A stretch of DNA of 64,000 bases from Cephalotus follicularis. Taxonomy: Eukaryota; Streptophyta; Magnoliopsida; Oxalidales; Cephalotaceae. The stretch's first letter is position 1. Every line of letters starts with the position of its first letter. The notes beneath the pieces were generated by a model that was given only the letters and a program-made list of their open reading frames with translations, did not search any database and was not told the origin of the DNA. Location of the stretch: positions 1-64,000 of the forward strand of contig BDDD01002691.1 in the NCBI GenBank assembly GCA_001972305.1. The letters run 5' to 3'. This document shows positions 1 to 64,000 of the stretch, piece after piece. Position numbers and translations under genes: made by a program.

Positions 1-420
1 TTGCCGTACTTCGTATAGACCTAGCATGTCTACTCATACGTCTTGTCATCACCGCCGCACTCCGTATAGACCTAGCTCTCGTTGTTTATCAAGGTATGAT
101 TGTTCAACTCAATGGAATTGTTCAATTCAATCTACGGTAAGTTTCTATACCCTAAAACCGTTTCTTTATTATATATTCTCTTTACTTTAATTCATTGCAT
201 GCTTTATTTCTTAGTATTTCAAGTTCAAAGTCTTAATTTCTTGTTTTGATTATTTATTTTCCTTTGCGTAATTAGGAGTAGTTTTTGTTGGTTAATATCT
301 CTCGAAATTGGTATACTTCGCCTAGGTTAGATAGATTACAAGTAGTTTACATTTCCCTGCGTTCGACCCGTTACTGCATGATCCGTGCACTTGCGGCTAT
401 AAATATTAAAACATTCTTTT
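1..420 (+). mobile_element. Tat/Athila-like gypsy LTR, 3' end fragment
   Basis: The stretch around 355-410 (CCTGCGTTCGACCC, then GTGCACTTGCGG, then a TATAAATATT run) is the phrase I associate with the U5 end of plant Tat/Athila-group LTRs. No gag or pol follows; from about 421 the sequence changes to another LTR relic. Near the left edge the phrase CGTATAGACCTAGC occurs twice (15-28 and 63-76), a small direct repeat. Family assignment rests on remembered motif style, not on a coding domain, so it is tentative. The left end lies outside the window. Confidence 0.45.
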
Positions 421-916
421 TAAAAAAGTGAACATCTGCCCACACCAGACTACATCTCAACTAAATCCAAATATATCATTTTCATGCAAACGACAATCCT
501 TTCAATACCCTTAATGATGGGTTTGATCATATCCAATAATATCATACGCATGCGAAGGATAATCACGTCAAAACCTCAAAAGATGGGTCTGATCATATCC
601 AATAATATCATACACCGATCAACCTATGCACTGCCACATGCCAGCAGGTCAAATACATCAACACACATTTATTTTGCAGCACTGCCACAAGCCGGCAGGT
701 CATATAATGTACAATAACAAGCCTCAAAATATCAGTTCCCTTACATTATTCATATAACACAAGATAAGCTGGAGAAATATAATTTCTTACTGTGTGCTTG
801 TCTTGACTAATCACTATAGCTGTCACCTGAACCTGAACCTGACCCACTTAATTTCAATGAAATGGTCAGTAGCCAATGGCTGTGTACAACATACATATGC
901 AATGGATGCGTGTCTC
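421..916 (-). mobile_element. LTR relic related to the C-element LTR, left part
   Basis: This AT-rich, non-coding piece continues at 3745-4116 on the other side of the solo LTR 917-3739. It shares blocks with the left LTR of element C: CTGCCACAAG..CGGCAGGTC at about 680-703 matches 23960-23975, and AACCTGACCCA..GGTCAGTA at about 833-870 matches 24090-24130. Within it a 32-bp block (GATGGGTYTGATCATATCC and following bases) occurs at about 517-549 and again at 583-614. No protein-coding region is visible. Confidence 0.5.
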
Positions 917-1097
917 TGTAACGCCCGTGATTTTTATGTATTATAATTTCACAATGAAATTATACTTTGGATTGTGGAATTAATAAAATGATGGATTTTT
1001 CGAATTTGGTGATGTTTTCCCATCTCTATAATGTTGAATTTTAGAGTAAATGTTAAAAGAATATTAAAAGGCTAAAACGACGCTGTTCTGGGGAAAA

Positions 1098-1248
1098 CAC
1101 GTCGACGTCTTTAGAATAACATCGACGTCTTTGTGGCAAGAGGGCGCATGTAGCTGCATGCACATGCACATCGATCCGGAGGAGGACATCGATGTCCTCG
1201 TGTAGAATGGCGAAAGACATCGACGTCTTTGGAAAGACGTCGACGCGT
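1098..1248. promoter_or_regulatory. Phased TCGA-palindrome array, U3 block of solo LTR 917
   Basis: Copies of a palindrome of the form AAAGACATCGACGTCTTT have centres (C of the central CG) at about 1103, 1123, 1172, 1190, 1221 and 1241, so spacings are 20, 49, 18, 31 and 20 bp. One copy, GAGGACATCGATGTCCTC at about 1182-1199, is a perfect 18-bp palindrome. The array lies 180-330 bp inside the LTR and upstream of the TATA-like box at 1619, where U3 enhancers are expected. The regulatory role is inferred. Confidence 0.6.
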
Positions 1249-1618
1249 TAACTTTGAATGCCAGGCATGTTACTCTGCTGACAAATAACGTGCAAGGGGA
1301 TTTGGGTTAGAGTTTTTTTTTTCAGGCGCCTTGAGGCATGAGTTAGGACGTGTTGGCCATGCACATGCCTCCTTAACCTGCATAAATGAGATTGTGAGGA
1401 CAAGTGTGGCATGGGTATGAGCATGCAACAAGTGCAAGGAAGAAAGGGACATGTGTGCTAGGAAGGATGGATAGAATGAATGTGGCACTGTCTGGCATGA
1501 AGGCTGAGACAAGGACTAAGAAAACAAACCCAGCTGCTGCATCCAGAGGTGGGGGTGTATCCTAGACACATGTGACCTGCAACAAAAACGCAGAGGAAGA
1601 AGAAACGAGGGTGAGCTG

Positions 1619-1626
1619 CATAAAAG
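1619..1626 (+). promoter_or_regulatory. TATA-like box of solo LTR 917
   Basis: CATAAAAG lies between the two palindrome arrays of this LTR. Equivalent CATAAA words sit at corresponding places in the solo LTR at 7096 (7483-7490) and in both LTRs of element B (27784-27791 and 39141-39148, minus strand), which supports a conserved core promoter. The start of transcription cannot be read from sequence. Confidence 0.45.
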
Positions 1627-2109
1627 ACAGCCTCCATCTCCTAACTTCGGCTGTTATTGATTTGAAAGAACCAGAGGCTTGAGAGGAACACTGTGAGTGT
1701 GAGAAAACAGAAAGTAAAGGAGGGAAAATGTTTCCACCATTGTTGAGCTTGGAGCTTGGAGCTTGGAGCTTGTGGCTTGCAGCAACGGGAAGGATCTAGA
1801 GGCTGCTGTGACCAGTTTGGGGAACGCAAAGAGGTGGACTTTCCAGTTCCTAACTTGGGACAAAAGGTAGGGGAAAGCCATAACTGTAATCTTGAGGTTG
1901 ATATTCATGCATAGTCTATGATTTTGGGTGTATGAAATGCATGTTTCTTGAACTAATTTTGTTGCTGGATTGATGCCATGATATGCTAGATATGTTTTGA
2001 GTATCTGCATGTTGGTTTCTTGCCTTGATTACCCGTTATTATGCATGATTATGGGTTGTAAAGGCTCCTGTGTGTTAAGTCGTGAGGAAGAAGATGACTG
2101 CTTCTCGAT

Positions 2110-2437
2110 AGACATCGACGCCTTTTAATAAACATCGATGTCTTTTGGGTTTTTACCTTGTTACTGATGTGAAAGGGATCGACGTCTATGGAAAGACATC
2201 GACGCCTTTGGCTACCTACCTCGGTTTTGACGTGTTACATGTCGACGCCTAAGGTTCCTACCTTAACGCGTCGACGCCGTCAACAATACGCTGTCGTTTT
2301 GAGGTTCCAGACCTTGAGCGTCGACGCGTATGGATTGGACATCGACGCCTTCTCTGCAGAATGCGCTGACCTTAAGGACTTGGACATCGACGCCTGTTGG
2401 AAAATACATCGACGCATTTTGGATAGACATTGACGTC
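2110..2437. promoter_or_regulatory. Phased TCGA-palindrome array, second block of solo LTR 917
   Basis: Eleven recognisable copies of ACATCGACGYC or GCGTCGACGC type have centres near 2116, 2136, 2180, 2200, 2243, 2272, 2322, 2343, 2388, 2410 and 2431. Spacings are 20, 44, 20, 43, 29, 50, 21, 45, 22 and 21 bp. It lies downstream of the TATA-like box and inside the candidate leader intron 1867-3359. Spacer sequences between the copies are not conserved. Confidence 0.6.
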
Positions 2438-3017
2438 TTTGCTACTGTTTGGGGTTTTCTTCATCTAACGATACGAAACGATCCCGATTCCTGTTAGAGT
2501 GCATTTGAGAATTTGTATGCATTGCATATGCACTGTTTACTGCCTGATTGTATATTGTTTGTGAATTGTTTATGATTTCTAAAGTTTTGATATTCAGAAA
2601 TGCATATATGAACTCGGAATGTGATATTTTGAGTGTGGAAATATGTATTGATTAACTGGTAAACAAATTCATACTACTGAAACTGTTTAAAGGTATTTTC
2701 TATTGAAAATATATATTTCAAATGTTGTCACTTTTGGAAACATTTTGGAAATAACCTGCCTGTTGTGGATCAAATCGATCACTACTGTTTACTGTACTGT
2801 TACTGCTTGAATTCACTGTTTGCTCTGTGAATTGCTATGTGTTTGTGCTTGAACCACTAGTTGCATGGCGGAGACTGCCAGCGCCGACTAGTGGAGGGTT
2901 GACCTAGGGGCCAGGAGTATGGCTGGGTAACTCACTATACTGTTGACTCGATCGGTTGGCTGATGTAGGGGTCGGAGTGGGAGTGTAGCGTGGGGCCAGG
3001 AGTTGGCGGCGCTACAC

Positions 3018-3110
3018 ATACTGCCTGTTGTGGTCCTATGTGGACATCTTGCCTGTTGTAGTCCTATGTGGACGTCCTGTACTGCCTATTGGTCCTTCAC
3101 GGACATTCCT
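3018..3110 (+). repeat. Short tandem repeat (~31-33 bp, about 3 units)
   Basis: Three imperfect units, each containing GCCTGTTGTGGTCCTATGTGGACA or a variant, follow one another within the solo LTR 917-3739. Only this LTR shows the expansion clearly. Confidence 0.6.
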
Positions 3111-3744
3111 TTGTTTGTTGATGTAGCCCTGGCCGGGTTACTACTGTACTGGTCTTGCATACATATATTTTCTTATATATGTACCCACTGTTATTTTACT
3201 GTACTGTTAAAAATATATATATTTCTCATATATATATGAACTGGTTTTCCTACACTGCATCATTGATGCATTCATATCATGACATGTATTTAATGTTAAT
3301 CCCGAACTGCTTTTATGACTTAGCCGAGTGAGGACAAAGGCTAACCCCCTACTTTACAGATTGATGCAGTGGACCGGTTGGACTAACATGGATGAAGATC
3401 AAGTTGTTATGATCTTGTTTTTGCTTATTCTCTTGCTTTGTATTAAACCTATGTTGGTTATGGTTTTCGGATGTACTGTTGTTATAGTTTTGTTTCTGAA
3501 GGATTTTATTCTTGTACTGTAATTCATGCTCCATTTATGGGCGATTAACAATGTTGGATTATTTGGGGTGTCGTGCGGTATGGGACGCACGTTACAAGTT
3601 TACAGCTTATGTTTTGTTATGCTTCCGCAACTGTTGTACTTTGGAAAAGTTTTAAGTTTATGGTTTTTGCATGAGCTGTGTTTTATGTTAATTGCCTTTA
3701 CCGCTTTAATGTTACGTTTCTCTTGAACGGGGTGTGACAGTCTC

Positions 3745-4116
3745 GGTGTAGCAGATATATATATAATGTCAATCATGTGAGATGCGTACATAGCATAAGC
3801 AATGTGAACAATGTCATTTCACATCTATATAAGTCATAACACAATCCGTCATCAACAACTCTACTATATATCATCAACTGAGTATATATGCCGTTCCACA
3901 CCAACATATATAGTCGTTCATTCACTTAGCTGTCTAAACAACCATTCAACCATTCATTAGACCGTCAATTCAATCGTTCATTCGTTCTTGCACTCACTAG
4001 TCAGTCCCGAAGGTCCTAACTTCACATCCACTCAATAACGACTATAGACAATCCATTCAATCAATAACAGTTACGATCACTAACAATACGATGTACTTTT
4101 GATAATATAAGTAAGC
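3745..4116 (-). mobile_element. LTR relic related to the C-element LTR, right part
   Basis: Continuation of 421-916 after the solo LTR insertion; the TSD GTCTC sits at 3740-3744. AT-rich with many short CATTCA/TCAT runs and no coding content. It abuts the gag region that begins at 4117, so this LTR-like sequence and the neighbouring gag fragment were brought together by rearrangement or are parts of one very reduced element. Confidence 0.4.
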
Positions 4117-4935
4117 TTAAAAAGTGAGAGCGAAAGCCTTACCTCTCATGATGCTTTTACCGATATCTCTTCGCCGTGAAGGCCCAGCCGCAGAATCATT
4201 ACCACTGGAAAGTCTAGTTGACCCTATCGTCTGACCTCTTGTACATTCAGCCTTTACGTGACCAGGTGCTCCACACCTTGTACACAATCCATTCTTCGCC
4301 CAAGAATCCTTCTGCTGATGGCCTAAGCAGCCATGATGAAAGCAAACACCAAGTCTAGCATTACTCCATTGACTAGGAGTACCCTGAATAGCCATCTGTT
4401 GAGATCTATTCTTAGTCAATTTCGTCGGAGAGTCAGTACCTTGCCCATTCAACGAGGCTGGCCTAGACTGTGTAGAGGTTTGCCTGCTCTGCTGTGTACG
4501 AGCCCTCTCAGAACGGTCTTCATTCGATATACTTTCCAACAACCTTGCTTTTTGAGAAACATGTACAAAGGTTTCCGGCTCCATAGCTCTAATCTTTGAC
4601 CGAAGATCCGGTCGCAAACCCCTCAGAAATCTCCGAATTTTCTTCTCATCATCAGCCACCAGATAGACTGAATGCTTGGCCAACTCTATAAATCTGTCCT
4701 GATATTCGGCCACTGTCATGTCACCTTGACGTAACTCCAAGAGTTCCGTCTGTCTCCGTTCCCACTCAATCCGGGGTACATAGGTCGCCAAGAACTCCTC
4801 CTGAAACCTATCCCAAGTACTGTCAAGCCCAACTGACTCCCATTTTTTCGTGACCATCTCCCACCAGTGAGTGGCCTCTCCCCATAACCGATATACAGCA
4901 AACCTCAGTTTCTGACCATCGGTGCATTCCATCAC
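4117..4935 (-). pseudogene. Gag of chromovirus fragment A
   Basis: Structural (capsid and nucleocapsid) polyprotein of a Ty3/gypsy element. The protein side shows the retrotransposon gag core (EATHWWEMV, YVPRIEWERRQTELLELRQGDMTVAEYQ) followed by a basic, Gln/Ser-rich linker and a zinc-knuckle region containing CTRCGAPGHVKAEC. It is clearly homologous to the gag of element B at 35990-36784. The reading frame is open over about 270 codons, but the first part of the protein and all of pol are not found beside it, so this is a fossil fragment. Its leader, primer-binding site and LTR start follow in order to the right. Confidence 0.85.
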
Positions 4936-5299
4936 ATCAAAGATCTTCTCTAGATCTTGTAACCATCTTTCTGCAATAGTAGCGTGAAGCTCTCCCTTGA
5001 AGCTAGGAGGATTCTATCTCATGAACCTTCCAAGGTTTTTCCCAAACTAATTACCTTCATTACATGCACCATGGGCACACAAGTGTCGTATCTCCTCCAT
5101 ATTAGCTACATTGGCAACCAGATGCTGTTGGAAGTAGCCAGCCATGCGATCCATCGGATCCCTCCCCACATTTGCATTTTGTGGAACATTTGCTTCTTAG
5201 GGATCATTCTCCTCCACAGCTCTAGTCCTTCCACGCTTCCTCCTCCCGTCCATTTTGCTTGCTATAAAGAAATGATATAAACCATCATTAGGAAACATC

Positions 5300-5459
5300 T
5301 CATTAATTGCCAAGGAAAATATTAGCTTGGATAAATTCCATATTCAATTTAAGCATACATGGAATATGCTCAATTACCACTACTATAGTATCAATCATTT
5401 TGGTTGCCAAGGATAGTATCCGAGCTAAGCATAGATGGAATATGCTCTGATACCACTGT
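5300..5459 (-). other. Leader and initiator-Met primer-binding site of element A
   Basis: Minus-strand TGGTATCAGAGC at 5444-5455 is the standard plant retrotransposon primer-binding site for initiator tRNA-Met, five bases from the LTR that starts at 5460. The leader is partly duplicated: the block GCCAAGGA...TGGAATATGCTC occurs at about 5308-5373 and again at 5406-5448, the outer copy ending in a degenerate primer-site-like ATTACCA. Confidence 0.75.
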
Positions 5460-5600
5460 TGTCACACCCCATTTCTATAACAACAATTGGTGATGGAAAT
5501 TTAAAATAACAATTGGCTTATACAATTTTACTGAAAAATAACAACCTTTCAAACATATTATATCTTGCAGAAGCATTCAAACATATTATGTTTATTAAAA
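5460..5600 (-). mobile_element. LTR start of element A (partial)
   Basis: The plus-strand reading TGTCACACCCC directly after the primer-binding site marks an LTR edge and resembles the edge of element B's LTRs (TGTCATGCCCCCG). The similarity fades after roughly 140 bp and no matching far end is seen, so only a piece of the LTR is present. The right boundary is approximate. Confidence 0.5.
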
Positions 5601-6231
5601 CGTTGTACTGATTTGTGAGGCGCATGGGCTGATTGGTTTACATGGACATGGCATCATGGACTCGTGTGCGCGCATGGATGCTGGTCTGAATGTAGGAGAT
5701 GTTGGGTGTTTTGATTGGTTGCATGGGTTGCTGCATGTTGCATGGCTTCATTGGAGGAGATGTATGCATGCATGGGTTGCTGCCGTTGAATTGAAGAATG
5801 ATACGCATGTGGGCTGATGCAGGCAGCAAAGAATTGTAAACATGGAGAGTGACGTCATGATGATGTAATCAATGGGCTCCACATGTTTCAACATTTTTTT
5901 TGTTGTAATATCTCTTCATCAGACCTTCAAAATGAGTCAGCCCAAGAATGAAAAGTGCTCCAAATAATTTTATGAACAAAATGAGTCCAATATTCAATAT
6001 CTTCTCGGCCTTAAATTTTGACTTATCTCGCTTAAGTGGGTGCACTCTTTAATCGATCTTTGACATTAAGCAGCTTTAACTTGAAAAGTAACGTTTATCC
6101 TCCATTTGCTCTTATTTTGCGATAATAAACATAATACCTGAAAATCAGATAAACACAATTACAGTATTCTATTCGAAGCATAAAAATATCATAAATAAAT
6201 CATTAAAAATAACACATTTTTATGCCTATCA
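5601..6231 (-). mobile_element. Tat/Athila-like LTR fragment
   Basis: On the minus strand the sequence begins TGATAGGCATAAAAATGTG at 6231 and contains GATTTATTTATGATA...TTATGCTT and a GATTTTCAGGT word. The same block occurs at 62110-62218. The 5640-5800 part has several copies of CATGGGTTGCTGC/CATGCATGGG but no coding content. The left boundary is uncertain. Confidence 0.45.
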
Positions 6232-6645
6232 GCAACTTCTAGAAAGTCTTCACTAAATAGTACAAAAAATATGAACAGAAATTCCCGCACGTAACCAGTT
6301 TTTGAATTAAAATTCTGACACTTTTGAACAACCGTTCAATGACTTTTTCAGGTCCGTTCGAGATCCCAAATCATAGTTACGAATGTTGGAATGCCCCCAT
6401 GCACCATCAATACCCAATGTATTAATCTTTGGATCATCAAACTATCCAATTAATTAGTCATGTACATTAGTTCAAACAATTGTCAAAATCAACTAGATAT
6501 CACAAATTCCAATTGACCTAAAATTTCCAAGTTCACTCTAGGGTTTTGGGAGTCATTTTCGGCAAATGGTTCAACACATCAAAGCAAGCCACTAGAAATC
6601 AAATTGAGGTGCAAATGAAGCTAATTAGGAGGCTCTGATACCACT
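6232..6645 (-). other. Leader and primer-binding site downstream of copia LTR
   Basis: Minus-strand TGGTATCAGAGCC at 6631-6643 lies two bases from the LTR edge at 6646, so this is the start of the internal region of the copia element whose LTR spans 6646-13225. The remaining 390 bp is untranslated leader, without a gag frame, before the Tat/Athila-like LTR piece begins. Confidence 0.7.
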
Positions 6646-7239
6646 TGTAGGAATGGCTCTATGTAGAAGATGACATTTATGGATATTAAGGTTCTAGGTG
6701 ACATTTTAAAATTTTCATTTTCTAAAGTCTCCAGGCAATGAAACTATCTAAAACCCTATACCCATCATTCTCCCATATGGTCTTGGGATCACTAATTAAT
6801 TTCAAATGAACCATACATGGACTAGGGTTACACACAAAACCCTAAGAGCATAAGCCTCAAAAACCTGAAACTCTAGCATCAAAACCCTTAGGGTTTTATA
6901 GGGTTTACATATGAAAAATCCCTGGTTTGGTTAGGGTCAGAAACCCTCGACCAAAACCCAAATTTTCTCATGAGTCCATACCAATGTTCTTCCACTCCTT
7001 CCTTCAAGTGCTCCATCTACACTTTGATCAAAGCTTTATATCTTCACAAAAGACCTTCCTCTACTCCATGGCAGTAACTTTAATGAAGGCATGAATGTAA
7101 CGCCCGGGATTTTCATTAAGGTGTAATATTGTATTTACGATGTAAATTACGCTTTGAATTAATGAGAATTATGACTTTCCCTATTTGTAATATTAAACTT
7201 GGGCAAAAGTTGAAGGGTGAAAGGTGTGATGCAAGGTGG

Positions 7240-7368
7240 GCTGCCGATTGCCATGGGGAGGTAGTCGACTGGACCCTGTGGGAAGGAACCAGCTGCCTGT
7301 TATGAGAGGCAGCCGGCTGGATAGTGTCGGCAGAGACATTCGACTGCCAAGGCAAGGCAGTCGACTGC
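7240..7368. promoter_or_regulatory. Phased TCGA-palindrome array, U3 block of solo LTR 7096
   Basis: Copies of GCAGTCGACTGC / CAGCCGGCTG type have centres near 7245, 7266, 7294, 7314, 7341 and 7362 (spacings 21, 28, 20, 27, 21). GGCAGTCGACTGCC at 7356-7369 is a perfect 14-bp palindrome. The array precedes the TATA-like CATAAAAA at 7483-7490. Function is inferred from position only. Confidence 0.65.
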
Positions 7369-7482
7369 CAAGGGACAGGTCAGTTAAAAACGTGTTGGCA
7401 GTCTGTTCTTGGCGGAGAAAAAGGCGAGAGAAGACAAAAAAATTGATGGTGTCGGATTGTGAGAGTGAGGGACGAAAATGCC

Positions 7483-7490
7483 CATAAAAA
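7483..7490 (+). promoter_or_regulatory. TATA-like box of solo LTR 7096
   Basis: CATAAAAA, followed by a pyrimidine-rich stretch and GA-rich leader. Placed between the two palindrome arrays, as in the related LTRs. Confidence 0.45.
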
Positions 7491-7902
7491 CACACACTTC
7501 CTTTTCTCTTCTGATCAGCAAATGTAAAGACATAGAGAGTTGTTAAGAGGGAGAGGCAGTGGAGAGAAAGTGAGAGAGAGAGGTGTGTCTCTCCAACTTT
7601 GTCTTGGAATCTGGTCTTGGAGCTCGAACCGGATTTTTTGGGATTGCGGGACGAGTTCGGAGGCTTGGAAGCTTGGATTGGAACTTAAAGAGGTGGATTG
7701 CAGTTCCTAACTTGGAATTCTAAGGTAGGGGTATTTTATAATCGTGATTATGTTCAATCATAAAGAATATTCATGGGTGAAATGCATGTAATGGATTGTA
7801 ATCTGAGCATGAATGAGTGTTATGGTAGATGGATGCTTCATTTTAATGGATTAGGGTGGAAATTGCATGTTATTTTTCTGCTGTTTTGCCTACTGGTGTA
7901 AA

Positions 7903-8278
7903 TCCAGTCGACTGCCAAGGTGGACAGCCGACTGGCGGGCTAGAGCAGCTGACTGTTTAGCAAGAACAGCCGGCTACTTAATGGAAAGCAGCTGACTGGA
8001 CGTAAGAACTAGTCGACTGTTCGTACATTCGGTAGAATACATCTGCAGAAGGTTGTGTAGTCGACTGCCAACAGAGGGCAGCTGGCTGCCAACAGAGGGC
8101 AGCCGGCTGGATGAGGAAGGTAGTCGACTGCCAACAAAGGGCAGTCGACTGGATTAGAAAGACAGCCGACTGTCAAGAGGAGACAGTCAACTATTAGGGG
8201 AGGCAGCCGACTTCCAGGACTAGGACGGCCAGCTGTCGAAAGGAAACAGCCGTCTGTCACGAGTGACAGCCGACTGTT
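7903..8278. promoter_or_regulatory. 21-bp phased array of CAGYCGRCTG palindromes
   Basis: Seventeen copies with centres near 7909, 7929, 7950, 7971, 7993, 8014, 8062, 8083, 8104, 8125, 8146, 8167, 8188, 8208, 8234, 8251 and 8271. Six consecutive spacings between 8062 and 8188 are exactly 21 bp. The ten core bases vary only by transitions in most copies (GTCGAC, GCCGAC, GCCGGC, GCTGAC), while most of the spacer is not conserved. It lies inside the candidate leader intron 7725-9047. Confidence 0.75.
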
Positions 8279-9423
8279 AGGGACTGACTTTACATTTTGA
8301 GCATGAGTGTGCATTGTGTATTACCATAAATTGAATTGTTACTGATTGTGAAATGTTTTAACGGTTTAGAAGTGCATACATGATTCCTATAAATCATTAT
8401 ATTATGCGAAAATGTATGTTTTAAATAAAAATATATTTTCAGAATATTGTGAAAAGTGGCTTCCAAGAGATTGTGAACTGTTCAAAGAGTTGTGCATCGT
8501 GAAAATGGGGTTGTTTTCAAGTACCTTTAAATTGCTTGGGAAATAAATCGTGAACATCGTGAAAATGTGACTTGTTTTCAAGTATTTTTAACCTATAACT
8601 ACTTGGAAAACAAATTGTGTATTGCATTTATTGCTGATTGTGTTTGCGCCGTACTAGTTGCGTGGCGGAGGTGCCAGTGATGGCTAGTGGCAGGGTCGAA
8701 CCCAGGGGCCAGGAGATGGCTGGGTGACTCACTGTACCGTGACCTGCTCGTGCTTCCAGGAGTTGGGGGTCAATGTCAGGATGTACGACGTCGGGGCCAG
8801 GAGATGGCGAGGCTCTTCGTACCACTGTGAACTGATTGGTCCTTTGGACATGTTTGTGGATCGTGAGATTGTGGCCATTTGATACATATATGTACGTATA
8901 TATGTATATGTATATATATATATATGCATTGAGATATAGTATGAATGCATCATAATGCATTCATTTCATGGTATTGTTTAGTACTGACCTTAAATTACAC
9001 TTATAATTTAGCAGAGTGAGGACAAAGGCTAACCCCTACTATTGCAGATTGATGCTGTGACATGGATGACACCCGAGCATGACCGTACTCAAGGGAAATG
9101 GAGTTTTATTTACTTAAATAAATGTGGAACAATGTATTGAGACATGTTTTAAATTTGGATTACTGTACCAACATTTTGATGGTGTGAATCAATTATGATC
9201 ACGCTCCGTTTATGGGCGGTTGACAATGACTTAATAAAATTAAATATCGGAATCATGTGGTATGGGACGCATGATTTGGTTTACTTTCAGCTTATATTTG
9301 ATGCTTCCGTGAGATAAGATGGTATTAAAAGTTTAAAATTTTACCATATTTGAATATGCTGAATGTTTATGTTAACATGCCATGACTTATATGTTGTCTA
9401 TGGGAGCGGGATGTGACAATGAA

Positions 9424-10365
9424 GGCCACAAAGTGTTTACCTAAACCAATCTTCAATATAAGTAAAGATAAGTTCCCTGGTGAAAGCTATCTCCACCTAT
9501 AATGAATTTGGAGGGTAAAAGGAAGTTGTTTTATTCTCCTCTCTTCAAGAGCTTGAAGCACCGTAATTTTTCTCTGAAAGAAGAGAAGAATACAGTAAGA
9601 GAAGAAGAGAGAAAAGAGAGAGCAAGTACGGGTGAGAGGAAAGAGAGTTAGGAGAAATTGTGTATTGAAAAAGTCATGTAAAAACTCCTTTTACTATATG
9701 GAGTTTTTAAGTCTCCTTTGCTTGCTCTTCAAGCACACAGTTTTAAACATATTTTCTCTCCTTTTAATCACCCAAGGGCTGGCCAAAAGACAAGGAAAAA
9801 CAAGCCTCAATATTTCGGCCAAAGTGTGTATTAAACACTCAGTTGAACTAGTCAACATATGTAGGCTTCACTTATTTACAATTGGACGATTATGAAAACA
9901 CATTGGGCCATCCATGAACAAAGTCATATTAAGGCATAAATTCAGCCCAAATGGAATGGTGAATCCCTACACCAATAAGCCATAAGCCCATAAGCTCTCT
10001 CCCCAAAAAAAATGCCCAAGTGCACTTGCTAGTGGAAACAAACAACTCTTTGCACGGAACATTTCATTATGGTGATGCTCGAACTCATTTCAATTAAATG
10101 ATATGTTTAGCAAATAAAATGCTCACTAGTAAAGTAACATCTTCCTTAGATATTATCCTTTCACTAAATGATATGTCACTCGACATATCAACCTGTTACA
10201 AAATCAGGCTGGACCAGAAAGCCTGGTTGGTTTCCGGTACAAAGATATATTTCCTAGAAATCCAATGATTCTTGAACAACCATACTGATAGTCCTAAACT
10301 ATCCCATAGCCCTTGTGTGATCTCCAAATCACCCCCGGATCTGTTTACACCACGTCTATCAGTGG
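9424..10365 (-). other. Middle part of the copia LTR, non-coding
   Basis: Sequence of the copia LTR 6646-13225 between its two solo-LTR insertions. It holds a GA-rich stretch (9560-9650) and AT-rich runs. No reading frame here resembles a known protein, and I see no separate element. Confidence 0.5.
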
Positions 10366-11765
10366 TTACCTGTAACGTCCCCGACCCGAGCCCACTAATA
10401 GCTTAAAGAGAACCTCGAGGATCGGTTGCTTTACGTTGGGTGTGAAACATTACATTCTTTAGAATTCTTGTGTCATGCTAACATACATCATCTACTCATG
10501 CTTTTCTCAATAGACAAATCACATGAGCAGAGTCATACTATTCAACATCTTCCATAACCTTAAATTTAAAGCTTAAACATAATCATCTAATATAAATATG
10601 TCATAACCATATCGTTGTTATACATTTACACAGGATCATCCTTTATCATATAATATAGCGGAAAACATTGTCTTATTACATATCAAAACATTTATCCAAC
10701 CATCATTGCATAGTACATTTCCTTTGCAAAGTTTCTTCTTAAGAGCTCCCTTTAAGCTCGTAATCTCCATTCAATCATTTCCTGAAAATATTTTATTTGA
10801 AAACAAACATTGAAAGGAATGAGCTCAAAATAGCTCAGTACGGTGTTTTTATTGTAAACACATTTCATCGTAATCTTTTTCTAGTCAGTACATATAACCA
10901 GAACATTTCATAAAACATATCACTTTTCTAATTACAAACTCGTAACTAGAACATTTCATAAACATAGAAGTCATAAAAACATTAATGAATCCTTTCACAC
11001 TGCTTCACCGGGGCATTGTGCACTCCCCGATTACTATCCTTATATCACATGCATGTCCGCGAGCACTTTACGCTCCCCTAACATTGAGCATCTCGCTCCA
11101 TTCCCCTTGGATCGTAATCCAACGGTGGTTCATTCATTATTTCATCAAACATTTCCTCAATACTTTGAGTGATCAGCTCAAAACATTCATAAAAATCATT
11201 TCATAACATTTCTTTCACAATTCATAAACCTTTCTCTTCATTTCAGTAATTAACTCAAATGCATTCATAAAACAGTCTTGCATAGCTTTTCTAAAACTGA
11301 TAATTCATATAGAAATAAGACTTTTCAGAGAAAACTTGTAACGTAAACATTAAAGTAGACATCTTCACGAATTCTAAAAGCTCAAGATCATAAATATTGG
11401 TTGAGAATTGAATCCGTTATGAATTTTTAAAGAGGCTGGTTCCCTGTTATATCAGTACAGGAGTAGTAAAATGACATAGGGATTTTCATCAAGAATTTGA
11501 CAAAATTTTGAATTCTACAAAACATAGAAGTTAAAGTACACATATTATGGTTTTTGAAACATCAAGACTTTTGTAAATTCATTAAGAAATGAGAAAGATA
11601 TTAATAAAACAATATGCTGTAAAACTAGAAGTAAAACAGTGGATACTTTGGAGAAAATGGGTATAGAATTTCCTTACTTTGCTTTAGAATTCCTTTCTTT
11701 CTTCTCTAGCTGAATTCTCCTCTTCAATCTCAGCAACCAATACTCTCTTCTCAGTTGAACTACAC

Positions 11766-11774
11766 TTATAAATA
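11766..11774 (-). promoter_or_regulatory. TATA box of F-type solo LTR
   Basis: Minus-strand CTATTTATA, a close plant TATA match, in the same place as CTATTTAA at 15307-15314 and CTATTTAAT at 22864-22872 in the two LTRs of F. Confidence 0.55.
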
Positions 11775-12002
11775 GGCTGAATTGGTTGGCTTGGAGAGTG
11801 AGCTTCTCTCTCTCTCTCTTGTGAGTCATCTCTCCAAAATAGCCCATGTGCCTAAATTCAATCCAATCCAATGGTGACACTTATAATAACATCTGATAAT
11901 ATCTCAAATTTTTCTCCCCTGGCCTACTACGTGTCCATAATTAATAAAAATTAACCCACCAAAGGACAAAAGTCAGATTTGGGCAACTAGTCTGCAGAAC
12001 AA

Positions 12003-12148
12003 AGCGTTGCCGCTTTTCTCCAAGCGTCGCCGCTTACGGGTCTCGTACAAGTCAACTGACACACTTGACTTCAAAGTGTCGACGTTTACATTTAGAGCGC
12101 CGTCAGTTGCCTCCAAAGCGCTGACGCTTTCTCGTAAGCGTCGAACCC
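12003..12148. promoter_or_regulatory. Phased TCGA-palindrome array in F-type solo LTR
   Basis: Copies of AAGCGTCGACGCTT type, with centres near 12008, 12028, 12080, 12101, 12122 and 12142 (20, 52, 21, 21, 20 bp). It lies about 230-370 bp upstream of the minus-strand TATA box at 11766, i.e. in U3. Confidence 0.65.
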
Positions 12149-13225
12149 CCCGAGCATAGGGTCATACTACGGGTCCCTCGAAATATTTGCCAATTACACA
12201 ATAGCAATCATCTTTCTATAATTAATATCTTTAATGGAAATTCGGGTCATTACATTACCAGACTAACCAGTACTTTGTTCTCATCTCGGCATATGTGTCA
12301 TGTATCTCTCATCATCTTGGCTCCGACTGTGGACTAGGGTTTGGATTAATGTCAACCCCAGATAAAACCGTGATAACTATAATTTTTTGAATGCATTGAG
12401 ACTATTGGAAGACATCCATGGAAACCTCGTTTCCATCTCCGAGTGCTTTGCCAAGACATTAAGTCTTCAATGGTCACAGATGTCATAGAGCCTATAACAT
12501 TCAACACAGGTGTGATGATCCCATCTTGCTCACTCGCCCATACATCTCAATGCTGCTCCCACAAGGCCCAAAGATAACCCATTTTCCAGCACTTGGCTAG
12601 TGCTGGGGAAGGCAAAAATCAAAGCCAAGCGATCATTACATAATGCATGCCAGCCGCTCAGGTCTAATGATACAACGTAGACTAAGACCTAATAGTCACC
12701 ATAGACTATACACTACCGAAACAAATAGGACTCCTTTTGACAAAGTTGTTGACGTTCCAAATAGGGTTCCTATGGTGGGTCGGTTCTGTGTCATGCTCTC
12801 AGCATGCACCCGCATCAGCTTTAGGGTAAACCCAAATGGCAATGAGATGATCCATCCTCCCAGTTACAATAGGAGCACGCATAACACGATAAGTCTTTGC
12901 GGTTCATCAATTGCCCTAAGAAAGTGAACCTATGACTCAGAACGTTTGTCAGAAGGGAATAAGGATCTCATTTGCATAGCCACCCAGGCACGAGATCCAA
13001 CCCATCGGTTTACATGGCACTATATGGGTATTCAGTTAACCTGGTCATTAACTTATCCGATTCAACGATTTGGGATTGTACATATAGCTAAAATGCCAAT
13101 TGTTACTGAATATGCACAATTGAACATGAATGGAACTAAGAATGTATTGACTAAGAGTGTATCATATGTTAATAACACATGTCTGCAGCCATCTCTTGGC
13201 TTGCAGGGACACCCCATATCTAACA

Positions 13226-13755
13226 GTAAACCCTTGAGTTGGGACATATAAATGTCCACTTCAAGTGACCCGTTTAAGAATGCGGTCTTGACATCCATTT
13301 CCCATATCTTATAGTCATAATGACTGCCAATAGCAAGCAAAATCTGAATGGATTTGAGCATCGCAACTAGTGAGAAAGTTTCGGTTTAATCGACACCATG
13401 TCGTTGTCTATACCATTTTGTGAGCAATCGCGCTTTGTATGTCACAATCTTTCCATTTGGGGTAATCTTCTTCTTAAAGATCCAATTGCAACGGATAGGC
13501 ACTATGCCTTCGAAAGCTTCGACCAAGTTAATAACTTGGTTGGCGTACATGCAATCCATCTCGTATTTCATGGCTCCTAGCCATGCCTGGGATTCAGTTC
13601 CCTACACTGCTTCGTAATAGTTGGCAATCTCATCATCTTCAATGATGTTTGGTTCATCAGTACCCTTGACTAGAAAACCATATCTCTCAGGTGTTGTCGA
13701 AACTCCACCTTATCTCCACACTGGAGGAGTGCCTGACTGAGATCCCATCTAAGGC
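13226..13755 (-). pseudogene. Copia reverse-transcriptase region (host element), part 1
   Basis: Minus-strand reading shows the Ty1/copia RT start: WIFKKKITPNGKIVTYKARL, then the conserved DVKTAFLNGSLEVDIYM, and further upstream a TPERYGFLV phrase with an acidic patch that precedes RT in many copia elements. The RT is interrupted at 13225 by the copia LTR and at 13760 by element F; the upstream part resumes at 23715. It is a fossil with a few breaks besides these insertions. Lineage within copia is not resolved. Confidence 0.8.
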
Positions 13756-15535
13756 TGAGATGTAACGACCCCGACCTGAGCTCGCTAATAGCTCAAAGTG
13801 AACTCCGAGGATCGGTTGCGTTACGTTGGGTGTGAAACGTTACATCCTTTGGTACTATTCTCTAAAAGTACACCACATCATAAACTCATGTCTTGCAACA
13901 TCATACATAATCTTAAATTCAAACTTTACACATAATCATCTGATATAAAGATGTCATAACCATATCGTTGGTCTACATTACACAGGATCATTCTTCTACA
14001 TAAACATATAATACAGCGGAAAACTTTGTTCTTATTACATATCAAAACATTAATGCAAATATCATCGCATAGCCTTTCTTTCACAAAAACTCCTTCTTAA
14101 GAGCTTCCTCTAATCTCGTAATCTCCATTCATTCATTTCCTAAAAACATTTTATTTGAAAACAACATTGAAAGGAATGAGCTCAAAATACCTCAGTAAGG
14201 TGTTTTTATAGTAAACACGTTTCATCATAACAATTTTCTAGTCAATACATATAACTAGAACATTTCATAAAACATATTACTTTTCTAGTTAATATCATAA
14301 CTAGATCATTTCGTAAACATGAAATTCATAAAAACCTTAATGAACCCTTTACACCGCTTCACCGGGACATTGTGCACTCCCCGACTACTATCCTTACATC
14401 ACATGCATGTCCGTGAGCATCTCGCTCCGTTAACATTGAGCATCTCGCTCCATTCCCCTTGGATCGAAATCCAAGGGTGGTTCATTCATCATTTACTTTG
14501 AGTGATCAGCTCAAAGCAATCGTAAAAATCATTTCATAACATCTCTTTTACAATTCATAAACCTTTCTCTTCATTTGAGTAATTGACTCAAAAGAGTTCA
14601 TAAAAACAGTTTTGTATAGCTTAACTAAAACTGATAATTCATATAGAAATAAGCATTTTCAGAGAAAACTTAAAACATAAACATTAAATTAGACATCTTT
14701 ATGAATTCATAAAGCTTAAGATCATAACAATTGGTTGACAATTGAATCCGTTATGAATTTTTGAAAGTGGCTGGTTCCATATGAAAATAGGGCATGAGCA
14801 GTAAAATGAAACATCAATTCTCATCAAGAATTTGACAGAATTTCGAGGAAAATCAAACATAAAAGTTAAAGAGGACATCTTAAGGTTTTGAAAACATCCA
14901 ACCATTAAATTTGTAATCAGGAAACGAGCAAGATATTATTTAAAGAAGTTGCTGCATAATCCAGGAATAAAATAGTACCCAGACAGCAATTTAAAACATG
15001 AATTTCCATCAAGAAAGCGACAGAATCTTGAAACATGCAATGCATAACAGTTGAAGAGGACATCCTAGCGTTTCCAGAACATCCAACCATTCAAAATTTC
15101 ATCAACAATTGAACAAGATATCAAAAGAACAATCTGCTGCATAATTGAAAGCAAAACAGGGGATGCTTTGTAGAGAATGGGTATAGAATTTCCTTACTTT
15201 GCTTTAGAATTTCTTTCTCTTTTGCTCTCCACGAATTCTCCACTTCACACTCAGCAGGAACACTTTCTTTCTCAGCCAAAATGACTGAGTTCAACCCTCT
15301 TAGCCGTTAAATAGAAGGATTACTTGGGAGGCAAGTCTTCCCCCCTCTCACACAACTCAATTTCCTCTCATAGCAGCCCATGTGTTTAAATTCAACCAAT
15401 CCAAGTGTTTACACCTATTAGATTACCAAATAACATCTCATATCATCCTCCCCTGGCCTGCCACGTGTCCAAAATTAAAGATTTTTACTCACAAAATGAC
15501 AAAAAGCCAGATTTTGCATTTTGTCTATAACTCAA

Positions 15536-15867
15536 AGCGTCGACGTTTTCTTTCTAAGCGTCGCCAGTCACGGGCTTGACCTGAGTTTTTCACTTCTATC
15601 CCAACTAAAGCGCTGATGCTTTCTTACAAAGCGTCGTCGCTTTAACTCTTCATCCAGGTCAACTGACACTCTTGACTTCAAAGCGTCAACGTTTAAATTT
15701 AGAGCATCGTCCGTTGCCCAAAGCGTCGACTCCTTCTCGTAAGCATCGCCGGTGTGAGGGCTTCGTCCAATTTACCGTTGCACTGATTTAAAGCGCAGAT
15801 AGAAGGGGTCTAAGCGTCGCCCGTTACTAACCAAGCGTCGACGCTTGAAGTGGAACTGTCGGCGCTT
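15536..15867. promoter_or_regulatory. Phased TCGA-palindrome array, left LTR of F
   Basis: Twelve copies of AAGCGTCGACGCTT type with centres near 15541, 15562, 15614, 15635, 15687, 15708, 15727, 15747, 15797, 15818, 15839 and 15860; spacings alternate between about 21 and about 51 bp. It lies 230-550 bp upstream of the TATA word in element orientation. Confidence 0.65.
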
Positions 15868-15956
15868 TAGTCAATTTTTTTTTGTCAACTCTTAGCCTTT
15901 TAGATTGACGCTTTCAACATGACATCCATCGAAAACAAATATCCAATTTCAATTTT

Positions 15957-16075
15957 CTTCCGGGGGCGCTGCCCCCGAGCCCCTTCCCGCTGACTGGGCA
16001 GCGGGACCCCCCGTCCGCTCACCTGGGACTGGAACCCCCGAACCCCCTGAGCGTAGGGTCATACTACGGGTCCCT
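15957..16075 (-). other. GC-rich hairpin block in F LTR
   Basis: GGGGGCGCTGCCCCC at 15961-15975 is a perfect stem-loop core, followed by CCCGCTGACTGGGCAGCGGG, a second hairpin. The block stands out in an AT-rich LTR and recurs at 23517-23632. It lies just inside the upstream end of the LTR in element orientation. The solo LTR 10371-12254 lacks it. Confidence 0.7.
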
Positions 16076-16189
16076 TGAACAATTTGCCAATTTACACAAT
16101 AGCAATCATTTTCCATAATTAATATCTTACATGGAAATTTGGGTCATTACAATCTACCCTCCTTACAAAAATTTTGTCCTCAAAATTTG

Positions 16190-16420
16190 TTATACATTAG
16201 ACTTAAAAAGATGAGGGTACTCTTGTCTCATGGTGTCTTCCAACTCCCAGGTGGCTTCTTCAACTTCGTGGTTTTTCCATAAAATTTGTACTAACGGAAC
16301 GGTCTTGGTCCGCAGGACTTGTTCTTTGTAATCCAGGATCTCCACTGGTTGTTCGTTGTATGACAAGTCTTCATGCACTTGAATAGGCTCAACTCTTAGA
16401 ACATGAAATGGGTTGGCCAT
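16190..16420 (-). pseudogene. Chromodomain of element F
   Basis: C-terminal chromodomain of the integrase, thought to guide chromovirus integration to marked heterochromatin. The reading LVQILWKNHEVEEATWELEDTMRQEYPHLF has the expected W..H...EATWE signature of plant chromovirus chromodomains. It ends the pol region some 40 bp before the purine-rich tract and LTR. Confidence 0.85.
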
Positions 16421-16453
16421 ATATTTTTGTAGTAGAGATACATGGAATACGTT

Positions 16454-17590
16454 CTATACATGAGATAAACTTGGTGGCAAGGCAAGCCTATACGCAACTT
16501 CTCCTATCTTTTCCAAAATCTCATATGGTTCGATGTATCGGGGACTAAGCTTTCCCTTCTTGCCAAACCGCATCACTCCTTTCCATGGCGATACCTTGAA
16601 AAAAACGCGATCTCCCACTTCCAACTGTAACTCTCTTCGTCTCTTGTCCGCATAGCTCTTCTGTCTACTTTGGGCCGTTAAGAGGCGTTTTCGAATCAGT
16701 TTTACTTTTTCGGTAGTTACTTGTACTATTTCTGGTCCCAATAACTTCCGTTCTCCTAGCTCTTCCCAATAAATAGGCGGTCGACATCTTCGTCCATAAA
16801 GTGCTTCAAAAGGTGCCATCTGTATGCTTGCTTGGAAACTATTGTTGTAAGCAAACTCAATCAGAGTAACATGTTGTTCCCAATTCCCTTGGAAATCTAT
16901 AACACAAGCATGTAACATGTCTTCCAAAGTCTGTATAGTCCGTTCTGATTGCCCGTCTGTCTGCGAATGGTACGCCATACTAAAATTCAACCTTGTACCC
17001 AAAGCATCCTGTAAACTCTTCCAAAAGCGTGATGTGAAACGGGGATCTCGATCCGAAACGATCGATACTGGTACACCATGTTATCTAATGATCTCTTGTT
17101 CATAAATCCTTGCTAGTTGACTCAATGAATGGCTGTCCTTGATTGGTAGAAAATGAGCCGACTTTATTAAACGATCCACAATCACCCATATTGCATTATT
17201 CCCTTTAGCGGTCCTTGGCAGTCCTGTCACGAAGTCCATACTAATATGCTCCCACTTCCATTCTGGTATGGGAAGCGATTGTAAGGTTCCTTTCGGCAGC
17301 TGATGCTCAGCCTTCACTTGTTGACAAACAAGACATCTTGACACAAAGTCCGCAATTTCTCTTTTCATATTATTCCACCAACAGAGATCTCGCAAATCTC
17401 TATACATCTTTGTACTTCCAGGGTGTACTGAGAAATTTAAACTATGTGCTTCCGTCATTAGTTCCTCTTTAAATTCTGCCTTATCTGGAACGCATAATCT
17501 TGTATCGAATCTCAATACGTTGTCGGCTCCCAAGTTGAAGCGCGATACTTTTCCATTTTTTACTCCCTCTGCTATTTCCTTAAATTCCAA
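16454..17590 (-). pseudogene. Integrase of element F
   Basis: Catalyses insertion of the cDNA. Visible on the minus strand are the zinc-binding region (YRDLRDLCWWNNMK..., CLVCQQVKAEH), the catalytic core (WEHISMDFVTGLP, then the [18 protein letters not shown] block with its catalytic Glu nearby) and the GPY/F module near the end ([28 protein letters not shown]). The region carries breaks. Confidence 0.88.
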
Positions 17591-17599
17591 GTCCTCAAA

Positions 17600-18260
17600 C
17601 TAACTTTGCTTTATTCTCTCAACTAGAGAAGGTTGTGCTATGACTTGAAATAGGGAAGCCCATTCTTCTTGTCTTATCACTTCCAAGTTCATCCCTTGGA
17701 AATCTCTTATCAAATCTTCATGTGTAGTGATCATCATTGCCAAGTTCCCCGTACTTTTATGACCTAGGGCGTCTGCCACAACATTTGCTTTACCCGGATG
17801 GTATTGAATGGTGCAATCGTAATCTTTGATAAGCTCTAACCATCTCCTTTTCCTCATGTTTAACTCCTTTTGGGTGAAATTATACTTGAGGCTTTTGTGG
17901 TCGGTGAAGATTTCACACTTCGCTCCATATAGATAGTGTCTCCAAATCTTCAGCGCGAAGATAACTGCGGCCAATTCCAAATCATGCGTAGGATAATTCT
18001 GTTCATGTGCTTTAAGCTTTCTTGAAGCATAGGCAATCACTTTTCCTTGTTGCATCAGCACGCAACCAAGTCCTTTGTGAGATGCATCACTATACACCAC
18101 AAAACTTTCTGATTCTGTTGGTAATGCTAATATCGGGGCATTCATCAGTCTTTCTTTCAATTCCAAGAAACACTTCTCGCATTGGTCGGACCACTCGAAC
18201 TTTACATTCTTCTGCGTCAACCGTGTGAGTGGGTTCGCAATACGAGATAAATTCTCAACA
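17600..18260 (-). pseudogene. RNase H of element F
   Basis: Degrades the RNA of RNA-DNA hybrids during reverse transcription. Signature phrases are [30 protein letters not shown], then [25 protein letters not shown] and FTDHKSLKY, followed by the [13 protein letters not shown] motif. It follows RT directly, as in all Ty3/gypsy pol. Confidence 0.88.
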
Positions 18261-18329
18261 AACCTTCGATAATAGCCTGCTAGTCCCAGAAAACTCCGTA
18301 TCTCTGCTACTAAGGTAGGTCTCTGCCAT

Positions 18330-18990
18330 TATCTTATCTCTTCTGTCTTAGTGGGATCCACAGAGATGCCCTTCTGTGTGATCACATGTCCCAGGAAGGA
18401 TACCTCTTCTATCCAGAACTGGTATTTGTTGAACTTAGAGTAGAGCTGCTCCTTCCGCAGTATCTGTAATACACGGGTTAAATGCTCCTCGTGCTCCTCC
18501 CTACTCTTTGAGTATACTAGGATGTCATCAATGAAGACTATAACGAACTGATCCAAAAATTCATTGAAGATCTTGTTCAACAAACTCATAAACACCGCTG
18601 CAGCATTTGTTAATCCAAACGACATTACCAGAAACTCGTAATGCCCATATCTTGTCTGAAAAGCAGTTTTTGGTATATCCTCTTTCTTGACTTTCACTTG
18701 ATGATAGCCCGATCGAAGATCAATCTTTGAGAAGTATCGAGCATTCGTAAGTAGGTCAAACAAGTCATCAATCCTTGGTAGTGGGTACTTGTTCTTAATG
18801 CTGACTTGATTCAACTATCGGTAGTCAATGCAGAGTCTCAATGTCCCGTCCTTCTTTTTCACGAACAATACCGGTGCACCCCATGGTGATACACTCGGTC
18901 GGATAAATCATTTATCCAAAAGCTCTTGTAATTGATCCTTCAATTCTTTCAGCTCAGTTGGTGCCATACGGTAAGGGCTCTTTGAAATAG
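18330..18990 (-). pseudogene. Reverse transcriptase of element F
   Basis: RNA-dependent DNA polymerase. The minus strand shows the conserved order: [56 protein letters not shown], and the catalytic FIDDILVYS, then the FLGHVI thumb region. All core motifs are recognisable, with some breaks. Confidence 0.88.
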
Positions 18991-19329
18991 GAGCTGTTCC
19001 CGTTACCACATCAATAGTAAACTCCACTTCTCGATCCGGTGGCATACCGAGTAAATCTTCAGGAAAAACATTGGTGAACTCCTTAACAACATGTAACTCT
19101 TCTATCTTGATCTTCTATTTATTAATATCCATGACATAGGGAAGATAGCCTTCGCATCCTCTTTCCAACAATCGTTTAGCTTGCATCGACGATATGATCT
19201 TTAAGGGTTCACTGGCTTCCATGCTTTGGAAAACAAACTCAAGTTGTTCCGGTATAGCAAACCTAACTTCCTTCTTAAAACAGTCAACACTAGCATGATT
19301 CACCGAAATCCAATCCATGCCTAGTATGA

Positions 19330-19690
19330 CGTCAAACTATAGGATTGCTAGAGGTACTAAGTCTACTAGCATCATCCTATCACATAATATTAGGTCACAA
19401 GACTTATATACTTTGTCAGCCACCAAGGTATTACCACTTGGGGTTTCAACAGCTAAACCTATCTCCAAATCTTGTGATGGGGTACTTAAATATCGTGCAA
19501 AAGATAAAGACACAAAAGAATGCTTCGCCCGCGTATCAAACAATACATATGCAGATCTAGAGCATATAGGAAAAGTACCTGTCACCACATCATTGGGATT
19601 TTCCACCTCTTCAACCGTCATGGCATAGGTTCTTGCTGGTGCTCTTTGTTGCTGGGCTCCGTTCCCTCCTTGCCCTCCCATCTTCGGTCA
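19330..19690 (-). pseudogene. Protease region of element F
   Basis: Aspartic protease that processes gag-pol. The phrase AYVLFDT.AKHSFVS corresponds to the gypsy active-site context (usually DTGA.HSF), followed by a typical hydrophobic strand and DLVPL. It lies between the gag zinc-knuckle region and RT. Confidence 0.75.
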
Positions 19691-19789
19691 GGTGCATTGA
19701 TTAGACACATGTCCTTCTTTCCCACAGTTGTAGCATCTGATCGCCCTTTGATTTGGAGTTTGATTTGGTCCTTGTTAACACTCTTTAGC

Positions 19790-20661
19790 TAAGTGTCCTT
19801 GCTTTCCACATTTGTAACACACTCCCGTCCCATATAAGCATTTTCCACGGTGTCTTTTCCCACATTCTTGACAAATTTTTTAGTCTTGTCCTCCATCGGA
19901 CCTTGCTTTCTTATGCTTACTGTTAGAGGATTCACCTGTTTTCCTCTTCCCTTGCCCTTGTTCAGCCCGTCTTTGCTGATATCTTTGGTTATCAATTTCT
20001 ATCCTCAGTGCACACCTCAAAACTGCGTCGTACGTTTGCAGGTCTTGTGCTACCACCAGCCTTCGGATATAAGACTTCAAACCATGAGAAAATCTAGTAG
20101 CCCTTCTCTCTTCTGTGGACACTAGATGAGTTGCATATCGGGACATCCTTGCGAAATTTGCCTCGTATTGAGCCACTGTTTCAGACTCACCTTGTTCCAG
20201 TTGGAGAAAATCTTCCTCCATTTTATCCTTCAAGGCTTGCGAAAATATTTGTTCATAAATATTTCTTTGAACCCTTCCCACATTATGGCTTCTCTTTCTC
20301 GACGTGTCTTTGTCCTTTCAATCATACACCACCATTGATCCGCCTCTCCATCTAACTTGTATATTGAAAACTCTACTTTCTGTCGGTCTGTGCAATCCAT
20401 CGCTCTAAAAATCTTCTCGTTCCCTTGGATCCATGTTTCTGCTTCCAAAGGATCGGTTGTTCCCGAAAAGATTTTCGGATTGTGCCTTGCAAACTGCTCT
20501 AGCATCGGTCTTGAGGGTGGGTGCTCTTGATGATGATTGTCATTGTTGTCGGTAATAACTTGAGCCAATCTGTTTAAAATCGCGCTCAGCGAATTATCAT
20601 CCTCGTTGTTTTGTGCGTTCGCGTTTCTTCTTTGTCCTCTTCCTCTTCTCGCGTCAGCCAT
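19790..20661 (-). pseudogene. Gag of element F
   Basis: Capsid and nucleocapsid polyprotein. The N-terminal part (MADARRGRGQRRNANAQNN...) leads into the retrotransposon gag core with EAETWI, AMDCTDRQKVEFSIYKLDGEA and QWW, then the LEQGESETVAQYEANFARM and a basic, Lys/Arg-rich linker before the zinc-knuckle region. A start at 20661 is reasonable because the arginine-rich N-terminus follows directly. The region carries breaks. Confidence 0.85.
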
Positions 20662-20859
20662 CTAGTTAGCATCTATAGGTTAGTTCTTAATCTTAAGTAA
20701 TTCTACTCATATGCTAGGTAAAGCAGTTAAATTCTAATGCTCAAGATCATACAAGGAACTAACAGCTTTATTTATCTTATAAACCTTTATACATTTCCTA
20801 CTTCCTTTCACACTTATGTCACATATAAACAATTTTACAAAATCTTTCTTATCGTTACC

Positions 20860-21270
20860 CTAGTCTTCATCACTAGGGATATCATCGTCAGGCAACTCCT
20901 GATGAATCCGCCTTATCATCATTCGGAGGTTCTCTCTCACACCAGTCATTACAATGTCATTAAGTCCACAAATATATCTCATAAGTACCCTAAGGCCAGT
21001 TTTAATCTCTCTTAGGATTTCGTCTTTCCTTTCTAACTCTTCATGGTACTCTGCCTCCATCTGGTAAATGTGTGTATAGAATTGCTCTCTATTATTTGCC
21101 ACCATTTGTCTTAACTCTTTCTTTTCTTCACGTAATTGTTGGTTTTCAGCTATCAGGGTTGGTACTCGCCAGTGTACCGTTTTGGATGACCCACAACAGG
21201 AGAATCCTGTACTAGAATTGGAGTTGGATTCGGTCGTTGATGACATCTGAAAATAGGTTAGCAAATACAC
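20860..21270 (-). CDS. Extra leader ORF of element F, coiled-coil protein, unknown function
   Basis: A 136-codon minus-strand frame between the primer-binding site (21303-21314) and gag (starts 20661), where chromoviruses usually have only untranslated leader. The first likely start may be Met9 (MSSTTESNS), which directly follows CTAACCTATTTTCAG, a good 3' splice-site look-alike. Residues about 38-96 are heptad-like and highly charged (AENQQLREEKKELRQMV; EYHEELERKDEILREI), predicting a coiled coil; the tail is acidic (PDDDIPSDED). A short Cys pair (SCCGSS) occurs near the N-terminus. I do not recognise the protein. B and D have no equivalent at this place. It could be a captured host fragment or an uncharacterised accessory protein of this lineage. 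Confidence 0.55.
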   Translation of the reverse strand: MYLLTYFQMSSTTESNSNSSTGFSCCGSSKTVHWRVPTLIAENQQLREEKKELRQMVANNREQFYTHIYQMEAEYHEELERKDEILREIKTGLRVLMRYICGLNDIVMTGVRENLRMMIRRIHQELPDDDIPSDED

Positions 21271-21302
21271 AAATCATATCCTCAACACGTATCACAATTA
21301 TC

Positions 21303-21314
21303 TCTCAGATACCA
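21303..21314 (-). other. Primer-binding site of element F
   Basis: Minus-strand TGGTATCTGAGA, close to the initiator tRNA-Met complement TGGTATCAGAGC, four bases from the LTR edge at 21319. Confidence 0.75.
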
Positions 21315-21318
21315 TTCT

Positions 21319-23709
21319 TGTAACGACCTCGACGCGAGCTCGCGAATAGCTCAAAGTGAACTCCAAGGATCGGTTGCGTTACGTTGGGTGTGAAATATTA
21401 CATCCTTTGGTACTATTCTCTAAAAGTACACTACATCATAAACGCATGTCTTGCAACATCATACATAATCTTAAATTCAAACTTTACACATAATCATCTT
21501 ATATAAAGATGTCATAACCATATCATTGGTCTACATTACACAGGATCATTCTTCTACATAAACATATAATACAGCGGAAAACTTTGTTCTTATTACATAT
21601 CAAAACATTAATGGAAATATCATCGCATAGCCTTACTTTCAAAAAAACTCCTTCTTAAGAGATTCCTCTAAGCTCGTAATCTCCATTCATTCATTTCCTG
21701 AAAACATTTTATTTGAAAACAACATTGAAAGGAATGAGCTCAAAATAGCTCAGTGAGGTGTTTTTATAGTAAACACATTTCATCATAACATTTTTCTAGT
21801 CAATACATATAACTAGAACATTTCATAAAACATATTACTTTTCTAGTTAATATCATAACTAGATCATTTTGTAAACATGAAATTCATTAAAACCTTAATG
21901 AACCCTTTACACCGCTTCACCGGGGCATTGTGCACTCCCCGACTACTATCCTTACATCACATGCATGTCCGAGAGCATCTCGCTCCGTTATCATTGAGCA
22001 TCTCGCTCCATTCCCCTTGGATCGCAATCAAAGGGTAGTTCATTCATCATTTACTTTGAGTGATCAGCTCAAAGAAATCATAAAAATCATTTCATAACAT
22101 CTCTTTCACAATTCATAAACCTTTCTCTTCATTTGAGTAATTGACTCAAATGAGTTCATAAAAATAGTTTTGTATAGCTTTACTAAAACTGATAATTCAT
22201 ATAGAAATAAGCATTTTCAGATAAAACTTAAAACATAAACATTAAAGTATACATCTTTACGAATTCAGAAATCTCAAGATCATAACAATTGGTTGAGAAT
22301 TGAATCCGTTATGAATTTTTGAAAGTGGCTGGTTCCATATGAAAACATGGCATGAGCAGAAAAACGAAACATCAATTCTCATCAAGAATTTGACAGAATT
22401 TCGAGGTAGATAAAACATAAAAGTTAAAGAGGTCATATTAAGGTTTTCAAAACATCCAACCATTAAATTTTTAATCATGAAACGAGAAAGATATGATTTA
22501 AAGAAGTTGCTGCATAATCCAGGAATAAAGCAGTACCCAAACGGCAATTTAAAACATGAATTTCCATCAAGAAAACGATAGAATCTTGAAACATGCAATG
22601 CATAACAGTTTAAGAGGACATCCTAACGTTTCCAGAACATCCAACCATTCAAACTTTCATCAATAATTGAGCAAGATATCAATAGAACAATCTGCTGCAT
22701 AATTGAAAGCAAAACAGGGGATGCTTTGTAGAGAATGGGTATAGAATTTCCTTACTTTGCTTTAGAATTTCTTTCTCTTTTGCTCTCCACGAATTCTCCA
22801 CTTCACTCTCAGCAGGAACACTTTCTTTCTCAGCCGAAATGACTGAGTTTAACCCTCTTAGCCATTAAATAGAAGGATTACTTGGGAGGCAAGTCTTCCC
22901 CCCTCTCACACAACTCAATTTCCTCTCATAGCAGCCCATGTGTTTAAATTCAACCAATCCAAGTGTTTACACCTGTTAGATTACCAGATAACATCTCATA
23001 TCATCCTCCCCTGGCCTGCCACGTGTCCAAAATTAAAGATTTTTACCCACAAAATGCCAAAAAGCCAGATTTTGCATTTTGTCTGTAGCTCAAAGCGTCG
23101 ACGTTTTCATTCTAAGCGTCGTCGGTCACGAGCTTGACCTGAGTCTTTCACTTCTATCCCGACTATAGTGCTGACGCTTTCTTACAAAGCGTCGCCGCTT
23201 TAACTCTTCGTCCAGGTCAACTGACACACTTGACTTCAACGTATCGACGTTTAAAAATAGAGCGTCGTTCGTTGCCCAAAGCGTCTACTCTTTCTCGTAA
23301 GCATTGCTGGTGTGAGGGCTTTGTCCAATTTACCGTTGCACTAGGTTAAAGCGCAGATATAAGGGGTCTAAGCTTCGCCCGTTACTACCCAAGCGTCGAC
23401 GCTTGAAGTGGAACTGTCGGCTCTTTAGACTTTTTTTTTTTGTCAACTCTTAGCCTTTTAGATTGACGCTTTCAACATGACATGCATCCAAAACAAATAG
23501 ACAATTTCAATTTTCTTCCGGGGGTGCTACCCCCGAGCCCCTGCCCGCTGACCGGGTAGCGGGACCCCCCGTCCGCTCACCGGGGACCGGAACCCCCGAA
23601 CCCCCCGAGCGTAGGGTCATACTACGGGTCCCTTGAACTATTTGCCAATTTACACAATAGCAATCATTTTCCATAATTAATATCTTACATGGAAATTTGG
23701 GTCATTACA
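21319..23709 (-). repeat. Right (5') LTR of element F
   Basis: Plus-strand reading TGTAACGACC...GGGTCATTACA, the same length as the left LTR. It contains the second copy of the palindrome array (about 23094-23425, first centres 23099 and 23120), the TATA word (22864-22872) and the GC-rich hairpin block (23517-23632). TSD TGAGA follows. Confidence 0.93.
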
Positions 23710-23714
23710 TGAGA

Positions 23715-23777
23715 TCTAACCCCAACTATGTCTCTAGAGGTTCCAACCTCTAATTCCTCTCCATCCCATGGTATTTC
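23715..23777 (-). pseudogene. Copia pol (host element), part 2
   Basis: Continues 13226-13755 across the element-F insertion. The minus-strand reading EIPWDGEELEVGTSRDIVGV is an open stretch just upstream of the TPERYGFLV phrase, the linker before copia RT. It stops where the LTR of element C starts. Confidence 0.65.
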
Positions 23778-24324
23778 TGTCAAGCCTCGAACAGTGGGAT
23801 GGGCCCCACCACCTAACACGTGGCATACCGTACAATAATAACAATTTAATTATCATAAAAATTTAAAACTTCAAATCATTATCTCATATGCGGATATAAG
23901 TTCCATATCTATTAATTGGAGAAGCCCAAAAAATACAAAAATGTATCAAATGAGCTCTGCCACAAGTCGGCAGGTCTTATAATTATTTACAAATATTCTT
24001 GCTTACTGACTGGTCTTCGGAACTGCACTGCCGAGGAGGAATACTTGCTATGCTCTTTATCCTTTGGGTTGCTGTGATGCTCCAACTGTACAAGAACCTG
24101 ACCCATTCAGAGAATGGGTCAGTACCCCATGGTTGTGTAGGCTACTATATGGAGAGAAGTGCAAACCAGAGGACATACAATATAAACAGAGAAGATGCTT
24201 GCATGCCACTTTATGAATAAAATCCATATTTATGCAATGTCATGAACGCTTCCTCAAACTACTCTACTCGGCATGGTAGACGTCATAAACATTTCATATT
24301 GACAGAGGCGTTGGCCTGGTCTCT

Positions 24325-24570
24325 AAACAACATTCACCTTTAGGTTCACCTGCCACGCAGAATTCACCCTTAGGTTCAACTGCTTCTGTGTAATTCACCC
24401 TTAGGTTACCTATTCAGCGGGATTTGCCTGAGGTTCACCTGCCATGCAGAATTCACCCTTAGGTTCACCTGCTCTGGCGGCATTCACCCTTAGGTTCACC
24501 TACCATGTGGCATTCACCCTTAGGTTCACCTGCTCAGGCAGAATTCACCTTATTGGGCTCACCTGCTAAG
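24325..24570. repeat. Tandem repeat, ~32-bp unit, about 8 copies
   Basis: Imperfect units built on TTCACCCTTAGGTTCACCTG follow one another within the C LTR; the second half of each unit (e.g. CCATGCAGAA, CTCTGGCGGCA) varies more. Units are non-coding and absent from the other LTRs. Confidence 0.85.
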
Positions 24571-24730
24571 GGACAGTCACTATGCAGAATTCATTACTTA
24601 AGTTCACCTGGTATAGGACGTGTCACTAACAATTCTATGTGTATACTCATCTTAAGCGGAGAAAGTGGTGTGCTCGGTGCACCACGGGCGATATTCAATT
24701 GGGCACTAGTGTTCTCTACGCTCTAGTACT

Positions 24731-24848
24731 GGTCTGCTCAGCATGCATGAGCAAGTCATGCTCGGTGACAACATGGACTAATCTGCTCAGCACGTATGAG
24801 AAAGTCATGCTTGGTGGCCACATGGACGAGTCTGCTCGGCACGCATAG
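24731..24848. repeat. Tandem repeat, 49-bp unit, about 2.4 copies
   Basis: Units start TCTGCTCAGCAYGYATGAG and contain AAGTCATGCT; two complete copies at 24731-24828 and a partial third. Confidence 0.8.
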
Positions 24849-25684
24849 GACTAGTTTGACTTCGAGCAGAGAAGCTCTGAGTCCTCTGGAGACTAGTCTG
24901 GCTCAGCGCTGGGATTTAGCTCTAAGTACTTTTCAAGTACTGAGCTTTTCCATATCACCAATACAATGATTCAACACATATCCTCGGCACAAAGACAAAC
25001 ATGAATCCTAATCTAAAAGAACAGTACCATCACAACAATACAATCATTGCAAACAAGCACATAGAACAAACAATACACACACATGCTGGTAGGAGCTCGG
25101 ACATATAGCAACCTACCTGGTATCAGTTGAAAATGGAGATCACCCAACTCCTTGCTTAGATTCTGGACTTTCTTCCGATTGAAGTAGCTGCACACCACAA
25201 CTATCTCCTCCTTTTCCCTCTCCCACTACTCCCTCAGCTCCTGGCTATGGGGAATTTATGCGGGAGCACGGGAGACATCGAACTCTCCCAAGAAAGCTCC
25301 AAATCTTTGTCTTCTTCCTCATTTTCTCCAATATTTGGCCCCATTCTCCACTTTGTTTCCTCTCTCTGAAATTTTCTAGAATAGAAGTGAGGAAGAATGT
25401 GTAAAATGTGTCTCTCAGGCGTCCCTCATCTTTTATAACCGTAGAAGGAAGAATCCAGAACCTCCCTTGCTATTTTTGCTTCTAATACAGACCGTTCAAA
25501 GCTTAGGCCGAATCCTCTTCTTTTTCTTACAAGCCCACACTAATCCTTCCGAAGTCCAAGTCCAAATCCGACCCAAGAGAAGAATTAATTTTTCAAGGCC
25601 CAAAATATGATAATCATTCCTTATGATACTTGGGGCATTACATCCTCCCCTCCTTAAAGAAATCTCATCCGAGATTCTCTAAGG

Positions 25685-25802
25685 TTAAAACTTATGGGGA
25701 TACATGATTTTCACACCTTCTTCTCTCTCCCAAGTGGCTTCCTCTAGCCCATGGTATTGCCATAGCACTTTCACCAACAGAATGATTTTGTTTCTCAATT
25801 GT
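25685..25802 (-). pseudogene. Chromodomain of element C
   Basis: Minus-strand reading LLVKVLWQYHGLEEATWEREEGVKIMYPHKF, the plant chromovirus chromodomain signature, just inside the left LTR. Element B interrupts the linker between this domain and the integrase GPY/F module, which resumes at 39698. Confidence 0.85.
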
Positions 25803-26969
25803 TTAACTGTCATGCCCCCGTTTTCCCAAGAAGGCAACATAAAAGGAAGGGAAATCAACACAACATAATTCATCTCATGCAATATTGAATACAAACAAAA
25901 TCCTTCAGTAGCGGAAGCAATAACATGAAGTAAGCTGAATTAAGATATGTATCACGCATCCTATACTACGTGATACCCACAGAGTTTATATAAACCCAAC
26001 ATCATTGTCAATCGCCCATAAACGGAGCGTGATGATACAGTACGAAATAAAATAAACCCAAGTTACAATAATCCAGTTACATAGTCATTGTTCAGTAATC
26101 AAATACATAAAATAAGAGAAATAACTTAGTCTTCTCGTTAAGTCTCCTTGCGTGCTCCATATCAAAACCCACTCCATTAATCCATTACAGTAGGGGGTTA
26201 GCCTTTGTCCTCACTCGGCTAAGTAGAAAAGTTTATGTATACAGTTCAAGGTCAAAGGTAATGCGTATCATGAATGAATGCATAGTGATGCAGTATGACA
26301 TGTAATTTTCACAGTAATTATATCTTCGTATTTACATATAAAAACATATACATGTTCACAGTACAGGTATAACCTCATGAGGCTATATCAACATAGGTAG
26401 TAAGTATGTCCCCAAAAGGAACCAGACAAGCAGGTCGTCATAACCGTTGCCACCTCCTGGCCCCAACGTCATGCACTCTTAACCCATCCCCATTTGCGAA
26501 CGGTTTGGAGCAAGTCCTCCGTATGTTGCTTAGCACGGTGGCTAAACCAACAGCAGGTTACTAGCACAGTGGCTGAGTAATCAAGCGGTTACAAACACAG
26601 TACAATACAAGTCAAGCAACAAAATATGATTACTTGATCAAAATATATTTGTTTAAAATATATTACCGATTAACAGGTTGTTATAAGTTATAATACTTAA
26701 AACAATACATTTCTCCGTCTTTGGGAATACTCCCCCAGTCATTTGAAAATATAAGTTTATATTTGTCAAATATACATTTTCTTACAAAAAAGGATTATAA
26801 TAATCATGCAAGTTTTCCAATATGGTTAATACATTCAGTAATCAACCAAAATCAATTTACAGTACAGTAGCAGTTCAAATGCAGGGCAAACATATGCTCA
26901 GAATGCACCTAGGGTTATGGGTATTTAACCTAGGCCTATCACCTTCTCTAAAGGTTCAATTTCTGTTAT

Positions 26970-27167
26970 AACAGTCGACTGTTTTTCCATAACAGTCGGC
27001 TGGATCCTTGAGTCAGTCGACTGTTCTTCCCCAACAGTCGACTTGTTCATCATAAGTAATCAGTAGTCGGCTGTCTTCCTTCGATAGTCGACTGTTCTGG
27101 GCAAAAATGCATGCACAGTCGACTGTTCTTGCTTGACAGTCGGCTGGATGATCGAGTAGTCGACTTT
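26970..27167. promoter_or_regulatory. Phased TCGA-palindrome array, inner block of left B LTR
   Basis: Nine copies of ACAGTCGACTGT / CAGTCGGCTG type, centres near 26976, 26997, 27018, 27039, 27068, 27089, 27120, 27141 and 27161 (21, 21, 21, 29, 21, 31, 21, 20 bp). The same array is present at about 38326-38530 in the right LTR. Confidence 0.7.
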
Positions 27168-28019
27168 TTTACTTAAACCGTTTGCTGTTATGGGCTGGAC
27201 AGTACCAGTAATTCACTTCTAAACCCATTCAACAAGCAATTGAAACTTATCCACACGTATTCAGACCCCAGTATATCACCAGTAGTCATATCATGGCCTA
27301 AAATACAACTCAGTTCATGCATTATTCTCCGTTTTCATCATAGTTCAAATGAAATCCAAACATGGTATTGCATGAAAACCAATCCAAAACTCGATACAAA
27401 ATTCAGTGTCCATGTTAGGTTATTTATTAACAGTAACCACAACATCAATACAGAAATCCACAGCCAACAACTACACCATCCATTTATAACATCATTACTC
27501 TTAAACTCAAAATGCATGCATAGAATTATCTACTATTTCCCTTACCTTTGATTTCAAGTTAGAAATCGGAAGTCCACCTCTTTGTGTCTCCTTTCCAGTA
27601 TCTTTGAGCCTCCAAGTAGCTCCAAGAACAGTCCAATAACTCCAATCCGTGCTCCAAGTTTAACAATGGAGAATCCTGTCAATTTCTCACTATCTTCTCT
27701 CTCAATTTCTCAATATCTTCTCTCTCAATTTCTCTGGTTCTTTCTTATCAGGTTGTAGGGTGAGAGAGACGAAGGGGAGAGAGCATTTATGCAGTCCTCT
27801 CTTCCTCAACTCGTTTTGCATGGCACTAAGGGCCCTTCTCTCCCATTTTCACTTGCATGCACACACACTTGTCATTCTTTCTCTTCCCCTCTGTCCTTAC
27901 AGGTCCTGGCATGGTGGTGCATGCTCAACACGTCTTATTGCATGTGATGGCTTCTGAAGATGCTCTTCCCATGTCAGTTTGCATGTGATTTCGCCATTTG
28001 TCACAAAAACAGAGCACGA

Positions 28020-28172
28020 ACCAGTCGGCTGCCCTTCCCTGGCAGTCGGCTGTTCACCAGGAGATCTGTTGCAAGTGTCACGACAGTTGGCCAGTCGGCT
28101 GGTTCCTCACGCCAGTGGACTGCCCCACACCTCAGCCTATCAGTAGGGTGGTATATCACACCAGTCGGCTGT
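28020..28172. promoter_or_regulatory. Phased TCGA-palindrome array, U3 block of left B LTR
   Basis: Copies of CAGTCGGCTG type with centres near 28026, 28047, 28088, 28096, 28117, 28145 and 28166. It lies upstream of the TATA-like box on the minus strand, about 170-310 bp inside the LTR. The counterpart in the right LTR is at about 39378-39535. Confidence 0.65.
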
Positions 28173-28377
28173 CCAAGCCAAAATTCCCACAATTATACTT
28201 AGAATCACACTTCTAAAAGCTCTAAGTTAATTTAAATTCAAGATATCAACCAGGAAATTCACCTTTTATTAATTCAAGGTAAAACTACATCAAGGATTAC
28301 AATAATACATGAAATTGAATTTCCGGGCGTTACAATCCCCCCTCCTTCAAAGAAATTCATCCTCAAATTTGCATATA

Positions 28378-28575
28378 CTAAAACAAGTAAGGATAACTCT
28401 CCTGAATATCCCCTTCTCGTTCCCAAGTTGCCTCATCTGTACGATGAAACTCCCATTGAACCTTTACCATCGGAATGGTTCGGTTCCTCAATACTCGGGT
28501 CTTCCGATCCAGGATTCTCACGGGTGACTCCTCACAAGAAAGATCATCCCTCACCGTAACCGAGTCATAATCCAA
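28378..28575 (-). pseudogene. Chromodomain of element B
   Basis: Minus-strand reading contains RILDRKTRVLRNRTIPMVKV, then WEFHRTDEATWERE, then QESYPYLF, the complete chromodomain with its LRNR-type lead-in. The integrase GPY/F module to which it belongs lies beyond element E, from 32728. Confidence 0.85.
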
Positions 28576-28577
28576 GA

Positions 28578-28970
28578 TGTTGGGATAACGACCTATATGG
28601 CAACCTTTAATTACTAAAACAATTTGTTTGAGGAATTAACAAATTAAATTATGAAACTAAACAAGCATACAAGAACAACTAATACAATTGTAAGTAAAAG
28701 AGATAAGGGATAGAGTGTGTGCAAACGATTTATAGTGGTTCGGAAAAATCCGTGCCTACGTCCACTTTCTCAAGAACCCCTTGAGATTCCACTAGGTACC
28801 ACTAGCAACCTTAATTTTAAACCTTTGCAACACTTTCAACATACAATCAAGTGAGTATATGTGTTTGTAACATATCAAAACATGCATACATATATTTCTT
28901 GTTTGTTACTTGTTTGTTAATCATCGAAACATAACCTTTAACACATTTAAAGGGGTGGCAAAAGCCAACA
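28578..28970 (-). repeat. Left (3') LTR of element E, short form
   Basis: Plus-strand reading TGTTGGGATAACG...AAAGCCAACA, 393 bp. It matches both ends of the right LTR but not its middle, so it has no palindrome array. Confidence 0.9.
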
Positions 28971-29720
28971 ATCTCCCCCTTTTTGATGATTGACAAAACA
29001 AACCTAATATTGCATGATTTTGTCATAATTAACATTTAACATTACTGAAATAAACTCAACTATAAATTATCAAGTCTAGAACATATGTTAAAGTGATTTA
29101 GCAACAATTCTCCTCCTTTTTGTATGCATAGTCTCAAAACGACATTATAGACAAAGCAATGCACACCTAAGCAATTTTTCAATTCAGTTTACCAATGCAA
29201 TACCAATGCAACCAATGCAATTTACCAATCTCCCCATTTTTGTCAAACAACAAAAAGTTTAAGGAAACTCCCCCTTAATCATAGCATATGTTTAAATATT
29301 TAATAATGTGCTTGAGTACCAAACTCCCCCTTTTTATCGAAAACATTCATAAATTCAATATATGGAGAGGAAACAATATAATGGCAAGCATATATAATGT
29401 AAATTCACATCAAGTTCATTTTCATTAATAGCACATTTTCATATCTAGCTCCCCCTAACCATAAGCTATCAATTTTTCCTTAAAACATAAAGCATTTTCC
29501 CCCTTTTTGTTAGCATAAAAAAGATAATGTCTAAAAATGATACCAATTAAACAATTTTAAAGGAATATCAAATGACAATAAAGGAATACCGATTGAAATA
29601 AAATCCATTTAAAATAAAAAATTTGAGAGATACCAAATGTTGGATAAAATGATACTAAATAAAAGATTAAAAGAAGCATTCTTATTATCAACATAATATC
29701 AATACCTCCCCCTCAACAAA
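28971..29720 (-). other. Repeated polypurine-tract-like region of element E
   Basis: On the plus strand the word CTCCCCCTTTTT or a close variant recurs near 28972, 29109, 29222, 29269, 29323, 29449, 29498 and 29705; on the element strand these are AAAAAGGGGGAG polypurine tracts. The last one abuts the LTR and would be the plus-strand primer. Serial tracts before the 3' LTR are, as I recall, typical of SIRE-type copia elements. The rest is AT-rich and non-coding. Confidence 0.75.
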
Positions 29721-29922
29721 AGCTTTCTCACATAAACTTGTGTACTTGACCATCTTGAAATTAACTCCAAGTACACCTACAAAAACAAAGTTTAAGCTTT
29801 TGGTACCCATTTGAACTTGGGTCCTTTCAAGTTAGTCACAAGAGTTCCTTTAGGAACCCAAATCTTTCTAGTTTTACCAAAACAAAGATTATTTCTAAAA
29901 ATGCAAGAAGTAGATATATGTC

Positions 29923-31371
29923 CTAATCTACCACAATAATTGCAACAAAATTGAGGCTCATTTTCTTAACAAAGAAATTTTTAAAATGTTTGACATTTTT
30001 CATTTCTTCATAGCCAAGACCGGCTTTGTCAAACACGCACCTTTCAAGACCTAAAAGATTTTCCAATTTAGCACTACTATTTGAAAAGGTAGAAAAAGAT
30101 TTCTTCAAAGCATCAATTTCAAATTTTAGCTTTTTATTTTCTTCCATAAAATCAATTGACAATTTTGAAGAGACATTTAAAATTTCAATCTCATTCATAT
30201 AAAAGCTATTTTTACTTTTTAGAGATTCAATTTCACTTATGTGTTTGCTATTTTCACTCTTTAGAATCTCCAATTCTTTAGAAATAGAAATAGCATTTTT
30301 CTTTAATGACTTATTTTTAAAACAAACATTTTCATATTCAACATATAATTTCTCATATACATTTTGCAACTCATCAAAAGTAAAATTTACCTCATTTTCA
30401 CTTTCATCTCCACTTGTATCTTCCTCCATAGCCATAAGAGAAAAATTTACAACTTCTTCATCACTTCCACTTTCTTCGGAGCTTGAGAGATCACTATCAT
30501 CCCAAGTAGCTACCATTGCCTTCTTTTTCTTGGAATGCTCTTTGATGAATTTTTCTTTCTTCTTAAGATTTGGGCATTCGTTTTTGAAATGGCCCGGCTT
30601 TTTGCATTCATAGCAAGTTGGCTCTTCCTTCTTGCTTGATTCTACATTGTGAGGGAACTTCTTTAAAGCCTTCTTGCCCTTTTGACTTTTTAGAAACTTC
30701 TTGAATTGAGAAGTTATGAGTGCTACATCTCCATCTTCATCACTTTCACTATCTTCCTTTGAAGCTTTTAGAGCAATTGACTTCTTCTTCTTGACTTCCA
30801 CATTCTCATGATTCTTCATTGTTGTCTCATGTGTCATCAAGGGACCTAGGAGTTGTTCGAGTGGAAGAGTGGAAAGGTCCTTAGACTCCTCAATTTCTGT
30901 CACCTTTGGAGTCCAACTCTTCGGCAAGCACCTTAAAATTTTCCTTACAAGTTCTTGGTTAGAATATGATTTGCCAAGATTTTTAAGAGAATTAATAATG
31001 GTAGTAAAGCGAGTAAACATATCACTAATACTCTCATTTTCATGCATAAAAATTAATTCGTATTCATGAACAAGCATGCTAATTTTTGATTCTTTTACTT
31101 GATTCGTGCCTTCATATGTGACTTCTAACAAGTCCCACATTTCTTTTGCCGAATCACAAGAAGATATCCGATTAAATTCATTAGGGCCAACGGCACAAAA
31201 TAAAACATGTTTAGCTTTAGAATTCAATTGGAGCATCCTAAAGTCATTATCATTATATTCATTTTCGGGTTTAGGAGAGACTACTCCTTCTATTGTTCTT
31301 GTGGGCATCCTAGGACCATTTACAATAATATGCCACAATTGATAGTCAAGAGATTGTAGAAAAATGGTCAT
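29923..31371 (-). CDS. Gag polyprotein of element E (482 aa)
   Basis: Single open frame. Residues 1-190 form the copia gag core (LQSLDYQLWHIIVNGP; SAKEMWDLLEVTYEGTNQVKESKI; LPKSWTPKVTEIEESKDLSTL). A CCHC zinc knuckle, CYECKKPGHFKNEC, lies at about 253-266. A KKKAMVATWDDSD acidic/serine patch follows at about 283-320, then a coiled coil at about 340-455. It would package element RNA into particles in the cytoplasm. The start used is the first Met of the open frame; the usual SIRE gag has some extra N-terminal residues, so the true start may lie further upstream. No pol follows. Confidence 0.88.
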   Translation of the reverse strand: MTIFLQSLDYQLWHIIVNGPRMPTRTIEGVVSPKPENEYNDNDFRMLQLNSKAKHVLFCAVGPNEFNRISSCDSAKEMWDLLEVTYEGTNQVKESKISMLVHEYELIFMHENESISDMFTRFTTIINSLKNLGKSYSNQELVRKILRCLPKSWTPKVTEIEESKDLSTLPLEQLLGPLMTHETTMKNHENVEVKKKKSIALKASKEDSESDEDGDVALITSQFKKFLKSQKGKKALKKFPHNVESSKKEEPTCYECKKPGHFKNECPNLKKKEKFIKEHSKKKKAMVATWDDSDLSSSEESGSDEEVVNFSLMAMEEDTSGDESENEVNFTFDELQNVYEKLYVEYENVCFKNKSLKKNAISISKELEILKSENSKHISEIESLKSKNSFYMNEIEILNVSSKLSIDFMEENKKLKFEIDALKKSFSTFSNSSAKLENLLGLERCVFDKAGLGYEEMKNVKHFKNFFVKKMSLNFVAIIVVD

Positions 31372-31525
31372 CCTAGTCTTCTAAAAACTATAGTTATTTC
31401 TGTCAAAGAACGGAGGTCTAGTAATGGAGGAACCTTCTAGTCCTATGTTTAGATTCATTTGGTTTGCCATGGATCTTTATATCTCTAACAATTAAGAATT
31501 ATGAGATAACCTCTCTGATACCACT

Positions 31526-32697
31526 TGTTGGGATAACGGCCTATATGGAAACCTTTAATTACTAAAACAATTTGTTTGCGGAATTAACAAATTAAATTAT
31601 GAAACTAAACAAGCACACAAGAACAAATAATACAATTGTAAGTAAAAGAGATAAGGGATAGAGAGTGTGCAAACGATTTATAGTGGTTCGGAAAAATCCG
31701 TGCCTACGTCCACTTTCTCAAGAACCCCTTGAGATTCCACTAGGTACCACTAGCAACCTTTAATTTTTGGCTTACGGGTGCAAATCAAAGCAAACCACCT
31801 TACACTTGATTTTGGGTTCCGGGTGCAAATCAATCAAACACCTTACAAGGGTTCACTCCCCTCTTTTACAATGAATGATAAAAGGATTGGTTTGTGTTTA
31901 CAAATAACCTCTTGAAGGTTGGATATAAAAGTGTAGAATAACAAATGATAGCTTTCTAAGATAGGCTTTAAACTTCTTGAAATGAGCTTCGATATTGATT
32001 TGAAAGATGTAGGATTGCTCTTGAGTTGCTTGGAAGAAATGTGTATTGTCTTAATATCCACCACCTGCAATGATACCCCATTCTTCCTTTTATAGAGATG
32101 CTCCAACGGATCTATTTTTTAAGCATTCAGACCAAATCCAGTTGGTTGGATTTTGCTTGCAGTCGGCTGGAGCATTGTTGTGCATTTCTAATTATAGCCA
32201 TTGGAAGGTGGCAGTCGACTGGATGAACTGGGCAGTCGACTGGATCCCTTGGCAGTCGGCTGGTGCTCTGTTCCAGTCGGCTGTTTGTGCTAGAAATGGA
32301 GTTTACAAAAGCCACTGGTTGAAATGTGAACTTCTTGGTAGTCGGCTGGAAGCCTTGGCAGTCGACTGGATTGTCATGGCAGTCGACTGGATGATTGAGG
32401 TAGTCGGCTTGCTGGAGTGAAGTTCCAGGTGCTGGGTTTCTTTGAAGGTCCAGTCGGCTGTTCATCCTTGGGCAGTCGGCTACACAACCTCAACAGTCGG
32501 CTGGTTGTAAATGGCAGTCGACTGGATTGCCTGTTTCTACAATTTTAACCTTTGCAATACTTTCAACATACAATCAAGTGAGTATATGTGTTTGTAACAT
32601 ATCAAAACAAGCATACATATATTTCTTGTTTATTACTTGTTTGTTAATCATTGAAACATAACCTTTAACACATTTAAAGGGGTGGAAAAAGCCAACA
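31526..32697 (-). repeat. Right (5') LTR of element E, long form
   Basis: 1172 bp. It contains the same ends as the short left LTR plus a middle part with a ~50-bp tandem pair built on GGGTGCAAATCAA (31785-31850) and a palindrome array (32137-32525). Flanked by the primer-binding site on its left and by TSD CAAGA on its right. Confidence 0.9.
32137..32526. promoter_or_regulatory. Phased CAGTCGRCTGG palindrome array in copia LTR of E
   Basis: Fourteen copies with centres near 32143, 32164, 32216, 32237, 32257, 32278, 32343, 32363, 32384, 32405, 32455, 32477, 32498 and 32519. Spacings are 20-22 bp with gaps of 50, 52 and 65 bp. The motif is the same as in gypsy element B and solo LTR 7096, although this is a copia element. 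Confidence 0.75.
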
Positions 32698-32727
32698 CAA
32701 GACATGTGATGGGTCTCGGATATAACC

Positions 32728-33720
32728 TCATAGCATTGATATGTGGAAGACATCATGTACACCTGACAATGTAGGAGGCAAGGCTAGCTGATAAGCTACC
32801 TCCCCAACCCTCTCCAGAATATCAAAAGGACCAATATAGCGTGGCGCTAACTTGCCCTTCCTTCCGAATCTTTGTGCCCCTTTCCACGGAGATACCTTCA
32901 AAAACACGTGATCTCTCACACTGAAGGTCAAAGGCCTTCTCTTCACACTGTCGACATAGCTCTTTTGCTGACTCTATGCTGCTAGTAACTTCTCTTTGAT
33001 GAACTTGACTTTCTTCGAAGTGTCCTCCACAAAATCTGACCCAAGCAATGGTCGTTCACCAACCTCGTCCCAACAGATGGGTGACCTACACTTCCTCCCA
33101 TACAGTGCCTCGTATGGAGCCATACCAATACTCGCATGATAGTTGTTATTGTACAAAAACTCTGTCAAAGGAATATGGTCTTCCCATGTCCCAGCAAAAT
33201 CGATCACACAAGCCCGAAGCATATCCTCCAAGGTTTGGATGGTACGCTCTGACTGTCCATCTGTTTGAGGGTGAAAAGCAGTACTGAGGTTCAATCTCGT
33301 TCCTAATGTTGTCTGAAATCTCTTCCAGAAGTTGGAAGTGAAGATCGAATCCCTATCACAAATGATGCTCCCCGGAACACCGTGTAGTCTCATAATCTCC
33401 TTCACATATAATCGAGCCAACTTGCTTGTTGAATCAGTGACATGTGTAAGCAAAAAGTGTGCTGATTTTGTGAGTCTATCAACAATAACCCACACGACAT
33501 TATGACGATGCCTAGTCAGTGGAAATCCAGAAACAAAGTCCATCATGATGTGTTCCCATTTCCACCCTGCCACTGGTAATAACTGTAATAGTCCCTCCGG
33601 TCTCTGGTGTTCGGCCTTGACCCTCTGGCAAGTCAAACACTTCGCGACATATTCTGAAATCTCGCGCTTCATGCCAGGCCACCAGTAAGTCTTCTTCATA
33701 TCTTGCTACATTTTGGTGCT
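32728..33720 (-). pseudogene. Integrase of element B
   Basis: Minus strand shows the zinc-binding part ([33 protein letters not shown]), the core ([45 protein letters not shown]), and the GPY/F module (GKLAPRYIGPFDILERVGEVAYQLALPP). Mostly continuous, with few breaks. Element E separates it from its chromodomain. Confidence 0.9.
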
Positions 33721-33839
33721 ACCAGGATCAATACTGTACAAAGATTTATGAGCCCCGCGAAGCAACTCATTGTTCAACCCTGGTTCATCTGGGAGACACA
33801 CACGTCCCCGATATCTCAGAAGACCATCAGCATGTACTC

Positions 33840-34440
33840 AAAAATCGGATTCCGAGTCCAGGTTCTCCCGAATTCGTTGCAACTCTGGATCATGTGGTTG
33901 TGCATCCCTGATGTGATCCAGTAACACTGGCTGGACCCGCATGTCGGCCATAAAGATCCCCGGTGACTTATTGAACGGAGACCACTCTTGGAAGTCTTCT
34001 AACATCTTCCAATGCGACACCATCGTACTGGCAACCATAGCCTTGAGGCTCAAGGCATCAGAGACTACATTCGCTTTCCCCGGGTGGTATTGGATACTGC
34101 AGTCATAATCATTAAAGAACTCCACCCTCTTGCGCTGTCTCATGTTCAGTGTGTCCTGACAAAACAGGTACCTCAAACTCTTATGATCGGTAAAGATCTC
34201 AAACGGAGCTCCATACAAGTAGTGTTTCCATTTCTGAAGAGCAAAGATAATAGCTGCCAGATCAAGATCATGAGTCGGGTAATTCTCTTCGTATGGCTTT
34301 AGCTTTCGCGAAGCATAAGCGATCACTCTACCTCATTGCATCAACACGCAACCCAAGACCTTACCCGATGCATCACTATAGACTGCAAAGCCCTCATTAC
34401 CCTCGGGTAATGCCAAGATAGGAGTGGAAACCAACCGATC
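33840..34440 (-). pseudogene. RNase H of element B
   Basis: Signature phrases [58 protein letters not shown] and [13 protein letters not shown] in the usual order after RT. Confidence 0.88.
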
Positions 34441-34499
34441 GTTCAGTTCACGGAAACTAGCTTCACAATCTTCGTCCCAGACAAACAAGGTCTTCTCCT

Positions 34500-35300
34500 G
34501 TGTAAGTCTAGTCAAGGGCTCGACTATTCTTGAAAAGTTCTGGATAAACCTCCTGTAATACCCTGCCAAGCAAAGAAAACTGCGTACCTCCGTCACGTTC
34601 TTCGGCTGTGGCCAATCTCGTACCACCTCTGTCTTCGACGGATCCACCGCCAAACCCTCTCCAGATACAATGTGACCAAGGAAGATCACGCGGTCAAGCC
34701 AAAATTCACACTTACTGAATTTGGCGCTCAGCTGCTGCACTCAGAGAATCTGTAAAACCAACCTCATATGGCAAGCATTCTCCTCCTCACTCCTTGAGTA
34801 TACTAGTACGTCGTCAATAAACACAACGACAAAATGATCTAGGTACGGTCGAAACACATCGTTCATCAATGACATGAACGCAACCGGTGCATTGGTAACA
34901 CCAAAAGGCATCACGAGGAATTCGTAGTGACCATACCTTGTCCGGAAAGCAGTCTTCTCAATATCTCCTTTCCTCACCCTCAACTGGTGATAGCCTGACC
35001 TCAAATCAAGTTTCGAGAATACTCTCGCTCCTTGCAGCTGGTCGAACAAATCCTCGATGTGGGGTACAGGATACTTGTTCTTGATAGTTGCCTTGTTCAG
35101 CATCCTGTAGTCGATGCAGAGCCTCATCGACCCATCCTTCTTCTTGACAAACAGTACAGGCGCACCCCACGGAGAAACACTGGGTCGAATAAAACCCTTA
35201 TCGATCAGATCTTGTAACTGCAATTTCAGTTCCCTCAATTCTGCAGGAGCCATTCTATACAGTGCTTTAGAAATAGGAGCTGTACCTGGTATAAGATCGA
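34500..35300 (-). pseudogene. Reverse transcriptase of element B
   Basis: Motifs in order: [76 protein letters not shown], the catalytic FIDDVLVYS and the [10 protein letters not shown] thumb. Well preserved. Confidence 0.9.
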
Positions 35301-35399
35301 TAACAAACTCCATATTCCTTCTCGGTGGCAAAGATCCCAAGTCATCAGGAAATACATCTGGAAATTCACACACCACTGGGATCTCCTCCAGGCTCAGAC

Positions 35400-35985
35400 C
35401 CTTCTCTTTCCTCCGGTCAATTACGTAAGCGAGATATCCTTCGTATTCCTTCTTGAGATACTTCGGCGCACGAATGAAGGATATAATCATTGTAGAGAAC
35501 CCCGTGTCTCCCTTAAACTGGAAAACGGTACCATCGGGCAGACGAAAATCAAACGTCTTGCTGTAGCAGTCCATGTAAGCATGATGTGCTGACCGCCAAT
35601 CCTTCCCCAAAATAACATCGAAGTCGTGGATGGGCAATACTATCAAATCTGCATAAAAGTAAATGTCTGCCATAGACATCTCACAACACCTATATACGGT
35701 ATCTGTATACATGGAAACTCCAGCAGGTGTGCTCACATCCAAGGTGTATGGCATACAGTCTGGTGTTATGTCTAAGTGTGATGCAAATTGTGAATAAATA
35801 AAAGAATGTGATGCTCCAGGGTCCATCAACACTCTAGCAGAAAAACCATAAATATACAGTGTACCTCCAACGACTGAGGTAGACTCCGGAACCTCTGTCT
35901 GTGAAAGGGTAAAAACTCTACCTTTCGCAATGCCCTTGCCGGTGTCCCTTCGCTGTGAAGGCCCCGCTGCTACTAGCTGGTCCAT
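35400..35985 (-). pseudogene. Protease region of element B
   Basis: Aspartic protease with [22 protein letters not shown], the gypsy active-site context with the nearby hydrophobic flap region and [20 protein letters not shown]. Located between the gag zinc knuckle and RT in the same reading direction. Confidence 0.85.
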
Positions 35986-35989
35986 TAGG

Positions 35990-36784
35990 TGCTGTAGCCT
36001 GACTCTGCGGGCAATCTCTCACGAAATGACCAGATGGCCCACACCTCAAACACAATCCGTTCATCCTCCAGAAATCTTTCTGTAAGTGTCCTTTATGACC
36101 ATAGTGATAACAAGTTCCAGTTCCTGCATTGCTCCCTTGGCTAGGAGTACCCTGTGTGGAAGTCTGCCCCGATTTGTTCTTCGATGATTTCATCGGAGAA
36201 CCACTGCCTTGCCATTTTGAAGAAGCTGGCCTCGTCGGGCTCTGTTTATTTTGTTGTGCTCGAGCCCCCTCTGCTCAGTCTTCATTAGATATGCTCTCCA
36301 GCAATATCGCCTTCTGAGCAACCTCCACAAAAGTTCCCAACTCCATAGCTCAGATCCTTGACCGAAGATCCGATCGCAGACCCCTCAAAAATCTCCTTAT
36401 CTTCTTCACTTCATCAGCTACCAGATAAGGTGAGTGTCTGACTAGCTCCATGAACCTTGCTTGATACTCGGTCACCGTCATTTCCCCTTGTCGCAGCTCC
36501 AAGAGCTCTGTCTCCCGGCGCTCTTGTTCCAACCGAGGAACATATGTCTCCAATAATTCTGCCTGGAATCTTCCGCAAGTACTGTCAAGCCTCTGAGATT
36601 CCCATTTTGCCTTGACCATCTCCCACCAATGAGTGGCCTCACCCCATAGGCGGTATACGGCAAATTTCAGTTTCTGAGTTTCAGTACAATCCAATACTTC
36701 AAAGATTTTCTCCAAGTCCTGCAGCCATCTCTGAGCCACAGTAGCATCAAGTTCTCCCCAGAAACTGGGTGGATTCTGTCTCAT
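35990..36784 (-). pseudogene. Gag of element B
   Basis: Gag core with AQRWLQDLEKIFEVLDCTE, LWGEATHWWEMV and LELRQGEMTVTEYQARF, then a basic linker and CCHC zinc-knuckle region ([14 protein letters not shown]). About 65-70% like the gag of fragment A by eye. It has breaks. Confidence 0.88.
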
Positions 36785-37165
36785 AAACCTATCAATGTCC
36801 CTCTAAAACTGATTACTATCCTCTCCGGGGCGGTGATCAGGAGCTCTATGTTGCGGCCGAGCTTGCGCGTAGTATTAGCGCATCTCCTCCGCGTTAGCCA
36901 AATTAAAGGCCATATGTTGCTGGAAATAATCCGCAATCCGGATCATCGGATCCCTATCATCCTGGGGGGCATTCATTCCTTGCGGCATATTCGCTTCCTC
37001 AGGGTCATTGGCTCCAACAGTTCTAGCCCGAGCATGCGTTCTCCTTCGGTTCATTTGTTCCTATAAGAAGGATGACGGTTAGTCACGACCTTAGGAAAAC
37101 AATTTATTGATTGCCAAGGAAAGTATCCTAGCTAAGCATGTATGGAATATGCTCTGATACCAAGT
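36785..37165 (-). other. Leader and primer-binding site of element B
   Basis: Untranslated leader plus gag N-terminal remnants; minus-strand TGGTATCAGAGC at 37151-37162 next to the LTR edge at 37166. The GCCAAGGAAAGTATCC...TGGAATATGC block matches the duplicated leader of element A. Confidence 0.8.
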
Positions 37166-39692
37166 TTTCACACCACCGTTTTCCCAAGAAGGCAACATAA
37201 AAGGAAGGGCAATCAACACAACATAATTCAGCTCATGCGATATTACATACAAACAAAAACCTTTAGTAGCGGAAGCAATAACATGAAGTAAGCTGAATTA
37301 AGATATGTATCACGCATCCCATACTACGTGATACCCACAGAGTTTATATAAACCCAACATCATTGTCAATCGCCCATAAATGGGGCGTGATGATACAGTA
37401 AGAAATAAAATAAACCCAAGTTACAATAATCCAGTTACATAGTCATTGTTCAGTAATCCAGTACATAAAATAAGAGAAATAACTTAGTCTTCTCGTTAAG
37501 TCTTCTTGCGTGCTCCATATCAAAACCCACTCCATCAATCTGTTACAGTAGGGGGTTAGCCTTTGTCCTCACTCGGCTAAGTAGAAAAGTTTATGTATAC
37601 AGTTCAAGGTCAAAGGTAATGCGTATCATGAATGAATGCATAGTTATGCAGTATGACATGTAATTTTCACAGTAATTATATCTCCGTATTTACATATAAA
37701 AACATATGCATGTTCACAGTACAGGTATAACCTCACGAGGCTATATCAACACAGGTAGTAAGTATGTCCCCAAAAGGAACCAGACAAGCAGGTCGTCATA
37801 ACCGTTGCCACCTCCTGGCCCCAACGTCATGCAATCTTAACCCATCCCCGTTTGTGAACGGTTTGGAGCAAGTCCTCCGTATGTTGCTTAGCACGGCGGC
37901 TAAACCAACAGCAGGTTACTAGCACAATGGCTGAGTAATCAAGCGATTACAAACACAGTACAATACAAGTCAAGCAACAAAATATGATTACTTGATCAAA
38001 ATATATTTGTTTAAAATATATTACCGATTATCAGGTTGTTATAAGTTGTAATACTTAAAACAATACATTTCTCCGTCTTTGGGAATACTCCCCCAGTCAT
38101 TTGAAAATATAAGTTTATATTTGTCAAATATACATTTTCTTACCAAAAATGATTATAATAATCATGCAAGTTTTCCAAGATGGTTAATACATTCAGTAAT
38201 CAACCAAAATCAATTTACAGTACAGTAGCAGTTCAAATGCAGGGCAAACATATGCTCAGAATGCACCTAGGGTTATGGGTATTTAACCTAGGCCTATCAC
38301 CTTCTCTAAAGGTTCAATTTCTGTTATAACAGTCGGCTGTTTTTCCATAAACTAGACTGGATCCTTGAGTCAGTCGACTGTTCTTCCCCAACAGTCGACT
38401 TGTTCATCATAAGTAATCAGTAGTCGGCTGTCTTGCTTCGACAGTCGACTGTTCTGGGAAAAAACGCATGCACAGTCGACTGTTCTTGCTTGACAGTCGG
38501 CTGGATGATCGAGTAGTCGACTTTTTTACTTAAACAGTCGGTTGTTCTGGGCTGGACAATACCAATAATTCACTTCTAAAGCCATTCAACAAGCAATTGA
38601 AACTTATCCACACGTATTCAGACCCCATTATATCACCAGTAGTTATATCATGGCCTAAAATACAACTCAGTTCATGCATTATTCTCTGTTTTCATCATAG
38701 TTCAAATGAAATCCAAACATGGTATTGCATGAAAACCCATCCAAAAGTCCATACAAAATTCAGTGTGCATGTCAGGTTATTTATTAACAGTAACCACAAC
38801 ATCAATACAGAAATCCACAGCCAACAACTACACCATCCATTTATAACATCATTACTCTTAAACTCAAAATGCATGCATAGAATTCTGTACTATTTCCCCT
38901 ACCTTTGATTTCAAGTTAGAAATCGGAAGTCCACCTCTTTGTGTGTCCTTTCCAGTATCTTTGAGCCTCCCAGTAGCTCTAAGAACATTCCAATAGCTCC
39001 AATTCGTGCTCCAAGTTTAACAATGGAGAATCCTCTCGATTTCTCACTATCTTCTCTCTCAATTTCTCACTATCTTCTCTCTCAATTTCTCTAGTTCTTT
39101 CTTATCAGGTTGCAGGGTGAGAGAGACGAAGGGAAGAGAGCATTTATGCAGTCCTCTCTTCCTCAACTCATTTTGCATGGCACTAAGGGCCCTTCTCTCC
39201 CATTTTCACTTGCATGCACACACATTTGTCATTCTTTCTCTTCCCCTCTGTCCTTGCAGGTCCTGGCGTGGTGGTGCATGCTCAACACGTCTTATTGCAT
39301 GTGATGGCTTCTGAAGATGCTCTTCCCATGTCAGTTTGCATGTGATTTCGCCATTTGTCACAAAAACAGAGCACGAACCAGTCGGCTGCCTTACCCTGGT
39401 AGTCGGCTGTTCACCAGGAGATCTGTTGCCAAGTGTCACGACAGTTGGCCAGTCGACTGGTTCCTCACGCCAGTAGACTGCCCCACACCGCAGCCTATCA
39501 GTCGGCTAGTATTTCGCACCAGTCGGCTGTCCAAGCCAAAATTCCCCCAATTATACTTATAATCACACTTCTAAAAGCTCTAAGTTAATTTAAATTCAAG
39601 ATATCAACCAGGAAATTTACCTTTTATTAATGCAAGGTAAAACTACATCGAGGATTACAATAATACATGAAATTGAATTTTTGGGCGTTACA
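37166..39692 (-). repeat. Right (5') LTR of element B
   Basis: 2527 bp, same length and layout as the left LTR: palindrome arrays at about 38326-38530 and 39378-39535, TATA-like word at 39141-39148, and a candidate splice donor AAAGGTAGGGG near 38902 with acceptor CTACTGTAACAG at about 37540 (minus strand). Confidence 0.92.
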
Positions 39693-39697
39693 TTAAC

Positions 39698-40760
39698 CCA
39701 ACAGTCAAGGATCTTAATCGGTACTTCCTTGAAACTCATATCCATCCTCGACCCCAACAATTCTCATTGCAACACATGAGAAGGGTCAAGATGATACTTC
39801 CTCAGCATTGAGATATGAAATACATTGTGTACATTCTCTAAGCTAGGTGGTAAGGCAAGTCGGTATGCGACGGCACCCACTTTCTCAAGGATCTCAAAAG
39901 GTCCTATAAATCGAGGGGTTAGCTTTCCTTTCTTACCAAACCCCATAATTCCTTTAGTCGGAGAGACTTTAAGGAATACGTTATTGCACACGTTGAGGTC
40001 CAATTCTCACCTGTCGTGGTCGGCATAGCTTTTTTGCCTGCTTTGTGCTGTAAGAAGTCTTTCTCTGATAACCTTCACCTTCTCAGTTGTTTCTTGCACA
40101 AGCTTGGGTCCCACTAGACTATATTTACCAACTTCAAACCAACAGACTGGGGATCTACATTTTCATCCATAGAGAGCCTTGAATGGTTCCATTCCAATGC
40201 TAGCATGCTAACTATTATTATACGAGAACTCTACTAATGGTAAGTGTTCATCCCAACTACCACCCCAACCTAGAACATATGCTCGTAGCATGTCTTCCAG
40301 AGTTTTAATAGTCCTCTTAGACTAACCATCAGTCTAGGGATGAAAAGCTGTGCTGAAATTCAGCTGGGTATCAAAAGCTTCTTGTAGTTTTTTCCATAAC
40401 TGTGATGTAAATCGGGGGTCTCTGTCGGACACCACACTAATTTGTAATCCATGGAGTCTAACAATTTCTGCAATGTACAGGCTTGCTAACTGTGCAAGAG
40501 AATAAGTCATCTTGATTGCGAGGAAATGAGCTGATTTGGTAAAGTTATCGACCATCACCCAGATAGCATATGATTAGTCTTCGTTCCAGGTAATCCCGCT
40601 ACAAAATCCATTGTAATGTGTTCCCACTTCCACTGTGCCACAGGCAACAGTTGCAGCAATTCTGTCGGCCTCTGATGTTCAGCTTTAACCTATTGACATA
40701 TCAAGGAGGAAGCGACATACTCGGCTCTCTCTCTTTTCATATTGCTCCACCAATAATTTA
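39698..40760 (-). pseudogene. Integrase of element C
   Basis: Continuation of C beyond element B. The minus strand has the zinc-binding region (YRDLKLNYWWSNMKRE), core fragments ([30 protein letters not shown]) and the GPY/F module ([30 protein letters not shown]). It carries several breaks. Confidence 0.82.
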
Positions 40761-40949
40761 GCTTCAAGTCTCGGTACATCTTGGTACTCCCCGGTTGTAC
40801 GGAGAAACTGGAGCAATGTGCTTGTGACAATAGCTCAGCCTTTAACTCTTTATCATTTGGAACACAGATTCTGCCATGATATCGGATCAATCCGTCACTC
40901 AGAACAGAAAAATTGGGCTTCAAACCTCCATTCCCGGTCAAGACTAATT

Positions 40950-41440
40950 TGAGCAAGTATCCATCTTTACTTTGAGCTTCTTGGATTCTAACCATCAACC
41001 ACGGACGTACCTGAATATGAGCAATTGTTAGGCAAGATAGTCGACGACTTAAAGCGTCTGCAACAACATTAGCTTTCCCTGCATGGTACTGTATTTCACA
41101 GTTATAATCATTGAGCAACTCCATCCATATTCTTTGATCATATTTAGGTCTTTCTGAGAGAATAGATACCTCAAGCTTTGGTGATCGGTATACACCTCGA
41201 ACTTCGTACCATATCAATAATGCCTCCATTTATGCAGCGCAAAGACTATCGCTACCAACTCAATATCGTGGGTTGGATAATTCTCTTCATGGGGCTTCAA
41301 TTTCCTTGAGGCATATGCGTTCACTTTCTCATTCTGCATCAGAACACAACCCAATCCATTGCCCGACGCATCATTGTATATTACAAAACCCTCATTGCCT
41401 TCTGGCAAAGCCAAGATTGGGGCAGAAATCAGACGGTGCT
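40950..41440 (-). pseudogene. RNase H of element C, partial
   Basis: [64 protein letters not shown] and [16 protein letters not shown] are recognisable. RT, which should follow on the right, is absent because a D-type LTR begins at 41441. Confidence 0.8.
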
Positions 41441-43953
41441 TATAACACCCCCGAAAGTGGGAGCCCTTACAGGTACAATAACAGAACTTAAGCATAAACA
41501 CTAAGCTTTATTCAAAACAAAATGGTGGTATGAACATAACATAACTAAACATAAACTGGAGTATGAATCTAAGACATAGCCTGGTATCTTTACTTAATCA
41601 ATTTCAAAACCATAATCTGAAAACATAACCCGGAAACATAACATTGTTCAAGCGACTGGCCTAACCATGCCCATGAAATAACAGAAACAAAACAGGATCA
41701 ATTCCTAGGTGATCCTCAGAAAGAAGGTGGATATCTCTCTCACACATTTCCTCGATCTCCTGAAAACCTGCCGTATGGAAACAAAAACAAGGCTGAGCAA
41801 ACCTCAGTACGGATGAGGAATATAAAACAGTAAAAGGACCATCAAAAGATAAACAAATATCTGAACTTCAAAATAAGCAATTAATACGAATAAATATTAT
41901 TTATAACGTAAAACAGAATATTTAAATAAACAATTATAAAAATCTTCATAACCTTCTGAAAATCATAGTATCATAAATCTTAATTCAAATCTTTGTCTGA
42001 TTTCATAATTCCATAACAGAAAATCTGATGTATACATATATATAAGGTTTGCAAGGGGTTTACGAGGCCCACATGCTCTGACGGAAAGACGTGTACGGCA
42101 CTACACAATCAATTCGCTGAATCTGAATTTCTGAATCTGACTATAACTAGAGTATACTCATATGCCTCAAAAGGATCCATACCCTACCCTCAGGATATAT
42201 ATAAAAAGAGACTCCGTAGATCGATAACACTGCCACTGTAAGTGTCATGTCCTTCGTGCCAAAGGAACATGCCTATGATACCTCATAGGTAGGTTTTTCT
42301 CTGTATGTTATTATGCTAAAACATTGTTTTATTCTAAAACATTTTAAAACATACATATGTATACTGTCTCCAGACATATCTAAAATTATTTGATAAGTAT
42401 CACCAACACACTTTCATATCCGAAATCATAATCTTATCTGTATCCAAAATTTAACATACTCCCGAAAGTCAAAGCCATGTTCATTTAACATATTTTCGAT
42501 AGTGAAAATCATGTACAAACTATAAAATAAGTAATATTAACTATAGTAATAAAACAGATTTTATTCAAATAAAACCGAATATCCGATAACGAAAAGTCCA
42601 TTTCAATAAAATCAGAGAGTAGCCAAGAAATGAGAAATATCCGTACCTTAGCAGTTCAAAACTAAACAAACCCGAATACCGAACAAAACAAACAAGGAGT
42701 ACTCTAATCTCCACAACCCTAATCTGATTAAACCCAAACATCACATAACATAAAAAGACACAAATATCAAAACTGTCAGAGAAAGCATCGACGGTTAAAC
42801 TATAGGCGTCGACGGTTTCAATGCATGAAGGAACAAAGTGCTTAGCATAGCGCCAACTAACACATAGCATTTAACAGTGTAAAGAGACGACGCTCAAGAA
42901 TTAAGCATCGATGGTTTGCGTCGAAGACAGAATGCCAGTAGCAAAAAATCAGTTGAAGACTATGAACAAATCAGATTTTCTTACAAATACAAATCATAAA
43001 CAACAACACGCAGGTTCTAAATCATGATTTATAAGTTTAAAACATCAGTACATACATATGATTACATATAAAATGCAAGACATGTGTATGAACAATTTTG
43101 AAACACAATTTTCTGGTGTATTAGCGGTTTACAAAATTGAGAACTTACAATTTGATTTCCTTTACATGATTCATAAAACAGGTAGAATGTATATATCTAA
43201 AACATAGTTTCTTTGCTTTAAATGTCGTTATAATGAAATTTGCATAAAAATAATCACATAGATGAAAAAATTAAAAACAACAGAATTTTATTTCAAACAA
43301 GCCTCTAAAATCATGCTCAAAGACAAATTCTAACCATTTTTAATCCAAATTAAAGATTGATATCGAAACTACGTAGTCAAGACTATAACTTTTGTTTAGA
43401 AAATACCTTCAAAACACGTTAAAATCGATCAAGAACAAGGCTGGCAAAGCTGCTGCTCTTGTGCGTTTTAAAAATGCAGATGGTTTTCTCAAAATGAAAT
43501 AATCAATTTTAAAAATCCAGAAAACGTGTTAAGTAATGACAAAAATTGTGTAAGCAACGTTTTCCTTTCATGCAGATATGAGTCCAAAGAAAAAAGGAAA
43601 AATCGGATCAACAAATATGGTAAAAACCTCCTTTTTCCATACGTATGTCACCGTCCAAACAGAATAGGAAAGCAGACTAAAGAGTCGATGGTTAGCAAAA
43701 AGCGTCGACGGTTAAAGCTTTTAAAAATAAAACGCATCGATGTAACACGTTTAGGCATCCACGGGTCCCACTACACTGCCAAAGCGTCAACGTTTCTGAT
43801 GAAGGCGTCGACGCTTTATACCCAAATTCAAAAATAATAAACAAGGCGAATTCCAATTTCAAAAATTCAACGGTCCAAAAACAATACATATAATAGATCA
43901 CATAAACATAATATGAAACGGTAAACACGTAGGCATAGAAACGGGATATTACA
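41441..43953 (-). repeat. Left LTR of D1
   Basis: Plus-strand reading TATAACACCCCCGAAAGTGGG...GGGATATTACA, 2.5 kb, followed by a pyrimidine-rich ACCCCCCTTAAA run (purine tract on the minus strand). The edge matches TGTAACACCCCCG of the LTR at 55644. Palindrome arrays at 42783-42935 (first centres 42789 and 42810) and 43680-43815. Confidence 0.85.
43680..43815. promoter_or_regulatory. Phased TCGA-palindrome array, U3 block of D1 LTR
   Basis: Copies of AAGCGTCGACGGTT type with centres near 43686, 43706, 43738, 43759, 43788 and 43809 (20, 32, 21, 29, 21 bp), about 140-270 bp inside the LTR in element orientation. Confidence 0.65.
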
Positions 43954-44005
43954 TCCACCCCCCTTAAAAGAGATTTCGTCCCAAAATCAGAACCATACTC
44001 ATTCC

Positions 44006-45340
44006 TTATTCAAAAAGACGAGGGCATACTTCCCGAATATGTTCCTCCAACTCCCATGTAGCCTCATGTTCAGGATGGTTCTTCCATAAGACCTTGACCA
44101 AAGGACTGGTCTTGTTACGAGTAACCGGCGCCTGCCGATCCAAATTAGCTTCCGCCTCCTCATCACAACATAAATGCTCTCGAATACTTTCCAAAGGGTA
44201 GTGAACCACGTGCAAGGGATTGTACTGATAACCCCTCAACAGAGACACATGGAACACATTATGAACATGAGACAACTGTGGAGGTAAAGCTAACCGATAA
44301 GCAACTGCCCCAACCTTTTCAAGAACTTCAAAGGGTCCTCTATACCGAGGACTCAATTTCCCCTTCAAGCCAAAACGACGAACTCCCTTCCAAGGTGAAA
44401 CCTTCAGAAACACATGTTCACCTGCTCTAAACTCCAAGTCCATCCGATGTTTGTCCACATAACTCTTCTGGAGGGATTGAGCTACCTTCAATCTCTCCCT
44501 TGCTATAGCCACTTTATCAGTAGTGTTATGAACTAGCTCAGGTCCCTCAATCATTCTTTCTGCAACTTCATCCCAACACATCGGAGTCCGACACTTTCTT
44601 CCATACAACGCTTCAAACGGAGCCATCCGAATGCTAGCATGCCAACTGTTATTATATAAAAACTCCACCAAGCTCAAATACTCATCCTAGTTTCCAGTCC
44701 ACTCTAAGGCACAAGACCTCAGAATGTCCTCTAAATTCTGGATAGTCCTCTCAGACTGCCCATCTGTCTGTGGATGGATAGCTGTACTGTAACTGAGCCG
44801 CGTTCCCCACGCCTTCTAGAATCCCTTCCAAAACCGCGAAGTGAAATGGGGATCCCTATTCAAAATAATGGATACCAGTGTCCCGTGAAGTCTCACTATC
44901 TCCTGCTGGAAAATCTCAACCAATCGGTCCACAGAGAAATCCTCTCGGATAGCCAAAAAGTGAGCCAATTTAGTCAAACGATCCACCACTACCCAAATAG
45001 CATAATTCCTTCTGAAAGTTCTGGGCAAACCCGTAACAAAATCCATCGCTATGCTCTCCCATTTCCAAACTGGAACCTCCAAGGGTTGCAACAATCCACT
45101 GGCTCGTTGATGTTCAATCTTGACCTGCTGACAGACCAAACACCTCCCAAAATACTCTGCCACATCCCTTTTCATTCCATTCCACCAAAAGTTTTGTTTC
45201 AAGTCTCTATACATTTTTGTAGAACCCGGATGTATAGAGAATGGAGAGCTGTGTGCCTTTGAAAAAACAGCCTCTCTAATAGTAGGATCAGTTGGCTTAC
45301 ACAACCGACTACCCAACCATATAACTACATGCTCATCCAC
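44006..45340 (-). pseudogene. Integrase and chromodomain of D1
   Basis: From right to left: zinc-binding part (YRDLKQNFWWNGMKRDVAEY, CLVCQQVKIEHQRASG), core (WESIAMDFVTGLPRT, VDRLTKLAHFLAI), GPY/F module ([30 protein letters not shown]) and chromodomain (LVKVLWKNHPEHEATWELEEHI). The last two are in one open stretch. Confidence 0.88.
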
Positions 45341-45406
45341 CCGAAACTCCGACTACTTACCTTCATCAACATTCTAGACTAAGGACCATAAGTCACCATC
45401 ATCACT

Positions 45407-46760
45407 CTAAGCCGCCTTAATCCAAGATATGAGAGTAGGTTCTACATTCATAACAACCATATAACCTCCCGAACCCCGAACAAACAAGTACAAGTGCAAC
45501 CGTTCCATATCAGATATCAACTGTGGCTGATTAAGCAAAGCCGCTACACTCCCAAAACTCTTCATACTCAGAGCATCAGCTACCACATTTGCTTTACCAG
45601 GGTGGTACTGAATATTCAGCTCGTAATCCTTCAGGAGCTCCAACCATCGTCTCTGACGCATGTTCAACTCCTTCTGCGTGAAAATGTACTTGAGACTCTT
45701 GTGATAGGTGAAAATGTCACAAGTTTCTCTGTACAAATAGTGACTCCATATTTTCAAAGCAAAAACAAGTGCTGCTAACTCCAGGTCATATGTAGGGTAG
45801 TTTAACTCGTAAGACTTAAGCTGTTTGGAAGCATAAGCTATGACATGAACGTGCTGCATCAGAACACAACCCAAACCCTTATTGGAAGCATCACTGTATA
45901 TCTGGTATCCACCTTACCCAGATGGCAATCGAAGAATCGGTGCAGTCACAAGCCCATTCTTCAACTTTTCAAAACTTGCTTCTCGTTCTTCATTCCATAC
46001 AAACTTGGCTCCCTTTCTCATAAGCTGAGTCAGTGGTAAGGCTATAGAGGAAAAGCCTTCCACAAACCGTCTGTAGTAACCAGCCAAACCCAGAAAGCTC
46101 TTGACCTCCGTCACTGTGGTAGGTCTCAGCCATATAGTAATAGCCTCAACTTTAGCAGGATCCACATTGATGCCTTCAGCAGTAACCACGTGACCCAGAA
46201 ATGCCACCTGCTCTAACCAGAACTCACACTTTGAAAACTTCGCGTAAAGCTGATTCTTTCTCAAAATATCCAACACTATACAAAGTGGCTCTTCATTCTC
46301 TTCTCTTGACTTTGAGTACACAAGGATATCATCTATGAACACTATAACAAACCGATCCAAGAACTCATGAAAAACGCTATTCATCAAGTCCATGAAGACT
46401 GCTGGCGCATTAGTAAGTCTGAAAGGCATCACTAAAAACTTGTCATGCCCGTACCGTGTGCGGAAATCAGTCTTGGGTACATCCTCATCTTTCACCCATA
46501 CCTGATGATATCCAGACATAAGATCGATCTTAGAAAAATACCGTGCACCATGGAGTTGATCAAATAGGTCATCAATCCTAGGCAAAGGGTATTTGTTCCT
46601 GACAGTAATCTGATTCAGCTCCCTGTAGTATATGCATAGCCTAAGACAACCATCCTTCTTTTTCAAAAACAGAACCAGAGCACCCCATGACGAAGCACTC
46701 GGTCGGATGAAACCCCGATCCAATAAATCTTACAATTGCTCATTCAATTCTTGCAATTCT
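45407..46760 (-). pseudogene. RT and RNase H of D1
   Basis: RT motifs [53 protein letters not shown] and [10 protein letters not shown]; RNase H motifs [39 protein letters not shown] and [13 protein letters not shown]. Confidence 0.88.
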
Positions 46761-46774
46761 AGCGGTGCCATCCT

Positions 46775-47359
46775 TTATGGTGCCTTGGCTATAGGTCCCG
46801 CTCCAGGAATGAGATCGATGGTAAACTCCACTTCCCGTTGCGGTGGCAAACCCAGTAACTCCTTCGGTGATACATTTGAAAACTCTCTAACCACAGGATA
46901 GTCCTCAAGGCGAGGCTCATCCTTAGAGACATCATTTACAACAGCTAAGAACCCCTCAGCGCCCTTAGCTACCAACTTTTGAGCCTTCAATGCTGAAATA
47001 ACTTTAACTTCTTTTCTTCGCTGTGAACCATGATAAACAAAATCAGGCCTATCCACAACCCCAAACAGAACCCTCCAAACCTGACAATCCATCATAGCAC
47101 GATGGCGATCTAGCCAATTCATACCCAGAATTATATCAAAATCATACATATCAATCGGGAGAAGATCCGCATCTCGAACCCGATCATCAAAAGTAAAAGG
47201 GAAAGCACAAAAACATTCAGATATCGCAACAGATGTCCCCATAGGGGTCGAAAGAATCAGAACTGGATCCAAAGGCTGAGATGGCACCCCAAGATGTTGA
47301 ACGAAAGACCTCTCTACCACAGAGTGAGTCGATCCATAATCGAATAATACATAAGCCAT
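46775..47359 (-). pseudogene. Protease region of D1
   Basis: AYVLFDYGSTHSVVERSFVQHL is the protease active-site context, followed by DFDIILGMNWLDRHRAMMDC, the second conserved block, and the start of the RT connection (EFTIDLIPGAGPIAKAP). Confidence 0.82.
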
Positions 47360-47459
47360 ACGATTACAAATAGAAAGGTAACCTAAAACAGTACCTGGAG
47401 TATTAGCTGGCTGATGAGTCCTCAGTGAAAAGACTCAGCCACCTACATTGCGCTGTCCC

Positions 47460-48437
47460 GCATCTCCACCATTACCTCTCCTCTCCTTCGCATGAGCGTC
47501 CTGCCAATCCATGAAGCGATGACCTTGCCATCCGTACACGAAGCAAGCTCTAGTCACTTTGTAACAAGTCCCAACCGGATGTCTCTTCCCACAAGTGTCA
47601 CACTATGCAATCTGAACATCGGGGTTGCCCCCACCACCAGCTCCCTAAGCTTGCCTCTGATCATTTCCTGCTGACGTTGCTGTCCTCCTCCCTTATTATG
47701 ATTATTATTCTTCCTTTGTTGTTTACCATCCCGACCCTTACCCTGTTGTCCAAAGTTTTGACCCTGAGAATATCCCCTATTCCTCTTCCTTTCTCCTTCT
47801 TGCCAAGCAGCCTAGAAATCTAACCTTTCCCTCTCTATGTTCTTTGCAGCATTTGTAACCTCAGAAACATCAGCAAATCTTGAGTTAATCAGCTTACCCC
47901 TGAGCTGATAATGTAACTTCCATTTAAACTTCTCATCCTGTTCTAACAACGACCCCGCTGCAGGTCCCGTGAAGCCAGCCAATCTGGTAAATCGGGCCAA
48001 GAACTCGGTAATAGACTCACCCTCCTTCTATCTTGTCATCACAAACTCTCTTGTATAAGCCTCTTTATCAGCAGTGGGAAAATAGTGGTAATAGAAGATC
48101 TCCCAAAAGCCAGACCAAGACAAAGCATCAATAAATCTTTCACCCTTAGCAGTTTTCAAAGTCTTCCACCAAGTCCGGGCATCGCCCTCTAGCTTATATG
48201 CAGCTAATTTCACTTTCTGATCATCACCGCACCCCAGTTTACCAAATATTTTCTCCAAATGAGCAATCTAGTGCTCAGCCTCCACCAGTGTTGGTGCTGA
48301 ACTAAAGGACTACGGTCTCGGCTTTTGGAATCTCTCGAGCCAGACATAAACAGGAGTGTCAGGCGGGTCCCCAGCTCCCCTAGCTGTACGAACAATCCCT
48401 GGTCCATTTTCCTCAGCCACTTGCTCACGATGGCCAT
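47460..48437 (-). pseudogene. Gag of D1
   Basis: Gag core with WLRKMDQ, CGDDQKVKLAAYKLEGDARTWW and DKEAYTREFV, then a Gln/Asn/Lys-rich linker and zinc-knuckle remnants. Homologous along its length to D2 gag. Confidence 0.78.
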
Positions 48438-48484
48438 GTCCTGGGTTTTGCTGCTGCATCACCCGGTTCACTTCTTGCTCTACA

Positions 48485-50874
48485 GTTTAAGAAGAATTTA
48501 GTCTAATACTGTCCCAAAACATGACCAATGCTACTGAAAACACAATGGACCAACTCCTAGATGATCCTCTGACAAATGGGTAACTCTCATCACACGTTTT
48601 CCCCATCCTTCTGAAAACCTGCCACATAGAAACAAAAATGCGGCTGAGCAAACCTCAGTACGTATAAGGAAGTAAAACATTAAATGGTGAACAAATAATT
48701 TGAACTTTAAAATTCAGCAAAGTACATTAATAAATATTCTTCAAAATGTAAAGCACAATATTTAAAAACGAATAGTTATAAATAATCATAACTTTATGAA
48801 AAACATAACATCATAATTCCAAATTTTATATGATTTCATAATTCCATAACAGAGAATTCTGACATACATACATATATAGGTGCAAGGGGTTCGCGAGGCC
48901 CACATGCTCTGACGGAAAAGTCATGTACGACACTACACAAACAATCCCAAAACTGAATACTAAATTCTGACAATAACTAGAGTCGACTCATACGCCTCAA
49001 AAGGATCCATATCCTACCCTCGGGATACATATTTAAAAGAGAAGCCGTAGACCGATCACACCGCCACGGTAGGTGTCATGCCCCCCGTGCCAAAGGACAT
49101 GCCTATGATACCTCATAGGTAGGGGTTTTCTCTGTATGTTATTATGTTAAAACATTGTTTTATTCGAAAACAACTTAAAACATAGTTATGTATAAATACT
49201 GTCTCCAGAGATATCTGAAATTATTTAAAGAGAAACATCAACATCCTCCATATCTGAAATCATAATCCGAATCGTATCTAAAGTTTGACATACTTCCAAA
49301 AGTGGAAGTCATGTCCAAAGTAAATAACATATTTTCGACAGTGGAAAAACATGCATATCAAAATCAATATCCGATGTAACAATATTGAAATCCATTTCAA
49401 TGAGATTATTATCAAAACGATAATATCCGTATCAAAATATGAATTTTATTTCGAAAAAAACCAGGAATAGAATCGTAAAGCATCAACCCGTTGAAATGAT
49501 GTAACTGTACATAATCATCAAACAGTCAAAAAATTGACTTTATTCAATTTAATCGAGGAGATATCCAAGAACGAAGAATCCGTACCTTAGCTGTTTGAAA
49601 AATCTAAACAAACACGAATACCAAACAAAAGCACCCTAGGAGTGTCCTAATCTCCACCACGGATGATATCAAGACTTAGACATATAAGCCCACACATCAC
49701 ATAACATAAAAAGAAGCAATTATCAAAACTGTCAGAGAAAGCGTGGACAGTTTATTCTTAGGCGTCGACGGTTTCATTGCATAAAAGGACAAAGCGCTGA
49801 GCAAAGTGTCGACTAAACACAGCCTAAAACAGTAAAAAGCGGAGACGCTCAAGAAATAAGCATCGACGGTTTGCGTCGAACACAGAATACCAGTTGCAGA
49901 AAATCAATTTCAAAACATGAGTAAATCTGATTTTTCATAAACAATGAGCATAAATAACAGCATGTACGTTATGTGACATGTTATGCAAGTTCAAAAACGC
50001 CAGAATAAACCTATGATTTCATGTAAAGTATAAAACACATTCTGAATTGAAATTTTCGGATATATAAACAGTTTATGGAAAAACCTTGAGCTATAATCTG
50101 ATTTTTGTTTCTTAGAGTATAAAACAGTAACATATACATATCTATAGCGTAATTTATTTGATTAGAATACCAGTATAATGAAATATGCACATAAATTTTA
50201 TATATGAACAAATTAAGAAAAGCAGAAAATTAGTTTCAACAGGCCTCTTAAATCATGCTCGAAATTAAATTCTAGTAGGTTTAATACAAACTAATGATTG
50301 ATATTGAAACTACATAGTACAAACTACAACTTTTGTTTAGAAAATACCTTCAAAAGACGTCAAAAGCGATGTAGAAAATGTGCTCAAGTTGCTGTGTTGG
50401 TTTGTAAGAAATGCAGAAATGGTTTAAGTTCTTAAAACAATTGGTCTGTTAAGTGCAAAAATCCGTGTTTAAATGACAAAATCGGTGTTTTAAGACATTA
50501 CCAAACAAACCAAAACGCGTTAGATACATATGGAAATCAGATAGCCAGAAGAAGGAAACAATCTTTCTTTCCAAAGACACTGTCACCGTCCAAAACAAAT
50601 AAGGAAGATGACTAAAGCGTCGACAGTTTACTTAAAGCGTCGACGGTTAAGCCTTCCGTTACAAAACGCGTCAAAGTCACACTTTTTGGCGTCCACGTAT
50701 CTCACAGCACCCAAAGCGTCGGCGGTTCTAATAAGAGCGTCAGCGCTTTGTGCCCAGAAAACAAAATAAAAGAAATTCAAAATAAAATCAAAGAGTTCAA
50801 ACCATAGCATATATCAAAAGGTATAAATCCAACATAAAATGATAAACGTGTCAGCATAGAAACGGGATAGTACA
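48485..50874 (-). repeat. Left LTR of D2 (shared border with D1)
   Basis: Matches 55841-58226 closely, ending GGGATAGTACA before a pyrimidine-rich ACCCCCCACCCCC run. Palindrome arrays at about 49740-49885 and 50610-50757 (second block centres 50621, 50641, 50672, 50693, 50720, 50741). Confidence 0.87.
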
Positions 50875-50939
50875 TCCACCCCCCACCCCCTTTAAAAAGG
50901 ATTTCGTCCTGAAATCACAACCATACACAGACCTTATTC

Positions 50940-52300
50940 AAACAGGTGAGGATATTCTTCCTGAATATGCTCCTCCAACTCCCATGTAGCTTTACCTTTG
51001 GGATGATTCTTCCACAATACTTTTACAAAAGGGATGTCTTAATACGAGTAACCCTCTCCTGTCTATCCAGAATAGCCTCAGCTTCCTCATCTCAAGACAA
51101 GTCCTCACGAATGCTATCAAAAGGGTAGTGAACCACGTGCAAGTTGTATTGATAACCCCTCAACATAGACACATGGAACACGTTATGGACATGAGATAAC
51201 TGTGGAGGCAAAGCTAACCGGTAAGCAACCGATCCAACCTTCTCTAGAACTTCAAACGGTCTGACAAACCGTGGACTCAACTTTCCCTTCAGCCCAAACC
51301 TTCGGACTCCTTTCCATGGTGAGACTTTCAGAAACACGTGTTCACCAACTCTGAACTCCAATTCCCTCCGATGTTTGTCTACATAACTCTTCTATTGGGA
51401 TTGAGTTGCCTTTAGTCTTTCACTAGCTATAGTCACTTTCTCCGTAGTGATCTCAACTAGCTCAGGTCCTTCGATGACTCTCTCTCCAACCTCATCCCAA
51501 TACAAAGCCTCAAACGGAGACATCCGAATACTAGCATACCAATTATTATTCTAGGCAAACTCCACCAAGCTCAAATACTCATCCCAGTTTCCAGCCCACT
51601 CTAAAGCACAAGACCTCAGCATGTCCTTTAAAGCCTGGATGGTCCTCTCCGACTGCCCATCTGTCTATGGGTGGAAAGTTGTGCTATAGTTGAGCCGTGT
51701 TCCCCAAGCCTTCTGGAATCCCTTCCAAAATCTAGACATGAAACGAGGATCTCTATCCAAAACAATGGATACAGGTGTCCCGTGTAGTCTCACAATCTCT
51801 CACTGGAAAACCTCTGCCAACCGGTCTACAAAAAAGTCCTCCCGGATAGCCAAAAAATGTGCCGATTTAGTCAACCGATCCACCACTACCCAGATGGTAT
51901 CATTCCTTCCGAACGTCCCCGGCAATCCTGTAACAAAGTCAATCGCTAAGCTCTCCCATTTCCAAACTTGAACCTCCAAGGGCTGTAACAAACCACTGGC
52001 TCGTTGGTACTCAATCTTAACCTGCTGACAGCCCAAACACCTCCCAACATACTCTGCTACATCCCTCTTCATTCCATTCCACCAGAAGTTTCGCTTAAAG
52101 ACCCCATTCATTTTTGTAGAACCTGGATGTATAAGAACGAAGAGCTGTGCGCCTCTGATAAAATAACATCTCTGATAGTAGTATCCATCGGCACACATAA
52201 CCGACTACCCAACCAGATCACTCCATCCTCATCCACCCGGAACTCTAACTGTTTAACCTCACCAACATTCTGGACTAAGGCCCATAGTTCACCATCATCA
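50940..52300 (-). pseudogene. Integrase and chromodomain region of D2
   Basis: Contains FKRNFWWNGMKRDVAEYVGRC, WESLAIDFVTGLPGTF, VDRLTKSAHFLAI, the GPY/F module ([30 protein letters not shown]) and a decayed chromodomain at the left end. More eroded than that of D1. Confidence 0.82.
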
Positions 52301-52362
52301 CTCTGTGCAGCCTTAATCCGAGATATAAGAGTAGGCTCTATACTCATACTAGCCATATAACC

Positions 52363-53700
52363 TCAAGAACCCCGAACAAACAAGTTTAAGTCCAACCGCT
52401 CCATATCTGCTATCAATTGCGGTTGTGTAAGCAAAGCCGCTACACTCCCAGAACTCTTTCTACTGAAAACATCAGCTACCACATTTGCTTTACAAGGGTG
52501 GTACTGAATAATCAGGTCATAGTCCTTCAAAAGCTCTAACCACCTCCTCTGTCGCATGTTCAACTCCTTTTGCGTGAAGATGTACTTGACACTCTTATGA
52601 TCAGTGAAAACATCACAAGTTTCTCCGTACAAATAGTGCCTCCAAATTTTTAACGTGAAAACCACAGCTGCTAACTCCAGATCATGTGTAGGGTAGTTCA
52701 CTTCATAAGGCTTCAACTGTCTTGAAGCATAAGCTATCACATGACCGTGCTGCATTAGAACACATCCCAACCCTTTCTTGGAAGCATTGCTGTAAATCTG
52801 GTATCCCCCTAACCCACTCGGTAACCGAAGAATTAGTGCTGACACCAGACCATTCTTCAATTTCTCAAAACTTGCTTCCCTTTCTTCGTTCCACACAAAC
52901 TTGGCTCATTTTCTTAGAAGTTGTGTAAGTGGCAAGGCTATGGAGGAGAAGCCTTCCACAAACCGCCGATAGTTGCCTGCCAGACCCAAAAAACTCCTAA
53001 CTTTCGTTACTGTAGTAGGCCTTGGCCATTTGGTAATAGCCTCAACCTTAGTAGGATCCACACTAATACCATCTGCTGTAACCACATGGCCTAAGAATGT
53101 CACCTGCTCCAACCAAAATTCACATTTTGAAAACTTCGCATAAAGTTGATTCTTCCTCAAAATACCCAGCACTATACGAAGTTGAGCTTCATGTTCTTCT
53201 CTCGACTTGGAATACACAAGGATGTCATCAATGAACACAATCACAAACTTGTCCAAGTATTCATGAAACACCCGATTCATCAGATCCATAAAGACTGTCG
53301 ATGCATTTGTAAGTCCAAATGGCATCACAAGAAACTCATAATGCCCGTACCTTGTACGAAAAGCAGTCTTAGCTACGTCCTCATCTTTCACCCGTAGCTG
53401 ATGATAACCATATCTGAAATCGATCTTAGAAAAATACCGTGCACCTTGGAGTTGATCAAAAAGGTCATCAATCCTAGGCAAAGGGTATTTATTCCTGATG
53501 GTAATCCTGTTCAACTCTCCATAGTCTATGCATAACCTCATGGACTCGTCCTTCTTCCTGACAAAAAGAACCGGAGCTCCCCACAGTGAAACACTAGGCC
53601 GGATAAAACCCCGACCCAACAACTCTTGTAACTACTGCTTCAGTTCTTGCAATTCTAACGGTGCCATTTTGTATAGTGCTTTAGATAACGGTGCCGCTCC
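52363..53700 (-). pseudogene. RT and RNase H of D2
   Basis: RT motifs [48 protein letters not shown] and [10 protein letters not shown]; RNase H motifs [40 protein letters not shown] and [11 protein letters not shown]. Well preserved order and spacing. Confidence 0.88.
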
Positions 53701-54240
53701 GGGAATGAGCGCAATGGTAAACTCCACTTCCCGTTGCGGTGGCAAACCCGGTAACTCCTTTGGAAACACATCTAAAAACTCTCTAACAACCGGATAGTAC
53801 TCAAGGCGAGGCTCATCCTTAGAGACGTCTTTTACAACAGCTAGGTAACCCCCAGCACCCTTAGCTACCAACTTTTGAGACTTCAAAGCAGATATAACTT
53901 TAACTTCTTTTCTCTTGGCTGTGAACCCTGATAAACAATTCAACCCTATCCACATCCCCAAACAGAACCCTTCGAAAATGACAGTCAATCATGGCACGAT
54001 GGTGATCTAACCAATCCATTCCAAGAATCATGTCAAAGTCATACATATCTATCAGGAAAAGATCCGCATCTCGAACGCGATCATCAAAAGCGATAGGACA
54101 ACCACGAAAACATTCAGATATCACAACAGTTATCCCCATAGGGGTCGAAAGAACCAAAACTGGATCCAGAGATAAAGATGGAACCCCAAGATGCTGAACA
54201 AAAAACCTCGCTACCACAGAGTGAGTCGATCCTGTATCAT
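53700..54240 (-). pseudogene. Protease region of D2
   Basis: FFVQHLGVPSLSLDP and DFDMILGMDWLDHHRAMIDC correspond to the D1 protease; the active-site block lies just upstream near 54220. Confidence 0.78.
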
Positions 54241-54249
54241 AAAAAAAAC

Positions 54250-55440
54250 ATAAGCCATACGACTACAAACAGAGACATAACCCGAAACAGTACCTGGAGC
54301 ACCCGCTGCCTGATGAGTAGTCAAAGAAAAGACTCGACCACCTACATTGCGCTGTCCCGCGTCACCGCCATTACCTTTCATCTCCTTTGCTCGAGGATCT
54401 GTGCAATCCATAAAATGATGGCCCTGTTGTCCGCATACAAAGCATGCTCTTGAAGCCTTGTAACAATTTGAAACCGGATGCCTCTTCCCACAAGTCTCGC
54501 ACTCTACAATCTGAACATTGGGGTTACCCCCACTAGTAGCTCCTTGATTCTGCCTTTGGTCATTTCCAAACTGTCCACCTCCGTGGTTATTATTTTTCTT
54601 TTGCTGCTTACCATTTCGGCCCTTACCCTGTTGTCCCGAGTTTTGGCCCTTAGAATCTCCCCTATTTCTCTTCTTTTCTCCTTCTAATCGAGCAGCATGA
54701 AAATCCAACCTTTCCATTTCTATGTTCTCTGCGACGTTTGCAACCTCCGAAACATCCGCAAGCCTCGAGTTAATCAGGTTACCCCTAAGCTAATAGTGCA
54801 ATTTCCATTTAAACTTTTCTGCCTGCTCCACTGTTGACCCCGCTGCAGGTCCCGTAAAACCCGGTAACATGGTAAACAGGGCTAAAAACTCAGTAACAGA
54901 TTCACCTTCCTTTTATCTCGTCATCAGAAACTCCCTTGCATAACCGTCTTTATCAGCAGTGGGAAAATACTGCTGATAAAAGATCTCACAGAAATCAGAC
55001 CAAGACAAAGTCTCAACAAAACCTCCAACCTTAGCTGTCTTCAAGGTCTTCCACCATGGTTGGGCATCGCCCTCCAGCTTATACGCGGGCAACTTAAACT
55101 TCTGATCATCGCCGCATCACAGTACATCAAAAATCTTCTCCAAATGAGCAATCCAATGCTCAGCCTCCACTGGTGTTGGCGCCGAACTAAAGGATCGTGG
55201 TCTCTATTTTTGGAACCTCTCCAGCCATACATAAACTGGAGTATCAGGATGGTCCCTAGCTCCCCTAGCTGCAGGAGCATCAACTAGTAAATTCTCCTCA
55301 GCTACTTGCTCACGGAGAACTTGTTCATAACTTTGTTGCTACTGCATTACTCGGTTCACTTCCTGAGCCACAGCCTGTCTAACCATCTCGTCCATTGCAG
55401 GCTCATTTCTTGCTCCACCCTGAGCCATAACATGTTCAGT
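54250..55440 (-). pseudogene. Gag of D2
   Basis: Gag with an N-terminal part near 55440 (MAQGGARNEPAMDEMVRQAV), a core region, a Lys/Gln/Asn-rich linker (GRNGKQQKKNNNHGGGQFGN) and zinc knuckle ACFVCGQQGHHFMDC, preceded by a second Cys cluster ECETCGKRHPVSNC. The double Cys cluster is shared with D1. Confidence 0.83.
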
Positions 55441-55626
55441 TCTCTGAGGGGTGTTCCTTGTTCATGCCATCTATGCAACAGAATCCAGAACAAGATAAAG
55501 ACAAAAGAGTCAGAAGGGCAAAACGAATGACATATCAAAAGATCGTATTGAAGAAGTCCTAACCCAGTGTCTACCCAATCTCACAGGTCAAACGCAGTTA
55601 GGTTTTCTAAGGAAATAAAACCTATA

Positions 55627-55638
55627 TCTCTGATACCA
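55627..55638 (-). other. Primer-binding site of D2
   Basis: Minus-strand TGGTATCAGAGA, initiator tRNA-Met type, five bases from the LTR edge at 55644. Confidence 0.8.
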
Positions 55639-55643
55639 CAATC

Positions 55644-58226
55644 TGTAACACCCCCGATGGTGGGAGCCCTTACAGGTCATAATACCAAACTAAACATAAC
55701 GGAATATCTAAGCATGAACTTTACGCAAAACGGATGTGGTGGTCTGAAAACATAACTTATAGCAAAATTGATGTTAAACAAAGTCTGAAAACTTTAACAA
55801 TTCATAATTAAAACAAACCATAATCCGATATCCAATAGTGTTTAAGAAGAATTTAGTCTAATAATACCCCAAAACATGACCAACACTACTGAAAACACAA
55901 TGGACCAACTCCTAGATGATCCTCTAACAAGTGGGTAACTCTCATCACACGTTTTCCCCATCCTTCTGAAAACCTACCGCATAGAAACAAAAACGCGGCT
56001 GAGCAAACCTCAGTACAGATAAGGACGTAAAATAGTAAATGGTGAACAAATAATTTGAACTTTAAAATTCAGCAAAGTAACATAATAAATATTCTTCAAA
56101 ATGTAAAGCAGAATATTTAAAAACGAATAGTTATAAATAATCATAATTTTACGAAAAACATAACATCATAACTCAAAACTTTATCTGATTTCATAATTCC
56201 ATAGAAGAAAATTATGACATACATACATATATAGGTGCAAGGGGTTCGCGAGGCCCACATGCTCTGACGGAAAAGTCGTGTACAACACTACACAAACAAT
56301 CCCAATACTGATTTCCGAATTCTGACAATAACTAGAGTCGACTCATACGCCTCAAAAGGATCCATATCCTACCCTTAGGATACATATTTAAAAGAGACGC
56401 TGTAGACCGATCACACCGCCACGGTAGGTGTCATGCCCCCCGTGCCAAAGGACATGCCTATGATACCTCATAGGTAGGGTTTTTCTCTGTATGTTATTAT
56501 GTTAAAGCATTGTTTCATTAAAAAACAACTTAAAACATACTTATGTATAAATACTGTCTCCAGACATATCTGAAATTATTTAAAGAGAAACATTAACATA
56601 CTTTATATCTGAAATCATAATCCGATTCGTATCTGAAGTTTGACATACTTCCTAAAGTGGAAGCCATGTCCAAAATAAATAACATATTTTTGACAGCGGA
56701 AAAACATGCATATCAAAATCAGTATCGGATGTAACAATATTAAAATCCATTTCAATGAGATTATTATCAAAACGAGAATATCCGTATCAAAAAATGAATT
56801 TTATTTCAAATAAAACCAGGAATAGAATCATAAAGCATGAATCCGCTCAAACGATGTAACAGTACATAATCATCAAACAGTCAAAAAATTGACTTTATTC
56901 AATTTAATCAAGGAGATATCCAAGAACGAAGAATCCGTACCTTAGCTATTCGAAAACTCTAAACAAACACGAATACCAAACAAAAGCACCCTAGAAGTGT
57001 CCTAATCTCCACCACGGATGATATCAAGAGCTAGACATATAAGTCCAAACATCACATAACATAAAAAGAAGCAATTATCAAAACTGTCAAATAAAGCGTC
57101 GACAGTTTATTCTTAGGCGTCGATGGTTTCATTGCATAAAAGGATGAAGCGCTGAGCAAAGCGTCGACTAAACACAGCCTAAAACAGTACAAAGCAGCGA
57201 CGCTCAAGAAATAAGCGTCGACGGTTTGCGTCGAACACAGAATACTAGTTGCAGAAAATCAGTTTCAAAACATGAGTAAATCTGATTTTTCATAACCAAT
57301 GAGCATACAACATGTAGGTTATGTGACATGTTATGCAAGTTCAAAAACGCCAGAATAAACCTATGATTTCATGTAAAGTATAAAATACATTTTGAATTGA
57401 AATTTTTGGATATATAAACAGTTTATGCAAAAACCTTGAGCTATAATCTGATTTTTGTTTCCCAGAGTATAAAACAGTAACATATACATATCTATAGCGT
57501 AATTTATTTGATTAGAATACCAGTATAACGAAATATGCACATAAATTTCATATATGAACAAATTAAGAAAAGCAGAAAATTAGTTTCAACAGCCCTCTTA
57601 AATCATGCTCAAAATTAAATTCTAGTTAGTTTTAATACAAACTAATGGTTGATATTGAAACTACATAGTACAAACTACAACTTTCATTTAGAAAATACCT
57701 TCAAAAGACGTCAAAAGCGATACAGAAAATGTGCTCAAGTTGCTGTGTTGGTTTGTAAGAAATGCAGAAATGATTTGAGTTCTTAAAACAATTGGTCTGT
57801 TAAGTGCAAAAATCCGTGTGTTTAAATGAAAAAATCGATGTTTTAAGACCTTACCAAACAAACCAAAATGCGTCAGATACATAAGGAAATCGGATAGCCA
57901 AAAGAAGGAAAGAATCTTTCTTTCCAAAAACACTGTCACTGTCCAAAACAAATAAGGAAGACGACTAAAGCTTCGACAGTTTACTTAAAGCGTCGACGGT
58001 TAAGCCTTCAGTTACAAAATGCGTAAAGTCACCCGTTTTGGCGTCCACGTATCTCACAGCACCCAAAGCGTCGGTGGTTCTAATAAGAGCATCGGCGCTT
58101 CGTGCCCAAAAAACAAAATAAAAGAAATTCAAAATAAAATCAAAGAGTTCAAACCATACCATATATCAAAAGGTATAAACCCAACATAAAACGATAAACA
58201 TGTCAGCATAGAAACGGGATATTACA
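55644..58226 (-). repeat. Right (5') LTR of D2
   Basis: Plus-strand reading TGTAACACCCCCGATGGTGGG...GGGATATTACA, 2.58 kb. Palindrome arrays at about 57095-57240 and 57965-58115. The conserved CCTATGATACCTCATAGGTAGG hairpin-like word near 56456 is present in all three D LTRs. Confidence 0.9.
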
Positions 58227-58700
58227 TTGGTTTTAACTGGTGATCAGGATGATCACAAGTTCATTTCGAGTTATGTGCGTGTGTTGTTAACTGAAGGAAA
58301 TCAAAACTGGAAACTAGTAAGAACTCCACGTTGAAAGTAGAATATGTATTGACCTTACATGCCGTCTAGGTAACTTTTTGGTTGCAGAAATTCATTATGG
58401 AGCTTTATGTGGTTCCAACCATCGCACATCTAGTTATGGTGTACTCAGACAGCGATGGGGCTTTTGCACAAAGCCAAAGAACCCAAGTCTCACTGTCGCT
58501 CCATGTATATACAGCGATGGTATCACATGATCAAGGAGATCATACTTAAAATAGATGTTACTTTGTAGAGAGAGTTGCCATGGAGGCAAACCTAGTAGAT
58601 GAATTGACCAAAACCATTAGCACCGTAGTACTCGAGCAACAGCGAAAGTACAATGGGCTTAGGCTATAGGTCTTCTTGGCTTGAGGGCCAAGTGGGAGAT
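58227..58700 (+). pseudogene. Copia RNase H end (element G), 3' part
   Basis: Plus-strand reading, eroded, with YSDSDGAFAQ-like and AKEPKSHCRSMYIQRWYHMIKEI phrases that match the copia RNase H end (GAIAQAKEPRSHQRSKHI...YHLIREI), then VDELTKTIS corresponding to ADPLTKPL. AAGTGGGAGAT at 58690-58700 is the polypurine tract. It has several breaks. Only the last part of pol is present; the rest is replaced by D2 sequence. Confidence 0.75.
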
Positions 58701-61340
58701 TGTTAGAGTGGGGTGTTCCTGCATGCCACGACATGGCTTTATGCTTGTAAACACACTCTCCATTTATACAATCTAAATTCTTTTTCATGTTTATGTGCAT
58801 ATTTCTGTAGTAAATGGAAACCCACTATATGTATATCCCAAACCATCTTAAATTGATTTGGTGATCACCATGTGATCCGAGTACACATATAGTGCCCCGT
58901 CGATAAAAGGGTTGGATCTCATGCCTGAGAGGTTATGAGAATGAGATCCGTAATCCCTTATGACAAAACATTCCAAGTCATGGGTTCACTTTATTAGGTC
59001 TATTGAGGAACCGTAAAGACTTTCCATATTATGCTTGCTCCCGGGTCATATGGAGGATGGATCCTCTCATTTCCATTTGGGTTTACCCTAAAGCTGATGC
59101 GGGGTTCGTGCTAGGTAGCATGAGACTGAACAGACCCACCATAGGAAACATATTTGGAAAGTCATACCTATGTAATTAGGATTCCTATAGTCTCGGTAGT
59201 GTATAGTCTATGGTGACTAGTATATCATTCGTGAAGCTACGTTGTATCGTTAGACTTGAGTGGCTGGCATAGGTTGTGTTGTGACTGTTTGACTTTGATT
59301 TCTGCCTTCCACAGCACTAGCCAAGTACTGGCAAAAGGGTTGTCTTTGGGCCTTGTGGGAGCTTCATTGAGATGTATGGGCGAGTGCGCAATAAGGGATC
59401 GTCACACCCGTATGCAGGGTGATCGGCTCTATATTATTTATGTCCATTAAGACTCATAAAACCCCGATCAGGTATAGGCATACTGGAAACAGGGTTTCAA
59501 GGGAAGTTTGTCGAAAGTCTAAATGCGTACATGAATTTATAGTTATCGCAGCTTTACCTAGGGGTGATATTATTCCGAATCCAAGGTCGTGATCAGAGCC
59601 AAGTATGACGTAGGATACATGACACATATGTCGTTGACTGGATAAAGTACTGGTTAACCGGATGTCAACTTATAGAAATGGGTAATTCCATGGATCTGGG
59701 GGATGATAGGAATCATATTGGGGTCATTCTGATAGTTAGGGACTATTAGAGTGGTCGTAACAGAACTCCTAGGATGTTCTGGGAAACTTATAATCGAACC
59801 GGGTTCCAACCGGGCTTTCGGGTCCCATCATGTTTTGGAATCAAGTGACGTGTGGAGTGGAAGGATGACACCTCTGAGTTGTTACTTAGACAAAGAATAT
59901 CTATTTTGCTGGGCTTTATTCATGTCATAGGAAGTGAAAGCAAGCGGCACCATAAATAGATCATTTCGGGCTGAGAGGTATTTTTGTCATTTATGAATTA
60001 ATGGAAAATTCATTGAGAGAGAGTGCATTTGAGAATTTAGGTCCAGCCCTAGATTTTGGTTAGCTTAGCCGAACCCTAATGCCCCATGTGCCTTGTGTAA
60101 CTTAGTTACATATTTGGTTGGATGCTAAGGAAATTGGTTGGTTGCCAATGTTGACTTTGTCAACGTACTTAGCCTTTAAGCGACCTAAAACTTGCTTGGG
60201 AAGCTCCATATGGCCGGCCACTTTTGAAGATAGATGAGTATGTGTGTATGTGTTATTCTCTCATTGGTTGAACGAATAAAGTGTGTGGGGAATTTTTTTA
60301 CTCTTCACACAAGGACACGGCATGCACACAAAAGTAAGACAAGTGAATTCATTTTAATTCAATTCAAAAAATCAAGTCTTCTCTCATCCTCTCTCTTCTT
60401 CCTGGACGACTCTCTCTTTCTCTCTTTTTTCTTCCATAGCCATGAGCTTCATTTGTTTAGGGTATGAGTGCAAGAACTTGGAGGTTCTTGAAGAGTGAAG
60501 CCAAAGATATTCTCCTGTCACCCTCCCTAGCAACTTTGATGGTGAAGATATCTCCATATCTCTACCTTTATTGTTTAGAATTTTCTAGGATCTTTGAACC
60601 AACAAAAATCACTTCTTATAAAGCCTTAGCCGTGCCTATGGGAGCAATATTTGTGAAGGTGGATTTCTTGGAACTCAAAGGAAGGAATTGCCAAAAGTAT
60701 GGAGGAGTAAAGGCTTTAGGTAAGCAACTTTCTACTTCATCTTTTTTACTTCTTGGTGAAGTGGTGGGTCAGTTGGTGCTAGAGATTTTCCAAGCCCTAG
60801 ACTTTGTTATTATATGAAGGTTATTATGTGTTCTATATGTGGTCGAAATCTTAGCTCATTCCAAGCGGGAATGATACCCTTAGGGTTAGGATATAGGATA
60901 GATGTTAAGGTGGAGCTTGAATTAGGGTATGTGTTGAACCCTAATTCCTTTTGGCATTGTGGCCGAATTTTGAGATGAGTTTCTCATGCTCTACTACTGT
61001 CCTAGCATGTGTTTAATGTGTTATTAAACCCTTATGGTTAGGCCTCTAGGGTTAGTGTCATGGTGGAATTGGATTAGGATATGTGTGCACCCTAATTCGA
61101 ATTTTGGTTGCTAGCCGATTTTAGGGTTTCTGTAACCCTACTCCACCTGCACTTTCCCTTGCTTGGAACCTGCCATGGTGACTTTTAATAGTCCAATTAG
61201 TGATCATTGGACTTAATTGGGACATTTTATGGCATAGGTTATGGGTGATTTCATTGCAGGAATCAAAATTTTAAAATTAGTCACCCTAAACCCTATATGC
61301 CTGAAATGCATTTCTTCCGCTGCATTCGCAATTTCCAACA
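58701..61340 (+). mobile_element. Copia LTR (element G), 2.6 kb
   Basis: Starts TGTTAGAGTGGGG right after the polypurine tract and ends TTTCCAACA. Homologous to the minus-strand LTR 6646-13225 along its length. The following TTAATCAGAGAG could be a degraded primer-binding site, in which case this LTR is bordered by a 3' internal end on one side and a 5' internal start on the other. It holds AAACCCTA/TAGGGTTT words near 60860-61140 and no palindrome array. No gene is seen in it. Confidence 0.82.
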
Positions 61341-62218
61341 TTAATCAGAGAGACAAAGTGTGTGGCAGAAAAATTGAAGAATAAATAAAAACTTCAAGGA
61401 TTTTTATTTATTGAATTAAAGAAATACAATCTAATGGCTTGTTCTTTCCTAATAACCTTAAAGGTTTAGCTGCTAAACATTGGAATTAAACTAAAAACTG
61501 AATTAAAGAAGAAAATTGGCTACAAAGGTTGTCACTAGCTTGTACTCCTTCTTTTTGTGACCTAACTTGTCTATTCATACTTTACAGTCCCGTGCAACAA
61601 GAAAAGGAAAAAATTTTAACCTACTTAAAATTGTTTAAGGTAATAATTAGAAGCAGAAAACTTTCCATTTTTGCTATCAGGCATCGTAGGCGTCGATGCT
61701 TTGATATGTTGAATACGCTAAGCGTCGACGTATATGTTGCGATATGGGGCACACTTGAGTGTTAAGCGCCGATGCTTAAAAGAAAGGCGTCGACACTTAA
61801 CTCGTGAAGACAGGAGGCGTTGACATCTTGCTCATTACACGTTAACGTTTAAACTACTGTTTTATTTGTGCACTTTTGGCGTTGACGTCTTGCTCATGGC
61901 GTTGACGCCTAAACATTGAATTCCCAGCACGTTGACGCCAAATGGATTGGTGTTGATGAGAATCATAAATCTGCTGAATTGTTCATCATGAAGTGCAAAA
62001 CGTCGACACTATCTTTGAAACCGTCAGTGCTTAAGGTCTAGGTGTCGATGCTTAACTCTGTTTTCTGCAGAATTTTGCCAATTTGAACCATTCTTCATGC
62101 ACTTTGGTCTTTTTGGTCTTGTACCTGAAAATCAACATAACACAACCAAAGTAGTCTATTCCAAGCATAAACATATCACAAATAAATCATTAAAAACAAC
62201 ACATTTTTATGCTAAACA
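61341..62218 (-). mobile_element. Tat/Athila-like LTR fragment with palindrome array
   Basis: On the minus strand it begins TGTTTAGCATAAAAATGTG at 62218 and shares the GATTTATTTGTGATATGTTTATGCTT and TTTTCAGGTAC block with 6120-6231. It interrupts copia integrase sequence that ends at 62219. The left border next to the copia LTR G is not sharp, and no TSD pair could be confirmed. Confidence 0.5.
61680..62052. promoter_or_regulatory. Phased TCGA-palindrome array in Tat/Athila-like LTR
   Basis: Copies of GGCGTCGACGCTTAA or GCGTTGACGCC type with centres near 61685, 61694, 61726, 61770, 61791, 61821, 61843, 61883, 61903, 61933, 61954, 62004, 62025 and 62046. Spacings are mostly 20-22, 30-32, 40-44 and 50 bp. 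Many copies have TG or CA in place of the central CG, suggesting an older, decayed array. Confidence 0.6.
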
Positions 62219-62832
62219 GTTTCCTCCCTGTCCATGCCTGGTATGCGGTGGAGGGAACGGATTTTGAAGGAATCCGATTGAGGATATATGCTGATTTTTC
62301 CAATGCGTGGCCTCGAAAGGATCTAGGGAGATCTGTAAAAGAGATCATGGACCGGACCATATCATCAAGATCTGATTCCTTCGTTCGGACACACCATTAT
62401 GTTGTGGTGTTCCAGGAGGTGTTCACTGCGAGAGAATCCTGTTATCTCTAAGATAATCCTCGAATTCAATAGACAAGTATTAAACCCCTCGGTCCGACCA
62501 AAGTGTTTTAATGATCATACATGTTTGCTTCTCTACCTCATGTTGAAATTCCTTGAATCTATCAAAAGAATCTAACTTGTGTCTCATCAGAAGCACATCA
62601 CCATACCAAAATAAATCATCGGTGATAGTAATGAAGTAAAGGAATCTTCCTCATGGACTGACCGACATCGGTCCACAAACGTCAAGGTGGACAAGACCCA
62701 GTATGTCCACCGCCCTCTCTCCTTGACCAGAGAATGGAAATTGGTCATTTTTTCAAGTAGGAAAGATTCACATGTTGGAAAAGACTCCAAGTCATGGATT
62801 TCTAGTAGACCATCCCTGACCAACCTTGACAT
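62219..62832 (-). pseudogene. Copia integrase (element H)
   Basis: Minus-strand phrases KTLWSDRGGEYLSIEFEDYL, TPPGTPQHNGVSERRNQ and KSVPSTAYQAWTGRK match the Ty1/copia integrase core in order. It has several breaks, and continues rightwards into the pre-integrase domain. Confidence 0.82.
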
Positions 62833-62839
62833 GATTTCC

Positions 62840-63215
62840 TCACTGACCTAATCTGCAATGCCAAGTAAAGGATTGATTAAGTTCATTTTTCTTTCTTTGT
62901 CTTTTATTACTTGTTCCTTGCTCAATTGATAATGTCATTTTTTGATCAGTATTCAAAACATAAATCCCACTTTCAATGCGCCCAGCACATATACAAACAT
63001 TATCAGTAAATAAAAGATAACATCCACTAGTATCAAGAGAGAGCTCTAAGCCTAGTTTATATACATATGAAACACTAATGATGTTACAGATTAATTTTTG
63101 TACATAATAACATGGATTTAGATTTAATACATAACCACTAGGAAAATTCAAACAAAAAACGCCGACAACTCTAGTGATTATCCTTGATCCATCACCCAAT
63201 CGCAGGTCCACTGCA
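62840..63215 (-). pseudogene. Copia protease end and GAG_pre-integrase domain (element H)
   Basis: DLRLGDGSRIITRVVGVFCLNFPSGYVLNLNPCYYVQ is the post-protease segment of copia pol (usually LGNG...V.GIGTV.L), followed by LICNIISVSYV and the SFTWHCRLGQ ending (usually LWHCRLGH) of the pre-integrase domain. Confidence 0.82.
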
Positions 63216-63244
63216 TCTTCAGCTCCAAGCTGCCTAAACTTTCT

Positions 63245-63640
63245 TAGACCCTACAAGGAATTACAAATATGAGTACCACAACCAGTGTCCAACACCCATG
63301 TATGACTAACTTTGTATGCTAGGTTCAGTTCAATCATGAAGGGACCTGAACCAGAGGCACCACCAGATGAAGTGGAAGCTAGGAACTCCTTCCAATCCCT
63401 TTTCAAATGGCCTAGCTTTCCACAATAAAAACAAGCCTTGTCCTCCGCTAGCTGTTTGAGCTTTCCCTTGGCTACCCTGTTGAAAACCATTTCGGTGTTA
63501 AGGGCATTTAAGATCATAGGTGTTCTTATTGTCCAATTTTGATTTTTCCAATCAAAAGCATCAATGCAAGGGAACAACCTAGAATATCTATTTCCATAAA
63601 TGTCCTCAACATGCTTAGGATCACTAGTTGGCATTCCAAT
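63245..63640 (-). pseudogene. Copia gag zinc knuckle and protease active site (element H)
   Basis: ACFYCGKLGHLKRDW is a CCHC-type zinc knuckle, and WVLDTGCGTHICNSL is the copia protease active-site block (usually WILDSGCSSHMC). They are close together, as is normal in copia. The gag core upstream is not recognisable. Confidence 0.82.
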
Positions 63641-64000
63641 TTAAGCACAACACCAAATCATGCCACAAAACTCATGGGTCTAAGCAAGCAAATTTTAGGT
63701 TCCATCAAAAAATTGAAACTAGGGTTTGCCTAGTAAACCCTAGTACACCTGTGACTTCTAAGACAAGAAACCCTCAGGGTTTCAACCATGGTGCGTCTAA
63801 GACATCATCACACACAATGCTAGGGTTTCCAACATGAAACCCTAGCTTGGCCAAAAAAACAAAAAGGGGAACAATAAGAAGAAACAATGGAGATGAAGGT
63901 GTCATTACCCTTGGTGATGGCTCATTCCTTCAACTAGCTCCCTCTACACTTTTAGGTAATCTCTTTGCACTCCAAGCTCCAAGTCAAGGACCCCAAAGCC
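63641..64000 (-). other. Non-coding, copia LTR- or leader-like, AAACCCTA-rich
   Basis: Contains repeated AACCCTAG / CTAGGGTTT words (about 63721-63846) and a tail resembling 6970-7060 in the copia LTR (CTCCATCTACACTTTGATC there, CTCCCTCTACACTTTTAGG here). It is probably LTR or leader of a copia element; the boundary is outside or not visible. Confidence 0.4.

Follow-up and report, generated by a model that had tools for sequence, protein, structure and literature searches.

The window analysed here, 64,000 nucleotides of contig BDDD01002691.1 from Cephalotus follicularis, carries LTR retrotransposons and solo LTRs in which short palindromes recur in arrays. The first-pass annotation had placed arrays of TCGA-centred palindromes in at least eight LTR contexts; seven of these hold far more sites than their dinucleotide-shuffled controls do (each LTR was shuffled 20 times, giving the expected counts quoted below), and the eighth, the LTR at 10371, is weak. 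The TCGA label merges three motif classes: class 1 (CAGYCGACTG), class 2 (RCRTCGAYGY) and class 3 (AAGCG-N4-CGCTT), the last with TCAG, TCGA or TCGC as its middle in 33 of 51 near-matches. The separation of classes 2 and 3 is partly definitional, since the class counter does not assign TCGA sites to class 2 when they have an AAGCG-like flank.

Class-2 sites number 7 in LTR W917 (0.20 expected), and class-2 arrays with no strand assigned lie at 1099..1246 (6 sites, lags 20,49,18,31,20) and 2112..2436 (11 sites, lags 20,44,20,43,29,50,21,45,22,21). The LTR starting at 7096 holds 16 class-1 sites (0.05 expected) in arrays at 7262..7367 and 7905..8276 (13 sites in the second), both given plus-strand sense because the LTR start, TGTAACGCCCGG, resembles that of element D. 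On the minus strand follow a solo LTR at 10371..12255, related to element B (79-80% over its first part) and with only 3 class-3 sites (0.00 expected), and an LTR of the Ty3 element B at 13761..16151, with 8 class-3 sites (0.00 expected) and a second LTR of 94.7% identity at 21319-23709. The Ty3 element D has a minus-strand LTR at 25815..28334 with 12 class-1 sites (0.00 expected; arrays 26972-27166 and 28022-28171) and a second, 96.2% identical, at 37173-39692 (arrays 38330-38544 and 39379-39529). The Ty3 element F has 6 class-3 sites (0.10 expected) in its minus-strand LTR at 48485..50875, a second LTR at 55840-58227 and a related LTR at 41685-43954. The LTR near 61341 holds 5 class-3 sites (0.05 expected) in an array at 61690..62051, strand unassigned.

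The arrays are real and genome-wide. In the plant genome, 1.58 Gb in all, there are 197,377 copies of CAGTCGACTG but 939 of its reversed control, and GCGTCGACGC, found in classes 2 and 3, has 73,186 against 121; RCRTCGAYGY pairs number 182,252 against 447, and AAGCGTCRVCGCTT is counted 38,569 and 38,280 times on the two strands, with perfect palindromes counted twice, against 47 and 53.

Element E lies on the minus strand, with a 1172-bp 5' LTR at 31526..32697 that holds 12 class-1 sites (0.00 expected) in an array at 32160-32524. Its gag (29923..31380) is of the copia type, with Retrotran_gag_2 (E-value 4.5e-31) and a zinc knuckle. The 3' LTR (28578..28970) lacks 773 bp, including the entire array, and a foreign solo LTR inserted into the 5' LTR, at first suggested by TSD-like ends, was considered and rejected, as most genomic matches are full-length. 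Among the 43 matches listed, E itself included (40 of 8,125 candidates were scored), 34 run from base 1-3 to at least base 1139 of the 1172-base query, and five contigs carry two copies on the same strand, separated by a few kb; because genomic copies are mostly full-length, the deletion is assigned to the short 3' LTR. At 28971..28980, also on the minus strand, a polypurine tract, AGGGGGAG-AT, adjoins the TG of the LTR. The terminal tract thus reads AGGGGGAGAT followed directly by TG, and four more exact AGGGGGAG octamers lie at internal positions 1813, 2070, 2195 and 2251, the Sirevirus arrangement of a tract, AT and TG with several identical upstream copies. Judged by these junction hallmarks, element E is a Sirevirus. 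Its PBS region, TATCAGAGA, shows one difference from the Sirevirus PBS, TATCAGAGC.

Palindromic repeated motifs (RM) upstream of the TATA box of Sirevirus LTRs have been known since Bousios et al. 2010, who described 8-32 boxes per element (LTR plus linker) in the upstream LTR half, just before a conserved TATA; the boxes are short, dyad-symmetric and CpG-rich, with divergent flanks, and differ between elements, and their function was left open (PMC2829016). Twenty-one aligned E copies carry 14 class-1 sites per LTR, a number that, like the 12 of E itself, lies above the RM threshold of at least eight copies per element. Sites in these copies span positions 175-560 of about 1160, in the upstream LTR half and shortly before a TATA box (CTATAAAAGG) at position 603, which lies ~65 bp past the final site when E alone is counted and ~40 bp past the final site of the 21-copy alignment; a distance of 40-65 bp separates the end of the array from the downstream CTATAAAAGG in the copia LTRs of E and L001. 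The CGG-CCG signature is absent from the class-1 form in E (CAGYCGACTG), and the CAGCCGGCTG form is rare in the genome (7,846 occurrences vs 197,377). The D, B and F arrays have no Sirevirus carrier, all three elements being Ty3/gypsy.

As the first-pass annotation had it, E is Ty1/copia and B, D and F are Ty3, yet its term chromovirus for B and D is unsupported, because the sole chromodomain match belongs to an F-related element (44006-44686) and, at 23.4 bits, falls just under the Pfam cut-off of 25.1. Each class occurs in both superfamilies, and one class predominates in each tested LTR: class 1 in copia E, L001 and L024 and in Ty3 D and L012, class 2 in copia-like L017 and in Ty3 L019 and L012, and class 3 in copia L013 and in Ty3 B and F. 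The copia LTR of L021 has one class-3 site by the class counter, yet related boxes are visible. Within one copia lineage, LTRs similar downstream of the TATA box differ in motif class; a 394-bp downstream stretch of L017 matches E at 77%, but L017 carries class 2 where E carries class 1. The three classes, the use of mainly one per LTR, the class switching and the earlier Sirevirus description (PMC2829016) had all escaped the first-pass annotation.

A dominant spacing of 20-22 bp, already noted at first pass, holds genome-wide: exact CAGTCGACTG pairs number 37,144 at 20-22 bp (reversed control 132), against 236 at 23-26 bp (control 1), and 964 at 29-39 bp (control 7). After de-duplication of sampled-locus spacings by spacer similarity, 42 of 92 class-1 spacings fall at 19-22 bp and none at 23-26 or 33-39; for class 2, 19 of 67 fall at 18-22, 3 at 25 and 4 at 33-39. 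Whole-turn spacing of the longer lags was not confirmed. Class-1 lags of at least 23 bp are non-random (R 0.43 at 10.5 bp, p about 0.0001) but mix two phases, and a 7.25-bp period outscores 10.5 bp over all of them (R 0.565). Pairs at 40-43 bp are in phase, and this lag amounts to two steps of ~21 bp, because every such pair contains a degenerate intermediate site (18 of 18 with one at 19-23 bp; shuffled spacers 1 of 18). At 27-29 and 48-52 bp the offset from phase is ~3.3 bp, or a third of a turn, and the class-1 lags outside 19-22 and 40-43 taken together show the same offset (R 0.55, n 32), so neighbours 27-29 bp apart would sit on different helix faces. The class-1 lag of 31 is mainly peculiar to the D family. 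Class-2 lags lie near phase zero but weakly (R 0.26, p about 0.04), and without the 40-43 lags R drops to 0.15 (p about 0.43).

The spacers are mostly unlike, as first described: mean identity is 0.385 within arrays, 0.342 between arrays and 0.306 after letter shuffling, with at least 80% identity in 1.1% of within-array pairs. The motifs are conserved in the copia LTRs. In five of five comparisons of diverged copia LTRs, four using E, motifs are 84-91% identical against 55-72% for array spacers, a gap reached by 0-3 of 364 or 0 of 510 cyclic shifts; the 21 E copies diverge by 0.038 in their motifs, by 0.055 in the array spacers and by 0.059 elsewhere, despite the CpG-rich motifs. In the Ty3 D family, the gap is small (0.886 vs 0.823, reached by 74 of 344 shifts), and candidate TATA boxes of Ty3 LTRs lie far downstream of arrays or between them.

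The sites also have a direction. Genome-wide, the two-sided variant CAGCCGGCTG falls short of the about 24,360 occurrences expected under independence. In 23 class-1 arrays, each holding two or more one-sided variants and many of them homologous, 104 sites follow the majority direction against 7 in the minority; 5000 random-direction draws gave a mean of 37 minority sites and never fewer than 25. Both the deficit and the shared direction are unexpected for a plain symmetric homodimer. A strict dyad maintained by compensatory change is ruled out by the observed CAGCCGGCTG count lying below expectation. One strand-biased mutation behind the polarity is also rejected, because sense-strand variation appears to be C/T in class 1 and G/A in class 2. 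Relative to coding sense, polarity is not universal among 19 LTR stretches: the upstream half is the worse in E, both D, L001, L024, both L012, L017 and one L019 LTR, as well as in both F, both B, L020 and L013; L015 and the other L019 LTR are tied, and L014 (2:4) and L021 (0:1) are opposite.

The presence of the same short palindromes in unrelated families suggests that the same host proteins read them. The arrays may be regulatory platforms in the U3 part of the LTR, upstream of the TATA box, on which host sequence-specific DNA-binding proteins, probably dimers, occupy sites in a 20-22 bp register and most likely switch LTR transcription on, a reading to which we give an even chance. This register, about two helical turns, would place neighbouring sites on one face. 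Each LTR family would mainly use one of the three classes, gained through U3 replacement or through local duplication plus selection, and unrelated superfamilies would share a class because the same trans-acting factors act on both. From these patterns we infer a protein reader, its host origin, its dimeric state and its activating effect. Of the binding platform proposed at first pass, superfamily sharing without evident spacer homology stands, as does the general look of binding platforms ahead of the promoter, whereas whole-turn phasing beyond two turns and strict two-fold symmetry do not. More tentatively, and probably claiming too much, the classes could be interchangeable U3 codes, each for a different member of one host (or mobile-element-derived) protein family and used by copia and Ty3 elements alike, mainly one class per lineage, with switching gaining activation or escaping silencing. 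The core CpG of classes 1 and 2 and of many class-3 sites means that the reader may sense DNA methylation. Other conceivable readings of the motifs are DREB/CBF-type (G/A)(C/T)CGAC sites and methylated W-box mimicry.

As to origin, a single array module may have moved from family to family through recombination or through template switching, which we regard as plausible though not the likelier course, and which is compatible with activation as well as with silencing control. The array region varies among LTRs that match downstream, and U3 varies likewise in Tnt1 (PMC1838419) and crapaud (PMC10787394), as far as these accounts describe it. Arrays in L033, L039 and L042 resemble the D array region (78-82% over 72-77 bp), and spacers of D and Sirevirus arrays have a mean identity of 0.362 against 0.290 when letter-shuffled. 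Yet positional base preferences can explain this excess, the best spacer match at a distance of 21 bp (8 of 11) was also attained in 414 of 500 column-permuted controls, and the D and E LTRs gave no BLAST match over 60 bp at E 1e-6. The transfer may be old, its spacers having diverged since.

Epigenetic control rather than activation is an unlikelier function: a factor on dense same-direction motifs would prevent LTR silencing, much as VANC does for VANDALs, which are DNA transposons, or would mark LTRs for silencing. The shared direction within arrays and the class switching within one copia lineage speak for it, as does CpG, which is retained in most sites of all three classes and reaches 3.17 per 100 bp in the E array against 1.31 in the remaining LTR. 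Published VANC21 targets are similarly dense, one-directional, repeat-grown and different between related elements, but the published account has VANC encoded by its own element and its motif all but restricted to that family (PMC5735166), whereas here two superfamilies share a motif.

Compared with activation by a host reader, it is very improbable that the arrays are decayed, functionless 21-bp tandem repeats with CpG-rich palindromes kept by mutation bias. Local duplication does occur, as the identical 11-bp spacers within the 7905 array show, and spacers are slightly more alike within than between arrays, yet CpG-rich motifs would be expected to decay faster and are instead the best-conserved array part between diverged copia LTRs, and the same register persists despite unlike spacers, with 23-26 bp almost empty. 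That the palindromes work as RNA or DNA hairpins can be set aside almost entirely: neighbouring palindromes might pair across an 11-nt loop, but the common sense-strand variant CAGCCGACTG gives a C-A mismatch in an RNA stem, wobble-tolerant CAGTCGGCTG is the rare variant on the sense strand of E and D, and the copia arrays lie upstream of the TATA box.

It is customary to regard plant retrotransposon superfamilies as separately regulated, and here a vocabulary of about ten bases, amounting to hundreds of thousands of sites, spans copia and Ty3. If a host protein family reads these motifs, many LTR elements of the genome would have it as their master regulator or silencer, and the class switches would document conflict between host and element. 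A literature search with the motif letters returned unrelated titles only among the matches listed, and in a search of titles and abstract openings outside subscription journals and preprints, no cross-superfamily report was recognised among the matches listed.

Among known systems, the Tnt1/Retrolyc1 subfamilies with different U3 modules resemble the copia lineage in that U3 is replaced or diverged and the rest of the element kept, but the published case concerns one superfamily, with no box vocabulary common with Ty3 elements in the account consulted (PMC1838419). VANC targets share the dense, same-direction, short noncoding motifs, evolved by repetition and varying in type between related elements (PMC5735166, PMC10398659); they differ in having their own binding protein and near confinement to a family, and a palindrome is nowhere mentioned in PMC5735166. 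Closest are the Sirevirus motifs: the grapevine box CGGTCGACCG equals CAGTCGACTG except at one symmetric position pair, and the Tnd-1 box is ACAATCGATTGT (PMC2829016). All 2010 boxes given in that account except that of Tnd-1 carry the CGG-CCG signature, which the main class-1 form here lacks, and the motifs were called Sirevirus-specific relative to the other Ty1/copia elements compared, whereas the present classes also occur in Ty3/gypsy; a fixed 20-22 bp register, polarity and class switching are absent from that description in the sections consulted (PMC2829016). The kind of array is already known, and the additions are its sharing with Ty3/gypsy, class switching, the fixed register and polarity; if a host protein family reads the motifs, this would extend the 2010 Sirevirus motifs beyond Sireviruses.

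Three kinds of motif make up the palindrome arrays: CAGYCGACTG (class 1), RCRTCGAYGY (class 2) and AAGCG-N4-CGCTT (class 3). A scored LTR carries mainly one class, and every class is found in two superfamilies. Across the whole genome, the perfect class-1 form CAGTCGACTG occurs 197,377 times against 939 for its reversed control, and GCGTCGACGC, a match to both class 2 and class 3, 73,186 times against 121. RCRTCGAYGY pairs, with TCGA-centred class-3 sites counted in, number 182,252 (reversed control, 447), and class 3 gives 38,569 + 38,280 matches (47 + 53), perfect palindromes being counted on both strands. In a sample of 19 stretches of 10 kb from hand-picked contigs (15,459 N's), at least three class-1 or at least three class-2 sites lie within 150 bp in 11 stretches and in none of five shuffles, with totals of 68 class-1 sites (shuffled mean 4.6) and 122 class-2 sites (14.6). 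Exact AAGCG/CGCTT half-sites in this sample have an inner gap of 4 in 19 cases; gaps of 7 and 10 occur once each, gaps of 0-3, 5 and 6 never, and a single shuffle produced no pair at gaps 0-12. With one mismatch allowed, 33 of 51 class-3 sites have TCAG, TCGA or TCGC in the middle, and the shuffle gave 1 match. The arrays that the first-pass annotation described as TCGA-centred thus stand, but that description lumps three motif classes.

The contig holding the window, which is its first 64 kb, has 230,875 bases in a 1.577-Gb assembly. Self-comparison delimited the LTR pairs of elements B (13761-16151 and 21319-23709), D (25815-28334 and 37173-39692), F (48485-50875 and 55840-58227) and E (28578-28970 and 31526-32697), the last nested inside D. 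In B, D, F and neighbouring elements, Pfam analysis of nine window ORF pieces identified Ty3-type gag, protease, RT, RNase H and integrase-related domains; in the same scan the F-related element gave a chromodomain match slightly under the cut-off, and E the copia-type Retrotran_gag_2, upholding the superfamily split drawn earlier. E is a Sirevirus, as its 3' junction, AGGGGGAG-AT-TG, and four more exact AGGGGGAG octamers upstream match the hallmarks set out in the available part of PMC2829016. Its internal part is short (2,555 bases), gag being the sole ORF of at least 200 aa. It inserted adjoining the 3' LTR of D, and CAAGA on each side (28573-28577 and 32698-32702) forms a 5-bp target-site duplication. 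Compared with 31526-32697, the 3' LTR of E (28578-28970) lacks 773 bp, array included, with an AATTTT repeat at the deletion junction, so the two LTRs form a natural pair with and without the array. The complete LTR of ~1.15 kb is the usual form among the 43 genomic matches listed, which makes the array part of the copia LTR itself. The window also holds a local tandem duplication at 24332-24567 (78-81% identical, offsets ~89 and ~119 bp).

Classes were scored in 20 LTR stretches, with coding sense and superfamily taken from domain scans; shuffled means were at most 0.35 everywhere, bearing out the claim of arrays in both copia and Ty3 LTRs. Copia E and the genomic stretches L001 and L024 carry 12, 11 and 13 class-1 sites and no others, L017 (placed in copia from LTR similarity alone) nine sites, all class 2, and copia L013 six, all class 3. 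L025, copia-like by an 81-bp match, has seven class-3 sites and L021 one. Among Ty3 elements, D and L012 have 12 and 8 class-1 sites, the two LTRs of L019 and L012-upstream 7, 8 and 9 class-2 sites (other classes 0-1), and B and F 8 and 6 class-3 sites. L020 has two class-3 sites and one class-1 site, and L015 two of class 3. The window LTRs near 917, 7096, 61341 and 10371 hold, respectively, seven class-2 sites plus one class-3 site, 16 class-1, five class-3 and three class-3 sites. The split between classes 2 and 3 is partly definitional, because the counter puts TCGA sites with an AAGCG-like flank into class 3; class 1 is distinct from the others. The downstream part of the E LTR matches parts of L017, L013, L021 and L025 (71-78% over 81-487 bp), yet their array regions differ. 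In L004, a class-1 array at 1501-1685 (C1:7490-7674) lies downstream of a copia gag, outside the adjacent upstream LTR, and contains a class-2 box, ACATCGACGT; it is perhaps in a linker, and Sirevirus linkers bearing boxes were described in 2010 (PMC2829016, available part).

Exact class-1 pairs at lags (distances between neighbouring sites) of 13 to 43 total 64,525 in the genome, with 37,144 at 20-22 bp, 236 at 23-26 and 964 at 29-39. The ~210-fold excess per lag of the first bin over the second confirms the dominant 20-22-bp spacing. The 86 class-1 pairs listed, the first in the genome, have lags of 19 (3), 20 (12), 21 (40), 22 (2), 27 (4), 28 (8) and 41-43 (17); of 100 class-2 pairs listed of 182,252, 69 are at 19-22, 16 at 41-43, 3 at 13 and 12 at 25-37. 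De-duplicated lags from the sampled loci are, for class 1 (n=92), 42 at 19-22, 10 at 27-29, 1 at 31, 18 at 40-43, 13 at 48-52 and 8 elsewhere, and for class 2 (n=67), 19 at 18-22, 10 at 29-33, 13 at 41-46, 12 at 48-53 and 13 elsewhere. Sites of the copia E family come mostly by fours (20,21,22 / 51 / 21,21,21 / 64 / 21,20,21 / 52 / 21). Another layout, 20-22-21-28-21-22-20, occurs in L035, slightly changed in L010 and L042, and among variants in L034 and L040; it is nearly mirror-symmetric around its 28-bp middle step.

Class-1 lags of at least 23 are not random, since R is 0.43 (p ~0.0001) at 10.5 bp. Those of 40-43 keep the phase and amount to two steps in succession, with a degenerate site at 19-23 in 18/18 versus 1/18 after shuffling; the others deviate from the phase by 3.1-3.3 bp (R 0.55-0.66). 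Class 2 has a weak phase near zero (R 0.26, p ~0.04; without 40-43, R 0.15, p ~0.43). Of the helical phasing originally proposed, the two-turn step is thus solid, whole-turn phasing beyond 21 bp is unsupported, and the 27-29-bp step, the second one in class 1, is displaced by ~1/3 turn.

Strict dyad symmetry does not hold. One-sided CAGCCGACTG occurs 177,392 times on both strands, beside the 197,377 perfect sites, and two-sided CAGCCGGCTG 7,846 times, about a third of the ~24,360 expected if halves were independent. Of 40 class-1 arrays, many of them related, 23 have two or more one-sided variants; in these 23, 104 such sites share the array direction versus 7 opposite (mean of 37 minority sites at random). 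The relaxed half lies mostly upstream with respect to coding sense: E 6:0; D 7:0, 7:1; L001 7:1; L024 7:1; L012 5:1, 3:1; L017 10:0; L019 4:1, 2:2 (second LTR tied); B 5:1, 4:1; F 3:0, 6:2; L020 3:0; L013 2:1. These counts are non-independent, several coming from the LTR pair of a single element or from related elements. L014 (2:4) and L021 (0:1) are opposite, and L015 is tied.

Between diverged copia LTRs, motif identity was 0.844-0.914 and array-spacer identity 0.554-0.717 in 5/5 comparisons, a contrast somewhat inflated because sites were picked in one sequence per pair, E entered four comparisons and alignment may be site-anchored. Cyclic shifts attained the difference in 0-3/364 or 0/510 cases. 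Across 21 E copies, divergence was 0.038 in motif columns versus 0.055 in spacers. For Ty3 D and L012, the difference (motif 0.886, spacer 0.823) was not significant (74/344 shifts).

The sharing of arrays between D and E may reflect transfer or parallel gain, judging from sequence comparison. Their LTRs gave no BLAST match over 60 bp, and mean identity between D and Sirevirus spacers was 0.362 versus 0.290 when letter-shuffled. The best D-Sirevirus match between spacers of sites 21 bp apart, 8/11, was not above column-permuted controls (414/500 attain it), so a common positional base preference suffices as explanation. The D array matches arrays of L033, L039 and L042. On the sense strand, such class-1 spacers of D and the Sireviruses show no evident homology in sequence but share a positional bias, often a pyrimidine followed by C and A and then mainly purines; this bias might belong to an extended site.

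In the available part of PMC2829016, Bousios et al. (2010) reported, for 13 Sireviruses, palindromic motifs repeated upstream of TATA, including CGGTCGACCG and ACAATCGATTGT, without settling what these do; the present arrays are of the same type. The accessible portions of PMC6911290, PMC11656987 and PMC4029996 report no such arrays. As far as the available source text goes, the nearest parallels are the VANDAL/VANC motif arrays (PMC5735166, PMC10398659) and modular U3 change in Tnt1 (PMC1838419) and crapaud (PMC10787394). New beyond the Sirevirus motifs are the sharing with Ty3/gypsy, the class exchange, the fixed register and the polarity.
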